Shown here: positions 1 to 64,000 of the stretch, in pieces
Layout of the letters: every line of letters starts with the position of its first letter
Position numbering within the stretch: position 1 is the first letter of the stretch
Assembly (NCBI RefSeq): GCF_026278245.1
Contig: NZ_CP111079.1
Location: 4,354,501-4,418,500, forward strand
Reading direction: 5' to 3'
From: Pontibacter kalidii
GTDB lineage: Bacteria; Bacteroidota; Bacteroidia; Cytophagales; Hymenobacteraceae
Length of the DNA stretch: 64,000 nucleotides
The notes under the pieces: generated by a model
Database searches by the model: none
What the model saw: only the letters and a program-made list of their open reading frames with translations
What the model was told of the DNA's origin: nothing
Made by a program: the position numbers and the translations under genes

Positions 1-1138
1 TTTCTGCGGGCTGTTGCGGCGCGCCCTCAGGTGGTTGCTGCAGGTATAGCCTTTGCGTAGGCAGGGCGAACTCCGCCCCGTAGTTTTCCACAATTTCCAC
101 AATTCTGTAGTTGATTTCTTCTTTGATATCGATAAAGTCGAACCAATCCATGGTGTCCACAAAGTATAGCACCATCACATCCTTTGCGTCAGGGCTCAGC
201 CCCAGAAAGCGAACACGGCCATCGTCGTTCGTGCGCGGGTGCTGATCGATGTACGCCTGTATGTCGCGGGTAATGTCGCGGAGCTGCTGGGAGGTGGTCT
301 GGTAGGTCAGGCGAATATCGAACTTGGCTCGCCGGAAAGTACGCAGCGTCAGGTTATCGAGCGGCTTGTCGATCATCAGCTTATTGGGCACCGTCACGAA
401 GCTCTTCTCCAGGGTGCGGATGCGCGTGCTCCGGAAGCCCACTTTTTCCACGGTGCCGATCATCTCGCCCACCTGCACAAGGTCGCCGGCCATGAAGGGC
501 TTGTCGAGGAAGATGGTGAAGGAGGCCAGCAGATTCTCTATACTTTCCTTGGCGGCAAAGGCAACGGCCAAACCGCCCACACCCAAGCCAGCCACCAACC
601 CGGTTACGTTTACACCGAACACCGACCCCAGCATGGCCATAAAGGAGAAAACAACGATCAGCACCTTGGTGAAGTCCTTGAAGAAGGGCACCAGCTGCTC
701 GTTGAGCTTAGAAGCGGCCCGCTCGGTGCGGTGCTGAAACACAAGCCCCACAAAGTCGGCAAAGCGCAGCAGCACCCACGTAAGCGCCACGATCACGAAC
801 ACTTGGTATGTCCGGAGCAGGAAAGTCTTCAGGAACGGGTCACCGGCCTTCAGGTCTTGCGGCTGCACCGGGTAATCCAGCACCTGAAAAGCGAAGTATA
901 GAAATACCAGGAACAGCAGCACCTCCAGCGGCTGCACCAGCAGACGGCGGAACTCAGGCAGGTCGGCCTCAGGCCAGAACCGGCTTCCCAGCTTGTAGAC
1001 CAGGCCCGAAAGCATCCTGGACAGAAGCGTGTTGAAGAGAAGCCCGAATAAAAGTATGGCTGCGGAAGTAAGGTACTCCGCCACGGTATTCCCTAAGAAC
1101 TCCTGGCGGAGCCATTCGCTGTTAAGCAACTCTTGCAT
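1..1138 (-). CDS. MscS-family mechanosensitive channel (C-terminus cut by window edge)
   Basis: Small-conductance mechanosensitive channel that would open under hypo-osmotic membrane tension. About 379 residues are visible from the ATG at 1138. The N-terminus holds hydrophobic segments (AAILLFGLLFNTLL, LEVLLFLVFLYFAF, VFVIVALTWVLL). These are followed by the glycine/alanine-rich pore helix of the MscS family (VAGLGVGGLAVAFAAKESIEN) and the beta domain (PFMAGDLVQVGEMIGTVEKV, then FVTVPNK). The reading frame is still open at position 1, so the end is missing. The gene lies 16 bp downstream of the dehydrogenase at 1155-2387 on the same strand, so co-transcription is possible. A second, different MscS protein is at 56019-56966. 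Family assignment is firm; conductance and selectivity cannot be told. Confidence 0.9.
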   Translation of the reverse strand, partial: MQELLNSEWLRQEFLGNTVAEYLTSAAILLFGLLFNTLLSRMLSGLVYKLGSRFWPEADLPEFRRLLVQPLEVLLFLVFLYFAFQVLDYPVQPQDLKAGDPFLKTFLLRTYQVFVIVALTWVLLRFADFVGLVFQHRTERAASKLNEQLVPFFKDFTKVLIVVFSFMAMLGSVFGVNVTGLVAGLGVGGLAVAFAAKESIENLLASFTIFLDKPFMAGDLVQVGEMIGTVEKVGFRSTRIRTLEKSFVTVPNKLMIDKPLDNLTLRTFRRAKFDIRLTYQTTSQQLRDITRDIQAYIDQHPRTNDDGRVRFLGLSPDAKDVMVLYFVDTMDWFDFIDIKEEINYRIVEIVENYGAEFALPTQRLYLQQPPEGAPQQPAE

Positions 1139-1154
1139 AGGTAAGGGGGTTACT

Positions 1155-2387
1155 TTAGAGCAACTGGCTCAAGGCAATTTCAAAGCTTGTTTTGGCGATC
1201 TCGGTTTTCTGCATTTGCTTCCCATGCGATTTCTCCAGCGCCCTGCGGATGATGCTGGAGGTGTCGCTGAAGATAGCCTCGTCCGTGATTTCGACCTCGC
1301 TCTCCATCAGGTAGGCGAACACACGGGCCATGCCGCAGTTGGCGATAAAATCAGGGATAACAGAGAGGTTGCGGTCGGCATACTCGCCGGTAGGGCCGAA
1401 GAAGATCTCCGGGTCCTGGAAGGGCACGTTGGCGCCGCAGGAAATCACCTGCATGCCACTTTTAATCATCCGCTCCACCTGGTCGCGCGAAACGAGCCTG
1501 GAGGCAGCGGCAGGTATAAAGATCTCCGCCGGCAGGTCCCAGATACGACGGTTGGTATCTTCGAAAGTGAGTATACCCGGTGTGTCCGGGTTAAGTGTAT
1601 TGCCCTGTCGGTTCAGGAAAAGGTCCGTGATTTCCTCGAACGTATAGCCAGCCTCCTTTATCACGCCTCCGGCACGGTCTATAATGCCAACGATCTTCAC
1701 GCCTTTGGAGGCCAGGTAATAGCCTGCGGCTGCACCCACGTTGCCCCAGCCCTGTATAATGGCGCGCTTGCCTTCAAATTGTTCTCCCCAGATGTCGTAG
1801 TAGTGGCGCACGGCCTCCGCCACGCCATATCCCGTTATCATGTCGGCAACCGTGTACTTGCGGGCCGTGGAAGGGGAGAAGTGCGGATCCTCGATCACCT
1901 TGACCACGCCCTGACGAAGCTGGCCGATCTTGTTTATCTTTTGTGGCTCGGTGGCGTTAAAGTGACCGTTCACCACCCCCTCCTGCGGGTGCCATAAGCC
2001 ATAGTCTTCCGTAATCGGGATCACCTCGTGTATCTCATCCACGTTCAGGTCGCCGCCGGTGCCGTAGTAGCTCTTTAGCAGCGGGATAACGGCCTTGTAC
2101 CAACGCTCCAGCACGCCGCGCTTGCGTGGGTCAGCAGGGTCGAAGTTGATGCCGGACTTGGCGCCCCCAATGGCGGGGCCGGAGACCGTGAACTTCACCT
2201 CCATAGTCTTCGCCAGCGACTCCACCTCGTGCTTGTCCAGGCCCTTGCGCATGCGGGTGCCTCCACCTGCCGCGCCCCCGCGCAGCGAGTTGATCACTAC
2301 CCAGCCTTCGGCCTCTGTTTCAGGATCTTTCCACTCAAAAACTATCTCAGGTCTTTTGTTCTCAAACTTGGCAAGTAAGTCTTTCAT
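1155..2387 (-). CDS. Glu/Leu/Phe/Val dehydrogenase family amino-acid dehydrogenase
   Basis: NAD(P)-dependent oxidative deamination of an amino acid, 410 residues. The substrate-binding half has the glycine-rich GGAAGGGTRMR with Lys65 and Lys77 in GPAIGGAKSGI, the positions of the substrate-binding and catalytic lysines in this family. The Rossmann half has IIQGWGNVGAA. I chose the ATG at 2387. A TTG eleven codons upstream exists, but it overlaps a -7 promoter box (TACCTTTG, 2418-2425), so transcription should begin about where that TTG lies. The sequence differs clearly from the second family member at 14249-15529 and looks less like classical GluDH, so the substrate (Leu, Glu or other) is open. 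It is followed on the same strand by the MscS gene. Confidence 0.85.
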   Translation of the reverse strand: MKDLLAKFENKRPEIVFEWKDPETEAEGWVVINSLRGGAAGGGTRMRKGLDKHEVESLAKTMEVKFTVSGPAIGGAKSGINFDPADPRKRGVLERWYKAVIPLLKSYYGTGGDLNVDEIHEVIPITEDYGLWHPQEGVVNGHFNATEPQKINKIGQLRQGVVKVIEDPHFSPSTARKYTVADMITGYGVAEAVRHYYDIWGEQFEGKRAIIQGWGNVGAAAGYYLASKGVKIVGIIDRAGGVIKEAGYTFEEITDLFLNRQGNTLNPDTPGILTFEDTNRRIWDLPAEIFIPAAASRLVSRDQVERMIKSGMQVISCGANVPFQDPEIFFGPTGEYADRNLSVIPDFIANCGMARVFAYLMESEVEITDEAIFSDTSSIIRRALEKSHGKQMQKTEIAKTSFEIALSQLL

Positions 2388-2417
2388 TCGAGTTAAGGGT
2401 GTATCAAGTATATGGTG

Positions 2418-2425
2418 CAAAGGTA
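2418..2425 (-). promoter_or_regulatory. Bacteroidota -7 box for the dehydrogenase at 1155-2387
   Basis: On the minus strand the sequence reads TACCTTTG, matching the Bacteroidota -7 consensus TAnnTTTG, about 30 bases before the ATG at 2387. No good -33 TTG is seen at the usual distance. Confidence 0.5.
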
Positions 2426-2447
2426 CAAAATTTAAACCGGGCAGGGC

Positions 2448-3519
2448 TTAGCAGAGGTAAATGGCCCCGCCCACGTTGGTGCGGCTGGCGCCCGTTACGC
2501 TGCTGAGGCAGTTGGGCTCGCCGCGCCAGCGCAGCACGCCCAGGAAGGCGAATATCAGCGCCTCCTTGAACGAGACCACCTCCGGTGCCGGCACCTCCAC
2601 GTTGTACTTTGGGCCCAGGTGCTGCCGTATCTGCTCCACCAGGTAGCCGTTAAACGCTCCGCCACCTGTTAATAGTACACGGTGTTGCCCCTCATGCAGC
2701 GTCGGCAGTGCCAGCTGCAACTGCTGAGCAACGTGGTGGCAAACGGTGTGCAGTTTATCGGTAACGGAGGCATCGCTTGCTTCTATGCTTCTCAGGCTGT
2801 GCTCCATTACCCATTCCTTGCCCAGCGACTTGGGCGCCGGTGCCGAGAAGTACGCGGGGCGGTTAAGGGCCTCTAATAAATCCTGCTGCAACGTACCGGA
2901 GCGGGCCAGTGCGCCGTTATCATCGTAGGAAAGGCCTGCACGGTTGGCCAGTGTGTTCAGCAGCATGTTGCAGGCGCTCGTGTCAAAGGCCAGGCGGGTG
3001 CCGTTGCGGGTGTAAGAAACATTGGCGATGCCCCCAAGTTGACGCAGTAGTCGTACTGGCCGAACAGCAGTTCATCGCCGAGGGGCACCAGCGGGGCCCC
3101 TGCCCGCCCAGGGCAATGTCGAGGGTGCGGAAGTTGCAGACCACGGGTAGCTGCGCGCTTGCGGCCAGGTAAGCGCCATGGCCCAACTGCAGCGAGATGT
3201 GCTTTTCGGGCTGGTGGAAAATCGTATGTCCGTGAGAAGCAACAAAATCCGGCTGTATTGCGTGTTGTTGTACAAACTTGTGAACCTGCTGGCCCATAAA
3301 CCTGCCGAAGGCATGGTCCAGCTCCACCAGTTTCAGGCCGCTTGCGGTCTCGGCACCCCGTAGAGAGTCAATTAAAGTATCAGTATATGGTAATGTAGTA
3401 GTATTTAGTATCTCATATATCCAATTATGAGATTTGTACGTAAATCTACAATAAGCAATATCGAGGCCGTCGAGCGACGTCCCGGACATTAAGCCGATTA
3501 CATGATAAGAAGTATCCAT
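2448..3519 (-). pseudogene. anmK: Anhydro-N-acetylmuramic acid kinase with two single-base frameshifts
   Basis: AnmK phosphorylates 1,6-anhydro-MurNAc while opening the anhydro ring, a step of peptidoglycan recycling. The N-terminal part starts at the ATG at 3519 and has the family motif GLMSGTSLDGLDIA, then ASHGHTIFHQP and LDIALGGQG. Near 3093-3103 (a GGGG/CCCC run) one base is missing. Near 3031-3035 (a run of five C on the plus strand) a second base is missing, in what should read NLGGIANVSY. The C-terminal part resumes as DTSACNMLLNTLA and contains LLTGGGAFNGYLVEQ. Restoring both bases gives about 358 codons, the normal AnmK length. Both lesions lie in homopolymers within about 70 bp, so assembly error and true pseudogenisation are both possible. 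No other muropeptide-recycling gene is nearby. Confidence 0.85.
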
Positions 3520-3639
3520 TGGCCAAAAATAATAAAAGCACGCCAATGATTTTCAGCCAAATAGTGCAGGCTCCGTATATATCTTATTATGAATAAGAAT
3601 GAAAATTGATTTTAGAAACTGTTAGGTATAATTTTAATT

Positions 3640-3948
3640 ATGAAAAGTTTGTTGTCAAGAGTTGAATCGAAGAAGATAGATAAGGCGGCAGCCATGCTGA
3701 AGGTATTGGCACACCCCAAAAGACTGGCGATTGTGGATTTGCTCGGAAAAGAGGATAAAATGACTGTTACAGAGATATATAAGCAGTTAGACCTTCCCCA
3801 GGCCATCGCATCGCAGCACCTCATTACACTCAAAGACAAGGGCGTGCTCTCGTCCTTTAAAGTGGGAACCAAGATCTATTACTCCCTGGCTATCCCCAAA
3901 TTGATCGACGTGATCGATTGCCTGGAAGAATGCTGCATTGATATATAA
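3640..3948 (+). CDS. ArsR/SmtB-family winged-helix transcriptional regulator
   Basis: A 102-residue DNA-binding repressor-like protein. It shows the ArsR fold: the helix MLKVLAHPKRLAIVDLLG, then the recognition region TEIYKQLDLPQAIASQHLIT and the wing VLSSFKVGTKIYYSLA. The C-terminal helix ends with three cysteines (positions 94, 98 and 99), a plausible metal- or thiol-sensing cluster, but the match to a characterised site is only inference. It is a single gene, divergent from anmK and convergent with hemA, with two hairpins downstream (3955-3980 and 3998-4054). No metal-transport gene is adjacent, so its target cannot be guessed from context. Confidence 0.85.
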   Translation: MKSLLSRVESKKIDKAAAMLKVLAHPKRLAIVDLLGKEDKMTVTEIYKQLDLPQAIASQHLITLKDKGVLSSFKVGTKIYYSLAIPKLIDVIDCLEECCIDI

Positions 3949-3954
3949 GTATGA

Positions 3955-3980
3955 GCCTGCACCTCGGTGCGGCTTTCTTT
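3955..3980 (+). terminator. Intrinsic terminator after the ArsR gene
   Basis: A short GC-rich hairpin (GCACC-TC-GGTGC extended by GCC/GGC around a bulge) is followed by TTTCTTT, eight bases after the ArsR stop codon. Confidence 0.5.
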
Positions 3981-3997
3981 GCCAGTGGATGAAACGG

Positions 3998-4054
3998 CTA
4001 AGGCCCCCGTACATCTCAGGAATGGGAGATTTGCGGAGGCCTTAGTTGTTTTTT
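3998..4054 (+). terminator. Hairpin between convergent arsR and hemA
   Basis: Outer arms CTAAGGCC and GGCCTTAG and inner arms ATCTC/GAGAT, followed by TTGTTTTTTC on the plus strand. It ends about 20 bp from the hemA stop, so it may serve both converging transcripts. Confidence 0.6.
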
Positions 4055-4074
4055 CACTAAGAAAATTGCACTGT

Positions 4075-5358
4075 TTACTCAGTTTTTTGGTCCTCACTCA
4101 CCGGCTGATTCTCCAAATTAAAGAGGTCATTGAGCAGGTCGATGAGGGTTTCAGCCTCCCCGCGCTTGCAAGCGGCTTTCAGTTGCAGTACCGGCAGCTT
4201 TATAATTTTTTGCATCATCGACTTGGTGATGCTGTCTACTAACTTTGTCTCTTTCGGCCCCAGTTTCTTCACGTAGCGGGCTATTTCCTCCTGCCGTATC
4301 GTTTCCAGTGCGCTCTTTAGGCGGTGGATTGTCGGCGACACCATCATCTCCTTCGACCAGTCGTTGAACTGGTCAATCGACTCCGTCACAATCTCCTTTA
4401 CTTTCGGCACCGAGTTGATGCGGCGCTGCAGCGCCTCGGAAGCTTTGTTTTGAATGGTATCGATGTTATACACCAGCACGCCCGGTATACTTTCCAGGTC
4501 GGCTTCCACACTGCGCGGTACAGCCAGATCGATAAAGAACTTATAGGTAAGGATGTCCAAGCGCTTCACCATTTCCTTGGTAAAAAACGGCGTCTCGCGG
4601 GCTACGGAAGAGATGATCACATCGGCCTCCTTCATGCCCTGCACGATCTCCTCGAAAGGCAGGATCTCCATGTGGCACTCTTCGGCCAGGGCCTGCGCCT
4701 TTGCCTTGGTGCGGTTCGAGATCTTTACGTTCTTAAAGCCCAGGTCTTTCAGGTTGCGGCACACATCGGCGCCAATCTCGCCCAAACCTACCACCAGTAT
4801 ACTTGGGTCGGTGATGTCAGCGGTCAGCTCCTCGATCAGCTCGATCGCGGCGTAAGAGGTAGAGGCAGCACCGTCCCGGAAAGAGGTCTCCTGCACCACG
4901 CGCTTGTTGGTGAAGAAGATCGTGTGCATCAGGCGGTGGAGGAACGGGCCGGCGGTTTCGTTGTCGGCGCTCCACTGGTAGGCCATCTTCACCTGGTTCG
5001 AGATCTGCATATCGCCCACCACCTGCGACTCCAGCCCCATCGACACGTCGAAAAGGTGCTGCACGGCATCGTCGTGCTCGCTCAGGATGGTGAAATAGTC
5101 GAAGTACTGGGAGATGTTCTCGATGCCCTTGGTGATGCCCAAAAGCTTGACGATCTCCTTGCTGTAGTCGATATCGGCGTTGTAGTATACTTCGGTGCGG
5201 TTGCAGGTGGACAGGACCAGGATGTCAGAAGCCTGTATAAAGCCCTTGAGCGTCTGTAGGAAAAGCCTGCAGGAGGATTCATCTAAGGCAATCAGCTCCC
5301 TGATATCCAGCGGCGCTTTCTTATACGACAGGCTGATTGCTTTAAAGTTCTGAAGCAT
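4075..5358 (-). CDS. hemA: Glutamyl-tRNA reductase
   Basis: Reduces glutamyl-tRNA(Glu) to glutamate-1-semialdehyde with NADPH, the first committed step of C5-route tetrapyrrole synthesis. It has 427 residues. The N-terminal catalytic domain has the active-site cysteine Cys52 in LSTCNRTEVYY and the conserved stretch GLESQVVGDMQI. The NADPH-binding domain has LVVGLGEIGADVCRNL and ISNRTKAKA. The C-terminal helical dimerisation domain is complete. The ATG at 5358 is preferred over an upstream in-frame TTG because a -7 box (TAACTTTG, 5383-5390) overlaps the upstream codons. It is transcribed divergently from the histidine kinase at 5472. No other hem gene is in the window. Confidence 0.95.
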   Translation of the reverse strand: MLQNFKAISLSYKKAPLDIRELIALDESSCRLFLQTLKGFIQASDILVLSTCNRTEVYYNADIDYSKEIVKLLGITKGIENISQYFDYFTILSEHDDAVQHLFDVSMGLESQVVGDMQISNQVKMAYQWSADNETAGPFLHRLMHTIFFTNKRVVQETSFRDGAASTSYAAIELIEELTADITDPSILVVGLGEIGADVCRNLKDLGFKNVKISNRTKAKAQALAEECHMEILPFEEIVQGMKEADVIISSVARETPFFTKEMVKRLDILTYKFFIDLAVPRSVEADLESIPGVLVYNIDTIQNKASEALQRRINSVPKVKEIVTESIDQFNDWSKEMMVSPTIHRLKSALETIRQEEIARYVKKLGPKETKLVDSITKSMMQKIIKLPVLQLKAACKRGEAETLIDLLNDLFNLENQPVSEDQKTE

Positions 5359-5382
5359 AATAACGTGGGTTCTACTAAAGTG

Positions 5383-5390
5383 CAAAGTTA
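5383..5390 (-). promoter_or_regulatory. -7 box of hemA
   Basis: Minus-strand TAACTTTG fits TAnnTTTG about 25 bases before the hemA ATG. Confidence 0.5.
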
Positions 5391-5471
5391 AGGCTCTAAT
5401 TTTTAAAATGAAACTTACTTGCCCTCTATGTTCAATTTATACTAATTTCAAATAAATTACGTGATTACTGC

Positions 5472-6653
5472 ATGATTCCCATCTACTCCCAGAAGAACAG
5501 GATAAAGCTTGTTGTTGTTATCATCGCCCTTATCATCGGTGCCGCCACCATTACCTACACCAATATACTTGTCAGCAAGTTGTCGGAGCGGGAGCAGGAA
5601 CTGGTGCAGCTCTACGCTAAGGGCCTGCGCTACATGATCAACGCCCCCAGCGACGACAACATCGTGTTCATTGAGGAGGAAATCCTGTCGTCCAACACCA
5701 CGGTGCCCGTTATACTAACAGATGAAAACGAAAATATTCTCGATTCTAAGAACATCAACATCCCAGAAAACATTTCGGATAAACCGGATAAAATAAACCA
5801 GTACCTGCAGGGCGAGATTGAGAAGATGAAGGAGCAGCATGCGCCGATCGTGGTGCCGTGGGCCGAGGGGTCGGTCAACTACGTTTTCTATAAGGATTCT
5901 GAACTGCTCTCGCAGCTGCGCTTTTACCCTTACGTGCAGCTGATCGTGATCTCGTGCTTTGCGCTGGTGGCTTACTTTGCCTTCAGCTACTCGCGCCGCG
6001 CCGAGCAGAACAGGGTATGGGTAGGCCTGGCCAAGGAAACGGCACACCAGCTGGGCACGCCGCTGTCGTCGCTGATGGCGTGGTACGAGTACATCAAGGG
6101 TAACCCGAAGTTTGAGAACGAGCCGATCCTGGAGGAATTGGGTAAGGATGTGCGGCGGCTGGAGATCATCACGGAGCGCTTCTCCAACATTGGCTCGGTG
6201 CCTACGCTACGCGACGAGAACATCCTGCAGGTAACGCAAAACGCCATCAACTACCTGCAGAACCGCATTTCGCGCAAAGTGGCCTTTACGGTGGAGTCTA
6301 CCTTCTCGCCCGATATTACGGCCAAGGTAAACGTGTCGCTGTATGACTGGGTGATCGAGAACATCTGCAAGAACGCGGTGGATGCCATGGAGGGCCGCGG
6401 CAGTATTAACATACAGATGGTGCTCCTGGGCAAAAGCAGCATTGCCGTAGATATCACCGACACCGGGAAGGGCATCCCCAAAAGTAAGATCGACTCCGTA
6501 TTCCTGCCCGGCTTCACGACCAAGAAGCGTGGCTGGGGTCTGGGCCTTGCCCTGGCCAAGCGCATCATCGACAACTACCACGACGGCAGGCTCTACGTGA
6601 AGTGGTCGGAGGTAGGAAAGGGAACGACCTTCCGGATCGTGCTGAACAGGTGA
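5472..6653 (+). CDS. Orphan membrane sensor histidine kinase
   Basis: A 393-residue sensor kinase with two membrane helices (about residues 12-33 and 155-172) around an extracytoplasmic sensor region of about 120 residues that I do not recognise. The H-box is ETAHQLGTPLSSL, with the phospho-acceptor His at residue 192. The ATP-binding part has the N-box NICKNAVDAM, the G1 box DTGKGIPKSKID, and FLPGFTTKKRGWGLGLALAK. No receiver or response-regulator gene lies next to it, so the partner is unknown. It shares a 113-bp divergent promoter region with hemA. That arrangement could mean nothing more than proximity. Confidence 0.92.
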   Translation: MIPIYSQKNRIKLVVVIIALIIGAATITYTNILVSKLSEREQELVQLYAKGLRYMINAPSDDNIVFIEEEILSSNTTVPVILTDENENILDSKNINIPENISDKPDKINQYLQGEIEKMKEQHAPIVVPWAEGSVNYVFYKDSELLSQLRFYPYVQLIVISCFALVAYFAFSYSRRAEQNRVWVGLAKETAHQLGTPLSSLMAWYEYIKGNPKFENEPILEELGKDVRRLEIITERFSNIGSVPTLRDENILQVTQNAINYLQNRISRKVAFTVESTFSPDITAKVNVSLYDWVIENICKNAVDAMEGRGSINIQMVLLGKSSIAVDITDTGKGIPKSKIDSVFLPGFTTKKRGWGLGLALAKRIIDNYHDGRLYVKWSEVGKGTTFRIVLNR

Positions 6654-6710
6654 TGGGAGTTAGAGCGTTTGGGAGTTAGAAAGGTAGAGAGTTAAAGAGG
6701 TGGAGATGGG
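6653..6710. repeat. GTTAGA-type minisatellite
   Basis: Degenerate repeats of the form GGAGTTAGAG / GGAGTTAGAAAG / AGAGTTAAAGAG lie immediately after the histidine-kinase stop codon. Similar tracts occur at 10866-10900, 11213-11262, 18308-18353, 18449-18466 and briefly near 55710. Confidence 0.7.
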
Positions 6711-6759
6711 CGGAAGGTATGGTCTGTTGTCCTTTGTCTCGCAGTCTTTTGTCAAGAGA

Positions 6760-7701
6760 ATGGTGGAAGTAGTAAAGTATAGCGCAAAGTATAAACCGGC
6801 TTGGGATGCGTTTGTGGCAGGCTCTAAAAACGGCACCTTTCTGCTGCTGCGCGATTATATGGAGTACCACGCCGATAGGTTTGCGGACCACTCGCTGCTG
6901 TTTTACCACAAGGGCAAGTTGGTGGCGCTGCTGCCGGCCAATGTGGCGGGGCGGCAGGTGCAGAGCCACGGCGGCCTGAGCTACGGCGGGCTTATAACAG
7001 ACAAGCGCATGAAGGCCACGCTGATGCTGGAGGTGGTGCAGGTCCTGAAGTCATACTTCCAGGAACTGGGTTTCAGAAGTGTCCTCTACAAGGTTATTCC
7101 GCACATCTACCACCAACTACCCGCCGAGGAAGACCTGTACGCCCTGTTTAGACACGAAGCTATACTTTACCGCCGCGATTTGAACTCTGCAATAGCCATT
7201 GGGGGCGCTGCAGGGTATAGCAAAGACAGACGGTGGCGCTTATCGCAGGGGAAAAGAGCTCGCTTAAAGATAGGCCAGTCGGAAAAGTATGCAGCGTTTT
7301 TTGAGCTGGAGCGAAAGCTGTTGCAAGAGAAGTATAACACCGTGCCCGCCCACACCGCGGATGAGATGGAACTGCTTGCCTCCCGCTTCCCGAAGAACAT
7401 CAGGCTTTACACTGCCACTGATAGGGGTGAGTTGCTGGCCGGCGTGCTGGTGTATGAAACGCCCACGGTAGTGCACTCACAGTATATTGCCACCTCAGAG
7501 CGGGGCCGTGACCTGCACGCGCTGGATGTGCTGCTGGATTGGCTGCTAACGGAAGTATACCCGCACAAGTCCTACTTCAGCTTCGGGATTTCCACCGAGC
7601 AGCAGGGGCAGTTCCTGAACGAGGGGCTGGTCCGCAACAAGGAAAGTTACGGCGCCCGCACCATCGTGCACGACTTTTATGAGCTGAGGCTGGGGGAGTA
7701 A
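6760..7701 (+). CDS. FemAB/GNAT-like acyltransferase
   Basis: A 313-residue protein resembling the FemAB-like branch of the GNAT superfamily, with two half-domains. Visible landmarks are the start region AWDAFVAGSKNGTFLLLRDYMEYH, FADHSLLFYHKGKLVALLPA, and the C-terminal half with LLAGVLVYETPTVVHSQYIA and HALDVLLDWLL. Such proteins transfer acyl or aminoacyl groups to cell-surface or small-molecule acceptors; the acceptor here is unknown. I start it at the ATG at 6760. A GTG at 6700 in frame lies inside the repetitive GTTAGA tract and is less likely. It ends 20 bp before a very strong bidirectional terminator. Confidence 0.75.
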   Translation: MVEVVKYSAKYKPAWDAFVAGSKNGTFLLLRDYMEYHADRFADHSLLFYHKGKLVALLPANVAGRQVQSHGGLSYGGLITDKRMKATLMLEVVQVLKSYFQELGFRSVLYKVIPHIYHQLPAEEDLYALFRHEAILYRRDLNSAIAIGGAAGYSKDRRWRLSQGKRARLKIGQSEKYAAFFELERKLLQEKYNTVPAHTADEMELLASRFPKNIRLYTATDRGELLAGVLVYETPTVVHSQYIATSERGRDLHALDVLLDWLLTEVYPHKSYFSFGISTEQQGQFLNEGLVRNKESYGARTIVHDFYELRLGE

Positions 7702-7720
7702 AATAAGCTGCGCGGCAAGT

Positions 7721-7768
7721 ATAAAACAGCAGCGGCTGCCTTTGGTGGGGCAGCCGCTGCTGTTTTAT
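7721..7768. terminator. Perfect 20-bp inverted repeat, bidirectional terminator
   Basis: Two perfect 20-base arms (ATAAAACAGC... and its complement) surround the 8-base loop TTTGGTGG. A-tract and T-tract ends suit both strands. It separates the convergent acyltransferase and NhaC-like genes. Confidence 0.85.
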
Positions 7769-7783
7769 AGGTATAACTATATG

Positions 7784-9772
7784 CTAAACCATTTCTGCGG
7801 CAGGCACCACTTTTACCTCGTTTTTCTTGCCGATAAGCTTGATCAGGCCCCAGAGTGTAACGGCCCCGATGACGTATACCAGCGCCCAGTGCACGCCGAA
7901 GGCAGAGAGGTTGGTGCAAACGATGTTGGCGACCAGCGCCACGGTAACAGCGTAGGGCAGCTGCGTTTTCACGTGGTCTATGTGGTTACAGCCGGAGGCA
8001 AGCGAGCTCAGGATGGTGGTGTCGGAGATAGGGGAGCAGTGGTCGCCGAAAACAGCGCCTGCCAGCACCACCGATATCACGTTATACATGATCGGCATGG
8101 TTTCCTCCATGGTAAAGCCCTGCTGCTGGCACACGTACCAGGCCGCTGGCATCATGAGCGGGTAAAGGATGGCCATGGTGCCCCAACTGGAACCGGTGGA
8201 GAAGGCGATGGCAGCCGCCAGGAAGAACGTGATCTCCGGCAGGAAGTAGGGCGATACATTGCCCGAGAGCAGCGACGTGAGGTACTCGGCGGTGTAAAGC
8301 TCCTGCGTCACGGCCGCCAGCGACCAGGCCAGCACCAGAATCAGTATGGCGGGCAGCATCGTTTTAAAACCCACCACCAGCGACTCCATCGTGGCTGTCA
8401 TGCTCATGATGCGCTGGCTCAATGTTAATGCTATCGCTACGATCACACCTCCCAGTGAGGCCCAGATCAGGGCAACGTAAGAGTTAGAATCGCCGATGGT
8501 GGCGGAGAGCTTACGGAAGAAGCCCGTGCCGGGGTCGGCCCAGATTTCGGGGCTGTAGCCGGTATAAAGCAGGCCGATGATGGTACCCCCGATGACGGTA
8601 AGCACGGGCAGCAAGGCATTGATCGCACGGGTACGCGTATCATCGATCGGCTCGAACTCGGCCATTTCCTGCTGCTGTTTCTCCTGCCCCGCCTCGTCCA
8701 GACGGGCGGCGGACACGGCTCCGGTAGTGCGCGCCCTCACTTCGGCTTTGTGCATCAAGCCGTAATCGCGGTTCATCAGAATCAGCATCAGTATAAACAC
8801 CAGCGTCAGCACCGGGTAATAGGCGTACTCCAGGGAGTGGAAAAACAATGAGTAGGCCCCCTCCTCAATGCCGAGCTTGGCGGCCGCGTCTTTAATATAG
8901 CCCAGCTCGGCGCCAATCCAGGTGGTAACGAAGGCAATGGCCGCCACGGGGGCCGCGGTGCTGTCCACGATGTAGGCCAGCTTCTCCCGGGAGATGCGGT
9001 GTTTGTCGGTCACGGGGCGCATGGTGTTGCCCACAATCAGGGTATTGGCGTAATCATCGAAGAAAATAGCGACACCCAATACCCAGGTTACCAACTGCGA
9101 GCTTTTGGCAGACCGGGCGTAGCGCGAGAGTAGTTTTACCACGCCGGCCATGCCGCCGTTCTTGGAGATAATGGCCACCATGCCTCCGATCAGCATCGAA
9201 AAGATAATAACGGAGACATGGTCACTGTCGGTGAGGGCTGTCATCAGGAAAGTATCGCCTACGGCCAGCAAGCCTGTGAATATCGATTTGAAGGACAACC
9301 CATAGATGACAAAGCCGCCCACCCAGATGCCGGCGAACAGCGCCAGGAGCACCTCGCGGAAGATAAGCGCCAGCACGATGGCAATGAGCGGCGGAAGGAT
9401 GGAAAGCCACATCGGGAACTCCCGCACGCCACGCTGCTCCTCCACATCCAGCTGGTAAAGCCGGGCGATGGTATGGGTGCCCATGTTGGCGCTCACCTGC
9501 ACCAGATCGGCCCGTTCAGGCAACGAGAATGTTGTTTCGCCCTCCATAAACTCCTTGTCCTGCAGCTCCCCGTTGATGCGCAGCGGCAGCACGCCGGTAT
9601 ACTTCATCAGGTTGCCGGCCTCGGAAACGGTGCGCAGGGTGAAAGCGGTGTCATTGATGGCCTGTAGCTGCAGTTCTTCTATTTCTTCTTTGGAAACCAG
9701 GTCTTGCGCCGATACCTGCACCGATAGCAGCACGAGCAGCAAGAGGCTCAGGAGGGGTCTGTAAAGCTTCAT
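7784..9772 (-). CDS. NhaC-family Na+/H+ antiporter with secreted N-terminal domain
   Basis: A 662-residue transporter. Residues 1-22 form a signal peptide (SLLLLVLLSVQVSAQ). Next come about 95 residues that look extracytoplasmic and contain a short beta-rich stretch (VLPLRINGEL, TTFSLPERADLVQVSA). From about residue 120 it is a polytopic NhaC-type carrier with the family segment AIFFDDYANTLIVGNTMRPV, the charged DSTAAPVAAIAF region and GDHCSPISDTTILS near the C-terminus. NhaC proteins normally begin directly with membrane helices and are about 450-500 residues, so the leader domain is an addition. Likely role: sodium extrusion. It is monocistronic, with a long gap to the next gene upstream. 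Confidence 0.88.
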   Translation of the reverse strand: MKLYRPLLSLLLLVLLSVQVSAQDLVSKEEIEELQLQAINDTAFTLRTVSEAGNLMKYTGVLPLRINGELQDKEFMEGETTFSLPERADLVQVSANMGTHTIARLYQLDVEEQRGVREFPMWLSILPPLIAIVLALIFREVLLALFAGIWVGGFVIYGLSFKSIFTGLLAVGDTFLMTALTDSDHVSVIIFSMLIGGMVAIISKNGGMAGVVKLLSRYARSAKSSQLVTWVLGVAIFFDDYANTLIVGNTMRPVTDKHRISREKLAYIVDSTAAPVAAIAFVTTWIGAELGYIKDAAAKLGIEEGAYSLFFHSLEYAYYPVLTLVFILMLILMNRDYGLMHKAEVRARTTGAVSAARLDEAGQEKQQQEMAEFEPIDDTRTRAINALLPVLTVIGGTIIGLLYTGYSPEIWADPGTGFFRKLSATIGDSNSYVALIWASLGGVIVAIALTLSQRIMSMTATMESLVVGFKTMLPAILILVLAWSLAAVTQELYTAEYLTSLLSGNVSPYFLPEITFFLAAAIAFSTGSSWGTMAILYPLMMPAAWYVCQQQGFTMEETMPIMYNVISVVLAGAVFGDHCSPISDTTILSSLASGCNHIDHVKTQLPYAVTVALVANIVCTNLSAFGVHWALVYVIGAVTLWGLIKLIGKKNEVKVVPAAEMV

Positions 9773-9958
9773 TCAGATTGTTCGCGGGTTTGTAAACTCC
9801 CTAATATAGAAAAGAATCAGGAAACGCAGAAATGTTTGTACTACGCTGCCCCAGCCGTACGCTAAAAAGAGCCCGTAGCGGCACCCTTGTACGGCGTAAA
9901 GCTTAAAGTACAGGTGTTATACTTTTAGATAGACGCTATTCCGGTGCGAGGGAATTTC

Positions 9959-10807
9959 CTACCTGGCCCGGTTCACGATAAAGACGCCCAGCAGAATCAC
10001 CACCATGCCTGCGTAATGCCACAGGTGAATGGCTTCGCCATCGAGCACGCCCCACATCAGGGCCACGACAGGTATAAGGTAGGTAGTGGAACTGGCGAAG
10101 AGGGTGGTGGAGATGTGGATGAGTTTGTTGAAAAGTATAAGCGCGATGGCAGTGCTGAACACAGCCAGTAGGGCGATGTACAGCAGCGCCTCCCAGGCTC
10201 CCGGCACATGCTGCAGCTTATATACAAAATCAGTGGTGAGCAGGTATACCAGCGCCACCGGTCCCACCGTAAGCAAGGCCAGGCTGGAAATGGCGATGGC
10301 TTTCATGCCGTGTAGGCGGTGCTTGATGATATTGGCGCTGATGCCGTAGAAGATGGTGGCCAGCACGATGTACAGACCATAGTACATGTTGTCGAGTTCG
10401 GCGTTGCCGTTGCCGGTGAAGATAAGGATAGCCGTGCCCGCAATACCGATGATGATGCCGAGCATGCGCAGCCAAGTGATGGACTGGCCGAAAAGGATGG
10501 CTCCTGCCAGTAGCGTGAAGAGGGCCGTAAGCGAGTTCAGCACGCCTGCCAGTCCGCTGGCCAGGCGCGTTTCGGCGATGGCAAACAGGAAAGCCGGAAA
10601 GAAGTTGCCCAGCAAACCGGTACCCAGCAGGAATTTCCAGCGGCTGGGCTCCACTTTGCGCAGGTTCCTGATAGCGAACGGCAGCAGCACGGCGCAGGCG
10701 ATCACCATCCGCAGGGCACCCACCTCATCAGAGGAGAAAACTACCAGCCCTTTTTTGATCAGTATAAACGAGGTGCCCCAGATAAGGGCAAGTATGGTCA
10801 CCAGCAC
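9959..10807 (-). CDS. EamA/DMT-superfamily transporter
   Basis: A ten-helix drug/metabolite transporter. Motifs: ALIWGTSFILIKKGL at the start, GLAGVLNSLTALFTLLAGAILFG, and in the second EamA half STAIALILFNKLIH and TYLIPVVALMWGVLDGE. Substrate not predictable. The start is uncertain. The GTG at 10807 is the first standard initiation codon in frame. About 20 more codons upstream (from ATT AAA TCC...) remain open until a stop and look like the usual EamA N-terminus, so an original ATG may have become ATT. The gene is preceded by a GTTAGA repeat tract and a 449-bp non-coding gap. Confidence 0.8.
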   Translation of the reverse strand: MLVTILALIWGTSFILIKKGLVVFSSDEVGALRMVIACAVLLPFAIRNLRKVEPSRWKFLLGTGLLGNFFPAFLFAIAETRLASGLAGVLNSLTALFTLLAGAILFGQSITWLRMLGIIIGIAGTAILIFTGNGNAELDNMYYGLYIVLATIFYGISANIIKHRLHGMKAIAISSLALLTVGPVALVYLLTTDFVYKLQHVPGAWEALLYIALLAVFSTAIALILFNKLIHISTTLFASSTTYLIPVVALMWGVLDGEAIHLWHYAGMVVILLGVFIVNRAR

Positions 10808-10865
10808 CCAGGCGAGTGCCGGTATGGCGGTTTCTTGTGTTGCGGGAGAAGCGGAGGATTTAATA

Positions 10866-10900
10866 GTTAGAAAGTTAGAAGGTTAAAAAGTTAGAAAGTA
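10866..10900. repeat. GTTAGA-type minisatellite
   Basis: GTTAGAAAG / TTAGAAGG / TTAAAAAG / TTAGAAAG, four imperfect 8-10 base units between the EamA gene and its upstream gap. Confidence 0.7.
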
Positions 10901-10914
10901 AGGGCAAAAGTAAA

Positions 10915-10967
10915 GAGTTGGAGCGTCAGATCTAGTTATCTGATGCCCCAACTCCTGAAATTTTTTT
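10915..10967 (+). terminator. Orphan hairpin with T-run, no plus-strand gene upstream
   Basis: Arms GAGTTGG/CCAACTC and TCAGAT/ATCTGA form one stem. Seven T follow six bases later on the plus strand. No plus-strand gene is upstream, so it is either a relic or the 3' end of an unannotated small RNA. Confidence 0.35.
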
Positions 10968-10990
10968 GATGATGTGGTAAAACGATGGGA

Positions 10991-11198
10991 GCTGCCGCAG
11001 GTGTATCGGGAGCGCAGCCTGCGGCTAAGTATAAGGCAGGTTTGCAAATGCTTCCTGCGGCAGCAGAAAAGATGCTTTAATCGCAACTTGAGTTATAAAG
11101 TATAACCAGCACCAGGCAGCCCGATCTTTGCAAAGCAAAGAGCCGAAGATTTCTGCCTTATGCTGCCACAAGTTGCGCTCCCGCTACACCTGCGGCAG
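10991..11198. repeat. Inverted pair of a dispersed 45-bp repeat
   Basis: 10991-11037 is the near reverse complement of 11154-11198. The shared core in the second orientation is TGCGCTCCCG(C/A)TACACC followed by TGCGGCAG. A third copy is at 42099-42145. The pair could form a long stem around a 116-base loop. Confidence 0.7.
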
Positions 11199-11212
11199 AA
11201 CCGTTATTCCTA

Positions 11213-11262
11213 ACTTTTTAACTCTCTAACTTTCTAACTCCCAAACTCTCTAACTCCTAAAC
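11213..11262. repeat. GTTAGA-type minisatellite, reverse orientation
   Basis: TTTAACTCTCTAACTTTCTAACTCCC and following units are the complement of the GTTAGA motif and run into the last codons of dusB. Confidence 0.7.
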
Positions 11263-12246
11263 TTCCACATAGCTCATGGTCTGGGCGATCTCATCCAGCG
11301 TGTCGTAGATTTCCTGGATGTCCTCGGACTGCACCAGCTTCATGCGCAGCGGCTTGAAGTGCGGCAGGCCACGGAAGTAATTAGTATAGTGGCGGCGCAT
11401 TTCAAAGATGCCCAGTTTGTCGCCTTTCCATTCCAGCGAATGCGTAAAGTGCTGGCGGCATACCTCCACACGCTCCTCCAGTGTTGGCCCGGCTAACAAC
11501 TCGCCTGTATTCATGTAGTGTTTGATCTCGTTGAAGATCCAAGGGTAGCCGATGCTGGCGCGGCCGATCATGATGCCATCCACACCATACTTGTTGCGGT
11601 ACTCCAGGGCCTTTTGCGGGGAATCGATATCGCCGTTTCCGAAGATGGGGATGTGCATGCGCGGGTTGTTCTTCACCTCCGCGATCAGGCTCCAGTCGGC
11701 CTCGCCCTTGTACATCTGCACGCGCGTGCGGCCGTGTATGCTCAGAGCTTTTATGCCGATGTCCTGCAGCCTTTCCGCCGTCTCCACGATATACTTGGTA
11801 TCCTCGTCCCAGCCGAGGCGGGTTTTTACGGTAACCGGCAGGTTGGTCGCCTTCACGATCTCCTCGGTCATCTTCACCATCTTGGGTACATCGCGCAGCA
11901 AAGCGGCACCTGCGCCCTTGCAGGCCACGTTCTTTACAGGGCAGCCATAGTTGATGTCGATTAGGTCCGGACCGGCCTGTGCCGACACGATGGCCGCCTC
12001 GCGCATCGACTCAATATCAGACCCGAAGATCTGGATGCCGATAGGGCGTTCGTAGTCAAAAATGTCGAGTTTTTGCACACTTTTGGCGGCATCACGTATC
12101 AAACCCTCAGAGGAGATAAACTCTGTGTACATCAGGTCGGCACCGTTGGCTTTGCATACTTTGCGGAACGGCGGATCACTTACGTCCTCCATCGGTGCCA
12201 GCAGCAACGGAAACTCCCCTAGCTCTATGTTAGCAATCTTTACCAA
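11257..12246 (-). CDS. dusB: tRNA-dihydrouridine synthase
   Basis: Flavin-dependent reduction of uridine to dihydrouridine in tRNA. It has 329 residues. The TIM-barrel starts with FPLLLAPMEDVSDPPFR. The catalytic cysteine lies in the loop NVACKGAGAALLRD, after DINYGCPVKN. HGRTR and the phosphate-binding NGDIDSP and GIMIGRASIGYPW are present. The only sensible start is a TTG at 12246, because the homologous N-terminus (VKIANIELGEFPLLLAP) begins there and no ATG or GTG is available. An AT-rich -7-like box (TAGATTTTGC) directly abuts it, which suggests a very short leader. The C-terminal helical tRNA-binding part is complete. Divergent from the CPBP protease. Confidence 0.93.
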   Translation of the reverse strand: MVKIANIELGEFPLLLAPMEDVSDPPFRKVCKANGADLMYTEFISSEGLIRDAAKSVQKLDIFDYERPIGIQIFGSDIESMREAAIVSAQAGPDLIDINYGCPVKNVACKGAGAALLRDVPKMVKMTEEIVKATNLPVTVKTRLGWDEDTKYIVETAERLQDIGIKALSIHGRTRVQMYKGEADWSLIAEVKNNPRMHIPIFGNGDIDSPQKALEYRNKYGVDGIMIGRASIGYPWIFNEIKHYMNTGELLAGPTLEERVEVCRQHFTHSLEWKGDKLGIFEMRRHYTNYFRGLPHFKPLRMKLVQSEDIQEIYDTLDEIAQTMSYVEV

Positions 12247-12264
12247 AGCAAAATCTAATTATTC

Positions 12265-12278
12265 GCGTAAATTTACGC
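12265..12278. promoter_or_regulatory. Perfect 14-bp palindrome in the dusB/CPBP divergent promoter
   Basis: GCGTAAATTTACGC is a perfect palindrome placed centrally in the 53-bp region between two divergent starts, a typical place for an operator. No binding protein can be named. Confidence 0.35.
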
Positions 12279-12299
12279 CATTAAAACCTAATTCTCCCT

Positions 12300-13265
12300 A
12301 TGAAAGGTTTCATCTCGAAGGATCTGCACCCAAGTTGGGTATTGTTACTGCTAATAGTATACATGGCAGGCGGCTATTTCGTGGCCATGTTTGTGGTGGG
12401 CATACTGTCGAACTGGATCTTCGGGATCAGCTTTATTGAACTGGCTGGCGTGGCCACCAACCCGGCCGACCACCCGCAGGGGCCGCAGGTGATGCTGCTG
12501 CTGCAGGGCGTGCTGCAGTTCTTCGCGTTCATCGTAGCGCCGCTGTTCCTGCTGCTCTCCCTCCACTACAGGCTTGGCGATTACCTGAACCAGAAACTGC
12601 CTTCCCCGTGGCTGCTCGTGCTGCTCAGCGGCCTGCTCGTTATTGCCATTATGCCTGCCAATTCGGTTATCATCAACTGGAACGCCAACATGAACTTCCC
12701 CGACTTTATGCGCCCCTTTGAGGAGTGGGCGCGGGCGCAGGAGGAGCAACTGGCCGAGCTCACCAAGCTGATCACCAGGTTTAACTCGGTGCCGGAGTTG
12801 CTGATTGGCCTGGTGGTGTTTGCCCTAATACCCGCCGTGGGGGAGGAGTTGGTTTTCCGGGGTATCGCGCAGCAACAGATTCACCGCTGGTCGGGCAACA
12901 TCCATGTGGCTATATGGATTACGGGCATTATCTTCGCGGCCATCCATGTGCAGTTCTTTGGTTTTTTGCCGCGGGCCATACTTGGAGCCCTGTTCGGATA
13001 TTTATACTTTTGGTCGGGCCGCATACTTGTGCCGATCGTGGCGCACTTTGCCAACAACGGCTTTACCGTTTTCCTGCTATACTTGCAGCAGACGCGCGCT
13101 ATTGATGCCGACATAGAGAGCACCGAGGCCATGCCCTGGTATAGTATCGCGTTATCGGTGCTGATAAGTGCCGCTATTCTATACTTCCTGTACCAGGCCT
13201 ACGGCCGTGTTCCGCAGCGCAGGCAGCGTGTGGCGGAGGCTGCAGCGGCAGAAGGCCAACTCTAA
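12300..13265 (+). CDS. CPBP-family intramembrane glutamic protease
   Basis: A 321-residue polytopic membrane protein of the CAAX-protease/bacteriocin-processing (CPBP, Abi) family. The motifs are in order: the first catalytic glutamates in PAVGEELVFRGIAQ, then FAAIHVQFFGFLPRAILGALFGYLY with the conserved His, and VAHFANNG. Eight or so hydrophobic segments are visible. The substrate is unknown. The gene runs 52 bp ahead of cdsA on the same strand and they may form one transcript. Confidence 0.88.
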   Translation: MKGFISKDLHPSWVLLLLIVYMAGGYFVAMFVVGILSNWIFGISFIELAGVATNPADHPQGPQVMLLLQGVLQFFAFIVAPLFLLLSLHYRLGDYLNQKLPSPWLLVLLSGLLVIAIMPANSVIINWNANMNFPDFMRPFEEWARAQEEQLAELTKLITRFNSVPELLIGLVVFALIPAVGEELVFRGIAQQQIHRWSGNIHVAIWITGIIFAAIHVQFFGFLPRAILGALFGYLYFWSGRILVPIVAHFANNGFTVFLLYLQQTRAIDADIESTEAMPWYSIALSVLISAAILYFLYQAYGRVPQRRQRVAEAAAAEGQL

Positions 13266-13317
13266 ACTCAACCCTAAACCCTTACACCCGTCGCCTGTTC
13301 CGGCGCAAGTCCTTTTC

Positions 13318-14145
<828 letters not shown>

Positions 14146-14248
14146 AAAAAATTTGCTGGCGGCCCTTAGGAGGTTGCAAGTATAATTCTCAACTTTGCCC
14201 CGAATCTAATTCACTGATTAATTACTCACTAATAACTTAAAAGAGTAG

Positions 14249-15529
14249 ATGATGTTATACAAAGAGCCAGCTCCGATCAAGGATAAGGAAAACCCTTTTG
14301 AATCGATGATGTCGCGTTTCAATATCGCGGCGGAGGTGCTGGGGTTGGATGAGGAAGTATACAACGTGCTGAAGTCTCCAACACGTCAGGTAATCGTGAA
14401 CATACCTGTTACGATGGACGATGGCAAGGTGCGTGTATTTGAAGGCTACCGCGTGATCCACTCCACCATTCTGGGCCCGTCCAAAGGAGGTGTGCGCTAT
14501 GCGCCGGATGTGTTCCTGGACGAGGTGAAGGCCCTGGCGGCCTGGATGACCTGGAAGTGTGCCGTGGTGGACATTCCTTACGGTGGTGCCAAAGGCGGCA
14601 TCATCTGCGATCCGTTCTCCATGTCTGCCGGTGAGATGGAGCGCTTGACAAGAGCCTATACCTCATCGTTGCAGGATATCTTCGGCCCCGACCGCGACAT
14701 TCCTGCCCCGGACATGGGTACAGGTCCGCGCGAGATGGCCTGGATGATGGACGAATACTCCAAAACGAAAGGCTCTACGGAGCATGCCGTAGTGACCGGC
14801 AAGCCATTGGTGCTGGGCGGCTCCCTGGGGCGCGTGGAGGCCACCGGCCGCGGCGTAATGGTGTCGGCCCTGGCGGCCATGGATAAGTTGGGCATGGACC
14901 CGTCTAAATCTACTGCCGCGGTGCAGGGCTTTGGAAACGTGGGTGCCTGGGCTGCCAAACTCATGGCAGAGCGTGGCGTGAAGATCCTGGGCGTTAGCGA
15001 CGTAAGCGGCGCCTACTGGAACGACAACGGCATCGATATTGAAGAAGCCATTGAGTATAAGAACGCGCACAACGGACGCCTGGAAGGCTACAAAGGAGCT
15101 GAATTGATGGATGACGCAGGCGAGTTGCTGACAGCCAAAGTGGACGTGCTGGTGCCCGCCGCCGTGGAGGACGTGATCACGATCCACAACGTAGACAAGA
15201 TCCAGGCCCGCCTGATCGTGGAGGGAGCCAACGGCCCCACTTCCTACAAGGCCGACAACATCATCAACGAGAAAGGCATTATGGTGGTACCGGACATCCT
15301 GGCGAACTCAGGTGGCGTAACCGTATCTTACTTCGAGTGGGTGCAGAACCGCATGGGCTTTAAGTGGACGCTGGACCGCGTAAACGAGCGTGCCGAGCGT
15401 ATCATGAACGAGGCCTTTGAGCGTGTTTATGCTGCTTCTCAGAAGTATAATGTGCCGATGCGCATCGCTGCCTACATCGTGGCCATCGATAAAGTAGCCA
15501 TGACGTACAAGTACCGTGGCGGCTTCTAA
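14249..15529 (+). CDS. Glutamate dehydrogenase-type amino-acid dehydrogenase
   Basis: Interconverts glutamate and 2-oxoglutarate plus ammonium. It has 426 residues and the hexameric GluDH signature. Landmarks are GPSKGGVRYAPDV, KCAVVDIPYGGAKGGI with the catalytic Lys, GPDRDIPAPDMGT, the Rossmann motif VQGFGNVGAWAA, and VEGANGPT near the C-terminus. The N-terminus begins ATG ATG; either Met may be used. It resembles NAD-linked GudB/RocG-type enzymes in length, but cofactor preference is not shown by what I can read. A hairpin (15579-15610) follows. This is the second dehydrogenase of the superfamily in the window. Confidence 0.92.
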   Translation: MMLYKEPAPIKDKENPFESMMSRFNIAAEVLGLDEEVYNVLKSPTRQVIVNIPVTMDDGKVRVFEGYRVIHSTILGPSKGGVRYAPDVFLDEVKALAAWMTWKCAVVDIPYGGAKGGIICDPFSMSAGEMERLTRAYTSSLQDIFGPDRDIPAPDMGTGPREMAWMMDEYSKTKGSTEHAVVTGKPLVLGGSLGRVEATGRGVMVSALAAMDKLGMDPSKSTAAVQGFGNVGAWAAKLMAERGVKILGVSDVSGAYWNDNGIDIEEAIEYKNAHNGRLEGYKGAELMDDAGELLTAKVDVLVPAAVEDVITIHNVDKIQARLIVEGANGPTSYKADNIINEKGIMVVPDILANSGGVTVSYFEWVQNRMGFKWTLDRVNERAERIMNEAFERVYAASQKYNVPMRIAAYIVAIDKVAMTYKYRGGF

Positions 15530-15578
15530 AAGATTTTTTAGAGGAATAACCGAAAGTTTATATAATTTTGAAGCAGGT

Positions 15579-15610
15579 AATAGCCCATCCACGTAACTGG
15601 ATGGGCTATT
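15579..15610. terminator. Strong hairpin between gdh and psd
   Basis: AATAGCCCATCC and GGATGGGCTATT form a perfect 12-bp stem with an 8-base loop. There is no long T-run. It may be the gdh terminator or lie in the psd leader. Confidence 0.6.
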
Positions 15611-15647
15611 ATGAGTTATATAGTACCTGCGGCAAACATAAAAACGG

Positions 15648-16331
15648 ATGAAAATTCACAAGGAAGGACGGAAGATATTATTTTTTACATTACTCACACT
15701 TGTAGCGCTCAACGTGCTGCTCTACATTTTTAATGCCGGGAACGATACCTTTAACAAAATCTTCTCGGCTGTGTCGGCCGTTCTTTTCCTGCTGATCCTG
15801 CAGTTCTTCCGTAGCCCTTACCGCACGCTGCTGTTGCACGAAGACCTGATCATTGCCCCGGCCGACGGCAAGGTGGTGGTGATAGAGGAAGTGGAGGAGC
15901 CGGAGTATTTCCAGGACAAGCGCAAGCAGATCTCCATTTTTATGTCGCCGATAAACGTGCACATCACGCGTAACCCGGTTTCCGGCATCGTAAAGTATTT
16001 CAAGTACCACCCGGGTAACTACTTTGTGGCCTGGCATCCGAAATCGAGCACGCAGAACGAGCGTACCACCGTGGTGGTGGAGTCGACCGCTGGCCCGGAG
16101 GTGCTTTTCCGGCAGATTGCCGGAGCCATGGCGCGCCGCATTGTGTGGTATGTAAACGAGGGCGATGAGGTTAGCCAGGGTGAGGAGTTCGGCTTCATCA
16201 AATTCGGCTCGCGCGTGGATATCTTCGTGCCGCTGGACACGGAAATCAAAGCCGAGCTAGGCCAGAAGACGAAGGGCGGCCAAACCGTCATTGCCCAGCT
16301 GAAAACGCCGCCACCAACGCTGTTCGGGTAA
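15648..16331 (+). CDS. psd: Phosphatidylserine decarboxylase, short form
   Basis: Decarboxylates phosphatidylserine to phosphatidylethanolamine using a pyruvoyl group made by self-cleavage. It has 227 residues, matching the short Psd form. Two N-terminal membrane helices (about residues 9-28 and 38-52) precede LIIAPADGKVVVIEE, the conserved FMSPINVHITRNPVSG, and the C-terminal self-cleavage site at KFGSRVDIFVP, where Gly-Ser is the expected processing pair. Separated from gdh by a hairpin and followed by a strong terminator. Works with cdsA upstream in phospholipid synthesis. Confidence 0.93.
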   Translation: MKIHKEGRKILFFTLLTLVALNVLLYIFNAGNDTFNKIFSAVSAVLFLLILQFFRSPYRTLLLHEDLIIAPADGKVVVIEEVEEPEYFQDKRKQISIFMSPINVHITRNPVSGIVKYFKYHPGNYFVAWHPKSSTQNERTTVVVESTAGPEVLFRQIAGAMARRIVWYVNEGDEVSQGEEFGFIKFGSRVDIFVPLDTEIKAELGQKTKGGQTVIAQLKTPPPTLFG

Positions 16332-16366
16332 GCTTACGGGCGTATCACGTAGCACGTATCAAGACG

Positions 16367-16407
16367 AAAAAAAGCCGCTGCAATTTATACTTGCAGCGGC
16401 TTTTTTA
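16367..16407 (+). terminator. Terminator after psd
   Basis: The stem AAAAAAGCCGCTGCAA / TTGCAGCGGCTTTTTT around a 7-base loop is a textbook intrinsic terminator. Confidence 0.85.
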
Positions 16408-16690
16408 TTTGTCAGAATCAGGATTTTCAGGATCTATGCGTTGCCCCATAAATACCATATGTTTAGCAATAGCGTGACTTGTGGCTATAACTGCTGCAGT
16501 TTGCAACTGCTTTGCTTTAAAAAAGCAAAGGGCCAAGGTCTTAGCTATACGTTATACTTTAGCTAAGGCCCGTAGAGTATGAATCTGCGGAAGTATACTT
16601 TTCTGCCCGCTCAGCAAGCGAGTCGCAAACTTGGAGCATACAACGCCATGATTTCAAAAGTCGTGACACTTGATACGTGCTACGCAAAAA
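16408..16690. repeat. Non-coding gap with three consecutive palindromes
   Basis: No gene. From 16496 to 16571 three stems follow each other: GCAGTT-TGC-AACTGC, CTTTGCTTT-AAA-AAAGCAAAG, and GGGCC...GGCCC with inner TAGCTA/AGCTA arms. The first belongs to a GTTGCAAAC family also seen at 37244, 37270 and 42086. The region separates convergent psd and msrC. Confidence 0.6.
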
Positions 16691-17173
16691 CTAGTACCAG
16701 CTCTCCACCAGCTTCATCAGCTGCTCCAGGTACTGCTGGTCCACCTCGTCGAAGTCGTTGAGTTTGTCGCTGTCCACATCCAGCACTAGTTTCACTTCGC
16801 CATCTTTTATAGCCGGCAACACAATTTCTGATTTAGAGTCGCTGCTGCAGGCAATATGCCCTGGAAAAGCCTCCACGTCCGGAACCAGTATGGTTCTTTG
16901 CTGCGTGTAGCAGGCGCCGCAAACGCCCTTGTGGTACGGGATGCGGGTGCAGGCAATCGGTCCCTGGAACGGCCCCAGCACCAGCTGCCCCTCTTTGTTG
17001 AAGTATACGCCTACCCAGAAGAAGCCCATGCCTTGGCGCAGCGCGGCCACCAGATTAGAAATATTAGCAATCAAATCCGTTTCGCCGGTGGTTAAAGCCT
17101 CTATCTGCGGGAGCAGCGCTTTATACTTTTCTTCTTTGCTGAGGTGTGTATCTATAATTAAGGATTCGGCCAT
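16691..17173 (-). CDS. msrC: GAF-domain free methionine-(R)-sulfoxide reductase
   Basis: Reduces free L-methionine-(R)-sulfoxide, part of oxidative-damage repair in the cytoplasm. It has 160 residues in one GAF domain. The three cysteines of the fRMsr active site are present: Cys75 in PIACTRIP, Cys85 in KGVCGACY and Cys109 in GHIACSSDS, matching the E. coli pattern 84/94/118. The fold landmarks FFWVGVYF and SEIVLPAI are also there. Monocistronic, 106 bp from the ribD stop on the same strand, and convergent with psd. Confidence 0.93.
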   Translation of the reverse strand: MAESLIIDTHLSKEEKYKALLPQIEALTTGETDLIANISNLVAALRQGMGFFWVGVYFNKEGQLVLGPFQGPIACTRIPYHKGVCGACYTQQRTILVPDVEAFPGHIACSSDSKSEIVLPAIKDGEVKLVLDVDSDKLNDFDEVDQQYLEQLMKLVESWY

Positions 17174-17279
17174 GGGTTAATTTTGAATGAGTGATTGAGT
17201 GAATTTTTAATGGGATAAAGCGCTAATTGTTCATGATGAAGTATAGCAGTACTAATAACAAATAACTATCAACGAATAA

Positions 17280-18308
17280 CTAACGCCGGTAGTGCAACAA
17301 CTGGTCAGGGCCTAAAGTTTGTATACTTTGCAGCTGGCCAAAGGCCATGCCGGGCGCTTTTATACCTTCTCCAAGCGTTTTGTGCAGGCTCTTGAACACC
17401 AGCGCCTCGTCCCAAAGGTTAGCCTGCAGCAGGCTCTCCAGCAAAAAGGTGCCCCCTTCCACCATCACCGACAGCACGTTGCGCCGGTGCAGGTCCTGCA
17501 TGATCTGCGGAAGTATAAGCTCGTCCTCCTGCAGCTGCACAAAGTATAAATGCTCCCGATCCTCCTGATGCCTGTAAGTATAAACCACCGTCGGTTGGCT
17601 GCCATCGAAGAGGTGCAGGTGCGGCGGCAGCAGCAGGTTTTTGTCTATCACCAGCCGCAGTGGACTTGGCCCGTGCCATAAGCGTGTGTTCAGGCGCGGA
17701 TTATCGTAGAGGGCGGTGCGGCTGCCTACCAGAATGGCCTGCTCTTCGGAGCGCCACTTGTGCACCAGCCGCTGCGCCAGCTTCCCGCTGATCTGCTGTT
17801 GCCGGTAGTTAGCTCCTGCAATGAAACCGTCTGCCGTCTCAGCCCACTTCAAAAGTATAAACGGCCGCTGATGAGTATGAAACGTGAAGAAACGCTTATT
17901 CAGCTCCAACCCTTCCTCCTCCAGTACGCCCACCTTTACCTGGGCGCCGGTATCGAGGAGCTTCCTGATGCCGCGCCCGGCCACCAGCGGGTTGGGGTCC
18001 GTGTTGCAGATCACCACGTCCTTCACGCCATGGCTGATGAGCAGGTCGGCGCAGGGAGGTGTTTTGCCGTAGTGCGAGCAGGGCTCCAGCGTTACGTATA
18101 CCTTGCTCTCCGGAAGTAGGCTTTTGTCCTCCACGGCCGCAATGGCATTTACCTCGGCATGCGGGCCTCCATACTGCTTATGCCAGCCCTCGCCGATGAT
18201 CTGCCCTTTGTGCACCACCACGCAACCTACCATCGGGTTAGGGCTGGTGTAGCCGCTGCCCAATCGGGCCAGCTCCAGGGCGCGTCGCATGTATCGTTCG
18301 TCAGACAT
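17280..18308 (-). CDS. ribD: Bifunctional riboflavin deaminase/reductase
   Basis: Catalyses the second and third steps of riboflavin synthesis: deamination of the pyrimidine and NADPH reduction of the ribosyl side chain. It has 342 residues. The N-terminal deaminase has the zinc site GGPHAEVNAI and PCSHYGKTPPCADLL. The C-terminal reductase begins at RPFILLKWAETADGFIA, with the later LSVMVEGGTFLLESLL. This reductase is on the short side but has its key glycine and substrate segments. It is divergent from prmC, with GTTAGA repeats filling the gap. No FMN riboswitch is seen upstream. The gene is notably rich in the AAGTATA word (at least five in 17,320-17,860). Confidence 0.95.
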   Translation of the reverse strand: MSDERYMRRALELARLGSGYTSPNPMVGCVVVHKGQIIGEGWHKQYGGPHAEVNAIAAVEDKSLLPESKVYVTLEPCSHYGKTPPCADLLISHGVKDVVICNTDPNPLVAGRGIRKLLDTGAQVKVGVLEEEGLELNKRFFTFHTHQRPFILLKWAETADGFIAGANYRQQQISGKLAQRLVHKWRSEEQAILVGSRTALYDNPRLNTRLWHGPSPLRLVIDKNLLLPPHLHLFDGSQPTVVYTYRHQEDREHLYFVQLQEDELILPQIMQDLHRRNVLSVMVEGGTFLLESLLQANLWDEALVFKSLHKTLGEGIKAPGMAFGQLQSIQTLGPDQLLHYRR

Positions 18309-18353
18309 CAGAGAGTTAGAAAGTTAAAGAGTTAGAGAGTTAGAGAGTTAGAA
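18308..18353. repeat. GTTAGA-type minisatellite at the ribD start
   Basis: AGAGTTAGAAAGTTAAAG and following GAGTTAGA units, five to six imperfect copies, start immediately upstream of the ribD ATG. A short tract of the opposite orientation is at 18449-18466. Confidence 0.75.
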
Positions 18354-18475
18354 AAGAAGCCACTCAAAAGGAAAATTAAGCATCAGAGCGGCATACTTTC
18401 ACGTCTTAGAAGCTGTAGCACTTGGCTAAAGAAAGGACGAAGCACCACTTTCTAACTTTCTAACTCAGAAAGTTC

Positions 18476-18483
18476 TAGTTTTG
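18476..18483 (+). promoter_or_regulatory. -7 box of prmC
   Basis: TAGTTTTG matches TAnnTTTG, about 33 bases upstream of the prmC GTG start. Confidence 0.5.
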
Positions 18484-18515
18484 CAAAGATATCGAAATCA
18501 ACAGAAAGTATAGGC

Positions 18516-19370
18516 GTGGCGACAATTGAGCAGTTAGGGAAGCATATCCGTGAAAGTATAAAGGCAGCTTACCCCGAGCCGGAGGCAGGAAGTATAGCGC
18601 AGCTGGTACTGGAGCACGTGCTGCAGAAAAACCGCGTGCAGCTGACGCTGGCACAGCAGGAGCAGGTGCACGCGGAACAGGAGCGGCAGGTGAAGGAGAT
18701 GACTCAGCGGCTGCAGCGGCAGGAGCCGGTGCAGTACGTGCTGGGCGTGGCGTACTTTTACGGGCTGGAGCTGCTGGTGGACGAGCGGGTGCTGATCCCA
18801 AGGCCGGAGACGGAAGAGCTAGTGGATTTGGTGCTTCGGGAGTATAAAAACCAGCAGGGGCTACAAGTGCTGGATATCTGCGCCGGAAGTGGCTGCATTC
18901 CGCTGGCGCTAGCGGCCAATCTTCCGAGTGCAAACGTATACGGGTTGGAGGTGTCAGGGGGGGCGCTGGAGGTGGCGCGCGCTAATGCGGCCAAGTATAA
19001 CCTGCCGGTGCAATGGCTGCAGGCGGATATTTTTGAGCCGGTGCCAGGTATAAAATTAGCCTCACTGGATATCATCACGAGCAATCCGCCGTATGTGCTG
19101 GAGGAGGAGAAGCAACAGATGCGGGAGAACGTGCTGGAGTATGAGCCGCACCTGGCACTGTTCGTGCCCGACCAGGACCCGCTGAAATACTACAGGAGGA
19201 TAACGGAGGTGGCGCAACAGCTGCTAAAAAAAAGCGGCAGGCTATACTTTGAGATAAATGAGCGTTACGGACAGGAGGTGAAAGAATTGCTTCTAACTGC
19301 GGGTTTTGCGCAGGCGCAGGTGGTGCAGGACCTCTTTGGAAAGGACCGTATCGTGTGGGGCGAGAAGTAG
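18516..19370 (+). CDS. prmC: Release-factor glutamine N5-methyltransferase
   Basis: Methylates the GGQ glutamine of peptide-chain release factors using S-adenosylmethionine. It has 284 residues. The N-terminal helical domain (residues 1-80) precedes the Rossmann methyltransferase. Key motifs are QYVLGVAYFYGLEL, VLIPRPETEELVD, the SAM site LDICAGSGCIPLALA and the catalytic NPPY in IITSNPPYVLEEE. It starts at a GTG (18516); no closer ATG preserves the N-terminal helix. Divergent from ribD. No prfA gene is adjacent. Confidence 0.95.
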   Translation: MATIEQLGKHIRESIKAAYPEPEAGSIAQLVLEHVLQKNRVQLTLAQQEQVHAEQERQVKEMTQRLQRQEPVQYVLGVAYFYGLELLVDERVLIPRPETEELVDLVLREYKNQQGLQVLDICAGSGCIPLALAANLPSANVYGLEVSGGALEVARANAAKYNLPVQWLQADIFEPVPGIKLASLDIITSNPPYVLEEEKQQMRENVLEYEPHLALFVPDQDPLKYYRRITEVAQQLLKKSGRLYFEINERYGQEVKELLLTAGFAQAQVVQDLFGKDRIVWGEK

Positions 19371-19419
19371 CTGTTAGCGTAAAAACCGACTAAAACTATC
19401 CAAAGTATTAGTTAAAATT

Positions 19420-19427
19420 GTACTTTT
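19420..19427 (+). promoter_or_regulatory. -7 box of the nucleotide-sugar operon
   Basis: TACTTTTG, fitting TAnnTTTG, lies about 145 bases before the first gene, leaving a long leader. The leader (19430-19572) has no obvious hairpin or T-run that I can see. Confidence 0.4.
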
Positions 19428-19572
19428 GTGGTAAAATTAGCCAGATACTGTTTTGCTGCTGTTTAATCTGTAGTTTCAGCGCAATGGGAAAGTATAAAAG
19501 GCCGTTTTGCTCCTGAACGGACTGGTCCGGTCGGGGTTATTATCTTGTAAACAAAACTAAACTATATATAAC

Positions 19573-20862
19573 GTGTACCAGGAAATACTCAACAAAGAAG
19601 CCAAACTGGCAGTGATTGGTTTAGGCTACGTGGGGCTGCCTATTGCCTTAGCCTTCGCTAAAAAGGTAAAAGTGATCGGGTTTGATATTAACTCAAAGCG
19701 CGTGGAGCTAATGCGCAACAGCATTGACCCGAGCGGGGAGCTGGAAAGCAGTGAGTTTGAAGGCGCTGACATTGCGTTTACCGACAGCCTGGACGTGCTG
19801 CGCGAGGCCCGTTTCTTTATTGTAGCTGTGCCAACACCAATCGATAATCATGCCCAACCAGACCTGAAGCCATTGCTTTCGGCCTCTACTACGGTAGGCA
19901 AGGTGCTGAAGAAAGGCGATTACGTGGTGTTTGAGTCCACGGTATACCCTGGTTGCACCGAGGAGGATTGTGTGCCGGTGCTGGAGCGCGAGTCGGGCCT
20001 GAAGTTCGGAGAAGATTTTAAGGTAGGTTACTCGCCGGAGCGTATCAACCCGGGCGACAAGGAGCATACGTTGGCCAAGATCGTGAAGGTGGTTTCCGGC
20101 AGTGACCCGGAGGCAGCAGAGGAGATTGCCAACGTATACGAGCTGGTGATCGATGCCGGCGTACACCGCGCCTCTTCTATCAAAGTAGCTGAGGCGGCCA
20201 AGGTTATTGAGAACACGCAGCGCGACCTCAATATCGCTTTGATGAACGAGCTGTCCATCATCTTTGACAAGATGAACATCAATACCTATGAGGTGCTGGA
20301 GGCCGCCGGTACGAAATGGAACTTCCTGCGCTTCTCCCCGGGCCTGGTGGGTGGCCACTGCATCGGCGTGGACCCATACTACCTGACCTATAAGGCAAAA
20401 GCCCTGGGATATGATGCCAAGGTTATCCTGAGTGGCCGTACCACCAACGACACCATGGGCGCCCACATCGCTAACAAACTGGTGAAGATGATGATCATGC
20501 GGGGCAAGAATATCTCGCAGACGAAGGTGCTGGTAATGGGCGCTACGTTCAAGGAGAACGTGGAGGATATCCGTAACTCGAAGGTCGTGGACGTGATCCG
20601 GGAGCTACAAAGCTTCAACGTGAATGTGGAGGTAGTGGACCCGTATGCCAACTCGGAGGAGCTGCAGCACGAGTATGGTTTCGGCCTGGTAGAAGAGGCT
20701 GGCAAAGATTACGATGCCGTGGTGGTAGCCGTGCCGCACAACGCGTACATGGAGCTGGACGAGAGCTACTTCAAGTCGATCATGAACGATAGCCCGATCC
20801 TGGTGGACCTGAAAGGCATCTTCCGCAACAGAATCAAGGACATCGAATATACAAGCTTATAA
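19573..20862 (+). CDS. Nucleotide-sugar dehydrogenase, TviB/WbpO type
   Basis: Oxidises the C6 of a UDP-N-acetylhexosamine (GlcNAc or GalNAc) to the uronic acid with two NAD+. It has 429 residues. The N-terminal Rossmann fold is LAVIGLGYVGLPIALAFA. The catalytic cysteine sits in GLVGGHCIGVDPYYL, and the C-terminal UDP-binding domain has VLVMGATFKENVEDIRNSK. The overall sequence is closer to TviB/WbpO than to UDP-glucose dehydrogenase. It starts at a GTG. It is first in a tight five-gene operon, and pairing with the TviC/WbpP-like epimerase at 22973 supports synthesis of UDP-GalNAcA for a surface polysaccharide. Confidence 0.9.
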   Translation: MYQEILNKEAKLAVIGLGYVGLPIALAFAKKVKVIGFDINSKRVELMRNSIDPSGELESSEFEGADIAFTDSLDVLREARFFIVAVPTPIDNHAQPDLKPLLSASTTVGKVLKKGDYVVFESTVYPGCTEEDCVPVLERESGLKFGEDFKVGYSPERINPGDKEHTLAKIVKVVSGSDPEAAEEIANVYELVIDAGVHRASSIKVAEAAKVIENTQRDLNIALMNELSIIFDKMNINTYEVLEAAGTKWNFLRFSPGLVGGHCIGVDPYYLTYKAKALGYDAKVILSGRTTNDTMGAHIANKLVKMMIMRGKNISQTKVLVMGATFKENVEDIRNSKVVDVIRELQSFNVNVEVVDPYANSEELQHEYGFGLVEEAGKDYDAVVVAVPHNAYMELDESYFKSIMNDSPILVDLKGIFRNRIKDIEYTSL

Positions 20863-20865
20863 GTT

Positions 20866-21900
20866 TTGGCAAACGCAAAGATACTGGTTACCGGCGGAGC
20901 CGGTTATATCGGCTCCCACACCGTGGTGGAGCTAGTGGAGGCCGGCTACGAGCCGGTGATCATCGATAACTTCTCCAACTCAGAGGAGAGCGCTTTGGAA
21001 GGCATTGCCGCCATACTTGGCCGCGACATCCCTTGCCACCGCATCGACTGTACGGACACGGAGGCGCTGCGCCAGGTGTTCCGGCAGGAGCAGAACATCC
21101 AGGGGGTGATTCATTTCGCAGCCTACAAGGCAGTGGGCGAGTCGGTGGCAGAGCCGCTGAAGTACTACCACAACAACGTGGGCTCGCTGGTGGCGCTGCT
21201 GCAGGTAATGGAAGAGTTTCATGTATACAACCTGGTATTCTCCTCGTCGTGCACTGTGTACGGCATTCCCGAGCAACTGCCTGTAACCGAGCAGACGCCG
21301 GTGCAGAAGGCGAACTCCCCGTACGGCAATACCAAGAAAGTCTGCGAGGAGATCCTGACGGACCTGGCCAACAGCGGGAGCAGTAACATCAAAGCCACAG
21401 CGCTGCGCTACTTCAACCCGATTGGGGCGCATGCATCCGCAAAGATTGGCGAGTTGCCATTGGGCGTGCCCAATAACCTTGTGCCATTCATTACGCAGAC
21501 TGCCGCCGGAATCAGAAAGGAGCTTACAGTCTTTGGGAATGATTACGATACGCCGGACGGCACCTGCATCCGCGATTACATACATGTGGTAGACCTGGCC
21601 AAGGCGCACGTGGTAGCGGTGGAGCGCCTGCTGCAAGGCAAAGCGCAAAGTATAGAATTCTTCAATGTAGGCACGGGCACAGGGAATACCGTATTGGAAG
21701 CCATCAAGGCTTTTGAGAAGGCATCCGGCCAGGAGCTGAACTACAAAGTGGGCCCGCGCCGCGCCGGTGATGTGCCGAAGATCTACGCCGACGTGACGAA
21801 ATCAACCCAAGAGCTCGGCTTTAAAACCACCAGTACCCTGGAGGAGGCCATGAAAAGCGCCTGGGACTGGCAGTTATCTCTTCAGAAAACAGAAGTATAA
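20866..21900 (+). CDS. galE: UDP-glucose 4-epimerase
   Basis: Interconverts UDP-glucose and UDP-galactose via a bound NAD+. It has 344 residues. It has the Rossmann motif [39 protein letters not shown], the catalytic YGNTK and RYFNPIGAH, and [17 protein letters not shown], all standard for GalE. The start is a TTG three bases after the previous stop. The stop codon lies inside the word AAGTATAA (21893-21900). It is the second gene of the operon; two bases then separate it from rfbB. Confidence 0.94.
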
Positions 21901-21902
21901 GT

Positions 21903-22952
21903 ATGAAAATATTGATTACAGGCGGCGCCGGCTTTATCGGCTCGCATGTGGTGCGCCTGTTCGTCACCAAGTACCCGGAGTACCAGGTCTACAACCTCGA
22001 CAAGCTGACGTACGCCGGTAACCTGCAGAATCTCTCGGACATTGAGGAGCGGGAGAACTACACCTTCCTGAAAGGCGACATCGTAGACGCGGACTACCTG
22101 GAGGAGATCTTCTCTGCTTATAAGTTTGATGCCGTGATCCACCTGGCGGCCGAGTCGCACGTGGACCGCTCCATTTCCGATCCGCTGGCCTTCGTGCAGA
22201 CGAACGTGATCGGCACGGTGAACCTGCTCAACGCGGCCCGTAAACATTGGGCAGATGATCTAAGCAAGCACCTGTTCTACCACATTTCTACCGACGAGGT
22301 ATACGGCTCGCTGGGCGAGGATGGGCTGTTTACCGAGGAGACGGCGTACGACCCGCGCTCCCCGTACTCTGCTTCTAAAGCTAGCTCTGACCACTTCGTG
22401 CGCGCCTGGTACCATACCTATGGTCTGCCGATCAAAATATCCAACTGCTCGAACAACTACGGCCCGAACCACTTCCCCGAGAAGCTCATTCCGCTGGCCA
22501 TCCACAACATCAAAAACGAGAAACCGGTACCGGTGTACGGCAAGGGCGAGAACGTGCGCGACTGGCTCTACGTGCTGGACCACGCCCGCGCCATCGACGT
22601 GATCTTCCATGAGGGCAAGGTAGGCGACACCTACAACATTGGCGGCGTGAACGAGTGGAAGAACCTGGATTTGATCGAGCTGCTCTGCGACCAGATGGAC
22701 GAGAAGCTGGGTCGTGAGAAAGGCTACAGCAGAAAGCTGATCACGTTTGTAAAGGACCGCGCCGGCCACGACCTGCGCTACGCCATCGACTCTGGTAAGC
22801 TGATGGACGAGCTAGGCTGGAAGCCGTCGGTAACCTTTGAGGAGGGCCTGAGCAAAACAGTGGACTGGTACCTGCAGAACCCGGAGTGGCTCGATAACGT
22901 GACCTCGGGCAACTACCAGAGCTATTACGAGCAGCAGTACACCCACAGATAA
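21903..22952 (+). CDS. rfbB: dTDP-glucose 4,6-dehydratase
   Basis: Converts dTDP-glucose to dTDP-4-keto-6-deoxyglucose. It has 349 residues. Motifs are [39 protein letters not shown], the catalytic STDEVYG with Asp/Glu after the Thr, the active-site [14 protein letters not shown], and [15 protein letters not shown]. Pairs with rfbA at the end of the operon. The later rfbC and rfbD steps to dTDP-rhamnose are not in this window, so the final sugar is not fixed. Confidence 0.95.
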
Positions 22953-22972
22953 GTATAGATTTTAGAAACGAT

Positions 22973-23998
22973 ATGTACGATTCCCCATTCCACGACCAGC
23001 CCCTCGATGGGCTGTCGTTTTTAGTAACAGGCGGGGCCGGTTTTATCGGCTCTAACCTGGTGGAGTACCTTTTAAAGTATAATGCGGGCAAGGTGCGCGT
23101 GCTGGACAACTTCTCCAACGGCTACCGCAAGAACATCGAGCAGTTTCTGGACAACCCGGCCTTTGAGCTGGTGGAGGGCGACATCCGCAACGTACAAACC
23201 TGCCTGGACGCCTGTCAGGGCATGAACGTGGTGCTGCACCAGGCGGCGCTGGGTTCGGTGCCCCGAAGCATCAACGACCCGGTTACGACCAACGACGTGA
23301 ACGTGGGCGGCTTTGTGAACATGCTCACTGCGGCCAAGGAGCAGCAGGTGAAGCGCTTCGTGTATGCCGCCTCCTCGTCTACCTACGGTGACAGCAAAGA
23401 GCTGCCGAAGGTGGAGGACCGCATCGGCAAGCCGCTCTCGCCCTACGCCGTGACCAAGTACGCTAACGAACTTTACGCTGATGTTTTTGGCAAGACCTAT
23501 GGTATGGAAATCATCGGGCTGCGCTACTTCAACATCTTCGGTCCGAAACAGGACCCGAATGGCGCTTATGCCGCTGTGATTCCTTTGTTCATAGATGCAT
23601 TGATCCACAACCGCTCGCCGAAGATAAACGGGGACGGCGGGCAGACGCGTGATTTTACATTTGTGGAGAACTGCGTGGAAGCTAACATCAAAGCGGCCCT
23701 GGTGGAGAACCCGGAGGCGGTGAATCAGGTCTATAACATTGCCGTGGGCGACAGAACCTCGCTGCTGCAGATGTTCCATATCCTGAAAGAAACCGCTGGT
23801 GCCGACGTAGAGCCAGTGCACGGACCTAACCGCGCCGGCGACATCCGCGATAGCCTAGCAGATATTTCTAAAGCGCAGCACCTGCTCAAGTATAACCCTC
23901 AGGTGCGCATACAGGAAGGCTTGCAGCGCACGTTTGAGTGGTTCAAGAACAATCAGGAATTTATTTACAGGGATTCGAAAGCCGCCACGGCGGAGTAA
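22973..23998 (+). CDS. UDP-N-acetylglucosamine 4-epimerase, TviC/WbpP type
   Basis: An extended SDR, 341 residues, interconverting UDP-GlcNAc and UDP-GalNAc or their uronic acids. The first 15 residues form a short tail before [19 protein letters not shown]. The stretch HQAALGSVPRSINDP is characteristic of the TviC/WbpP branch rather than GalE. The catalytic YAVTK follows SSSTYGDS, and GGQTRDFTFVENCVEAN is in the C-terminal half. Together with the TviB-like dehydrogenase at 19573 it gives a two-step route to UDP-GalNAcA. Confidence 0.9.
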   Translation: MYDSPFHDQPLDGLSFLVTGGAGFIGSNLVEYLLKYNAGKVRVLDNFSNGYRKNIEQFLDNPAFELVEGDIRNVQTCLDACQGMNVVLHQAALGSVPRSINDPVTTNDVNVGGFVNMLTAAKEQQVKRFVYAASSSTYGDSKELPKVEDRIGKPLSPYAVTKYANELYADVFGKTYGMEIIGLRYFNIFGPKQDPNGAYAAVIPLFIDALIHNRSPKINGDGGQTRDFTFVENCVEANIKAALVENPEAVNQVYNIAVGDRTSLLQMFHILKETAGADVEPVHGPNRAGDIRDSLADISKAQHLLKYNPQVRIQEGLQRTFEWFKNNQEFIYRDSKAATAE

Positions 23999-24014
23999 CA
24001 AAGTATAAGCGGAG

Positions 24015-24884
24015 ATGAAAGGAATTATATTGGCCGGGGGCTCGGGCACCAGGCTGCACCCTTTGACTTTGGCGGTGAGCAAGCAGCTCATGCCGGTCTA
24101 CGACAAGCCCATGATCTATTATCCCCTGTCCACCTTGATGCTGGCGGGTATTCGGGAAATTCTTATTATCTCCACGCCCCACGACCTGCCCCTGTTCGAG
24201 CGTCTCTTGGGCGACGGGGTGCAGATCGGCTGCCGCTTCAGCTACGCCGTGCAGGAGGTACCCAACGGGCTGGCGCAGGCCTTTGTGATCGGCCAGGAGT
24301 TTATTGGCAACGATAAAGTGGCCCTGGTGCTGGGCGACAACATCTTCTACGGCTCAGGCATGAGCAAGCTCCTGCAGGCCAACGCCGATCCGGACGGGGG
24401 CGTGGTGTATGCCTACCACGTGCACGATCCGGAGCGCTACGGGGTGGTCGAGTTCGACCATGAGATGAAGGCAGTCTCCATCGAGGAGAAGCCCCGAGAG
24501 CCCAAGAGCAGCTACGCTGTGCCGGGGCTCTACTTCTACGACAACGAAGTAGTCAGCATCGCCAAGAGCCTGGAGCCCAGTGCCAGGGGCGAGTACGAGA
24601 TCACGGACGTGAACCGCGAGTATCTCAGAAGAGGTAAGCTCAAAGTAGGCATTCTCAACCGCGGTACCGCCTGGCTCGACACGGGCACCATTCAGTCGCT
24701 GATGCAGGCGGCTACCTTTGTGCAGGTGATTGAGGAGCGGCAGGGACTCAAGATCGGCTGCATTGAGGAGGTGGCCTGGCGCATGGGCTTCATCTCGGAT
24801 GAAGAGCTGAGGGAAATTGCCGAGCCGCTGCGAAAGAGCGGGTATGGGGAGTATTTATTGAGGATGCTGAAAGAGAAAATATAA
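24015..24884 (+). CDS. rfbA: Glucose-1-phosphate thymidylyltransferase
   Basis: Makes dTDP-glucose from dTTP and glucose-1-phosphate, feeding rfbB. It has 289 residues with the nucleotidyltransferase start [33 protein letters not shown], the metal-binding [10 protein letters not shown], and [16 protein letters not shown]. Length and motifs are those of RmlA. Last gene of the operon, 16 bp after the previous one, with an intrinsic terminator right after. Having rfbA downstream of rfbB and without rfbC/rfbD is unusual but seen in mixed polysaccharide loci. Confidence 0.95.
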
Positions 24885-24892
24885 AGTATAGA

Positions 24893-24922
24893 AAGGCTGC
24901 CTGAGAGGGTAGCCTTTTTTTG
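24893..24922 (+). terminator. Terminator of the nucleotide-sugar operon
   Basis: AAGGCTGCC-TGAGAG-GGTAGCCTT pairs into a hairpin ending in seven T. Confidence 0.75.
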
Positions 24923-25033
24923 TGCTGTAGTTTGAGAGAATTAGCTGGCCGATACTATCGGCTTACTCGGTTTATCTGCTATATTTAAAGTGTAGCAGGA
25001 GTGTTCCTTATACAATAGCGAGTAGATACTTTT

Positions 25034-25654
25034 ATGCAACCAATTTTTTCCAGAAACATTGACTTTAATAAAATTGCCTTTGTTAATTGGCGCATTGACA
25101 AAGACGCCGATATTCGCAATATTCTAAATCTTGCAGAAGGGTATTCAGACGCAGCTATAGAACTAGCAAAATTGTGTTTATCTGATAATGAAGATAAGAA
25201 AGCGGATATTCTAATATTTCCTATACTCACCAACGCGAATCATGGAATTGAGCTTTATCTAAAAGGATTAAATTGGATATTAAATAAGCTTCTCGAATCT
25301 GCAAATAAAATCGAAGGAGGTCATAATATTCAGCAAATATTTCAGACCCTAAAATCAAAGATCAAACTTTATAAAGGGAGGTTGTCAGTTAGAGAATTTG
25401 AGGCATCAATGGAGGAGCTTCAAAGCTATATAACTGAGTTATTTGACAAAATAGAAGCCACCCCAAAAGACAATAAAATGGATTTCTCACGCTATCCTTT
25501 CAACAACGTCTATGACAACCATTTTTACGTGAAGTCAATAGGCAATATTGAAATAGATTTAGAAAATTTCGTGTTCCGATTCGAGAAAATAAAAGAAACC
25601 CTAGATACGATGAGTGATTATCTGTACTATCAGGAATTAAATCATGAGTGGTAA
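25034..25654 (+). CDS. AT-rich HEPN-like protein of unknown function
   Basis: A 206-residue, mostly alpha-helical, cytoplasmic protein. The central stretch ANHGIELYLKGLNWIL (Glu73, Lys77) followed after a loop by GGHNIQQIFQTLKSKI (His97) resembles the paired helices of HEPN domains. The catalytic RNase motif (R, four to six residues, H) is not visible, so it may be a non-catalytic member. The assignment is by eye only. Three sampled 60-base lines have 30-40% GC, well below the flanks, which points to horizontal acquisition. It lies alone just after the nucleotide-sugar operon. HEPN proteins are common in toxin-antitoxin and phage-defence loci, but no nucleotidyltransferase partner is adjacent. 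Confidence 0.6.
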   Translation: MQPIFSRNIDFNKIAFVNWRIDKDADIRNILNLAEGYSDAAIELAKLCLSDNEDKKADILIFPILTNANHGIELYLKGLNWILNKLLESANKIEGGHNIQQIFQTLKSKIKLYKGRLSVREFEASMEELQSYITELFDKIEATPKDNKMDFSRYPFNNVYDNHFYVKSIGNIEIDLENFVFRFEKIKETLDTMSDYLYYQELNHEW

Positions 25655-25799
25655 AAGGCGGGCAAATAGGGTATTGCCAAATCAGGGTATAAGCGATACT
25701 ATGGAGGCTGACGAATAAGCTGTAAACGGCCTTTTTTATTCATCTTCGGTAATGCCAATGTCCTGCCTTCGGGAACATCTAAAACCGCTACAATAATAA

Positions 25800-26579
25800 A
25801 TGAAAACACCCTTACTATCCATTATCATTCTTCTGGCTGCGTTTAGCACCTTTGCTCAGTCTGCAAATGAGTTGAATGAAAAGTCAAAGGAATATTTCAC
25901 GAGCGGAGACACAGGTACTGCTCTGCCACTACTGAAGAAAGCGGCCGAATTAGGCAGTGCTGAAGCGCAGTATAATCTCGGGCATTGCTACCAGTCAGGA
26001 GTCGGAGTAGAGAAAGATGCTGAGAAAGCAGTTGAATGGTATGCGAAATCTGCAGAGCAAGGCTGGAATGATGGCCTGTATGCGATGATGATGGCATATG
26101 GTACTGGAGATGGTGTAACACAAGACTTCCATAAAGCCTTTTCTTACGCATTAAAGTGTGCGACTAATGGGGATGGAACCTGTATGTTTAACGTCATCAA
26201 TTGCTACAAAGAAGGGGTGGGTACTGAGAAAGATCCTGTTAAGATGCTTGAGTGGGCCATTCGTTTAGGTAAGCTTGAAAACCCGGAAAATTTGCAGAAG
26301 AGTGGATACATTACCTCCGCCAGATTAAACCTTGCTTATATGTACCGCGATGGTAGCGATGTTAGGCAGGATATGTATAAAAGCTATTTGTGGTTTCTGG
26401 TATACAATGAGTCTAAAAGAGATTTCTCTTACTTGCAGCAGCAAGCTATAGTGGGGGAGATAGAAGAACTTGAGAAGCAACTGACCACAGAGCAAAAGGC
26501 AAATGCAGTAAAAGAGGCTGAAAAGTTAATAGAAAGGCCATTGCAAAATTTAGCTAACCTGTACCACGCAGAAATGTAG
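25800..26579 (+). CDS. Secreted Sel1-like repeat protein
   Basis: A 259-residue protein with an N-terminal signal peptide (LLSIIILLAAFSTFAQS). It is followed by Sel1-type tetratricopeptide repeats: AEAQYNLGHCYQSGVGVEKD, GLYAMMMAYGTGDGVTQD, CMFNVINCYKEGVGTEKD and ARLNLAYMYRDGSDVRQD. These build a protein-protein interaction solenoid, here probably periplasmic. The function is unknown. Base composition is also lower in GC than the neighbouring housekeeping genes. It is convergent with chrA; a 145-bp gap separates it from the HEPN-like gene, and the two may have arrived together, which is only inference. Confidence 0.82.
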   Translation: MKTPLLSIIILLAAFSTFAQSANELNEKSKEYFTSGDTGTALPLLKKAAELGSAEAQYNLGHCYQSGVGVEKDAEKAVEWYAKSAEQGWNDGLYAMMMAYGTGDGVTQDFHKAFSYALKCATNGDGTCMFNVINCYKEGVGTEKDPVKMLEWAIRLGKLENPENLQKSGYITSARLNLAYMYRDGSDVRQDMYKSYLWFLVYNESKRDFSYLQQQAIVGEIEELEKQLTTEQKANAVKEAEKLIERPLQNLANLYHAEM

Positions 26580-26607
26580 CTCCATAAACTACGTAGTCTT
26601 ACTCTCC

Positions 26608-27777
26608 CTACAACACAAACCCCAACAGCAGTCCGGTAAGGATAAGCACCGGCGCGGGTATTTTGGTGAACATAAGCAGGCAGAAAGTTACCACTACAAT
26701 GCTGAAGTTGAGGATAGTGCTTTCGATGGGGTGGTAGAGCAGTATGGCCGCAGCCACTACCATGCCGGAACTTACGGCGCTGATACCCTCCAGCGAAGCG
26801 CGGATCACCCTGTACTTTTTCAGCTCATCCCAGAAGCGGATCACGAAGAAGATCAGGAACGTGCCTGGCAGGAAAATGCCTGCCGTAGCCACGAACGAAC
26901 CCAGGAACTGCCCGGCAATGCCATACTCGCGCATGGCCAGGTTGCCCACAAAAGAGGTGAAGGAGAAGGTTGGCCCCGGCAGTGCCTGCGCAATGGCGTA
27001 GCCCGACAGGAACTCCTCGCCAGTCAGGTAGCCTTTAAAGTCCACGAACTCCGTGTATAATAGCGGGATGAGTACCTGCCCGCCTCCAAAGACAAGGCTC
27101 CCGTTACGGTAGAAGTTCTCGAACAAACGCATCGGCAGCGACGAAGTATAAGCACCCAGCAAAGCAGCTACCACCAGCACCGCCACATAAAGTATAAAGT
27201 TGGCCCACTCTATGTGCAGGCGCTTGTTCGGTTCGTGGGGGTGCTGCTTAAAACGAAAAGCCGTAACGGCTCCTCCTGCCAGCAGCAGGGCCGGGAATAC
27301 CCAGGGCGAGTGGAAGAAGTAGGCAAGTATGGCCGAGACCACCATCAGGGACACTGCTGTCTTGGTATGAATTACCTTGGCACTGATCATGTAGGCGGCG
27401 TAGGCCACAAATCCTACCGCCATTGGCTGTATATACTTCAGGAAGCCGAGCGATACGCCCTGCCCCTGCAAATAGGAGATGACGACAGCGGCTACGCCCA
27501 TAAAGGTGGCGGCCGGCAGAATCCAGACCAGCAGGGTGAGGTAAGCCAGGTTTGGCCCCCCTATCTTATAGCCAATGGCCGTAAGGGTTTGCGTGGAGGT
27601 GGGGCCGGGTAGGATGGAGCAGAGCGCGTTCAGCTCTATCAGTTCCTGTTCCGTCAGATAGCGGCGCTTCTCCACCAGCAGCTTGAACATCATGGCAATA
27701 TGCGCCTGTGGCCCGCCAAAAGCTGTGAAGGCCAGAAGCAATACGTCTTTCAGGAAGATGTAGTAGCGCAGACTCAT
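26608..27777 (-). CDS. chrA: Chromate transporter, two-CHR-domain form
   Basis: A CHR-family membrane transporter reported to export chromate, or to move other oxyanions. It has 389 residues and two homologous halves. The first has FTAFGGPQAHIAMM and ILPGPTSTQT. The second has LVFGGGQVLIPLLY and ALPGPTFSFTSF, the duplicated FGG and PGP signatures of the family. About ten to twelve hydrophobic segments. A hairpin separates it from the upstream oxygenase gene. Without other resistance genes its physiological role here is open. Confidence 0.9.
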   Translation of the reverse strand: MSLRYYIFLKDVLLLAFTAFGGPQAHIAMMFKLLVEKRRYLTEQELIELNALCSILPGPTSTQTLTAIGYKIGGPNLAYLTLLVWILPAATFMGVAAVVISYLQGQGVSLGFLKYIQPMAVGFVAYAAYMISAKVIHTKTAVSLMVVSAILAYFFHSPWVFPALLLAGGAVTAFRFKQHPHEPNKRLHIEWANFILYVAVLVVAALLGAYTSSLPMRLFENFYRNGSLVFGGGQVLIPLLYTEFVDFKGYLTGEEFLSGYAIAQALPGPTFSFTSFVGNLAMREYGIAGQFLGSFVATAGIFLPGTFLIFFVIRFWDELKKYRVIRASLEGISAVSSGMVVAAAILLYHPIESTILNFSIVVVTFCLLMFTKIPAPVLILTGLLLGFVL

Positions 27778-27793
27778 GATGGCATAAAAATAG

Positions 27794-27830
27794 AAAAAGA
27801 GAGACAGCTTTTCAGCTATCCCTCTTTTTT
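27794..27830. terminator. Hairpin between chrA and the upstream oxygenase
   Basis: AAAAGAG.GA.AGCT and AGCT.TC.CTCTTTT arms around TTTC, with A- and T-rich ends on both sides; it would end the minus-strand oxygenase transcript. Confidence 0.6.
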
Positions 27831-27858
27831 ATGTTCATAGGTGCATATACCCTGTAAC

Positions 27859-28845
27859 TTAGGATTTCTTCAGCAGGCCAAGCTCCACCAGTCGCTCGTT
27901 CAGGTATTCTCCTGCGGTGGCGTCCGGGTAGGCTTTGGGGTTTTTCTCATCTATACAGCTCTCCAGGCAGGTCAGGTCCATTTCGGAGCGCGGGTGCATG
28001 AAGAACGGGATAGAATAGCGCGAAGTATGCATCAGCTCGCGCGGCGGGTTCACCACACGGTGGATGGTGGACTTGAGCTTGTTATTAGTCAGGCGGGCCA
28101 GCATGTCTCCCACGTTTACCACCACCTGCTCCGGCAGGGCCGTAATCGGAATCCACTGGCCGTCGCGGCGCAGTACCTGCAGGCCGTCGGCGCTGGCGCC
28201 CATCAGCAGCGTGATCAGGTTTATGTCGCCGTGCTCGGCAGCGCGAACCGCATCGGCGGGTACACTATCCGGGTTTTCGATCGGGAAGTAGTGGATAGGG
28301 CGCAGAATGCTGTTGCCATACGTTACCTTCTCATCAAAGTAATTCTCCTCCAGGCCCAGGTGGATGGCAATGGCGCGCAGCACCTGCTTGCCGGCTGTCT
28401 CTAGCTTTCTGTAGGCTTCTAAAGTAGTTTCTTTGAAGGCTGGTACTTCTGCCGGGAAGATGTTCTCCGGGTATTCTGCTTTGATCGGGTCGCTGTCCGG
28501 AATATCGCTTAGCTCCTGGCCTACGTGGTAAAACTCCTTCAGGTCGCCGGTATTAAATCCTTTAGCTTTCTCTTTTCCCTTGCCTACGTAGCCGCGCTGG
28601 CCGGCAAGCTCGGGGTGCTCATACTTTTGCTTCACCTCGTCCGGCAGGGCGAAGAATGCCTTGGTGGCCGCATAAAGCTTTTCGGTCAGCTCGTTGCTAA
28701 GGCCGTGGTTACGCAGGGCAATAAAGCCTATGTTCTGGTAGGCCTCGCCAAGCCGCTTTACAAACTGAGCCTTCCTCTCCGCATCTCCAGAGATAAAATC
28801 CGCCAGGTCCAGGGACGGGATTTCATCAAACAAAATCTCGCTCAT
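27859..28845 (-). CDS. Isopenicillin-N-synthase-like 2-oxoglutarate/Fe(II) oxygenase
   Basis: A 328-residue non-heme iron oxygenase of the DIOX/IPNS-like superfamily. The N-terminal DIOX_N region has IPSLDLADFI and GFIALRNHGLS. The iron ligands are His-X-Asp in AEHGDINLITLL and the distal His in KSTIHRVVN. The 2-oxoglutarate-binding Arg-X-Ser is in RYSIPFFMHP. Real beta-lactam synthesis is not implied; such enzymes hydroxylate or desaturate many small molecules and no pathway genes are adjacent. Divergent from a lipoprotein gene across a 118-bp region containing an inverted repeat. Confidence 0.88.
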   Translation of the reverse strand: MSEILFDEIPSLDLADFISGDAERKAQFVKRLGEAYQNIGFIALRNHGLSNELTEKLYAATKAFFALPDEVKQKYEHPELAGQRGYVGKGKEKAKGFNTGDLKEFYHVGQELSDIPDSDPIKAEYPENIFPAEVPAFKETTLEAYRKLETAGKQVLRAIAIHLGLEENYFDEKVTYGNSILRPIHYFPIENPDSVPADAVRAAEHGDINLITLLMGASADGLQVLRRDGQWIPITALPEQVVVNVGDMLARLTNNKLKSTIHRVVNPPRELMHTSRYSIPFFMHPRSEMDLTCLESCIDEKNPKAYPDATAGEYLNERLVELGLLKKS

Positions 28846-28866
28846 ACTCGCTCGTATATAAAAATT

Positions 28867-28911
28867 TTCGTATACTTTAGTGTGATATCCACGTAGTTCG
28901 CAATATACGAA
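28867..28911. promoter_or_regulatory. Inverted repeat in a divergent promoter
   Basis: TTCGTATA (28867-28874) and TATACGAA (28904-28911) are perfect inverted arms 29 bases apart between the oxygenase and lipoprotein starts. The half-site overlaps the over-represented TATACTT word. Confidence 0.3.
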
Positions 28912-28963
28912 GAATAATTGCTAAATTAGCTACAACGAAAACCTAACGATACAGAATAAATTC

Positions 28964-29806
28964 ATGAAAAAAACGTACCTACTGCTGGCCTCGGCCCTGA
29001 TGCTCAGTTTCTCGGCCTGTGATACCGCACGCCAGACGCAGGAAGCCGAAAACCAAACACCCGAAGCATCGAGAGTTACCGCAGGCCCAACACCGTCAGG
29101 CGCTGTTATGAGCAAAGGCGGGCTGCGCGTTTACGCCTTCGACAACTCGCAGAAGTACCCTGAGTCGCAGCTGCGCCTGAACACACCACCTGCCGGAGGT
29201 GTGGTGGAGCCGGGCCCGGTTCAGTTCAACTACTCGCTATCTAACTTTGAGTTGACCCGCATGACGCCGCACTCCAATGCGGAGCACCTGGCGAACTCGC
29301 ACCAGGGACAGCACATCCACAACATCGTGGATAACCAGCCATATACCGCCCACTACGAAACTGAGTTTACAAAAGAGATAGAGGAAGGGGAGCACGTGAT
29401 TCTGTCGTTCCTGTCGCGCTCCTACCACGAGAGCCTGAAGCACAAGGGCGCCTACGATCTGCGCAAGATTACCGTAGGCAGGCCTACCGAAACACTGGAG
29501 TTTGACGAGGGGGCGCCACATATGTTCTATAGCCGCCCGAAAGGCGAGTACGTGGGCCCTCAGGAGACAGAGCGGGTGATGCTCGACTTCTATCTGGTTA
29601 ACACAGACCTCTCTACCACCGGCAACAAGGTGCGCGCCACTATTAACGGTACCGAGTTCATGCTCGACCGCTGGATGCCCTACATCATGGAAGGCCTGCC
29701 GATGGGCGAGAACACCATCAAGCTGGAGTTGGTAGACAACAATGGCAATGTGCTGCCAGGCCCGTTCAACAGCGTGGAGCGAACGATCACGCTGAAGGCA
29801 CAATAG
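28964..29806 (+). CDS. Lipoprotein of unknown function
   Basis: A 280-residue protein with a lipoprotein signal (LLASALMLSFSAC, Cys19 as the lipidated residue). It is followed by a Thr/Pro/Glu-rich linker to about residue 45 and then a mostly beta-sheet mature part with conserved-looking His-rich segments (HSNAEHLANSHQGQHIHN, ILSFLSRSYHE). The end (GENTIKLELVDNNGNVLPG) looks like an Ig-like or cupredoxin-like beta domain. I do not recognise the family. Single gene, divergent from the oxygenase, with a terminator after it. Confidence 0.8.
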   Translation: MKKTYLLLASALMLSFSACDTARQTQEAENQTPEASRVTAGPTPSGAVMSKGGLRVYAFDNSQKYPESQLRLNTPPAGGVVEPGPVQFNYSLSNFELTRMTPHSNAEHLANSHQGQHIHNIVDNQPYTAHYETEFTKEIEEGEHVILSFLSRSYHESLKHKGAYDLRKITVGRPTETLEFDEGAPHMFYSRPKGEYVGPQETERVMLDFYLVNTDLSTTGNKVRATINGTEFMLDRWMPYIMEGLPMGENTIKLELVDNNGNVLPGPFNSVERTITLKAQ

Positions 29807-29832
29807 CCTGCAAGTAAAGTATAAAGTATAAG

Positions 29833-29866
29833 AAAGCCCGCTTCTGGTATACAGGGGCGGGCTTTT
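29833..29866 (+). terminator. Terminator after lipoprotein gene
   Basis: AAAGCCCGC and GCGGGCTTT pair in a 9-bp stem, followed by TCT. Two adjacent AAGTATA words (29817-29830) lie between the stop and this stem. Confidence 0.75.
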
Positions 29867-29995
29867 CTCGTATTTATACTTATTCCTCCAAGCTTTCAGC
29901 AGAGGCACCGGGAAAGCAAAAGCTGCGAAGGTTTTGATAGCGCCTAAACTATTTAAGGGTTCGCTATCCCATCTTTTCCTTAAATCACCATCCCC

Positions 29996-30403
29996 ATGAA
30001 AGCGAAAAAACTGCTTTTGATACTGGTGCTGGCAGCTCTTGCAGGGTGTAGCCAGCAAGTGCCGACTTATACTTCCTCAGGTAAGGAGGTGCTGATGGTG
30101 CAAAGAGATGTGAGCCTTTACCGGAAAACACCGAAAGTATGGCCTGCAAAAGGAAAGGTTCTTGCGACAGCAGAGGAGCTGATTTTTATCCCCACGCCAT
30201 ACTTTGGAGGCCTGTATGTTAATGGGAGAGATAGTACCTATATCAACTTAAATGGAGTAAGAGGCTTCAAAGACAAAAAATGGATGCTGGTGTTTCCATT
30301 CGGGCTGGAGGTCATCACCGCCGACAGCGCTACCTACTCTTTTGTTGCCGTGCGGCGAAATGAGTTAGCCAGAAAAATGGAAGAGCTGGGGCAGGAAGAA
30401 TAA
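29996..30403 (+). CDS. Small lipoprotein of unknown function
   Basis: A 135-residue protein with a clear lipoprotein signal (LLILVLAALAGCSQQ, Cys18). The mature part is short and beta-rich (VLMVQRDVSLYRKTPKVWPA, IFIPTPYFGGLYVNG, WMLVFPFGLEVITADSATYS) and could be an SH3-like or lipocalin-like fold; that is a guess. No family recognised. Preceded by a 189-bp gap holding the terminator of the previous gene, and followed by a perfect hairpin. Confidence 0.75.
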   Translation: MKAKKLLLILVLAALAGCSQQVPTYTSSGKEVLMVQRDVSLYRKTPKVWPAKGKVLATAEELIFIPTPYFGGLYVNGRDSTYINLNGVRGFKDKKWMLVFPFGLEVITADSATYSFVAVRRNELARKMEELGQEE

Positions 30404-30432
30404 AGTATAGCTTATACCCTGTAGCCCTTTAA

Positions 30433-30472
30433 AAGCGGCGGCCACTCCAAAGTATGAAGTGGCCGCCGCTTC
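30433..30472. terminator. Bidirectional terminator
   Basis: AAGCGGCGGCCACT and AGTGGCCGCCGCTT are perfect 14-base arms around a 12-base loop, between the convergent lipoprotein and floA genes. Confidence 0.8.
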
Positions 30473-30491
30473 TTAAAGTAGAAACTAGGCT

Positions 30492-31493
30492 TTACTCTTT
30501 TGCTCTGTTTGGCGTGTTACTGCCTCCGCCACCCTGTCCCGGGTTGGCGATGTTGTTGCGCATGTCGGTGTCGGACTGGATATTCTGCATACGGTAGTAA
30601 TCCATAATGCCGAGGTTGCCGCCGCGGAAGGCCGCTGCGATGGCCTGAGGCACTTCCACCTCCGCCTGAATCACGTTGGCGCGGGCCTCCTGTGCCTTTG
30701 CCTTCATTTCCTGCTCTACGGCCACGGCCATGGCACGACGCTCTTCGGCCTTGGCCTCTGCTACTTTTAAGTCGGCCCCAGCCTGGTCTATCTGCAGTTT
30801 TGCGCCAATGTTCTCTCCCACGTCAATATCGGCAATGTCGATAGACAGGATCTCGTAAGCAGTGCCAGCATCGAGGCCTTTCTGCAGTACCAGCTTGGAA
30901 ATAATATCCGGGTTTTCTAACACTGTTTTATGGGAATTAGATGAGCCGATGGAGGTTACAATGCCCTCGCCCACACGGGCAAGTATGGTTTCCTCGCCGG
31001 CGCCACCAACCAGTTGGTTAATGTTGGCACGAACGGTAACGCGTGCTTTCGCGATTAGCTGAATGCCGTCCTGCGCTACGGCGGCTACGTTCGGTGTGTT
31101 GATCACCTTGGGATTAACGGAAGTGGTAACGGCCTCGAACACGTTACGGCCGGCCAGGTCTATGGCCGTGGCTTGCTTAAAGGAAAGCGGAATATTGGCC
31201 TTGTCTGCCGAAATCAACGCCTTGATCACAGTTGGTACGTTGCCGCCGGCCAGGTAGTGTGTCTCCAGCTCGGTGGTGGTCAGGTCGATGCCCGCTTTGG
31301 TGGCGTTGATCATGGAGTTAACGATGAGGCTTGGCGGCACCTTACGGATGCGCATAAAGACCAGCTCCAGCAGGCCCACGCGCACGCCCGAGAACAGGGC
31401 CGTGATCCAGAGGCTGATCGGCACAAAGTATAAAAAGATGATGAGCAGGATAATACCGCCTGCTATAAGAAAAAGGGGAGTTAAATTTTCCAT
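30492..31493 (-). CDS. floA: Flotillin-like protein FloA
   Basis: An SPFH-domain membrane scaffold of bacterial functional microdomains. It has 333 residues. An N-terminal hydrophobic anchor ([20 protein letters not shown]) leads into [18 protein letters not shown] and the SPFH region ([33 protein letters not shown]). A coiled, Ala/Glu-rich segment follows ([40 protein letters not shown]). The C-terminus is a Gly/Asn-rich tail. It lies 9 bp after the NfeD-like gene on the same strand, the standard NfeD-flotillin operon. Confidence 0.95.
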
Positions 31494-31502
31494 CTGTGTA
31501 AG

Positions 31503-31976
31503 TTAGGAGATTGCTTCTACGATAATCTTATTTTGACTTAATCTGATAATGCGAATCGGGGTGTTGGGGGCCAGAAACTCTCCCTCGGTCTGTACCTCGT
31601 GGTGCTGGCCTGCAAACAAGGCTCTGCCCTGTGGCCGCAGCGCCGAAATAGCCTTGCCTTCCTCGCCAACCGCCAGCGCATGCTGGTGGTCCTCGTTCAC
31701 ACGGCCCCGGTTCTGCTCTTTCAGGGCAAAGCGCGTCCAGCTATCCGACCGGAAACTGTAGAAGAAGGCCAGCGCGCCAATGAGCACGGTGGCGGCAAGT
31801 ATGATGTGGCCGGTACTATTGCCCAGTGCCGCATAGCCTATCCATATGCCGATGGCAGTAAGGATAAAGCCAAGTATGCCCACAATGGTAGTGCCCGGCA
31901 CAAAGATCAACTCCACTATGATCAGTAGCAGGCCAATGCCGACGAGCGAAATAACTGTGATCCAATCCAATAGCAT
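31503..31976 (-). CDS. NfeD-like membrane protein
   Basis: The partner of flotillin-type proteins. It has 157 residues from the ATG at 31976; an in-frame TTG eight codons upstream is unlikely. Three membrane helices occupy about residues 5-80 (VGIGLLLIIVELIFVPGTTI, GILGFILTAIGIWIGYAALG, HIILAATVLIGALAFFYSF). A C-terminal OB-fold follows (GEEGKAISALRPQGRALFAG, FLAPNTPIRIIRLSQNKIIV). It lacks the N-terminal protease domain of long NfeD proteins, so it is the short form. Directly upstream of floA. Confidence 0.92.
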   Translation of the reverse strand: MLLDWITVISLVGIGLLLIIVELIFVPGTTIVGILGFILTAIGIWIGYAALGNSTGHIILAATVLIGALAFFYSFRSDSWTRFALKEQNRGRVNEDHQHALAVGEEGKAISALRPQGRALFAGQHHEVQTEGEFLAPNTPIRIIRLSQNKIIVEAIS

Positions 31977-32070
31977 AGGGCGAAAGGTTATTGTGTACAA
32001 TATAGCAAATTCTTCATCAAATTATGCGAATAGTTGCCAGTCCCGGCGAAGGTAAAAATCGCCCCTAAGC

Positions 32071-32103
32071 AAAAGCGCCACCCTCGAGTAGAGAAGTGGC
32101 GCT
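32071..32103 (-). terminator. Terminator after proS
   Basis: On the minus strand AGCGCCAC and GTGGCGCT form an 8-bp stem followed by TTTTGCTT. Confidence 0.6.
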
Positions 32104-32154
32104 CTAAAACAGGTTGCCGCTACAGTTTTTTATCGGGCAACGATTAGCAGGGCA

Positions 32155-33633
32155 TTAGTAGGCCTTGGCAAAGTATACGCGGCGCTTGCTCGGCTTGCCG
32201 GTTACCAGATCCACGCCGTCTTCCTCGGGCGTGTTCAGGCCGATGCAGCGGATGGTAGCCTTCGTCTCCTCCTTGATGCGCTCCTCGGTCTCAGGGGTGC
32301 CATCCCAGTGGGCAAGCACAAAGCCGCCCTTATTTTCCAGCACCTGCTTGAACTCCTCGTAAGAATCTACCTTGGTGGTGTGCTCCTCACGGTAATTCAG
32401 CGCTTTGTTGTAGATGTTCTCCTGGATCTCGTCGAGGAGGGCCGGGATGTAATCCGCCAGCGTGGCGAATTGCTGCGTGCTTTTTTCCTTGGTGTCGCGG
32501 CGGGCCACTTCGGCGGTGCCGTTCTCCAGGTCGCGGGCCCCGATGGCAATGCGCACCGGCACGCCTTTCAGCTCCCACTCGGCAAACTTAAAGCCCGGGC
32601 GCTCGGTGTCGCGGTCGTCGAACTTCACGCTGATGCCTTTGGCCAACAGCTCGCGCTTCAGCTGGTTTACCTTCTCCGTGATCTGCGCCAGCTGCTCCTC
32701 ACCTTTGTAGATCGGCACGATCACCACCTGGATAGGGGCCAGCTTTGGAGGCAGCACCAGGCCCTCATCGTCGGAGTGGGCCATCACCAGCGCGCCCATC
32801 AGGCGCGTGCTCACGCCCCACGAGGTGCCCCACACGTGCTCCAGGCCGCCGTCTTTCGTGGCGAACTTCACGTCGAACGCCTTAGCAAAGTTCTGGCCCA
32901 GGAAGTGCGAGGTGCCCGCCTGCAGCGCCTTGCCATCCTGCATCATCCCTTCGATGCAATAGGTCTCCAAAGCACCGGCAAAGCGCTCGCTCGGGGTTTT
33001 GATGCCGCGAATCACCGGTAGTGCCAAGTATTGCTCGGCAAAGGTAGCGTATACTTCCAGCATCTGCTCTGTTTCGGCAATAGCCTCCTCGGCGGTGGCG
33101 TGGGCCGTGTGGCCTTCCTGCCACAGGAACTCCGCCGTGCGCAGGAACAGACGCGTGCGCATTTCCCAGCGCACCACGTTGGCCCACTGGTTTATCAGCA
33201 GGGGCAGGTCGCGGTAGCTTTGTATCCAGTTTTTGTACGTATTCCAGATCACGGCCTCCGAGGTAGGGCGCACGATCAGTTCTTCCTCGAGTTTGGCGTT
33301 CGGGTCCACGCGCAGTTTGCCTGGCTTGTCCGGGTCGTTTTGCAGACGGTAGTGCGTTACCACGGCGCATTCCTTTGCGAAGCCTTCGGCGTTCTGCTCC
33401 TCGGCTTCAAACAAGCTCTTGGGCACGAACAGCGGGAAATAGGCGTTCTCGTGGCCGGTGGCCTTAAACATGTCGTCCAGCTGGCGTTGCATCTTCTCCC
33501 AGATGGCGTAACCATATGGCTTGATCACCATGCATCCGCGCACGGCCGAGTTCTCCGCCAGACCTGCCTTTTTCACCAGCTCGTTATACCACAGCGAGTA
33601 ATCGTCGCTTCTTTTAGGTAACCCTTTGCTCAT
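32155..33633 (-). CDS. proS: Prolyl-tRNA synthetase, short (type 3)
   Basis: Charges tRNA(Pro) with proline. It has 492 residues. The class II core has [14 protein letters not shown] (motif 1 region), [13 protein letters not shown] and [20 protein letters not shown] (motif 2), and [20 protein letters not shown] (motif 3). The anticodon-binding domain ([18 protein letters not shown]) and the zinc-like C-terminal domain ([13 protein letters not shown], ending VYFAKAY) make it the archaeal/eukaryal-like form without an editing insertion. Monocistronic, with a 196-bp AT-rich divergent region to the lipoprotein at 33830. Confidence 0.96.
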
Positions 33634-33779
33634 TTTACTTTTATTTTATCGTAAATATCTGATTTGTATTGATTCTGGAACAAATTTTGTTATCTAGATA
33701 TATAGAATCCGGACATCGTTCCGGCTCAAAATTACGTTAATATTATTATACTATAGATAAGGTTTTACCCAATTGTGCT

Positions 33780-33787
33780 TATCTTTG
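33780..33787 (+). promoter_or_regulatory. -7 box of the low-complexity lipoprotein
   Basis: TATCTTTG fits TAnnTTTG about 43 bases before the ATG at 33830, in an AT-rich promoter region. Confidence 0.5.
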
Positions 33788-33829
33788 ATATAGAAGAAGT
33801 TATTACCCACAGATCATCAGCAGAAGGCC

Positions 33830-35056
33830 ATGAAAAAATATACCTTACTTACCATAGCCCCCGCGCTTGCTCTGCTGGCTGTAGGCTGTAGCAGCCCCGT
33901 TGCGATGCAGTCGTCGGAGTACGACGATATGTACTACAGTTCTTCGGACCAGACAGTGTACGTGGAGCCGGCAGCGCAGCAACTACAGCAGCAGCAGCAG
34001 CAGGCTTACCAGCAGCAATATGATTCCCGCAGCCAGGAGGCAGCAGTTGCCGATGGCGAAGTGCTTAACCCTGAATACTCGGAAAGCAACATCACGCAGA
34101 ACTACGCCGGCGATGAGTACTACGACGGCCGCTCCTATGACGAGCGCGACAACTGGTACCGCCCGAGCTACTCGTATGTAGATCCTTATTGGGGATCAGC
34201 CTACGTGCCGCGCCGCGCGAGCTATGCCTTCTATGATCCCTTCTATGACCCTTTCTACTACGATCCGTTTTACTATGATCCTTTCTGGAGCAATGCCCGT
34301 TTCAGAACCGGCGTGAGCATCAGCTTTAACTATGGTTGGGGCGGCGGAGGTTACTACAGGCATCCGTACTATGGCTACAGCAACTGGTTCCCGAACAGCT
34401 ACGGCCACGGTTTCTACAACGGCTACTACAGAGGCTTCTATAACGGCCACTATGCTCACCACAGCCCGTACGGCTGGTACAACGACCGGCCAGTGGTGAT
34501 CGGCAAGGCCAGCAGGGTGCAGTATGGCCCGCGCGACAGCCGCAATACGCAGGTTAACAGTGGAGGCACTGGCAGACCATCCAGGGACGGTGTTATCCGA
34601 AGCGAGAGCACCGGACAACAACAGCAGCAAAGCGTAGGCCGACAGTCGCGCAGCAGCCGCAGCACGGTGGCGCCAGCTACCGGAGGCAGGCAGGAGTTGC
34701 CGGCAAGGCCAAGCCGCAGCAGCAGAAGCACCACCGTGCAACCACAGCAGCAGAACGCACAGCCAGCGCCAAGCAATAACCGCAGCAACCGCAGAACCCG
34801 CGAGTATGTGCCGAGCCGCTCCACAGAGCAGCCGCAGCAGCGCCGCGAGGTCCGCACCCGTAGTGTTGAGCGTCAGCCAAGCCGCACCATTGAGCGAAGC
34901 GAGCCCGTGCGCATTGAGCGCAGCCAGCCGAGCCGCTCGATAGAAAGCAGGCCGAGCCGTACGTACGAGAGCTCACCGAGCCCGAGCCCAAGTAGGAGCA
35001 GCAACAGCAACTCATCATCTTCCGGGGGCGGCCGTCCATCACGAGGAAATAACTAG
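33830..35056 (+). CDS. Low-complexity lipoprotein with YDPFY repeats and Arg/Ser-rich tail
   Basis: A 408-residue protein with a lipoprotein signal ending in LLAVGCSS (Cys20). Four compositional zones follow. A Gln tract lies near residues 50-65. A Tyr/Asp/Pro/Phe-rich array (FYDPFYDPFYYDPFYYDPFW) spans about residues 134-153. A Gly/Tyr/His-rich segment (YYRHPYYGYSNW, GFYNGYYRGFYNGHY) comes next. The last 150 residues are rich in Arg, Ser, Gln and Pro, with RPSR/RTIERS-like units. No catalytic domain is visible; it looks like a surface or envelope structural, possibly disordered, protein. It is followed 27 bp later by the outer-membrane barrel at 35084, and they may be co-transcribed. Confidence 0.82.
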   Translation: MKKYTLLTIAPALALLAVGCSSPVAMQSSEYDDMYYSSSDQTVYVEPAAQQLQQQQQQAYQQQYDSRSQEAAVADGEVLNPEYSESNITQNYAGDEYYDGRSYDERDNWYRPSYSYVDPYWGSAYVPRRASYAFYDPFYDPFYYDPFYYDPFWSNARFRTGVSISFNYGWGGGGYYRHPYYGYSNWFPNSYGHGFYNGYYRGFYNGHYAHHSPYGWYNDRPVVIGKASRVQYGPRDSRNTQVNSGGTGRPSRDGVIRSESTGQQQQQSVGRQSRSSRSTVAPATGGRQELPARPSRSSRSTTVQPQQQNAQPAPSNNRSNRRTREYVPSRSTEQPQQRREVRTRSVERQPSRTIERSEPVRIERSQPSRSIESRPSRTYESSPSPSPSRSSNSNSSSSGGGRPSRGNN

Positions 35057-35083
35057 ACGCATAGTATAAAAACTATATAACAG

Positions 35084-36625
35084 ATGAAGAAGACACTATT
35101 GGCCAGTCTGGCGTTACTGCTGGGCTGGGGTAGTACTGCTTTTGCCCAAACAGAGGTAGACGCTCTGCGCTACTCTCAACTGGGTATATCGGGTACTGCG
35201 CGTATACAAGGCATGGGCGGTGCGCAAACGGCACTGGGCGCTGATATCTCCAGCCTCTCCGGCAACCCGGCCGGCCTGGGCATGTTCCGCCGCTCCGAGT
35301 TCACCATCTCCCCGGGCATCCAATCCGTCAATAACAACACCTCCATACTTGGTGAGCAGAACTCAGGCAGCAACAGCAATTTTGTGTTTCCCCAGCTAGG
35401 TGTGGTGATATCGAACAGGAAAGGGGACAGCGATGCCAGCGACTGGCGTGGTGTAACCTTCGGCATCGGCTTTACCAGGCTCAACAACTTTAACGAGAAC
35501 TATACTTCCTACCGCACCCAGTCCGGCGAGTTTGACCCCACAATTGTAGAGTACTTCGCGGATCTGGCCTTCCAGAACAACCGAACCCGGGCCAGCCTAG
35601 ACCAGGAATTTGACGCAGGCATCACCACACTGGAAGGATTAGCCTACGGTGGCTACCTGTTCGATGTGGATGATGACAGCGTGATTTTTGAGGTGGAGCG
35701 CATCGGAAGTATCACCCAGCGCGAGGAGGTCAGAAGAACAGGCTCCCAGAACCAGATCGATATCGGTGTAGGTACCAGCTACAAAGACAGGCTCTACATT
35801 GGCGCCTCGTTGGGTATTGTAACGGCGGATTTCAAGGAAGAAAAGATTTACACAGAGGCCGAGGGCGATGCCAGCACGCCGTTCACCAGCCTGGAGTACG
35901 TGGATGAGTTCTCGACCTCCGGCGCCGGCGTGAACCTAAAGGTGGGCCTGATTGCCCGCCCGATAGACGCGTTGCGCCTGGGCGTGAGCATACAAACGCC
36001 AACGGCCTACACGTTCGATGACGATTACCAGCGCAGGATTGCCACCACCTTTAACGATGGTGTGGAGACAGCCGCAGAGGTGCCGGGGCAGTTTTCTTAC
36101 CGCTTGGTTACCCCGTTCAGGGCTACGGGTGGCGTGGCTTACTTTATCGGCAAGTATGGCTTCATCACGGCCGACGTGGAGTTTGTGAACTACGGCAGCG
36201 CCAAGTACAGAGAGGACGATGATTTCTCCTCAGGCGGTTTTTTTGATGATATAAACGATGGCATCTCAGACAACAACAACTCGGTGGTGAACTATAAGAT
36301 CGGGGCGGAGGCTCGCTATGAGGTGTTCCGGCTGCGCGCTGGCTATGCCTATAACGCCGACCCGGAAGGCGGCTCCAGCTACGATGCCGGTTTTATCAAC
36401 TACAAGTATGGAGCGACGCAAAACTATACTTTTGGCGCCGGTGTAAGGCTGCAGAATTTTTATGTGGATGCGGCTTACGTGCACACGCAGCAGGACTCGG
36501 ATTATGCCCCGTTCGTGAGCGGCACTGATTATTCCCCCTACGCGCTTAAGAGCTCCGGGGAGCCATTGCTGAACATCGACAAAAAGCAAAATTCCGTGGT
36601 ACTGACAGTGGGCGTGAATTTTTAG
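35084..36625 (+). CDS. FadL/OmpP1-like outer-membrane beta-barrel
   Basis: A 513-residue outer-membrane transport protein. Signal peptide LLASLALLLGWGSTAFAQ. The early stretch GISGTARIQGMGGAQTALGA and SLSGNPAGLGMFRRSEFTIS is characteristic of the OmpP1/FadL/TodX-like barrels of Bacteroidota. Many alternating amphipathic strands follow, and the C-terminus ends NSVVLTVGVNF with the terminal Phe used by the barrel-assembly machinery. Likely uptake of hydrophobic molecules; the substrate is not known. Lies in tandem with the low-complexity lipoprotein and is closed by a terminator. Confidence 0.88.
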   Translation: MKKTLLASLALLLGWGSTAFAQTEVDALRYSQLGISGTARIQGMGGAQTALGADISSLSGNPAGLGMFRRSEFTISPGIQSVNNNTSILGEQNSGSNSNFVFPQLGVVISNRKGDSDASDWRGVTFGIGFTRLNNFNENYTSYRTQSGEFDPTIVEYFADLAFQNNRTRASLDQEFDAGITTLEGLAYGGYLFDVDDDSVIFEVERIGSITQREEVRRTGSQNQIDIGVGTSYKDRLYIGASLGIVTADFKEEKIYTEAEGDASTPFTSLEYVDEFSTSGAGVNLKVGLIARPIDALRLGVSIQTPTAYTFDDDYQRRIATTFNDGVETAAEVPGQFSYRLVTPFRATGGVAYFIGKYGFITADVEFVNYGSAKYREDDDFSSGGFFDDINDGISDNNNSVVNYKIGAEARYEVFRLRAGYAYNADPEGGSSYDAGFINYKYGATQNYTFGAGVRLQNFYVDAAYVHTQQDSDYAPFVSGTDYSPYALKSSGEPLLNIDKKQNSVVLTVGVNF

Positions 36626-36651
36626 GCCTAGCAAGTATAAACGATAATAAG

Positions 36652-36683
36652 AACGGCAGCTCTGAAAAGGGCTGCCGTTTTTT
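36652..36683 (+). terminator. Terminator after the outer-membrane barrel
   Basis: AACGGCAGC/GCTGCCGTT stem with a run of T; an AAGTATA word (36633-36639) lies between the stop and the stem. Confidence 0.85.
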
Positions 36684-36807
36684 GTACGCAGACTTAGTTC
36701 TTCGCAGTACTGGTTCCAACTACCCCTGCCCCTCAGAGTTGCGCTCGCTACTTTCGAACTCGCGTTCTCGGTAGTTCAAGGAGGGGGCCATACTTACTCC
36801 TTTCCCT

Positions 36808-36909
36808 GTCATCCCGAGTACTCTTGAGGCGAGAGCCGAAGAGAGCCAGCGTAGCTGTGAGAGATCTATCGGGTATTCTATAGAGATCTCTCCCATAGGT
36901 CGAGATGAC
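36808..36909. mobile_element. MITE-like inverted-repeat element
   Basis: The ends GTCATCCCGA and TCGAGATGAC are inverted with one mismatch. Inside, GAGAGATCT (36859-36867) and AGATCTCTC (36884-36892) form a perfect inner stem. About 102 bp with no coding capacity, like small palindromic elements scattered in Bacteroidota intergenic DNA. Confidence 0.5.
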
Positions 36910-36911
36910 AG

Positions 36912-37135
36912 CAAGGGCTGCGGCTATCGAATCTGATCCCAGTCCTTGGGTGGAGCGCCTTGTAGATTTCCGGTTTCGCTTTAGCGAAATTGCGGAGACC
37001 GCAGGTCAAGCAAAGGAAATGTACACCGCGCGATGCCCGAGGACGAGCCCTCTCGGGCTTGAGAGCTCCAAAGCCAGAAATACAACGTAGGTTTGTAATA
37101 CTGAGGATGAACAGTAGTTAGCAAGGATAGCTTGG
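36912..37135. repeat. Dispersed structured element, copy A
   Basis: Shares three collinear blocks with 47908-48126: GATCCCAGTC.TTGGGT.GAGCGCCT (about 36930-36961), GATGCCCGAGGACGAGCCCT with CTCGGGCT and GAGAGC (about 37031-37066), and GGATGAAC.G.AG.TAG followed by AAGGATAGCT (about 37105-37132). The middle block folds as GCCCGAG/CTCGGGC. Spacing differs between copies, so the blocks rather than a reading frame are conserved. Confidence 0.65.
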
Positions 37136-37450
37136 TTCGGATTGCAGAAGACAGTAGCCCTAATCGAGGCACAAGCGGACGCTTGCGCTAGGGAAAGAAT
37201 AAACTATAGCCCAAGTATAAAACATGACTCTCCGAGCCAGTCGGGTTGCAAACCCAACACCATAGCAGGATACGGGTTGCAAACTCGCGGCAGCGGAGAA
37301 TGCAGCGCAGGGAAAGGCAGTTTTCTCTCCTAAACATCAACATAAAACCCCTCCCAAAGCAGCTACAGGTACGGTTTTGGCTGTAGAAGCATGGCTAAAC
37401 CATATAAATCTCCTAACTTAGAGGGGCTAAACTATAACTAAACCTTAAAC

Positions 37451-39682
37451 ATGCATATCAGACTTAGAACAAACCTTTTGGCTGCCGTGCTTCTGTGTTT
37501 TGCCTTCGTGGCGCAGGCGCAGCAGAAAAAAGACATTACCCTGGAAGATATCTACCAGAATGGTACTTTTCGCGCCAAATCGGTGTACGGGGTAAACTGG
37601 ATGAACGACGGCCGCTACTACAGCTCGCAGGTGGCCGACGAGAAAAACAAAGTATACGACATCGTAAAGTATGACGTGACCACCGGCCAGCCGGTAAGCA
37701 CCATCATAGAAGGCGAGAACCTGGTGCCGCAGGGCAGCAACCAGCCGATCCAGTACGATGGCTATACCTTCTCCTCGGATGAGCAGAAGGTGCTGTTCTC
37801 TACCGAAACCGAGCAGATCTACCGCCGCTCTTCCAAGGCTGAGTTCTACATCTACGACATCGCCTCCAAGAAACTGACCAAGCTGAGTGACGGCGGCAAG
37901 CAGATGTATGCCACCTTCTCGCCGGACGCCAAGCGCGTGGCCTTTGCCCGCGAAAACAACATGTTCGTGACGGACCTGAGCAACATGCAGGAGACGCAGA
38001 TCACCACAGACGGCAAGTTTAACTCTATCATCCATGGCTATGCGGATTGGGTGTACGAGGAGGAGTTCTCTTTCGCGCAGGGCTTCCACTGGTCGCCGGA
38101 CGGCAAGAAGATCGCTTTCTACACATTTGATGAGACGAATGTGCCGGAGTTTAACATGCAGATGTGGGGCGAGCTGTACCCGCAGGATAACAAGTTCAAG
38201 TATCCGAAAGCAGGAGAGGCCAACTCAAAAGTAACCGTATCGGTGTACGATGTGAACAACGGCAAAACCGTGAAGATGGACACCGGCAAAGAGGATGACA
38301 TCTACATCCCGCGCATCAAATGGACAAACGACGCTAACCTGCTGTCTATCCAGAAAATGAACCGCCTGCAGAACACGCTGGAGATCCTGCACGCCAACGC
38401 CACAACCGGTAAGGCCGACGTGGTGCTGAAGGAGACGGACAAGGCCTACATTGACGTAACCGACGACCTGACCTACCTGAAGGATGGCAAGCACTTTATC
38501 CATAGTTCAGAGGTAGAAGGTTTTAACCACCTGTACCTGTACAGAATGAACGGCAAACTGGTGCGCCAGATCACGAACGGCAACTGGGAGGTGAGCCAGT
38601 TTGTGGGCTACGATGAGAAAAATGACCGCCTGTACTACATGTCTACGGAGGTGTCGCCGCTGGAGCGCCACCTGTACAGCATCAGCAGCAAAGGCAAAAG
38701 TAAGAAGCGCCTGACTGATAAAGCCGGTACGCACCGCGTGAACATGAGCAACGACTTTACCTACTACCTGGATTACTACTCTGCCGCCAACCAGGTGCCA
38801 ACCGTGAGCCTGCATACAGCCAAAGACGGTAAGCTGATAAAAGTGCTGGAGGATAACGCTACCTTGAAAAACAAACTGGCGCAGTACGACATTGCAAAGC
38901 AGGAGTTCTTCCAGATGAAGACGGCTGACGGTACGCAACTGAACGGCTGGATGATCAAGCCAAATGATTTTGACCCGAACAAGAAGTACCCGGTGCTGAT
39001 GTTCGTGTACGGCGGCCCGGGCTCGCAGACGGTAACTAATAGCTGGGGCGGCACCAACTACCTGTGGTACCAGGTGCTGGCCGATAAAGGTATGATTGTG
39101 GTGAGTGTGGACAACCGCGGCACCGGTGCCCGCGGCGCAGAGTTTAAGAAATCGACTTACGCCAACCTGGGTAAGTATGAGATCGAAGATCAAATTGAAG
39201 CAGCTAAGTGGCTGGGCAACCAGTCGTACGTAGACAAAAACCGCATCGGCATCTGGGGCCACAGCTTTGGGGGCTACATGACGCTGTTGGGCCTGACGAA
39301 AGGCGATGGCGTGTTCCGTGCCGGTATCTCTGTTGCACCGGTTACAAGCTGGAGGTTCTACGATACGATCTACACAGAGCGCTTCCTGAAAACACCGCAG
39401 GAGAATGCCGCCGGCTACGACGACAACTCACCGCTGCACTTCGCCGACCAGCTGCAGGGCGACCTGCTGCTGATCCATGGAACCGGCGACGATAACGTGC
39501 ACTTCCAGAACGCGGTGGCAATGCAGGATGCCCTGATCAGCGCCAACAAGCAGTTCGAGAGCTTCTACTACCCGAACCGTAACCACGGCGTGGGGGGAGG
39601 CGTTACGTCCATTCACCGCTTTAAAATGATGACCAACTTCCTGGAACGCAAGCTGATCAACCCGACAGAGGTGAACCAGTAA
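37451..39682 (+). CDS. S9-family dipeptidyl peptidase IV
   Basis: A secreted serine peptidase that removes N-terminal dipeptides. It has 743 residues. Signal peptide LLAAVLLCFAFVAQAQ. The N-terminal eight-bladed propeller region carries DWVYEEEFSF, the double-Glu site that anchors the substrate N-terminus in DPP IV. The C-terminal alpha/beta-hydrolase has the nucleophile in WGHSFGGYM, the acid in LLIHGTGDDNVHF and the His in PNRNHGVGGG. All catalytic elements are intact. Probably periplasmic or outer-membrane associated, for peptide use. It is preceded by the long repeat-rich gap and followed by two AAGTATA words and a terminator. Confidence 0.95.
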   Translation: MHIRLRTNLLAAVLLCFAFVAQAQQKKDITLEDIYQNGTFRAKSVYGVNWMNDGRYYSSQVADEKNKVYDIVKYDVTTGQPVSTIIEGENLVPQGSNQPIQYDGYTFSSDEQKVLFSTETEQIYRRSSKAEFYIYDIASKKLTKLSDGGKQMYATFSPDAKRVAFARENNMFVTDLSNMQETQITTDGKFNSIIHGYADWVYEEEFSFAQGFHWSPDGKKIAFYTFDETNVPEFNMQMWGELYPQDNKFKYPKAGEANSKVTVSVYDVNNGKTVKMDTGKEDDIYIPRIKWTNDANLLSIQKMNRLQNTLEILHANATTGKADVVLKETDKAYIDVTDDLTYLKDGKHFIHSSEVEGFNHLYLYRMNGKLVRQITNGNWEVSQFVGYDEKNDRLYYMSTEVSPLERHLYSISSKGKSKKRLTDKAGTHRVNMSNDFTYYLDYYSAANQVPTVSLHTAKDGKLIKVLEDNATLKNKLAQYDIAKQEFFQMKTADGTQLNGWMIKPNDFDPNKKYPVLMFVYGGPGSQTVTNSWGGTNYLWYQVLADKGMIVVSVDNRGTGARGAEFKKSTYANLGKYEIEDQIEAAKWLGNQSYVDKNRIGIWGHSFGGYMTLLGLTKGDGVFRAGISVAPVTSWRFYDTIYTERFLKTPQENAAGYDDNSPLHFADQLQGDLLLIHGTGDDNVHFQNAVAMQDALISANKQFESFYYPNRNHGVGGGVTSIHRFKMMTNFLERKLINPTEVNQ

Positions 39683-39702
39683 GCAAGTATAAAACCAAGT
39701 AT

Positions 39703-39733
39703 AAAGGCCTGCCGGAAACGGTGGGCCTTTTTT
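39703..39733 (+). terminator. Terminator after the DPP IV gene
   Basis: AAAGGCC/GGCCTTT arms with inner CC/GG pairing, then TTTT; lies next to the convergent alarmone-synthetase stop. Confidence 0.75.
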
Positions 39734-40601
39734 ATTTGCCTTCGGTAAGCGTTGCCAGGCAGGCGTAGAGGTACTGCTTTTCCTGCTCATCCACAGGCAG
39801 GGCCTCAATGTGGCCGCGTAGCCTGGAGGCAGACACCTCAGGCGCTGCAGGAGAACTCTGCTTGTACTTTTGCAGCTCATTGGCGAGCGCCTGTATCTGG
39901 GTAGCCACTACATCGGCGTTAGAGGTGAGCTGGTTCAGGATGGCGAGCAGCCTGTTCAGCAGTTCATTGGGCTCATGGTCGGGGTAGCGGATGCAGTGGT
40001 CTATCTCGCTCCATCCTTCCTCAAATAAAGTTTTTACCTGTACCTCCACCAGGTATTGCTGCCGGTTGGGTTTGATTCTGAGGATGTAGTGCTGCGCCCT
40101 GTAGCCTTTGTCTTTCACCAGCACTTTATACTTATCTGCGGCAAATTGCCTGGCTTCTGCAGAGTGGCTGCTACTTACATAGGCATAAGGGGCCCGCTTC
40201 AGCTCCCAGTGCTGTTGTATGTAATGGCCTATGGCGTGGCAGTCTCTCTTGTTCAGGTGAAGAATACGTACGCCTACCAGGTCATTTATAAATGAGAGGT
40301 AGTTTTGAGAGGTTAAGTGGCGGTTGGGATACTCCTTCTTTTTCCGGATGATTTTCTTGAGCAAGTGCAGCGGCTCCTTTACACGGTAGCACACGGCATG
40401 CGCGCTTCTTAGCTGTTTCAGGGCCCTCGACAGAAACAGGCCGATATCTTCCAGCTCATCCAGCCGCGGGGAGTAATCGTTGTAAATGTCGGCTAGTTCC
40501 TGTGCCTCCAGCCCCTGTGCACGCAGCTCCTCCTGGCTTACCTTGAGCAAGGAAAGTATAAAAGGCACAGTGGCTTTCTGGATATGGTTAGCTGGGCACA
40601 T
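39732..40601 (-). CDS. Small alarmone synthetase-like RelA/SpoT-domain protein
   Basis: A single-domain (p)ppGpp synthetase of about 289 residues, without the HD hydrolase or TGS domains. The synthetase signatures are present: VKEPLHLLKKIIRKKKEY (nucleotide-binding basic segment), FINDLVGVRIL (Asp-X3-Gly-X-Arg), DKGYRAQHYIL and VEVQVKTLFEEGWSEIDH (G-loop and Glu-X-Gln-X-Arg/Lys-Thr region). It probably makes (p)ppGpp in response to a local stress signal; product preference is not readable. Starts at the ATG at 40601, with a GTG seven codons upstream as an alternative. Lies downstream of the CLC gene on the same strand. Confidence 0.85.
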   Translation of the reverse strand: MCPANHIQKATVPFILSLLKVSQEELRAQGLEAQELADIYNDYSPRLDELEDIGLFLSRALKQLRSAHAVCYRVKEPLHLLKKIIRKKKEYPNRHLTSQNYLSFINDLVGVRILHLNKRDCHAIGHYIQQHWELKRAPYAYVSSSHSAEARQFAADKYKVLVKDKGYRAQHYILRIKPNRQQYLVEVQVKTLFEEGWSEIDHCIRYPDHEPNELLNRLLAILNQLTSNADVVATQIQALANELQKYKQSSPAAPEVSASRLRGHIEALPVDEQEKQYLYACLATLTEGK

Positions 40602-40682
40602 GGCGTTAGGGCATTTACACACTCCCCCTCACAGAGTATAGCCGGTTTTCTGCGAAATGTTGCGGCCAGGCTAAAGTATACT

Positions 40683-41954
40683 TTATTCCTTCAGGCCCAG
40701 CTGCGCGTTTATCAGCGGTGTTTTGGGTGCCAGGAAAAAGCCTGTGAGGCTGGCAAACATAATGGGTATAAAGTGGTGAAAGCCCGTGAGTGTGGCCAAG
40801 AGCACAATGGTGCTGATAGGTGTGCGCGTAACACAGGCGTTAATGGCGGCCATGCAGCTGACAAGTATAAGCGGCAGGTTCTGACCCGGAAACAGGTTGT
40901 TGATGATCAGGCCCACGGTAGCGCCCACAAAAAACAACGGAATGATGAAGCCGCCGCGCCAGCCGGAGGTAACGGTAAAGGCAATCGCCAGGATTTTGGC
41001 CACCAGAAGTATGAGCAGGAACTCCAGTGTAAACGGCTCCTCCAGCAGTAGGTTCAGTTCGTCGTGACTGAAGTAGCGGGAGAGGGGCACGTAGTAAGCG
41101 ATGGTGCCAATCAAAATTCCGCCCACCATCATCTTGATGTAAATCGGGACATTAAACTTTTTAAACATGCTTCTGCTCCAGCGCACCGTGAAGATAAACA
41201 GCCAGCCCGCCGCCGTACCCGCCAGGGCGTAGAGCATGGCGTAGAAGAAGTCGGTGAGCTCGGGGGTGGCGTATACCGGGAAATTCCAGGTGGGACCGAT
41301 GCCGATGTGCGTGATCAGGATAAAGATAACGTAGCTGGAGCAACTGGCCACAAAGGCCGGGATCAGGGCCTGGTAATACTCTACCACGTGCTTGTGATGC
41401 AGGATTTCAAGGGCGAACAGTGTGCCGCCCAGCGGGGCACCGAACAGGGCCGTAAAGGCAGCGGCCATACCGGCAATGGTTAAAGAGCGCAGGTCCTCGC
41501 CGCGTATCTTCAGCTTTTTGGCTATCCAGGTGCCCGTGGAGCCTACTACCTGCACCAGCGGCGCTTCCGGTCCGGCACTGCCGCCACTGGCAATGCACAG
41601 CCACGACGACAGGATCATGGACGGGTTGTTCTTCGGCTCCAGATGCCCGCCTTTAAAGCGGATGTTGTTCACGATGAGGTCCATCTCGCCCGGGTCTCCT
41701 AGCCTGTGGATGATGATCCCCGCCAGCAAGCCGGCCGCCGCCATCAGTGGGATAACCCACAGCCCCTGAATCGGAGCCAGGAGATGAAGAAAGCTTTCCA
41801 GCACGGTCCAGTATAGGCCGGCAATTACGCCGCCCACGATGCCAATGGCCACCCACAGCAAAAAGATCTTGCTGAACACAAATGGGTTGAACTGCAAAGG
41901 ATAGTTTATCTGGTTACGTAGCGTAACGGCCAGTCGTCTTCTCTTAAAGTCCAT
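40683..41954 (-). CDS. CLC-family chloride channel/antiporter
   Basis: A 423-residue CLC protein with about ten to twelve hydrophobic helices. The selectivity and gating signatures are SGGSAGPEAPLVQVVGS (Gly-X-X-Gly-Pro-Glu with the gating Glu), GMAAAFTALFGAPLGGTLFA, and SGWRGGFIIPLFFVGATVG near the C-terminus. No CBS domains. It could be an H+/Cl- exchanger or fluoride/nitrate-type variant; the residues needed to decide cannot be placed with certainty by eye. 82 bp upstream of the alarmone synthetase gene. Confidence 0.92.
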   Translation of the reverse strand: MDFKRRRLAVTLRNQINYPLQFNPFVFSKIFLLWVAIGIVGGVIAGLYWTVLESFLHLLAPIQGLWVIPLMAAAGLLAGIIIHRLGDPGEMDLIVNNIRFKGGHLEPKNNPSMILSSWLCIASGGSAGPEAPLVQVVGSTGTWIAKKLKIRGEDLRSLTIAGMAAAFTALFGAPLGGTLFALEILHHKHVVEYYQALIPAFVASCSSYVIFILITHIGIGPTWNFPVYATPELTDFFYAMLYALAGTAAGWLFIFTVRWSRSMFKKFNVPIYIKMMVGGILIGTIAYYVPLSRYFSHDELNLLLEEPFTLEFLLILLVAKILAIAFTVTSGWRGGFIIPLFFVGATVGLIINNLFPGQNLPLILVSCMAAINACVTRTPISTIVLLATLTGFHHFIPIMFASLTGFFLAPKTPLINAQLGLKE

Positions 41955-42330
41955 GGGGCAAAAGTACGGATAAATGTAGGAGGGGGTAAAGGGGAAAGTA
42001 TAAAGTGCCGTTTCTTTGGCGAGGAAATGAGGGATTTAGTTTGACAACCGGTTTGTAACCAGCGAAAGTATACTTCTGGAATTTGCCAGTTGCAAACTGG
42101 CCTTATGCAAGCCACAAGTTGCGCTGGCGCTAAACTTGCGGCATGGAGCGGGGGGGGGGGTAGAAGGGAAGACTAGCCTCTGCTGGCGGCGCGGCAGTTA
42201 GCAGTTGGGGCGCGGCTATGGAGAGGTATTTATACTTTTGATCATTCTGAAAGAACTCTGATGGAAGGGAGGGGAGCATTACAACTTGCAAACAGAATCC
42301 TTACAGGATGACATAGAAAGGCGTTGGTTG
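41955..42330. other. Non-coding gap with repeat copy and poly-G tract
   Basis: No gene. It contains the palindrome CCAGTTGCAAACTGG (42087-42101), a third copy of the 45-bp repeat (42099-42145), and an 11-G run (42150-42160). It separates the minus-strand YcxB-like gene from the CLC gene. Confidence 0.7.
42099..42145. repeat. Third copy of the 45-bp dispersed repeat
   Basis: CCTTATGCAAGCCACAAGTT, GCGCTGGCGCTAAACTTGCG and GCATGG match 11154-11198 (CCTTATGCTGCCACAAGTT, GCGCTCCCGCTACACC, TGCGGCAG) with few differences. Confidence 0.65.
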
Positions 42331-42873
42331 CTACATCTTAAAAGCAGGCAACTTCAGTTTAGCAATTTCCCTTAACTCCGCAAGAGCAGGTGCGCCTATT
42401 TCCTTTGCCGAGAATGACCAGGCCAAGTACGGGTGCTCCTGGAGTAGGTAAACCGTGTCCTCCTCTTCTAAATAAGCTCTGAAGTCGCTCCACTTAACGG
42501 TAGTGGTTTCCTGTCCACGTGCTACACTCACTCTTTCCGTTGAGAAGCTGAGGTGCATCTCAGAAGGGCTTTCTGGCAAACTGTTTTTTGCGAGCTGCTT
42601 AAGGACGCCCGTTCGCCTCTTGTGTGTTTTCCATTTTAAGTAAAGCAGATAAAACCCGAAACAAACCCACCAAAACGGGAGCGCAAAAACTCCTGCTGCA
42701 CCAAAGTCGCTTTCCGAGAAAAAGAAGAGCAGGAGGGAGACCAGCGTTAATACCAAGAATAGAACGGCTCTTCTAAGGTTCCGCTTTCTTCTCGCAGAAA
42801 CGACAACACTGTCTATAAAAAGAAGCTGCCTGTATGTCTCTTCAAAAGTAGTATGTATAGGCACAGACTCCAT
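42331..42873 (-). CDS. YcxB-like membrane protein
   Basis: A 180-residue protein with two adjacent membrane helices near residues 36-75 (LFLVLTLVSLLLFFF and FALPFWWVCFGFYLLYL). A C-terminal cytoplasmic PH-like domain follows (MHLSFSTERVSVARGQETTT, VKWSDFRAYLEEEDTVYLLQ). This layout and the SDFRAYLEEEDTVYLL segment match YcxB-type proteins of unknown function. I use the ATG at 42873, two bases past the stop codon of the upstream aldehyde dehydrogenase, so it is probably translated from the same transcript although it has no evident link to kynurenine. Confidence 0.7.
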   Translation of the reverse strand: MESVPIHTTFEETYRQLLFIDSVVVSARRKRNLRRAVLFLVLTLVSLLLFFFSESDFGAAGVFALPFWWVCFGFYLLYLKWKTHKRRTGVLKQLAKNSLPESPSEMHLSFSTERVSVARGQETTTVKWSDFRAYLEEEDTVYLLQEHPYLAWSFSAKEIGAPALAELREIAKLKLPAFKM

Positions 42874-42875
42874 GC

Positions 42876-44321
42876 CTACAACTTCACACAAACATTCTGC
42901 GGCTCGGTAAAGAAGCGCAGCGCCTCAAAACCGCCCTCGCGGCCCACGCCGGAATTCTTCATGCCGCCGAAGGGGGTGCGCAGGTCGCGCAGGAGCCAGG
43001 TGTTGATCCAGATAATGCCGGCGTGTACCTGGTGCGCCACGCGGTGTGCCCGCTGCAAATTGCTTGTCCAGATGGTAGCGGAGAGGCCGTAGTCGGTGCA
43101 GTTGGCGTATTGGATCACCTCTTCCTCGGTATCAAAAGGGGTGAGGGTAACTACCGGTCCAAAGATCTCCTCGGTGTTGGTGCGGCAGTTGTAAGGCAGG
43201 CCTTCAATAATAGTTGGGGCGATAAACCAACCGTTGCTGCAGCGCCCTTCTACCTGCACCTGGTGCCCACCGGTCAGGATGGTGCCGCCTTCCTGCTGAG
43301 CCAGCTCAATGTAAGAAAGTACCTTTTGCATGTGCTGCTCCGATACCACAGCGCCCAGTTTGGTGCCTTCTTCCATGGGGTCGCCTACTCGCATGGCTTT
43401 CACTTTCTCCACAAAGGTATCCCGGAACTGCTCGTACAGCGGGCGCTCGATAAAAATACGGGAACCACACAGGCAGATCTGCCCCTGGTTGGCAAAGGAG
43501 GAGTGGATGGAAGTATGGAGGGCATTGTTAAAGTCGCAGTCGGCAAAAATGATGTTCGGGTTCTTGCCGCCCAGCTCCAGCGAGAGTTTCTTGAACATAG
43601 GCGCCGCTGTGGCTGCAATGGTTCGGCCGGTGGCAGTGCCGCCAGTAAAGGAGATCACCGGAACTTTAGGATGTGCCGTGATGGCAGCGCCCACCTTCTG
43701 CCCATAGCCATGCACAATGTTGAGCACACCGGGCGGCAAGCCCGCCGCTATACAGATCTCCGAGAGCAGGTACGCCGTTAGGGGTGTTACTTCGGATGGT
43801 TTGGCTACCACACAGTTGCCCGCAGCCAGGGCAGGAGCAATCTTCCAGGTAAACAAGTATAAGGGCAGGTTCCAGGGCGAGATGCAGCCTGCCACGCCAT
43901 GGGGGTGGCGCACGGTGTAGTTAATGGCCTCGGTGCCTTCCATGAAATGCGCCTCCGTGGCGAAATGCTGAATGGCCGTACCGTAAAAACGCATGTTGCT
44001 GCTGGCCCGCGGTATATCCACTGCCTTCGCCAGTTTCAAAGGTTTGCCGTTGTCCACAGATTCTGCCTCGGCCAGCCGATCCAGGTTTTGGTCTATCAGG
44101 TCAGCGATCTTCATCAGCAAACGGCCACGTTTTTCGGCTGGCGTGTTAGCCCATGCCGGGAAAGCCGCCAGTGCCGCCTGCACCGCCTGCTCCACGTCCA
44201 GCTCATCAGAGTCCGGTATAAGCGAATATACCTGGCCGGTTGCCGGGTTATAGTTGTCGATGTACTGACCTGCCACCGGTGCCACCAACTGGCCGTTTAT
44301 GTAGTTCTGAATCTGCTGCAT
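42876..44321 (-). CDS. Aldehyde dehydrogenase, aminomuconate-semialdehyde type
   Basis: An NAD-dependent aldehyde dehydrogenase, 481 residues. The active-site Cys is in FANQGQICLCGSRIF, the Glu in LELGGKNPNII, the NAD-binding segment is SFTGGTATGR, and the core motif is GCISPWNLPLYLFTWKIAPA. The sequence and its neighbours (SDR, haaO, ACMSD) fit 2-aminomuconate or 2-hydroxymuconate semialdehyde dehydrogenase, the step after ACMSD in kynurenine catabolism. Specificity is inferred from context. It follows the SDR gene with a 127-bp gap holding a CCCTCCCC repeat hairpin, and runs directly into the YcxB-like gene. Confidence 0.88.
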   Translation of the reverse strand: MQQIQNYINGQLVAPVAGQYIDNYNPATGQVYSLIPDSDELDVEQAVQAALAAFPAWANTPAEKRGRLLMKIADLIDQNLDRLAEAESVDNGKPLKLAKAVDIPRASSNMRFYGTAIQHFATEAHFMEGTEAINYTVRHPHGVAGCISPWNLPLYLFTWKIAPALAAGNCVVAKPSEVTPLTAYLLSEICIAAGLPPGVLNIVHGYGQKVGAAITAHPKVPVISFTGGTATGRTIAATAAPMFKKLSLELGGKNPNIIFADCDFNNALHTSIHSSFANQGQICLCGSRIFIERPLYEQFRDTFVEKVKAMRVGDPMEEGTKLGAVVSEQHMQKVLSYIELAQQEGGTILTGGHQVQVEGRCSNGWFIAPTIIEGLPYNCRTNTEEIFGPVVTLTPFDTEEEVIQYANCTDYGLSATIWTSNLQRAHRVAHQVHAGIIWINTWLLRDLRTPFGGMKNSGVGREGGFEALRFFTEPQNVCVKL

Positions 44322-44330
44322 TTTACCTCC

Positions 44331-44448
44331 CCCTGCCCCCTCCTAAAAACAGGTGGGGGTGTCTTTAAGAGCCATTTTTTAATTAGCTTATACTACCTAT
44401 TTACTGAAACACCCTCCCCTGTTTTTAGGGGAGGGTTGGGGAGGGGTA
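44331..44448. repeat. CCCTCCCC/GGGGAGGG hairpin repeats
   Basis: Two parts: CCCCCTCCTAAAAACAGG near 44336 and its complement-like CTCCCCTGTTTTTAGGGGAG near 44413, followed by GGTTGGGGAGGGG. The same element recurs at 47690-47728. It lies between the SDR and aldehyde dehydrogenase genes, so it would sit in their common transcript. Confidence 0.7.
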
Positions 44449-45237
44449 TTACAAACACCCTGTTCTACCCCCATCCACCGGCACGTTAATGCCATTGATG
44501 TAGGCAGCGGCAGGTGTAGCCAGAAACGCAGCGGCAGCGGCTACTTCCTCAGGTTCAGCAAAGCGACGGGCAGGTATTTCCTGCATCATCTCTTCCTCCA
44601 CAGCATCCACAGCCGCATCGGTTTTCTTTGCTTTGTTTTCGATGATGGACTCCAGGCGGCCGGTGCGGGTGGCGCCGGGCAGCACGTTGTTTACCGTGAT
44701 GCCGAATGGGCCCAGCTCGTTGGCCATGGTTTTAGCCCAACTGGCCACCGCGCCACGAATGGTGTTCGAAACCCCCAATCCCTGTAGCGGCTGCTTCACC
44801 GAGGTGCTGATCACGTTGATGATGCGGCCATACTTTGCCTCCTTCATATGCGGAATCACGGCTTTGGCCAGCAGGTGGTTCGCGATCAGGTGCTGGTTAA
44901 AGGCAGCGGTAAACTCGTCGGTGATGGCCTCGGTAATCGGTCCGCCCGCCGGACCGCCGGTGTTGTTTACCAGGATGTGCACCTCAGGTTGGTCGTTGAG
45001 GTAGGCCTGCACGCGTATGTTCAGGTCGTAAGGGTCCGCAAAATCGGCGGTGATGTAGTCGTGCTGCTGCCCTTGCTGTGTGTCCAGTTCCTGGGCTACC
45101 TGCTGTAGTTTGTCCTCATGGCGGGCTATGAGCGTTACGCTTGCCCCCAGTTGTGCCAGTTCTATAGCTATTGCTTTGCCAATGCCCTGTGTGCTGCCAC
45201 ACACCAGGGCACGTTTGTTCTTCAGGTTTAAGTCCAT
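44449..45237 (-). CDS. SDR-fold protein without the canonical Tyr/Lys pair
   Basis: A classical-length short-chain dehydrogenase/reductase, 262 residues. The cofactor fold is intact: ALVCGSTQGIGKAIAIEL and ILVNNTGGPAGGP. The catalytic Ser region is IINVISTSVKQPLQGL. The position normally holding Tyr-X3-Lys reads GVSNTIRGAVASWAKT, so both residues are replaced. A subgroup of SDRs with this SN-X-X-R pattern exists in Bacteroidota as far as I know. It may be a cofactor-binding or atypical enzyme. It sits between haaO (divergent, 111 bp) and the aldehyde dehydrogenase, hence a possible role with the kynurenine pathway. Confidence 0.85.
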   Translation of the reverse strand: MDLNLKNKRALVCGSTQGIGKAIAIELAQLGASVTLIARHEDKLQQVAQELDTQQGQQHDYITADFADPYDLNIRVQAYLNDQPEVHILVNNTGGPAGGPITEAITDEFTAAFNQHLIANHLLAKAVIPHMKEAKYGRIINVISTSVKQPLQGLGVSNTIRGAVASWAKTMANELGPFGITVNNVLPGATRTGRLESIIENKAKKTDAAVDAVEEEMMQEIPARRFAEPEEVAAAAAFLATPAAAYINGINVPVDGGRTGCL

Positions 45238-45348
45238 AGGATAAATGTACGTAAATCTATACGAAGTAGCATAGCTATACTTATCCCGCAGCTATCATGT
45301 TTGCCGGAAAATGCGTACTTTCAAAATGTAAACCTCAAAATCAAAACT

Positions 45349-45888
45349 ATGGCCATAACGAGACCTTTCAATTTTAAGAAGTGGATTGATGAGCACCGCC
45401 ACCTGCTAAAGCCCCCGGTAGGCAACCAGCAAGTGTTTAAGGATAACGACGACTTTATCGTGATGGTGGTGGGCGGCCCCAACGCCCGCAAGGATTATCA
45501 TTACGACGAGGGCGAGGAGTTTTTCTACCAACTGGAAGGCGATATCGTGCTCAAGATCATAGAGGATGGCAAGCCGGTGGATATCCCGATAAAGGAAGGC
45601 GAGATTTTCCTGCTGCCGCCGCGCGTGCCGCACTCGCCGCAGCGCCCGGCCAACACGGTGGGCCTGGTGATGGAGCGTTACCGCAAGCCCGGCGAGCAAG
45701 ACGGCTTCCTGTGGTTCTGCGAGAACTGCGGCAACAAGCTGTATGAGGAGTACGCCGACGTAAGCGATATTGTAGGGCAACTGCCGGTTATCATGAGCCA
45801 CTTCTGGGACAGCATGGAGCACCGCACCTGCAACAACTGCGGCACCGTGATGGAGCCGCCTGCCAAACCAGTTGAGGCTGCTAAATAA
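45349..45888 (+). CDS. haaO: 3-hydroxyanthranilate 3,4-dioxygenase
   Basis: Opens the ring of 3-hydroxyanthranilate to 2-amino-3-carboxymuconate 6-semialdehyde using Fe(II) and O2. It has 179 residues, the bacterial single-cupin length. The cupin holds VMVVGGPNARKDYHYDEGEE and FFYQLEGDIVLKI, with the His and Glu iron ligands. IFLLPPRVPHSPQRPANT carries the third ligand. The C-terminal rubredoxin-like knuckles CENCGNKLYEE and CNNCGTVME bind a second iron in this family. I start it at the ATG at 45349; upstream in-frame codons lie in the promoter. First gene of a three-gene plus-strand operon with a GNAT gene and ACMSD. Confidence 0.96.
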   Translation: MAITRPFNFKKWIDEHRHLLKPPVGNQQVFKDNDDFIVMVVGGPNARKDYHYDEGEEFFYQLEGDIVLKIIEDGKPVDIPIKEGEIFLLPPRVPHSPQRPANTVGLVMERYRKPGEQDGFLWFCENCGNKLYEEYADVSDIVGQLPVIMSHFWDSMEHRTCNNCGTVMEPPAKPVEAAK

Positions 45889-45891
45889 CAT

Positions 45892-46440
45892 ATGCATCAC
45901 CCTGAGCTGTTCTCCAGCCGCCTTCGGCTTCGCCTGATACAGCCTTCAGATGCAGACTTTATACTTCGGGGACTGTCCGACAGGCGGGTGACGCAGTACT
46001 ACGCGGTGCACTACAATACGCTGGAGGAAGTAGAGCAGGAGCAAATGCCGTTTTACCAGAGCCTGCTGCAGAGCGGCACAGGCGCCTGGTGGACCTTCTC
46101 TTTAAAGGAGGATGATACGCTGCTAGGGGCCTGTGGCCTGAATAACCTGGAGGAGGTGCACCGGAAAGGCCAGATTGGTTTCTGGCTGCTGCCGGAGCAT
46201 TGGGGCAATGGCTATATTCCGGAGGCTGCCGAAGCTGTTCTGAAGTATGGTTTTGCACAGCTGGACCTCAACCGCATCGAAGCCATTGTGGAAGGCGGCA
46301 ATAACCAGTCAGCGAAAGTGCTGCAAAAGCTGGGCTTTACCTGTGAGGGCAGGCTGCGCGAGCGCGAGATCAAAAACGGCCGCTTCATCGATCTGCTATA
46401 CTTTGGCCTGCTCCGCAAAGACAGGCAACAGCAAGTATAA
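45892..46440 (+). CDS. GNAT N-acetyltransferase, RimJ/RimL-like
   Basis: A 182-residue acetyl-CoA-dependent acetyltransferase. The acetyl-CoA site is IGFWLLPEHWGNGYIPEAAE, and the C-terminal strand is LGFTCEGRLREREIKNGRFI, typical of the RimJ/RimL-like GNATs that modify N-termini of ribosomal proteins or small molecules. It begins three bases after the haaO stop and is therefore cotranscribed, but no acetylation step is known in the kynurenine pathway. Its stop codon lies inside AAGTATAA (46433-46440). Confidence 0.88.
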   Translation: MHHPELFSSRLRLRLIQPSDADFILRGLSDRRVTQYYAVHYNTLEEVEQEQMPFYQSLLQSGTGAWWTFSLKEDDTLLGACGLNNLEEVHRKGQIGFWLLPEHWGNGYIPEAAEAVLKYGFAQLDLNRIEAIVEGGNNQSAKVLQKLGFTCEGRLREREIKNGRFIDLLYFGLLRKDRQQQV

Positions 46441-46541
46441 GCTTTCGCGCCGTAGGTGCGTAAAAAGTATAAAATGATTATCTTGTTGGATTGCCCGACA
46501 GAGTCATACACCGTATAGCCGCATTTTCGTTCGTTTTTACC

Positions 46542-47630
46542 ATGCAAGAGAAGAAGCCCATACTTACTGCTGATAACCTGCTGAAGATCGACATCCATAC
46601 GCATATCCTGCCCGCTACCTGGCCAAACCTGCGCGAGCGATATGGCTATGGCGGCTTTGTACGGCTGGAGCACCACAAGCCCTGCTGCGCCCGCATGATG
46701 ATGGACGACAAGTTCTTCCGCGAGATACAGGATAACTGCTGGGACCCCAGGGTGCGCATGCACGAGTGCAGCCGCCATCGGGTAGGGGTGCAGGTGTTGA
46801 GCACGGTGCCGGTCATGTTTAACTATTGGGCAAGGCCGGAGCACACGTACGATCTCTCGCAGATTCTGAATGACCACATTGCCGGTATTGTAGCTGATTA
46901 CCCCGACCGCTTCATAGGCTTGGGCACCATCCCGATGCAGGACACCGACCTGGCTATAAAGGAGCTGGAGCGCTGCGTAAAGGAGCTGGGCATGCCAGGC
47001 ATTCAGATCGGCACGAACATAAACGGCTGTAACCTCGACGAGCCGAAGCTTTTTCCTGTTTTTGAGGCGGCCGAGGAGTTGGGAGCGGCCATTTTTGTTC
47101 ACCCCTGGGACATGCTGGGCAAAGACCGTACGGGCAAGTACTGGATGCCCTGGCTGGTCGGCATGCCCGCCGAGACAACGGTGGCTATCTGCTCTATGAT
47201 CTTCGGAGGCGTGTTCGAGCGCCTGCCGAAGTTGCGTGTGGCCTTCGCGCATGGCGGCGGCTCTTTTCCGGCAACCATCGGTCGCATTGCCCACGGCTTC
47301 GAGGTGCGCCCCGATCTGTGTGCTGTGGATAACAACGTAAATCCTCGCGAGTACCTCGGCAAGTTCTACCTAGATTCACTGGTGCACGACCCGCTGATGC
47401 TGGAGTACCTTGTAAACCTTGTTGGTGCGGATAAAATAGCCCTCGGCACCGACTACCCTTTTCCGTTGGGCGAGCTGGAGCCCGGCAAGCTCATCGAATC
47501 CATGCCGTACGACCTGGCTACCAAAGAACGTATGCTCAGCGGCACTGCCCTAGAGTGGCTAAACCTGGAGCGCGAGCAGTTTGTAAAGAGCAGCGCTGCA
47601 GTGGGCCTGCCAAAGGATCAGAAAGTATAA
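46542..47630 (+). CDS. 2-amino-3-carboxymuconate-6-semialdehyde decarboxylase (ACMSD)
   Basis: A zinc amidohydrolase-fold decarboxylase, 362 residues, which diverts ACMS away from quinolinate and NAD toward full tryptophan catabolism. Zinc ligands: His-X-His in KIDIHTHILP, His in FVHPWDMLGKD and Asp in LGTDYPFPLGE. The family stretch AFAHGGGSFPATIGRIAHG is present, and RMHECSRHRVGVQVLSTVPV matches ACMSD. Starts at the ATG at 46542. Third gene of the haaO operon. The stop lies inside AAGTATAA (47623-47630). Confidence 0.95.
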   Translation: MQEKKPILTADNLLKIDIHTHILPATWPNLRERYGYGGFVRLEHHKPCCARMMMDDKFFREIQDNCWDPRVRMHECSRHRVGVQVLSTVPVMFNYWARPEHTYDLSQILNDHIAGIVADYPDRFIGLGTIPMQDTDLAIKELERCVKELGMPGIQIGTNINGCNLDEPKLFPVFEAAEELGAAIFVHPWDMLGKDRTGKYWMPWLVGMPAETTVAICSMIFGGVFERLPKLRVAFAHGGGSFPATIGRIAHGFEVRPDLCAVDNNVNPREYLGKFYLDSLVHDPLMLEYLVNLVGADKIALGTDYPFPLGELEPGKLIESMPYDLATKERMLSGTALEWLNLEREQFVKSSAAVGLPKDQKV

Positions 47631-47689
47631 TCTGCCAGAGTCAGGAATTGAGGGCTACGTGTCGTGCCCAACCACCTCTAGCTCCATTT

Positions 47690-47728
47690 CTCCCCTCCCC
47701 AACCCTCCCCTAAAAACAGGGGAGGGAG
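47690..47728. repeat. CCCTCCCC/GGGGAGGG hairpin repeat
   Basis: CTCCCCTCCCCAACCCTCCC followed by CTAAAAACAGGGGAGGG is the same element as at 44410-44453, in inverse orientation. Confidence 0.7.
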
Positions 47729-47779
47729 CCTGTAATTACTTTTGCCAAAGTATAAATTCCATAGCTGCTGCCTTCGCGC

Positions 47780-47799
47780 GGACAGGTCGCGACCTGTCC
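47780..47799. repeat. Perfect 20-bp palindrome
   Basis: GGACAGGTCGCGACCTGTCC is fully self-complementary. It is placed 150 bases after the ACMSD stop. Confidence 0.7.
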
Positions 47800-47868
47800 C
47801 TACAAGTATAAACCCACCCCTAGCCGCTCCCAAGAGGGAAATTTTCAGCAGACGATTACATCCCCTTG

Positions 47869-47884
47869 CCCCCTTCGAAGGGGG
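47869..47884. repeat. Perfect 16-bp palindrome
   Basis: CCCCCTTCGAAGGGGG, self-complementary, lies directly upstream of copy B of the dispersed element. Confidence 0.65.
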
Positions 47885-47907
47885 ACTTATACTTGTTCCA
47901 TAGCAAT

Positions 47908-48126
47908 GGCAGCAGCTATCGAACTTGATCCCAGTCTTTGGGTTGAGCGCCTATGCGAGTTTTTCCGGTGATGAGCGCAAGCGAGGCAGCCCGAGGTACG
48001 AGGGCAGGAAAAGCTCCCAGCGCGATGCCCGAGGACGAGCCCTCTCGGGCTGGAGAGCAGAAAGGATACTATGGAACAAGTTGGTTGTAAAGCCGTGGAT
48101 GAACGGGAGCTAGAAAGGATAGCTCG
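47908..48126. repeat. Dispersed structured element, copy B
   Basis: Collinear with 36912-37135 through three blocks (about 47921-47952, 48021-48058 and 48097-48125). In the middle block the best open frame reads DARGRALSGW, while copy A reads RCPRTSPLGL from the same bases in another frame, so protein coding is unlikely. Confidence 0.65.
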
Positions 48127-48372
48127 TGTCAAGTTGCGGGAAGCAGCGGCTGTGGAAGTGTAAACGCTACAGAAGATAGCAACCAGCAAGTATAGCCAAG
48201 GCAAGCCCGAGCATAAGATGAGCAGCAGCTACGGCACCAGAAAGCAGCTACCACCCTAAACCAAGATCAAACCATCAGAAGAAACTACAGATTCTATTGT
48301 TTTGCCTGTTAAATTTTATACTTTGGCTAAATATTTGCTCGTTCTTAAAGTATACAATTCAACCTTTTATCT

Positions 48373-49938
48373 ATGCGTAACTTACTCTTTAGCTTACTCT
48401 TTGTGGGGGCTTTTGCCACGGCTGCACATGCCCAGAAAGAGTTTGCCCATATAGAATTACCCATGAACCGCGCAGAGGATCTCGTGTCCGTGGCAGATGA
48501 CGAGGGCAACGTGGTGGTATACTTTTACCAGGGCGGAAACCTGAACTTCGCAATGATCTCACCCACGGGGGAGAAGCTGGCGCAGCACGAGATTCCGTAC
48601 CGGCACTCCAAAGACCCGCAGGTGATGGGCACCCGCGTAACAGCGGATGAATTCATTTTCTACAGCCGCTATACCAATGGCCGTCGCGAATATGTGCGCC
48701 CGTTCGCCATTAGCCGCCATACCGGTGCTTTCCGCAGCATACAGGATGTGCAGCTGAAGCTGGAGCGCAATGTCACGTTTGTGGGCGGTTTCGGGGATGA
48801 GGACCATTTCTACATGCTCTACACCGACAAAGACAGCAACCTGCACCTGTACCGCGACTCGGACGACAACGTAGCTACGATGGATTACAAGCTGTTTAAG
48901 GCAGAGCAGATGCCCCGCACCCGCGACCGCTACGCCCGCGAGTCGGGCATGATCTACGTGCACCCGGACCTGGAGCGAAATGTGTTCACGGGCCACCACC
49001 GCAGCAAGATCTACTCGCGCGGCGATAAACTGCACATGATCTTCGACGGATACTCGCTGCGGGGCAAACCATCTAAAGAAACCACCACCGAGATCCTGAC
49101 GCTGGACTGGAATACCGGAAAGTCCGAGTACCGCACACTACCGGTTATAGAGCAGCGCAACGAGCCCAGCTTTAACTCTTTCCTGCACCAGGATAAGCTT
49201 TTCAGGGTGAACCTGGAGAAAGACAAACTGAAGCTGACGGCCTACGACTTTAACACGCTGCAACCCCTGAAAGAGTATACTTTCACGGATAAGGAGCAAC
49301 TGGCGCTGGCCTCTACGCCGGTGTACCAGCGCGGTGCAGGCGGTTTGTTCTCGTCTGGGTATGAGGTGATAGAGAAGGAGGACAAGGTGATGAAGAACCT
49401 GGCCAGCGGCGTGCCTGCCATCACGGTGGATACCTACAGCGACAGCACCTTGCAGCTTACCATCGGCTCCTACAAAGCGCCAACAGAGCGCAGCAACCGC
49501 AACGACCGCAGCCGCATGGTGCGTACCCCGGACCGTTACGTGCGCACATCGCGCGGGCTGATGCTGATCCCCGGCCGCTGGACACCGGCTTACAACATCC
49601 CGACCTATTACCTGAACTCACCCTACTACAGCCGCTATTTCTACGACCCATGGGGGCAGGGCGGCAACATGCCAACAGGCCCGGGGGTTAGCACCTACTT
49701 CCACTCCGTGCTGGACGCCAACAGCCTGGCAAAGGTAGAGCAGGAGGGCGATGTGGAGGTGCTGCAGGAGCGCGTGGAGGAGTATGAGCGCAGCCTTAAA
49801 CCGGAGCCTGAGTTTCAGACGATCTACCGCTACGGCGACAAACTACACTACGGCTACTACGACCGCAAGGCACGTACATTCCGGATCGTGGAGTTTGCCC
49901 ATGGCCAGGAGCCAGCTCAGCAGCCTGCACAGGAATAA
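48373..49938 (+). CDS. Secreted protein of unknown function, possible beta-propeller
   Basis: A 521-residue protein with a signal peptide (LLFSLLFVGAFATAAHAQ). The mature part is made of repeated short beta strands with spaced Asp/Asn and Tyr motifs (DEGNVVVYFYQGGNLNFAMI, DEDHFYMLYTDKDSNLHLYR, GDKLHMIFDGYSLRG, DKLHYGYYDRKARTF), suggesting a propeller-like fold. A Tyr/Arg-rich stretch (TRDRYARES, YYLNSPYYSRYFYDPWG) and a Gln/Pro-rich C-terminus follow. I do not recognise the family. Monocistronic: the repeat-filled gap is upstream and a perfect hairpin downstream. Confidence 0.8.
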   Translation: MRNLLFSLLFVGAFATAAHAQKEFAHIELPMNRAEDLVSVADDEGNVVVYFYQGGNLNFAMISPTGEKLAQHEIPYRHSKDPQVMGTRVTADEFIFYSRYTNGRREYVRPFAISRHTGAFRSIQDVQLKLERNVTFVGGFGDEDHFYMLYTDKDSNLHLYRDSDDNVATMDYKLFKAEQMPRTRDRYARESGMIYVHPDLERNVFTGHHRSKIYSRGDKLHMIFDGYSLRGKPSKETTTEILTLDWNTGKSEYRTLPVIEQRNEPSFNSFLHQDKLFRVNLEKDKLKLTAYDFNTLQPLKEYTFTDKEQLALASTPVYQRGAGGLFSSGYEVIEKEDKVMKNLASGVPAITVDTYSDSTLQLTIGSYKAPTERSNRNDRSRMVRTPDRYVRTSRGLMLIPGRWTPAYNIPTYYLNSPYYSRYFYDPWGQGGNMPTGPGVSTYFHSVLDANSLAKVEQEGDVEVLQERVEEYERSLKPEPEFQTIYRYGDKLHYGYYDRKARTFRIVEFAHGQEPAQQPAQE

Positions 49939-49960
49939 TCAGACCATAGTTTTGTGTATA

Positions 49961-49994
49961 AAAATGGCCGCCAGTGTTTGCTGGCGGCCATTTT
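49961..49994. terminator. Bidirectional terminator
   Basis: Perfect 14-base arms AAAATGGCCGCCAG / CTGGCGGCCATTTT around a 6-base loop, between the convergent secreted-protein and DUF4168-like genes. Confidence 0.85.
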
Positions 49995-50015
49995 TTATAG
50001 GTGTCAGGAATAAAA

Positions 50016-50516
50016 CTAGTTCTGCTTCTCCTGCATCAGTTGGTCTACGCGCTGCTGCACGGCTTGGTCCTGGCGGTAGGCAAGCATGATCTGCTCAAAC
50101 TTCTCCAGCGTCATGCCCTCCTGCTGTATGGCTGCTTCCAAGTCTTTCTGAAGGGCTGGCTGCATCTCCATCATGCGCTGCGCCGCATTGTTAAAGGCTG
50201 CCATCTCTTCCGGGGTTGCCTCCACCTCGCTTAGCTTTTGCTGCTGGTGCGCCTGTGCCATCTGGTTAAACTTGTCCACGCTCAACTTCTCTTCCTCCAG
50301 AATGCCCATCATGGCTTTTTCGCCTTCCTGCTGCACAGTCATCAGGCGGGCGCTGGCATCGGCAAACTGCTGCAGGTCCGCGTCGGAGAAGTTCTGTGGC
50401 TGGGCCTGCTGGGTTGGCGGAGCGGTTTGTTGTGCCATAGCGGCAGGTGCTGCCAGTGCAGCACCACATATAAGCGCGGCAAAGGCTGCGCCTTTAAGGT
50501 TTTGCTTAAGATTCAT
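50016..50516 (-). CDS. Secreted DUF4168-like helical protein
   Basis: A 166-residue protein with a signal peptide ending at AAPAAMAQQ and then a Gln/Pro/Thr linker. The mature part is highly helical, Gln- and Met-rich, and carries two related segments: ADLQQFADASARLMTVQQ...LSVDKFNQMAQAHQQQ and MAAFNNAAQRMMEMQPALQK...MTLEKFEQIMLAYRQD. That duplicated Phe-X-X-Ile/Met pattern is the DUF4168 arrangement. The function is unknown. Probably periplasmic. Confidence 0.8.
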   Translation of the reverse strand: MNLKQNLKGAAFAALICGAALAAPAAMAQQTAPPTQQAQPQNFSDADLQQFADASARLMTVQQEGEKAMMGILEEEKLSVDKFNQMAQAHQQQKLSEVEATPEEMAAFNNAAQRMMEMQPALQKDLEAAIQQEGMTLEKFEQIMLAYRQDQAVQQRVDQLMQEKQN

Positions 50517-50803
50517 AAAGTGGGGGATTTGTTTTAAGGTGTGAAAAGAAGGTTCAGAGCCAACTATAGCGTTGGGCTCAGGGATTTATACATACGAAGT
50601 GTGGAAATTGTTGTGCGGCCGCAGGCAAGTATAGCCCAGGCTTCTGAGCAGCAGGATACAGCCAAGCAACGGGAACGGCTACTGCACACACATATGGCCT
50701 CGGGTTTACACCGGGAGGGGCAGGAGTTATACTTCTGCTCTTAAAACAAAAGAGACGCTATGTCTTGCGTCTCTACCGGTTCGTCGATCTACAAAGGCGG
50801 TGG
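50517..50803. other. Non-coding gap
   Basis: About 290 bases between minus-strand genes. Besides the kmo terminator (50743-50774) I see only scattered AAGTATA/TATACTT words; the one short open frame shows no recognisable feature. Confidence 0.5.
50743..50774 (-). terminator. Terminator after kmo
   Basis: On the minus strand AGAGACGC and GCGTCTCT pair, followed by TTTGTTTT. Confidence 0.75.
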
Positions 50804-52195
50804 TTATGCTTCTGCCGCAGCGTTGTACTTCTTTAGCCTCTCTTTCTGGACGAGTTGCTTCTCCAGCAGCTTCTGAACTTCGGGCTTGTCGTAATCCTCT
50901 ATACGCTGAATGTGCTTCATCACCTTCTTCATAATCTTGTCCTGCTGCTGACCCGTCTCCAAGGCGTAGGAGTAGGGCAGGTCGGTGAAGGTAACCATGG
51001 AGTAGAGCGGGATCCACTTATCCGGGTATTGTGCGGAGATTTTGCCCTCGATCTTTTTGCGTAGCAGGAAGCGCGGATCAGCCACCTTGTCGCGCATTTC
51101 GATAAAATTCATTACGGCCAGGTCGGCGATGGCGTCGGCGTTAGGTTTGCGGCGGCGCTCGAAAGCCCTGAAAAGTGCGTCCCAGTCATCCCCCTCAAAG
51201 CCGTGCAGCATCTGGTCCAGTACCGTGATGTCCTCGAAGCCGGCATTCATCCCTTGCCCGTAGAAAGGCACCACCGCATGGCTGGCATCCCCAATCAGCA
51301 GCGATTTACCCTCGTAGCTCCAGGGAAAGCATTTAACCGTAATCAGCGAGCCGATGGGGTTTGTGAAATAATCCTGCGTCAGGGTAGGCATCAGCGGCAC
51401 CGCATCCGGGAACACCTCCTGGAAGAAAGCCAGCAGGTCACTCTCATTTTTGATGGCGGCAAAAGACTGCTCGCCTTCATAGGGGAAGAACAAGGTGCAG
51501 GTAAAGCTGCCGTCTATGTTGGGCAGGGCGATCATCATGTACTTGCCCCGTGGCCAGATGTGCAGGGCATTCTTCTCGATGGCCCAGCCACCATCGGCAG
51601 CAGGTGGAATGGAAAGCTCCTTATAGCCATACTCCAGGTAGCTCTGCTCATAGTTAAAACGCTCTGTCTTCTGCATGGCGCCACGCACCACGGAGAAAGC
51701 CCCATCCGCCCCAAAGAGCAAGTCCGGCTGCACCGTCTCGACCTCGCCTGTTTCCAGGTTGCGCAACTGCACCTCGTTGGTGCGCAGGTTCACGTCCATG
51801 GCCTGGCGGCTGAAGTGGTAGGTGATGTCGGGGTTCGGCTCCGAGAGGTTCATCAGTGCTGCGTTCAGCCCGCTTCTAGACACCGAGTAAATGGACTGCC
51901 CTTCTTTGCCATACGGCTGGAAGGTAAGGGTGCCCTGCTCGTCGTGCATCATGCGGCCGTGCATGGGTATGGCCACCTGGCGCACGTCCTCCTCTATGCC
52001 TATGCCTCGTAAAGCGCGCCAGCCGCGGTCGCTGAGGGCGAGGTTAATGGAACGGCCGCCATCCACTATGTTCTTACGCAGGTCAGGGCGGCGCTCGTAC
52101 AGGTCTACCTTGTGGCCGCGTTTGGCCAGGTACAGAGACAGCAGCGAGCCGACCAAACCAGCTCCCATAATGGCGATGTTCTTTTTCTCGGTCAT
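50804..52195 (-). CDS. kmo: Kynurenine 3-monooxygenase
   Basis: An FAD- and NADPH-dependent hydroxylase turning L-kynurenine into 3-hydroxykynurenine. It has 463 residues. The FAD site is NIAIMGAGLVGSLLSLYLAK. RSINLALSDRGWRAL and the second FAD motif SLLIGDASHAVVPFYGQGMN are characteristic of KMO, with NAGFEDITVLDQML after it. C-terminal residues 390-463 are helical and basic. In eukaryotic KMO this end anchors to mitochondria; here no strong membrane helix is visible. Upstream of it, 66 bp away, is the AlkB-like gene. Confidence 0.96.
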   Translation of the reverse strand: MTEKKNIAIMGAGLVGSLLSLYLAKRGHKVDLYERRPDLRKNIVDGGRSINLALSDRGWRALRGIGIEEDVRQVAIPMHGRMMHDEQGTLTFQPYGKEGQSIYSVSRSGLNAALMNLSEPNPDITYHFSRQAMDVNLRTNEVQLRNLETGEVETVQPDLLFGADGAFSVVRGAMQKTERFNYEQSYLEYGYKELSIPPAADGGWAIEKNALHIWPRGKYMMIALPNIDGSFTCTLFFPYEGEQSFAAIKNESDLLAFFQEVFPDAVPLMPTLTQDYFTNPIGSLITVKCFPWSYEGKSLLIGDASHAVVPFYGQGMNAGFEDITVLDQMLHGFEGDDWDALFRAFERRRKPNADAIADLAVMNFIEMRDKVADPRFLLRKKIEGKISAQYPDKWIPLYSMVTFTDLPYSYALETGQQQDKIMKKVMKHIQRIEDYDKPEVQKLLEKQLVQKERLKKYNAAAEA

Positions 52196-52261
52196 AGTAT
52201 ATCGGGGCAGAGCCTCTTGGTACTGTAAAATAACGGTTTCTGGACCGTATTGGCAAGTGTG

Positions 52262-52903
52262 CTAGCCTTTCACGCAGCGGAACGTGAGGTTGATGCGAGG
52301 TTGTACGGCTTTGGCCGTTTTAGGGACGTGGTGGAGCCAACGGTGCTGCGTAGGCCCCTGCATAAGCAGCAAACTGCCGTGAGAAAGTATAAGCGGAACG
52401 GGCTTTAGGTCTTTGCGGGTGCGGTGCCTGAAGGCGAAGCGGCGCTCGCCGCCAAAACTCAGACTGGCGATACTTGGTTGCTGCCCTAACTCCGGCTCGT
52501 TGTCTGCGTGCCAGCCCATACTATCCTGGCCGGTGCGGTAGAGGTTGAGCAACACACTATTATACTTCTGGCCACAGGCCTGCTCCACCTTTCCGCGTAG
52601 TTCCTGCAGCACCGGCAGCCACGGCTGCGGCTTGTTTTGCAGCCCCGAGTAAGTGTAAGCCTTATCGCCATACCAGGCCGTGAGGCGGGGCATGGGCAGC
52701 TGGCGGCCGAACATTTTTATACTTTCCTGCTGCCAGTTTACTTCCTGCAGCAGGCGCTCAAAGTATACATCGTTTTCCGGGGCAGGTATAAAAGCCGCGG
52801 TAAAGTATACTTCGGCATCGGGAAGGGGCAGCTGTTGCCATTGCTCGTTGCTATAGTTCATACATACAGTATAAAGTTCGGTGCTTGCTTTAAAAGATTT
52901 CAT
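52262..52903 (-). CDS. AlkB-like 2-oxoglutarate/Fe(II) dioxygenase
   Basis: An oxidative demethylase of alkylated nucleobases by family, 213 residues. The iron ligands His-X-Asp are in SMGWHADNEPELG, the distal His is in QHRWLHHVPKT, and the Arg pair for 2-oxoglutarate is in PRINLTFRCVKG. FGRQLPMPRLTAWYGD and NSVLLNLYRTGQDSMGW are typical of the AlkB/ALKBH2-like branch. The ATG at 52903 overlaps the last 14 bases of the upstream antiporter, which would couple translation. An internal ATG at 52861 is an alternative. Confidence 0.9.
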   Translation of the reverse strand: MKSFKASTELYTVCMNYSNEQWQQLPLPDAEVYFTAAFIPAPENDVYFERLLQEVNWQQESIKMFGRQLPMPRLTAWYGDKAYTYSGLQNKPQPWLPVLQELRGKVEQACGQKYNSVLLNLYRTGQDSMGWHADNEPELGQQPSIASLSFGGERRFAFRHRTRKDLKPVPLILSHGSLLLMQGPTQHRWLHHVPKTAKAVQPRINLTFRCVKG

Positions 52904-54167
52904 CGGGGGTTTGGTCGGAATCCAGCACCGGGCGGCCGCTCTTTTTGCGCTCCCGGTCCAGCATCTGGATGGCTTTTGTGGCTGTTAAACCGTGTAATAC
53001 AATCGACACCATAACGATAAATGCTACGATCGACCACAGCTCGTTAGCCTCGGGCAAATCTACTTTATTCAATGCAAAGGAAAGGTAAAAGAAGGAGCCG
53101 ATACCCCGAATGCCAAAAAAGCTCACGGCAAGCCTCTCTTTTGTTGTGGAGAGAGTGCCCAGCATACTCGGGAAAGCAGTGGCGGGCCTGATAACGAACA
53201 GCAGGGCAAGCCCGATAAGTGCTCCCTTCCAGGTGAGGTAGTCGAGGATGCCGGTTACAAGGCTTCCCCCAAACAGGATTAACAGGACCACCATGATGAT
53301 GCGTTCGACCTGATTTACAAAATCATGCATCTGCTGGTGGTACTCATGCTCTTCCTCTATGCTGCTCATGGTAAGGGCCGCCGCAAAAACGGCGATAAAG
53401 CCATACCCGTGCAGCATTTCCGTAATGCCGTAGGTAACCAATGTGGCGGAGAGGGCAAGGAAGCCGTGCTGTGCCCTCGGGAAATTTGTCTTTTCAGGCA
53501 TCCTAAAGATCAGGTAAGCCAGCCCACGCCCGATCAGGTAGCCGGTGCCTGCCCCCACTACCACCCGGTAGAGGAGGTCGCGCAGCAGCCAGTCGGTAAA
53601 CCAGCCGCCGCCTTCCTGTGCCGCGAGGGCCAGCACCACTGCCAGCCAGGTGAAGGGAAACGCAGAGCCGTCGTTTAGGCCGGCTTCTGCCGTTAGCGAG
53701 AACCGTACCACATCCTCCTCCGGGTCATTCGGAGGGCCCACCTGTACCTGTTCTGCCAGCACAGGGTCGGTAGGCGCCAGTGCCGCACCCAGCAGTACGG
53801 CACCTGCCACCGAAAAGCCCATTATACTCCAGCCCAGCAGGGCTATGGCGGCAATGCACAGCAACATCGTAATACTTACCAGGCGCAATGGAATCCGCCA
53901 CCGCTTTAAGCCAAACTTCCGCCGGATTTTAAGCCCGGTTCCCATCAGCGAAATAATGACGCTAAGCTCAGTGAGCCGCACCACATGGTCTTCCCGCCAG
54001 AGCGGATCGGGGGTAGGCAAGCCCAGTGGCAGCAGGTACAGCAGCACCCCCAGGAGCAGAAACACGACCGGGTAGGAGATAAACGTTTTCTCCAGAATCG
54101 TCGGAATCCAGGTCATAGCAAGAGCTGCCACCCCAATTACTGTCATGGCCACTATGTAATCATCCAT
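52890..54167 (-). CDS. CPA1-type Na+/H+ antiporter
   Basis: A 425-residue sodium/proton exchanger with about twelve membrane helices. The family ion-binding region is GAALAPTDPVLAEQVQ, then EAGLNDGSAFPFTWLAV, carrying the Asn-Asp pair typical of electroneutral NhaP-like CPA1 proteins. The C-terminal tail is short and charged, with no regulatory domain. It overlaps the AlkB-like gene at its 3' end. It begins a block of several ion transporters that continues to 61781. Confidence 0.92.
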   Translation of the reverse strand: MDDYIVAMTVIGVAALAMTWIPTILEKTFISYPVVFLLLGVLLYLLPLGLPTPDPLWREDHVVRLTELSVIISLMGTGLKIRRKFGLKRWRIPLRLVSITMLLCIAAIALLGWSIMGFSVAGAVLLGAALAPTDPVLAEQVQVGPPNDPEEDVVRFSLTAEAGLNDGSAFPFTWLAVVLALAAQEGGGWFTDWLLRDLLYRVVVGAGTGYLIGRGLAYLIFRMPEKTNFPRAQHGFLALSATLVTYGITEMLHGYGFIAVFAAALTMSSIEEEHEYHQQMHDFVNQVERIIMVVLLILFGGSLVTGILDYLTWKGALIGLALLFVIRPATAFPSMLGTLSTTKERLAVSFFGIRGIGSFFYLSFALNKVDLPEANELWSIVAFIVMVSIVLHGLTATKAIQMLDRERKKSGRPVLDSDQTPDEIF

Positions 54168-54291
54168 AAGAAATGGTATCTTTTAAGGCTGTGCCCGTCC
54201 TCTGGTACAGTAGTTTGCCTGCTGAGGTTATCTTGTTTCAGCCTAAAGTATAAGTTGCAGCGGTATTTGATTCTGCCGTAAAATTTGTATT

Positions 54292-55719
54292 TTGAAATCT
54301 AAACTATATCCTTTGGAAGCATTAGAAGAATTTTTAGTAGCGTTTAGCGATGCTGCATGGGGAATGCCGCTGCTTATCCTGCTAATGGGTGGCGGGTTTT
54401 ATTTTATGATTTATTCCGGCTTCCTGCCGTTCCGCTACTTGGGCCATGCCGTTAACGTGATCCGGGGCAAATACGATGACCCGAACGATCCAGGCGACAT
54501 CAGCCATTTCGAGGCCCTTTCGAGTGCGCTGGCAGCCACGGTGGGCATGGGTAACATCAGCGGTGTGGCCGTGGCCATCGCCATTGGCGGCCCCGGTGTA
54601 TTGTTCTGGATGTGGGTGAGCGCCTTTGTGGGCATGGCTACTAAGTTCTTTACCTGCTCTTTGTCTATCATGTACCGTGGCCGCGACAGCTACGGGCATA
54701 TAGAGGGCGGCCCGATGTATGTGGTGCTCCATGGGCTAGGGCGCAAGTGGAAGCCGCTGGCTGTGTTCTTTTCCGTTGCCGGCCTGTTTGGCACGCTCCC
54801 TGTCTTCACCAGCAATCAGCTGACGCAGGTTATCCGCGAGGTAGTATTAATACCCAATGGCATTGCCACTACCAACACCTTTGCCTGGAACCTGGGTATA
54901 GGCGTGGCGCTGGTGATCATCACCTCGCTGGTGATTTTTGGAGGTATAAAGCGTATTGGCCATGTGGCCGGCAAAATGGTGCCTAGTATGGTGGTGTTGT
55001 ACATGCTGGCAGTGCTTTATATCATGGCCATGAACTATGCCAGTATACCTGGCGCTTTCGGGTTGATATTTGAAGATGCGTTTACGGCTAACTCCGTGTT
55101 GGGAGGGGCGGTTGGAGCCATTATTATTGCCGGGGCGCGGCGAGCCTCTTTCTCTAACGAAGCGGGCATCGGCACAGCCGACATGATGCACGGCGCCGCC
55201 AAAACCGATGAGCCTATTCGGGAGGGGCTGGTTGCCATGCTGGGGCCGCTCATCGATACCATTGTGGTCTGTACCCTAACCGGCCTTGCCATTATCGTTA
55301 CAGGCACGTGGCAGGACCCTGATAAAAACGGCGTGGGCATAACAGTGCACGCCTTCGACACTGCCATGCCCACCGTTGGCTCGTACGTGTTAGTAGTGTG
55401 TGTGCTGATATTCGCGTTCACCTCGCTGTTCTCCTACTCCTACTATGGCACCAAGTGTTTCAGCTTTCTTTTCGGAGCAAAGTATAAGCACTATTACAAT
55501 TACTTCTACGTAATCACCATCATTTTCGGGGCTACAGCCTCCATCACGGCTGTACTGGCGCTGATCGACGGGATGTACGCCATGATGGCTATCCCGACCA
55601 TGACTTCAGGCTTGTTGCTGTCGCCCAGGGTAATGGCCGCTGCCAAAGATTACTTTAAAAGGATGCGTGAGTTCAGGGAAGAGGCAAAATTGAAGGAGGT
55701 CAGGGAGGTAAAGAGTTAG
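54292..55719 (+). CDS. Alanine/glycine:cation symporter (AGCS)
   Basis: A sodium- or proton-coupled alanine/glycine importer, 475 residues. Family segments: SALAATVGMGNISGVAVAI, TKFFTCSLSIMYRGR, IEGGPMYVV, and RRASFSNEAGIGTADMMHG. About ten membrane helices. The start is a TTG at 54292; no ATG precedes the conserved N-terminal LEALEEFLVAFSDAAWG. The box TATTTTG just upstream lies so close that the mRNA may be nearly leaderless. Divergent from the CPA1 antiporter gene. Confidence 0.92.
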   Translation: MKSKLYPLEALEEFLVAFSDAAWGMPLLILLMGGGFYFMIYSGFLPFRYLGHAVNVIRGKYDDPNDPGDISHFEALSSALAATVGMGNISGVAVAIAIGGPGVLFWMWVSAFVGMATKFFTCSLSIMYRGRDSYGHIEGGPMYVVLHGLGRKWKPLAVFFSVAGLFGTLPVFTSNQLTQVIREVVLIPNGIATTNTFAWNLGIGVALVIITSLVIFGGIKRIGHVAGKMVPSMVVLYMLAVLYIMAMNYASIPGAFGLIFEDAFTANSVLGGAVGAIIIAGARRASFSNEAGIGTADMMHGAAKTDEPIREGLVAMLGPLIDTIVVCTLTGLAIIVTGTWQDPDKNGVGITVHAFDTAMPTVGSYVLVVCVLIFAFTSLFSYSYYGTKCFSFLFGAKYKHYYNYFYVITIIFGATASITAVLALIDGMYAMMAIPTMTSGLLLSPRVMAAAKDYFKRMREFREEAKLKEVREVKS

Positions 55720-56018
55720 AGAGCCTGGCTGCTTTAGGCGGAGTATATTTCCATGTCCGGTTGATAGTATACAAGCTTCAGGCACAGGCCAGAGCTATTC
55801 CCAAAGTATAGTATTATCTACATTTAAATTGGTTGTGCGTACCCAAGTGCCCTCGCTCGCCTCTGGCGAGCGCGCGTCATCGGTGGCGTCCCGCCATCTG
55901 CGCTCCGAGGCACAAACGAATACGGCCAGCCTTCGCCAGACAGCACACGCGCCGGAGGCGAGCGGAGGCCATTTTACGTATTTGTGATTGGGCAATAGTA
56001 TACATCTCTTGCCACACC
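55720..56018. other. Gap with inverted repeat
   Basis: No supported gene. CCTCGCTCGCCTCTGGCG (55851-55868) and CGCCGGAGGCGAGCGGAGG (55950-55968) form a large inverted repeat with few mismatches. A short GTTAGAGA tract lies right after the symporter stop. Confidence 0.55.
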
Positions 56019-56966
56019 TTACCTCCGTCTTTTCTCTGGCGCCTCCACTTGCTGGGCCTCCGCTTCGTCTTGCTGGCTTTCCATGGTGCTGTAAAAACGG
56101 GTGGTAGGGTAGGCGAACCGGATGTCAGGGGTACTCAGGAACTGTGTCAGCACTTCTTCCCAGATGCTGTTCTCACTCTCGCGGCGCGCATTCAGACCGC
56201 ACAGGTAGCGGGCGGTAAGCTGAATCCCGTTCTCGCGCACTTTGGTGAATACCCTTGGGGCAAAGCTTTTATAGAAGATAAGATGCTGCTGCGCCTCGGC
56301 CCTAACCAGGTTCTCTGCAGCCTCACTTAGCTTCTCGCAGTTTCTGCTGGCTATTTCCTCCAGTATAGTCTTGGCTTTCTGCCAATTGCTCTCAAAGGTG
56401 ATGCGCAGCTGCACCTCATGCCATATAAAAGGAAAGCCGTAGTTGTAGTTGGTCTGCGGCTGCGTGAATACCTGGCCGTTGGGCACATGCACCACACGAC
56501 CGGTGGCCTGCTCTGAGTCTACCCACTCGCCCAGTTCATTCAGCGTGAACTGGAAGAAGGCAATATCGATCACATCACCGGTGTACGGGCCGATCTTGAT
56601 CCGGTCGCCTACCTTGAAGGGACGTTTCCAGATGAGGAACACCCAGCCCATGATGTTGAGGATGGGGTCGCGGAGCACCACCACCAGGCCTACCGAGAAG
56701 ATACCCAGGAACGTGGTGATAGAGCTGAACCCGTCGAACCAGATGTTGGCCAGAAAGATGATCCCCAGCCCCGTTACCACGTAGTTGGTCGTTTTCCTCC
56801 ACTGATATAATTTGCGGGAGTCGGTCTGCTGCCGCGACGCCAGCCGCAGCAGCAGCCTGCTTATGATCCATAGTCCCAGCAAAGCCAGCAGCGACATGAA
56901 AATGTTCTCCTGTATCTCAGCAGACAGGTTCAGGTTTTCCTCAATCCAGTGCTCAACTTTTCGCAT
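56019..56966 (-). CDS. MscS-family mechanosensitive channel
   Basis: A 315-residue MscS-like channel. Membrane helices lie near residues 24-41 and 62-80, then the pore helix FLGIFSVGLVVVLRDPILNI. The beta domain begins at KRPFKVGDRIKIGPYTGDVI and holds VHVPNGQVFTQPQTNY. The C-terminal cytoplasmic cage is shortened and ends in a Gln/Glu/Ala-rich tail with RRR. It differs in pore and length from the channel at 1-1138. It lies in the ion-transport block with no overlap to its neighbours. Confidence 0.9.
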   Translation of the reverse strand: MRKVEHWIEENLNLSAEIQENIFMSLLALLGLWIISRLLLRLASRQQTDSRKLYQWRKTTNYVVTGLGIIFLANIWFDGFSSITTFLGIFSVGLVVVLRDPILNIMGWVFLIWKRPFKVGDRIKIGPYTGDVIDIAFFQFTLNELGEWVDSEQATGRVVHVPNGQVFTQPQTNYNYGFPFIWHEVQLRITFESNWQKAKTILEEIASRNCEKLSEAAENLVRAEAQQHLIFYKSFAPRVFTKVRENGIQLTARYLCGLNARRESENSIWEEVLTQFLSTPDIRFAYPTTRFYSTMESQQDEAEAQQVEAPEKRRR

Positions 56967-57034
56967 GCAGCTTCAACTTTAAAGCAATATCGTTAATATG
57001 GCAGCTTTAGGCAAACGGGCTTTCAGCAGCAGTG

Positions 57035-59287
57035 TTATACTTGGGTTGCCTCTTGTTTGGCGCCCTCCAACTGTTTTATACGCCACGGGCTACCCACAAT
57101 CCACAGGATGTCGCCCTCCTCCAGCACCAGTTCCGAGTCTGGGTTCAGCATGCGCTCCCCGTTCTTTTCTATCCCCACAATAAGGCCTTTCGTTCTCTCC
57201 CGCACGCCAGACTGGCGCACAGTTTTGTGAAGCAACGTAGAGTCCGCCGACACGACCAGCATTTGAAGCTCGATGTCTTCTTTCCCGGCCTCGCCATTTG
57301 GGGCGGTCGTCCCCGTCTCTGTTTCGATAAACTGCTTAAAGGCCCCGATCTGCTCATCCGTCCCAAAGATATAGATCCTATCGCCGGGGAAGATCCTTTC
57401 GTGCCGGGTGGGCGCCATGATCGTGCGGTCGCCGCGCTCTATCACAGCCACGTTGACACCATAAAGCTCCCTTATTTGCAGCTCAAGCATACTTTTGCCC
57501 ACCACCACAGACTCCGGCGACACATCAAAGCTGGTGAGGTGGGCGTCCCAGGGCACCAGCGTGTGGCTCATTTTGCTGGCGGCACTGATCTCCCGGGCAT
57601 TCAGGTTAGACATGAAGCGGTCCTCTATCCTGATGTAGAAATCCTGTATCTTTTTGGAGAAAATGACCAGTAGGCCAATGATAAACAAACCAACGATAAT
57701 GGCCACCTGCACCGATAGTACCCGGTTTAACAGGAAGCCGATAAAAAGTATGGCGATGCCTATTCTGGTAAACTCCATCACAATGATAAGGCTACGGTAA
57801 TTTTTATTGGCCCAGATACGCCCCTGCGCCTCTTTCTGCGGATGATGCACGGCCAGCGCCCAAAGGAACGGTGCCATGAAAAGCAGGGTAATGGCCGTTG
57901 TTACAATGCCGCCCCACGCGCCGTTAATCACACTTTCGGTAATGAATGGGTACAGAAACTCACCGGCCAGCAGCACTATGGCAATCAGGATGACAGAGTA
58001 AACCACCAGGTTGATGCCGTATGACCGGAGCACCAGCTTCCAGTCACTGGTCGTGCTGATGGTCTGGGCACCGGAGCTGTACTCGTTCAACGAAGAAATC
58101 CACCTGGAGGGCAGCATACGCTCCACCGACCTGTAGAGCGGCTCCGACAGCTTGATCATGTATGGCGTCGTGAACGTGGTGATGGCCGAAACGGCCACTG
58201 CTACAGGGTATAGGAAGTCGCTGGTCACGTTCAGGGTAAGGCCCAGGGTGGCGATGATGAAGGAGAACTCCCCGATCTGCGACACGCTCATACCTGACTG
58301 AATGGATGTCTTGAGCCCCTGCCCCGCTATGAGGCCGCCCGCCGTGATACTTACCATTTTGCCGACAAGTGTTACCACGGTGATAAGTGCGATGGGACCG
58401 GCATACTCCACAATCATGGCTGGGTTGATCAGGATGCCTACCGACACGAAGAAGATAGCGCCGAAAAGGTCTTTAACGGAGGTGACAAGGTGCTCAATCT
58501 TCTCGGCCTTGGTCGTCTCAGCCAGGATAGAGCCCATGATGAACGCGCCCAGCGCCGGCGAGAAGCCTACTTGCGCCGCCAGTATCACCATCAGGAAACA
58601 AAGGGCGATGGAGACGATCAGAAGCGTCTCGTCGTTCATGAGCTTACTTGCCTTCTTGAGCAAAGTAGGTATCAGGAATATACCTGCCAGGAACCACACC
58701 ACCAGGAAGAAGGCCAGCTTGAGCACGGCCGAGAGCATTTCGGCGCCGGCAAACTGCTGGCTCACGGCTAGGGTGGAGAGCAGCACCATCAGGAGTATGG
58801 CCACGAGGTCTTCCACGATCAGCACCCCGAACACCAGCCCGGCGAAGCGGTGGGACTTCACGCCCAGTTCCTCAAAGGCCCGGATAATGATGGTGGTGGA
58901 GGAGATGGACAGGATACCGCCCAGAAAAACACTGTCCATCGTGGACCAGCCCAGGAGCTTGCCCGTGAGGTAGCCCAACAGCAGCATAACCACGACCTCG
59001 AGGCCCGCCATGATGGAGGACGCGCCACCTACTTTCACCAGCTTCTTAAAACTGAACTCCAGCCCCAGGCTGAAAAGCAGGAAGATAACGCCTATTTCGG
59101 CCCATACATTGATGTTTTCTATCTCAACGATTGTCGGGAACAGGTTAATGTGCGGGCCTACCAGCAAGCCCGCGATAATGTAGCCCAGTACCAGGGGTTG
59201 CTTCAGCTTCTTGAAAAGAAGTGTCATGATGCCAGCTGCACCAAGAATCAGCCCGAGGTCCATGACCAGATTGGGGAGGTGTGTCAT
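57035..59287 (-). CDS. CPA2 cation/proton antiporter with two TrkA-C domains
   Basis: A 750-residue KefB-like exchanger. Residues 1-380 form the antiporter membrane domain: YIIAGLLVGPHINLFPTI, EIGVIFLLFSLGLEFSFKKL, SISSTTIIIRAFEELGVKS and SQIGEFSFIIATLGL. Residues 420-560 are a further hydrophobic part with six or so helices. The C-terminus holds two RCK_C/TrkA-C-like domains: SFDVSPESVVVGKSMLELQI...GDRIYIFG and QMLVVSADSTLLHKTVRQ...GDILWIVG. These would bind a nucleotide or ion and gate transport. No TrkA-N domain is seen. Its stop lies within AAGTATAA on the coding strand (57035-57042). Confidence 0.93.
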   Translation of the reverse strand: MTHLPNLVMDLGLILGAAGIMTLLFKKLKQPLVLGYIIAGLLVGPHINLFPTIVEIENINVWAEIGVIFLLFSLGLEFSFKKLVKVGGASSIMAGLEVVVMLLLGYLTGKLLGWSTMDSVFLGGILSISSTTIIIRAFEELGVKSHRFAGLVFGVLIVEDLVAILLMVLLSTLAVSQQFAGAEMLSAVLKLAFFLVVWFLAGIFLIPTLLKKASKLMNDETLLIVSIALCFLMVILAAQVGFSPALGAFIMGSILAETTKAEKIEHLVTSVKDLFGAIFFVSVGILINPAMIVEYAGPIALITVVTLVGKMVSITAGGLIAGQGLKTSIQSGMSVSQIGEFSFIIATLGLTLNVTSDFLYPVAVAVSAITTFTTPYMIKLSEPLYRSVERMLPSRWISSLNEYSSGAQTISTTSDWKLVLRSYGINLVVYSVILIAIVLLAGEFLYPFITESVINGAWGGIVTTAITLLFMAPFLWALAVHHPQKEAQGRIWANKNYRSLIIVMEFTRIGIAILFIGFLLNRVLSVQVAIIVGLFIIGLLVIFSKKIQDFYIRIEDRFMSNLNAREISAASKMSHTLVPWDAHLTSFDVSPESVVVGKSMLELQIRELYGVNVAVIERGDRTIMAPTRHERIFPGDRIYIFGTDEQIGAFKQFIETETGTTAPNGEAGKEDIELQMLVVSADSTLLHKTVRQSGVRERTKGLIVGIEKNGERMLNPDSELVLEEGDILWIVGSPWRIKQLEGAKQEATQV

Positions 59288-59860
59288 ATGAAATAAATAT
59301 CTTTCTTAAGAAATGGATTAAAGTATACTGCAACAGCAAGTATGGAGCGTGCACCTAATACAAGCATGTACACTGTGTAACGTAGTTAAATACCTGCCCG
59401 GAACTTCTGAAAGCTCGAAAGCATACGTGCGTTTACTGAGTTTTAGCGGTTGTGCATATGCCTCATAGCACCTCCTGTTGATTTTCCGGGTAACTCTCCA
59501 CGCCTTCTGTAACAGCAGAAAGCAAGAGAGGCAGGTGTAGCAGCATGCCTCACGAAAACCCAGCCTTTCTTGCCTCTGCACCACAAAAGGCCCCATTTGG
59601 GGAGAATACCTCTAATATAAACGCTGGTAAAGAAAGGTTGAAAAGTTTTTCGCAGAATTAGCCGTAAACCTACCCTCGTTTCTGGCTGGTGGAGCCACCC
59701 TCTTTCAGCGCCTCCGGGAGAGGGGCCTTCAACGGATTGGCAGAAATAATGCTAACGCATGCTACCCTAAAACCAGCTCTGGCGGATATCACGATGAAAA
59801 AGATATCCCGAAGCGGGTAAGTGCCCTTCTGTTTGTAAAGCTGCTCAAACGTATCATGCT
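59288..59860. other. Non-coding gap
   Basis: About 570 bases between minus-strand genes. A Cys-rich 92-codon open frame (59318-59596, minus) has no recognisable motif or good start context and is not accepted. CTCCCCAAATGGGG near 59590 forms a small hairpin. No other structure noticed. Confidence 0.5.
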
Positions 59861-60250
59861 CTAAGGGGCGTTGGGTAATATTGTAATTGGGAGGGTTTGC
59901 GCCAGCAACTCAGCTCCGGCCGAATGTGGCGCACATGCTGCCAGAAGTTTGTTGGCGGGGGGAGCAAGGGTGAAAAGCCACGGCAAGCATCGGATGGAAT
60001 GTTGCGGGCTCAGCACGATAGGAGGCGCCATTCTGGCATCCTGAAGTACCTGTACGGCCTGTTGCTCTACAGCGGCATTGTCTGGCTCGCCAGCTGCCTG
60101 AAGCAAACCAGGGGCTACCTTTGATATGGCCCCTTTCACAAGGAAGCTGTACACCGCTTGCTCGTGGCCGGGCAAGGTAATGGCCCAAAGCAGCATCACC
60201 CACATAAGGAGATACCTAAAAAAGTGCTTTATGAAATCGCTTTGAGACAT
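59861..60250 (-). CDS. Small secreted or membrane protein of unknown function
   Basis: A 129-residue protein with an N-terminal hydrophobic segment (FRYLLMWVMLLWAITLPG) that is a signal peptide or anchor. The rest is a mixed Ala/Pro/Leu-rich region with two Cys-containing segments (SIRCLPWLFTLAPP, LLAACAPHSAGAELL). No family recognised. I accept it because a consensus -7 box (TACTTTTG, 60258-60265 minus) lies seven bases upstream of the ATG, giving a nearly leaderless mRNA, and the start has the usual membrane leader. It lies between two cation antiporter genes. Confidence 0.5.
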   Translation of the reverse strand: MSQSDFIKHFFRYLLMWVMLLWAITLPGHEQAVYSFLVKGAISKVAPGLLQAAGEPDNAAVEQQAVQVLQDARMAPPIVLSPQHSIRCLPWLFTLAPPANKLLAACAPHSAGAELLAQTLPITILPNAP

Positions 60251-60257
60251 TTAGCTA

Positions 60258-60265
60258 CAAAAGTA
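60258..60265 (-). promoter_or_regulatory. -7 box of the small protein at 59861-60250
   Basis: Minus-strand TACTTTTG matches TAnnTTTG. It is followed by TAGCTAA and the ATG, so the leader is no more than a few bases. Confidence 0.55.
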
Positions 60266-60311
60266 ACGCTTTTGGCTTAGAAGTAGGTTGCTGCTGCCAA
60301 CAAGGCCCGCG

Positions 60312-61781
60312 TTACTCCACTTCATACCCCAGCAGTTTGTTTACTCTCGTGAGCTCGTCGTCGCGGTCTGTCATCACAAACAAGACATCATTTGTCTCAA
60401 GGGTGGTGGCGCCATTAGGCGTCAAGAACTTCCCATTCCTGTTGATAAGGACAATCAACGCCCCCTTTGGAAAGTGCAGGTCGACGAGGTTTTTTCCAAC
60501 GGCCGGGCTTCTGTCGGGTACCTGGATTTCTGTGAGTTCGTTTTTGATATCGTACTCCATCTCCAGGTCGAACTGGTACTTCTTTTGCCTTTTGTCCTGC
60601 TGGCTCAGCTTCAGCCACCTGGCCACAACAGAAAGGGTGGTTCCTTGCAGCAGCACAGAGGTGATCACGATAAAGAACACGATATTGAAAATCATGCCCG
60701 ACTTCTCCACACCGGCAAGCAGGGGATAGGTGGCGAATACAATCGGCACGGCGCCGCGCAACCCTACCCAGGAGACGTAGAGTTTGTCCCGGATGGAGTT
60801 TCGGAAGAAAGCCATGCTCAGGAACACGCTCACCGGCCGCGCCACAAGGATTAGGAATATCGATATCAGCAGGCCAGTGCCTATCAGAGGCACCATGTGC
60901 GACGGGAACACCAATAGCCCCAGCGTAAGGAACATCAGGATCTGCATGAGCCAGGCTATGCCATCGTAGAACTTGGTAAGGCTGCGCTTATGGATGAAGT
61001 TCCGGTTCCCGAGTATCACGCCCGCTATATACACGGCCAAAAAACCGTTACCATTGATAACATTCGTAAAGGCAAAGGTAAAGATAATCATTGCCATGGT
61101 GAGGGCAGGATATAGCCCTTCCTGCTCCAGCTTGATGCGGTTGATTATCCAGGCCATGGCCCTGCCCATTGCCACGCCTGCCATGGCACCAATGCTCATC
61201 TGCATGAAAAACATGGGGATAAGCCGCCAGATGCTGGCCTCCTCATTCATGATCAGGAAGGTGAAGCTAACGGTCAGAAAGTACGCCATCGGGTCGTTAC
61301 TGCCCGACTCCAGCTCCAGTGTAGGCCGAAGGTTGTGCTTAAGGCCAATATTTTTGGAACGAAGGATAGAGAACACCGCCGCCGCATCTGTAGACGACAC
61401 AATAGAACCCAGCAGCATGCTCTCCAGCAACGTGAAATCAGTGACGTAGTAGACAAAGCCCCCCAGTAACATGGCCGTTACGAGGACCCCCACTGTGGCC
61501 AGACCAACCCCACGCCAGAGTACGGGCCTGATGCTCTCCCAGCGGGTGTCCAGGCCGCCGGAGAAAAGTATAAACGTAAGCGCCACGGTGCCCAGCGACT
61601 GTGCCGACTGCGGGTCGTTGAAATGTATCTTTCCCAGCCCTTCAGACCCGGCCAGCATCCCTACGCCCAGGAATAGTAATAAAGCAGGAATACCAAACCG
61701 TCCTAAGCTCTTGGTGATCAATATGCTCAGGAATAGCAGGATTGATGAAACAAGAAGTATGTCTTCAAAAGTGACGTTCAT
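60312..61781 (-). CDS. NhaP2/CvrA-type potassium/proton antiporter
   Basis: A 489-residue CPA1-type exchanger. Membrane domain: FGIPALLLFLGVGMLAGSEG, LFSGGLDTRWESIRPVLWRG, SIVSSTDAAAVFSILRSKN and LELESGSNDPMAYFLTVSF (the Asn-Asp motif), with SWVGLRGAVPIVFATYPLL later. The C-terminal TrkA-C-like domain (IQVPDRSPAVGKNLVDLHFP...NDVLFVMTDRDDELTRV) is as in NhaP2/CvrA. Likely K+/H+ exchange, controlling cell volume at low or high osmolarity. It follows the small protein gene on the same strand, 61 bp away. Confidence 0.92.
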   Translation of the reverse strand: MNVTFEDILLVSSILLFLSILITKSLGRFGIPALLLFLGVGMLAGSEGLGKIHFNDPQSAQSLGTVALTFILFSGGLDTRWESIRPVLWRGVGLATVGVLVTAMLLGGFVYYVTDFTLLESMLLGSIVSSTDAAAVFSILRSKNIGLKHNLRPTLELESGSNDPMAYFLTVSFTFLIMNEEASIWRLIPMFFMQMSIGAMAGVAMGRAMAWIINRIKLEQEGLYPALTMAMIIFTFAFTNVINGNGFLAVYIAGVILGNRNFIHKRSLTKFYDGIAWLMQILMFLTLGLLVFPSHMVPLIGTGLLISIFLILVARPVSVFLSMAFFRNSIRDKLYVSWVGLRGAVPIVFATYPLLAGVEKSGMIFNIVFFIVITSVLLQGTTLSVVARWLKLSQQDKRQKKYQFDLEMEYDIKNELTEIQVPDRSPAVGKNLVDLHFPKGALIVLINRNGKFLTPNGATTLETNDVLFVMTDRDDELTRVNKLLGYEVE

Positions 61782-62015
61782 TAATTGTCTTAAAGCACCA
61801 CATTAAAATTTCTTACGACAGTTACCTTAACTGCCCCAAAATTCAGCAAACTCACCTGATAGCCTTGCTAGCAGGAGCTTACCTGCTGGCTAAAGATAGC
61901 AGGTCGATTTTAATTATCTCGTAAAAACCAATACGCACGCACGATCAAAAATGCTTCGTGCGGGAGCTAGGGTTGAACAGATAGTTCGTTGTTCTGGGGC
62001 GAATAACTGGTTTTC

Positions 62016-63296
62016 TTAGGATTGGCCTTCCAGGCAATCGTGTAAAATCTCAGAGAAGCGGTATACTTCCTCAAAGCTGTTGTAGAGTGGGGTAGGGGCC
62101 ACGCGGATTACGTTTGGCTCGCGATAATCCACTATGATACCGGCCTCCATCAACTTGTCGAACAACAGGCGGGAGTTCTTTTTTACGAGCAGCGATATCT
62201 GGCAGCCCCGGGCCTGCGGGTCGCGCGGTGTGATCATCTCCAGCACCTCCTGGCCCACATGCACATCGTTGATCAGGTACTCCAGGTAACCGGTCAGCTT
62301 TTCGCTTTTAGCGCGCAGGGCCTCCATGCCGCCAGCCTCATCCACCAGCGCCAGCGCGGCGCGGTGCACCGCCATCGGCAGGATCTGCGCGTTGCTCAGC
62401 TGCCAGCCCGCTGCGCCGGGCATTGGCTTGAAGCCTTTCTGCATTCTAAAGCGCTCCTGCGCATCGTGGCCCCACCAGCCGGCAAACCGTGGAATGCCTG
62501 GATCGTTGCCATGGCGCTCGTGCACATATACGCCGGAGGTACCGCCCGGGCCTGAGTTGAGATATTTGTAAGTGCACCACACGGCAAAGTCCACGTCCCA
62601 GTTGTGCAGGTGCAGCGGCACGTTGCCGGCGGCATGCGCCAGGTCGAAACCTACGAATGCGCCCACCTCATGGCCCGCTTGGGTGATGGCAGCCATGTCG
62701 AACACCTGCCCAGTGTAGTAGTTAATGCCGCCCATCATCACCAGCGCCAGCTCCTCGCCGTGTTGCTTTATACTTGCCAGGATGTCCTCGGTGCGCAGGG
62801 TGTGCTCGCCTTCTCTCGGGAAAAGCTCCACAATGGCCTCTCCCGGAGTATAGCCATGGAACTTCACCTGCGTCTCCAGCGCATACTGGTCCGAGGGGAA
62901 AGCGCCGCCCTCCGTGATGATCTTGAACCGCTTGCCCTCCGGGCGGTAAAACGACACCAGCATCAGGTGCAGGTTAACAGTCAGCTGGTTCATCACCACC
63001 ACCTCGCTCTCTTTGGCGCCCACCACACGGGCAGTTGCCGGAGCCAACAGCTCGTGGTAGTTAAACCAAGGCTCCTCACCTTTAAAGTGCCCCTCCACAG
63101 CCAGGTTGGCCCACTTATACATTTCGTTGTCGATGTACATCTGCGCCGATTTGGGCTGCAGCCCCAGCGAGTTGCCGCAGAAGTAGATGGCGTCCTGTTT
63201 GTTTACCTGCGGAAAATAGAAGCGGTCCCGGAAGTGGAATAAGGGATCCTGGCGGTCTTGCTCCTGTGCAAAGGCAAGCGTATTTTGATAGTTCAT
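62016..63296 (-). CDS. kynU: Kynureninase
   Basis: A PLP enzyme cleaving 3-hydroxykynurenine to 3-hydroxyanthranilate and alanine. It has 426 residues. Landmarks are AIYFCGNSLGLQPKSA, EGHFKGEEPWFNYHE, the PLP Asp in GFDLAHAAGNVPL, the Schiff-base Lys in VWCTYKYLNSGPGG, and PRFAGWWGHDAQERFRM. The C-terminal part is complete (DYREPNVIRVAPTPLYNS). With kmo at 50804 and haaO at 45349 it supplies consecutive steps, though 9-11 kb of ion transporter genes separate it from kmo. Confidence 0.97.
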   Translation of the reverse strand: MNYQNTLAFAQEQDRQDPLFHFRDRFYFPQVNKQDAIYFCGNSLGLQPKSAQMYIDNEMYKWANLAVEGHFKGEEPWFNYHELLAPATARVVGAKESEVVVMNQLTVNLHLMLVSFYRPEGKRFKIITEGGAFPSDQYALETQVKFHGYTPGEAIVELFPREGEHTLRTEDILASIKQHGEELALVMMGGINYYTGQVFDMAAITQAGHEVGAFVGFDLAHAAGNVPLHLHNWDVDFAVWCTYKYLNSGPGGTSGVYVHERHGNDPGIPRFAGWWGHDAQERFRMQKGFKPMPGAAGWQLSNAQILPMAVHRAALALVDEAGGMEALRAKSEKLTGYLEYLINDVHVGQEVLEMITPRDPQARGCQISLLVKKNSRLLFDKLMEAGIIVDYREPNVIRVAPTPLYNSFEEVYRFSEILHDCLEGQS

Positions 63297-63485
63297 GGTG
63301 TGCGGTTTATACTGGAGGCTAACGGAGCAGCCTGGTTTATACTTTGTTTTCAGCGTAAGTTACGCATTTGGGGAGGAAAATGCGCAGGGTATAAAGTGAG
63401 AGAGAGCTTTGGTGCACCGGCTTTAGCAAATGTACAGCCGGCCTCTTTTTAAATGTTTGCCGCTGCTAAGGGTTGAACCGAAAAG

Positions 63486-64000
63486 CTATTTTTTACTCAC
63501 ACAGTATCCTACAGACAGCTGAAACACCTGATTCTTGGCCCCAATGATATCCACCAGCCCTATATGGTGGCGCAGGCTGAAAGTGGCTTTGCTTTCATTG
63601 CCAAATGAGAGCCCATAGACCAGGCAGTAATCTTTGCCTTCCATTTGTGGGCGGGAATCAATGGCTTCGTACTCGTAACGCTGGTCCAGCAGCAAACCAG
63701 CGTAGGCGCCCCCTTGCAGGCTTACATTCGGTGCAACAAAAACTTTTGCCGTAACAGGCACATTAAGGTAATGCAGCAGCAGGTGTCCACGCTCCAGCTC
63801 CGCGCCTTGGAACGAATACTGCGCTTCTACCTGGACTCCCACCTTGTCGCTCTGCATGGTCAGATAGTAGATGCCGGCATGGCCGCCTAACTGTGCACCC
63901 TGCCAAGGACCATCTTTCAAGGCGATGGTAGTAAGGCTAGGGCCAATTTTAACGCTGGTAAAGCTCTGGTTGGGAGATGGTGCCTGAGGCGCATTCTCCT
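63486..64000 (-). CDS. PorT-like outer-membrane beta-barrel (N-terminus beyond window)
   Basis: About 170 C-terminal residues of an outer-membrane barrel of the Bacteroidota porin-family/OMP_b-brl_2 type. The visible frame runs in from the window edge with VKIGPSLTTIALKDGPWQ. Alternating strands follow: VGVQVEAQYSFQGAEL, HLLLHYLNVPVTAKVF (the LNVP turn is characteristic of this group), SLQGGAYAGLLLDQRYE and FSLRHHIGLVDI. The end is VFQLSVGYCVSKK. The start lies past 64000. Its cargo or function is unknown. The next gene on this strand is kynU, 190 bp downstream. Confidence 0.75.
   Translation of the reverse strand, partial: ENAPQAPSPNQSFTSVKIGPSLTTIALKDGPWQGAQLGGHAGIYYLTMQSDKVGVQVEAQYSFQGAELERGHLLLHYLNVPVTAKVFVAPNVSLQGGAYAGLLLDQRYEYEAIDSRPQMEGKDYCLVYGLSFGNESKATFSLRHHIGLVDIIGAKNQVFQLSVGYCVSKK

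What the first reader, a model, noticed from the sequence alone, without database searches (positions are those of the whole stretch)
1..64000. Heptamer AAGTATA/TATACTT is strongly over-represented across the whole window
Seen directly: the word occurs in nearly every gene and gap, in several reading frames (AGT ATA, AAG TAT, GTA TAC), on both strands. Examples are 162, 894, 6777, 21893, 24001, 29817, 29824, 30403, 36633, 39685, 39697, 46433, 47623 and five in ribD (17320-17860). By base composition I would expect roughly six copies in both strands of the window; I see many dozens. It uses the rare ATA codon in a genome that otherwise avoids it. It recalls words selected genome-wide, such as HIP1, Chi, KOPS or DNA-uptake sequences, but no such word is known to me for this group.
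Basis: partly seen in the sequence, partly recalled or inferred. Interest (0 to 1): 0.72.

Follow-up and report, generated by a model that had tools for sequence, protein, structure and literature searches.

The report
Genome-wide DNA word with dialects
Bacteria of the genus Pontibacter carry thousands of copies of one short DNA word, different related species use different versions of it, and it behaves like the self-recognition tags some other bacteria use when taking up DNA, although no usual DNA-uptake pilus motor was found in them.

Summary
AAGTATA occurs 113 times in the window against 4.3 expected and 8,861 times in the genome against 356 for the reversed word. Codon usage does not explain it: 1,204 copies in ORFs against 177 after synonymous shuffling. 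It lies in all six frames, is three times denser between ORFs, and is strand-neutral (52:48).

It is confined to one genus (Pontibacter) of six in the family. Of 50 genomes, 19 use AAGTATA, 12 AGGTATA, 5 AACTATA, 3 a mixture, 1 TATATA, and 10 show no clear word. Words are conserved between same-dialect species (69% against 38% for control words) but not across dialects (9% against 10%).

Best reading: an uptake-sequence-like word kept by biased natural transformation. ComEC, DprA and a helix-hairpin-helix protein are in 50 of 50 genomes, with ComEC or DprA broken in two. No type IV pilus ATPase was recognised, so the receptor would be new. Uptake is untested, wordless genomes keep these genes, and word erosion in competence-broken G166 was not word-specific.

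The parts
1..64000 (.). 113 copies of AAGTATA spread over the whole window on both strands; core AAGTATA, with A favoured at -1, +1 and +2
   Evidence: one search lists all 113 positions; one search gives the logo
16591..16600 (.). AAGTATACTT: two words overlapping on opposite strands
   Evidence: 16591 +, 16594 -; 164 such sites in the genome against 1 of the reversed control
40674..40683 (.). AAGTATACTT overlapping pair
42066..42075 (.). AAGTATACTT overlapping pair
52803..52812 (.). AAGTATACTT overlapping pair
17280..18308 (-). ribD-like gene holding five words (17322, 17511, 17542, 17576, 17853)
   Evidence: RibD_C and deaminase domains
29817..29830 (+). two words directly abutting
   Evidence: 29817 and 29824
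39685..39703 (+). two words 12 bases apart
32155..33633 (-). prolyl-tRNA synthetase gene, the anchor used to fetch the homologous region of 49 genus-mates for dialects, tree and conservation tests

Best explanation
AAGTATA is the local dialect of an uptake-sequence-like DNA word of Pontibacter. Shown: a sharp 7-9 base word (AAGTATA, or AACTATAG, AGGTATAG, TATATA in sister clades, all sharing a TATA core) is hugely over-represented, is conserved between species that use the same version and not otherwise, and, for the AAG to AGG change, is replaced partly in place. Inferred: cells take up environmental DNA by natural transformation through ComEC, the helix-hairpin-helix protein and DprA, and a DNA receptor that is not a type IV pilus prefers fragments that hold the word. 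Repeated replacement of chromosomal alleles by word-bearing fragments then spreads and keeps the word (biased uptake as molecular drive). A change in the receptor's specificity starts a new dialect, and loss of specificity lets the word decay.
For: Over-representation beyond composition and codon usage. Sharp specificity: exact word 13.4 times expectation, 20 of 21 single-base variants 0.8-2.8 times, only AAGTATG higher at 5.1. Strand-neutral, 1120 leading against 1030 lagging. Denser between ORFs, 3.8/kb against 1.24/kb. Poorer in the five chromosome samples under 49% GC (1.06 against 1.85/kb in the other 53; one of the five holds masked bases) and in 40 kb of the 74-kb second contig (0.55 and 0.30/kb). 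Dialects with a shared TATA core that follow the tree, borne out by whole-genome counts. Conservation in disjoint same-dialect pairs: AAG 106/153 against control 432/1139, p 2e-13; deeper AAG pairs 25/70 against 109/709, p 8e-5; AGG 101/149 against 587/1440, p 3e-10; AAC 43/70 against 195/415, p 0.03. Across dialects or to wordless genomes: 16/179 against 159/1522, p 0.6. In-place dialect change AAG to AGG: 8 of 32 sites against 8 of 113 (p 0.009, from G178) and 13 of 45 against 21 of 216 (p 0.002, from G152); within AAG genomes the same change is not raised (2 of 28 against 3 of 99, p 0.30). Competence genes ComEC, HHH and DprA present in 50 of 50; where broken, more than one is broken (G166 all three, G186 ComEC and DprA). 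The traits that Bakkali 2007 (PMC1939737, passages) lists for known uptake words match: not palindromic, more in non-coding DNA than expected, no orientation bias; dialects with a common core match Frye 2013 (PMC3630211, passages).
Against: No uptake or competence experiment for this genus turned up in my searches. No sequence-specific receptor was identified. T4P ATPases, used by the known systems, were not recognised. Ten of 50 genomes show no clear word yet have ComEC, HHH and DprA without stops in the matched stretch, so these genes do not predict the word. In G166, with all three genes broken, words were lost more than in G170 (25 against 10) but control words were too (104 against 65; Fisher p 0.34); G147, with open ComEC and DprA, has even fewer words per kb (0.82 against 1.00); G186, with two broken genes, shows no thinning in the region sampled. 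One same-dialect pair taken alone (G000 to G178) fell short of significance (16/56 against 64/370, p 0.06). Spacing is slightly clustered, not even. The excess at gene ends disappears against synonymous shuffles. In-place AAG to AAC change was too rare to judge (2 of 33 against 0 of 36, p 0.23).
Confidence: 0.6

Rival explanations
1. A HIP1-like process: an orphan adenine methyltransferase marks the word and a methylation-guided mismatch repair creates and keeps it; dialects reflect different enzymes.
For: Elhai 2015 (PMC4390886, abstract and passages) reports alternate HIP words paired with matching methyltransferases in cyanobacteria, so dialect-like replacement is known there. Methyltransferases are present in many of these genomes.
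Against: HIPs are palindromes; AAGTATA and AGGTATA are not. N6_N4_Mtase is absent from 19 of 50 genomes, including word-rich G150, G157, G162 and G155; word-rich G156 also has only weak partial PF02384 matches. Other methyltransferase families were not searched. A dialect shared by 12 genomes of one clade is unlike exchangeable modification systems (inference).
Confidence: 0.15
2. A Chi-like recombination signal read by the AddAB-type nuclease, with dialects following changes in the enzyme.
For: An AddB-type PDDEXK_1 protein is in 50 of 50 genomes (the AddB label is mine). Chi words are short and over-represented (recalled).
Against: Only 52% of copies are on the leading strand; classic Chi words are clearly skewed (recalled). 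The words are denser between ORFs. The enzyme is equally present in wordless genomes.
Confidence: 0.08
3. Binding sites of a chromosome-organising or silencing protein that recognises TATA-containing words and whose specificity drifted between clades.
For: TATA core shared by all dialects; wide, strand-neutral spread.
Against: Sites are fewer, not more, in the five AT-rich samples. Selection on each of 9,000-20,000 single sites would have to be very weak and yet maintain them (inference).
Confidence: 0.1
4. An artefact of composition, codon usage or repeats.
For: The raw fifth-order Markov expectation approaches the observed count.
Against: The masked Markov model gives 223 against 2150, synonymous shuffles 177 against 1204, and the word is conserved only within a dialect.
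Confidence: 0.01

Closest known systems
DNA uptake sequences (DUS) of Neisseriaceae and their dialects (Frye 2013, PMC3630211)
   Same: Short non-palindromic word, thousands of copies, clade-specific dialects with an invariant core (CTG there, TATA here), some relatives without it
   Different: No type IV pilus ATPase recognised in the genus, so no ComP-type receptor is expected; the word is shorter (7-9 bases against the 10-mers of the passages read) and there is one per 570 bases here; uptake preference not shown
Uptake signal sequence of Pasteurellaceae (Bakkali 2007, PMC1939737)
   Same: Over-represented, strand-neutral, favours non-coding DNA, clear core
   Different: No conserved flank beyond about 2 bases; most single-base variants barely enriched; spacing slightly clustered; different phylum
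HIP1 and alternate HIPs of cyanobacteria (Elhai 2015, PMC4390886)
   Same: Extreme genome-wide density; replaced by other words in some lineages
   Different: Not a palindrome, not GC-rich, no matching methyltransferase found in the two families searched
Natural transformation of Riemerella anatipestifer (PMC8459023)
   Same: Same phylum; ComEC, DprA and a helix-hairpin-helix protein are needed there, and proteins of these three kinds are in all 50 Pontibacter genomes (one-to-one homology of the HHH proteins not tested)
   Different: No uptake word was mentioned in the parts I read; the DUF5689 domain of its surface protein has no match in the window's genome

Membership tests
DNA uptake sequences (general kind) | Preferential uptake or transformation of DNA that holds the word | not testable with these tools
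   Needs an experiment
DNA uptake sequences (general kind) | Very strong over-representation of a short non-palindromic word | tested here: met
   8861 against 356; synonymous and masked Markov nulls
[quoted passage not shown] more in non-coding DNA | tested here: met
   52:48 leading:lagging; 3.8/kb against 1.24/kb (1.2 Mb of 5.05 Mb sampled)
DNA uptake sequences (general kind) | Competence genes present | tested here: met
   ComEC, HHH_3 and DprA 50 of 50; ComEC and DprA without stops in the matched stretch in 48 (G184's ComEC frame is short, 561 aa), the HHH protein in 49
DNA uptake sequences (general kind) | Loss of competence is followed by erosion of the word | tested here: inconclusive
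   G166: word loss not separable from general divergence, p 0.34; wordless genomes keep the genes
Neisserial DUS / ComP system | Type IV pilus machinery with a DNA-binding pilin | tested here: not met
   T2SSE: at most 25.9 bits over about 60 of 370 positions, 3 of 50 genomes just over the cut-off of 24.9, read as unrelated P-loop proteins; pilins not searched
HIP words | Palindromic word | tested here: not met
   AAGTATA and AGGTATA are not palindromes; the palindromic form AAGTATACTT is 164 sites, far fewer than the 8861 copies of the word. TATATA of G181 is one
HIP words | Matching orphan methyltransferase follows the word | tested here: inconclusive
   PF01555 and PF02384 patchy, and missing or partial in word-rich G156; other families not searched
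Chi | Leading-strand orientation bias | tested here: not met
   1120:1030
KOPS | Strong skew towards the terminus | tested here: not met
   1120:1030

The most novel reading that the evidence does not exclude
A whole genus of Bacteroidota discriminates its own DNA with species-group dialects of one short word during natural transformation, through a sequence-specific DNA receptor that is not a type IV pilin and is not yet known; the clade-wise switch of dialect would be a barrier to gene exchange between sister lineages.
Probability: 0.5. Interest if true: 0.9.

Novelty: new variant of a known kind. Interest (0 to 1): 0.82.

Why it matters
Uptake words are, as far as I recall, established only in Pasteurellaceae and Neisseriaceae. 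A word system with dialects, transitional genomes and several apparent losses among 50 species of one genus, in a phylum whose DNA uptake apparatus is poorly known, would make two questions testable: how such words start, switch and vanish, and what takes up DNA in Bacteroidota. If the mechanism is not uptake, the maintenance of 9,000-20,000 copies of a 7-base word still needs an explanation.

Tried and rejected
Chi and KOPS: rejected as first choice on strand balance. HIP-like methylation: kept as a rival. DUF5689 surface protein of Riemerella as receptor: 22 of 50 genomes, not in the window's genome, no fit to dialects; in the two loci read (L210, L211) it sits next to a SusD-like gene (name from recall). 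ComEC, HHH, DprA and AddB as presence/absence correlates: all 50 of 50, so uninformative. Word erosion in competence-broken G166: seen as a lower count but not word-specific. Even spacing of words: not found. Bias to gene ends: not beyond codon composition. Comparable words in other Bacteroidota: of 78 loci (L007-L084), the 70 of at least 12 kb were examined (one is P. silvestris); only L055 and L040 had an 8-mer at z 10 or more, and L040's lies mainly in a tandem array. Genes next to comEC and the HHH gene: compared in 10 genomes by presence and identity, no dialect-linked candidate seen. Structure prediction and fold searches were not used.
Full report
OBSERVATION. AAGTATA occurs 113 times in the window; dinucleotide shuffles average 4.3. 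The window is bases 4,354,501-4,418,500 of the main contig (4.98 Mb) of a 5.05 Mb genome that also has a 74-kb contig. The genome holds 4451 + 4410 copies; the reversed word 170 + 186. That is one copy per about 570 bases.

NULL MODELS. In 58 pieces of this genome (1.204 Mb, 57 samples of 20 kb plus the window) there are 2150 copies. Raw Markov expectations rise with order to 1868 at order five because the word makes its own hexamers; with the word masked the fifth-order expectation is 223. In 923 predicted ORFs (a crude set) 1204 copies are seen against 177 after synonymous shuffling, in all six frames at 3.6 to 26 times expectation. Density is 3.8/kb between ORFs and 1.24/kb inside. The same tests hold for the other dialect words in their own genomes: AACTATA 187 against 23.7, AGGTATA 368 against 38.4.

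SHAPE OF THE WORD. The exact word is at 13.4 times the second-order expectation. Of 21 single-base variants only AAGTATG is strongly raised (5.1); the others lie at 0.8-2.8. In this genome A is favoured at -1, +1 and +2, T is depleted there, and nothing passes the reporting threshold further out. The palindromic overlap AAGTATACTT has 164 sites.

PLACE ON THE CHROMOSOME. GC skew puts the origin near 4.2 Mb and the terminus near 1.6 Mb. By that map, 1120 copies lie on the leading and 1030 on the lagging strand. Five samples under 49% GC average 1.06/kb (one holds masked bases), the other 53 average 1.85/kb; the two sampled 20-kb pieces of the 74-kb contig have 0.55 and 0.30/kb, although chance alone would favour the word in AT-rich DNA. 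Gaps between words are slightly clustered (CV 1.33 against 1.12 simulated).

WHO HAS IT. Of 204 genomes of the family in six genera, strong enrichment is confined to the window's genus. One other genus (g2, 8 genomes) has forward-strand ratios to the control of about 1.3-2.6; the remaining four lie at about 0.7-1.8. Contig lengths tie G155 to Pontibacter burrus, G182 to P. silvestris and G189 to an uncultured Pontibacter. Within the genus the AAGTATA-to-control ratio runs from 0.8 (G181) to 38.5 (G162).

DIALECTS. Homologous regions of 49 genus-mates (12.7-40 kb each) show why. Some low-AAGTATA genomes have another word: AACTATA(G) in 5 genomes (one, G161, is still rich in AAGTATA), AGGTATA(G) in 12, TATATA(A/G) in one (G181), both AAG and AAC words in 3 (G159, G191, G195); 19 use AAGTATA and 10 show no clear word (weak traces in G163, G183 and G187). 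Whole-genome counts of ARSTATA (AAC, AAG, AGC and AGG together) agree: for example G155 17,543 of which 1,983 are AAGTATA, G149 11,001 of which 1,060, and mixed G159 19,754 of which 9,116, with reversed controls of 1,550-2,160. On a seven-protein tree of 50 genomes plus three outgroups, the AGG group is one clade with an AAG sister (G178), the AAC and mixed genomes form one clade, and the wordless genomes fall in several places (G193 basal, weakly supported; G182; G163/G183/G179/G175/G154; G187/G160/G173). AAG as the ancestral dialect is my inference from this tree.

EVOLUTION OF SITES. I aligned homologous DNA and asked how often a word in one genome is the same in another, against permutations of the same letters. 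Disjoint AAG-AAG pairs: 106/153 against 432/1139. Deeper AAG pairs: 25/70 against 109/709. AGG-AGG: 101/149 against 587/1440. AAC-AAC: 43/70 against 195/415 (p 0.03). From AAG genomes to other-dialect or wordless genomes: 16/179 against 159/1522. So the word is maintained only where it is the local dialect. Single pairs vary: G000 to G178, both AAG, gave 16/56 against 64/370, p 0.06. AAG sites of G178 are AGG in at least one AGG-clade genome at 8 of 32 sites (control 8 of 113); from G152, 13 of 45 (21 of 216); within AAG genomes the change is not raised (2 of 28 against 3 of 99). AAG to AAC was too rare to judge (2 of 33 against 0 of 36).

MACHINERY. ComEC, a helix-hairpin-helix protein of about 315 aa and DprA are found in 50 of 50 genomes. 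Proteins of these three kinds are needed for transformation in Riemerella anatipestifer, where four other needed genes, the HHH gene among the unfamiliar ones, resemble no known machinery (PMC8459023, abstract and sections on sequence analysis, distribution and discussion). ComEC and DprA carry stops in exactly two genomes, G166 and G186, and the HHH gene in G166 too; G184's ComEC frame is short (561 aa) without a stop in the matched stretch. At the comEC and HHH loci of G166 the other matched genes are open, apart from two ORFs that I take as spurious antisense frames; at its dprA locus two flanking ORFs had no match and two short ones carried stops, so there is no neighbour control there. 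No type IV pilus ATPase was recognised: PF00437 matches are fragments of about 60 of 370 positions at up to 25.9 bits, 3 of 50 genomes just over the cut-off of 24.9. TonB mutants transform less in Riemerella (PMC8383284, passages), one hint of a different outer-membrane route.

WHAT DOES NOT FIT. The ten genomes without a clear word keep all three genes without stops, so the word does not follow these genes. In G166 words were lost more often than in G170 (25 against 10) but so were control words (104 against 65), p 0.34. G147 has open genes and fewer words per kb than G166 (0.82 against 1.00). G186, with two broken genes, is not thinned in the region sampled. The receptor is unknown: DUF5689 proteins occur in 22 of 50 genomes and not in this one. 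Uptake has not been measured.

RIVALS. HIP-like methylation: the main words are not palindromes, N6_N4_Mtase is missing from 19 of 50 genomes including word-rich ones, and G156 has only weak partial N6_Mtase matches; other methyltransferase families were not searched. Chi or KOPS: strand balance speaks against. A nucleoid protein: sites are rarer in AT-rich samples.

VERDICT. Biased DNA uptake is the most likely cause (0.6). It works like an uptake sequence; membership in the Neisserial pilus-dependent system is not claimed, since that machinery was not recognised. In the paper searches made I found no earlier report among the listed titles and abstracts; the library lacks most subscription journals and all bioRxiv preprints.

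Noticed in passing
L055 (Ulvibacter antarcticus DSM 23424), 319-12912: TTCCGAAG occurs 16 times, dispersed on both strands in 14.3 kb, against 0.49 expected from shuffles: possibly a second, unrelated genome-wide word in Bacteroidota.
   Followed up: partly
window 10865-10899, 11208-11260, 18310-18352: Short arrays of an AGTTAGA-type octamer, also single copies elsewhere (20 copies of AGTTAGA against 5.2 expected).
   Followed up: no
G166 (L246, L256, L260) and G186 (L258, L259): More than one competence gene is broken in each: comEC, dprA and the HHH gene in G166, comEC and dprA in G186.
   Followed up: yes
several genus-mates (one search sets): CAGGTCG/CGACCTG is about five-fold over-represented in some genomes (55 against 9.5 in 120 kb of AAC genomes); may be a codon-pair effect.
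   Followed up: no
L248 (G000:C1:4812400-4832399): The region of the competence HHH gene holds 65 words in 20 kb, nearly twice the genome mean.
   Followed up: no
L040 (Olleya) 1932-2131: GACCTAGA repeats mostly at 24-base spacing, a tandem array.
   Followed up: no
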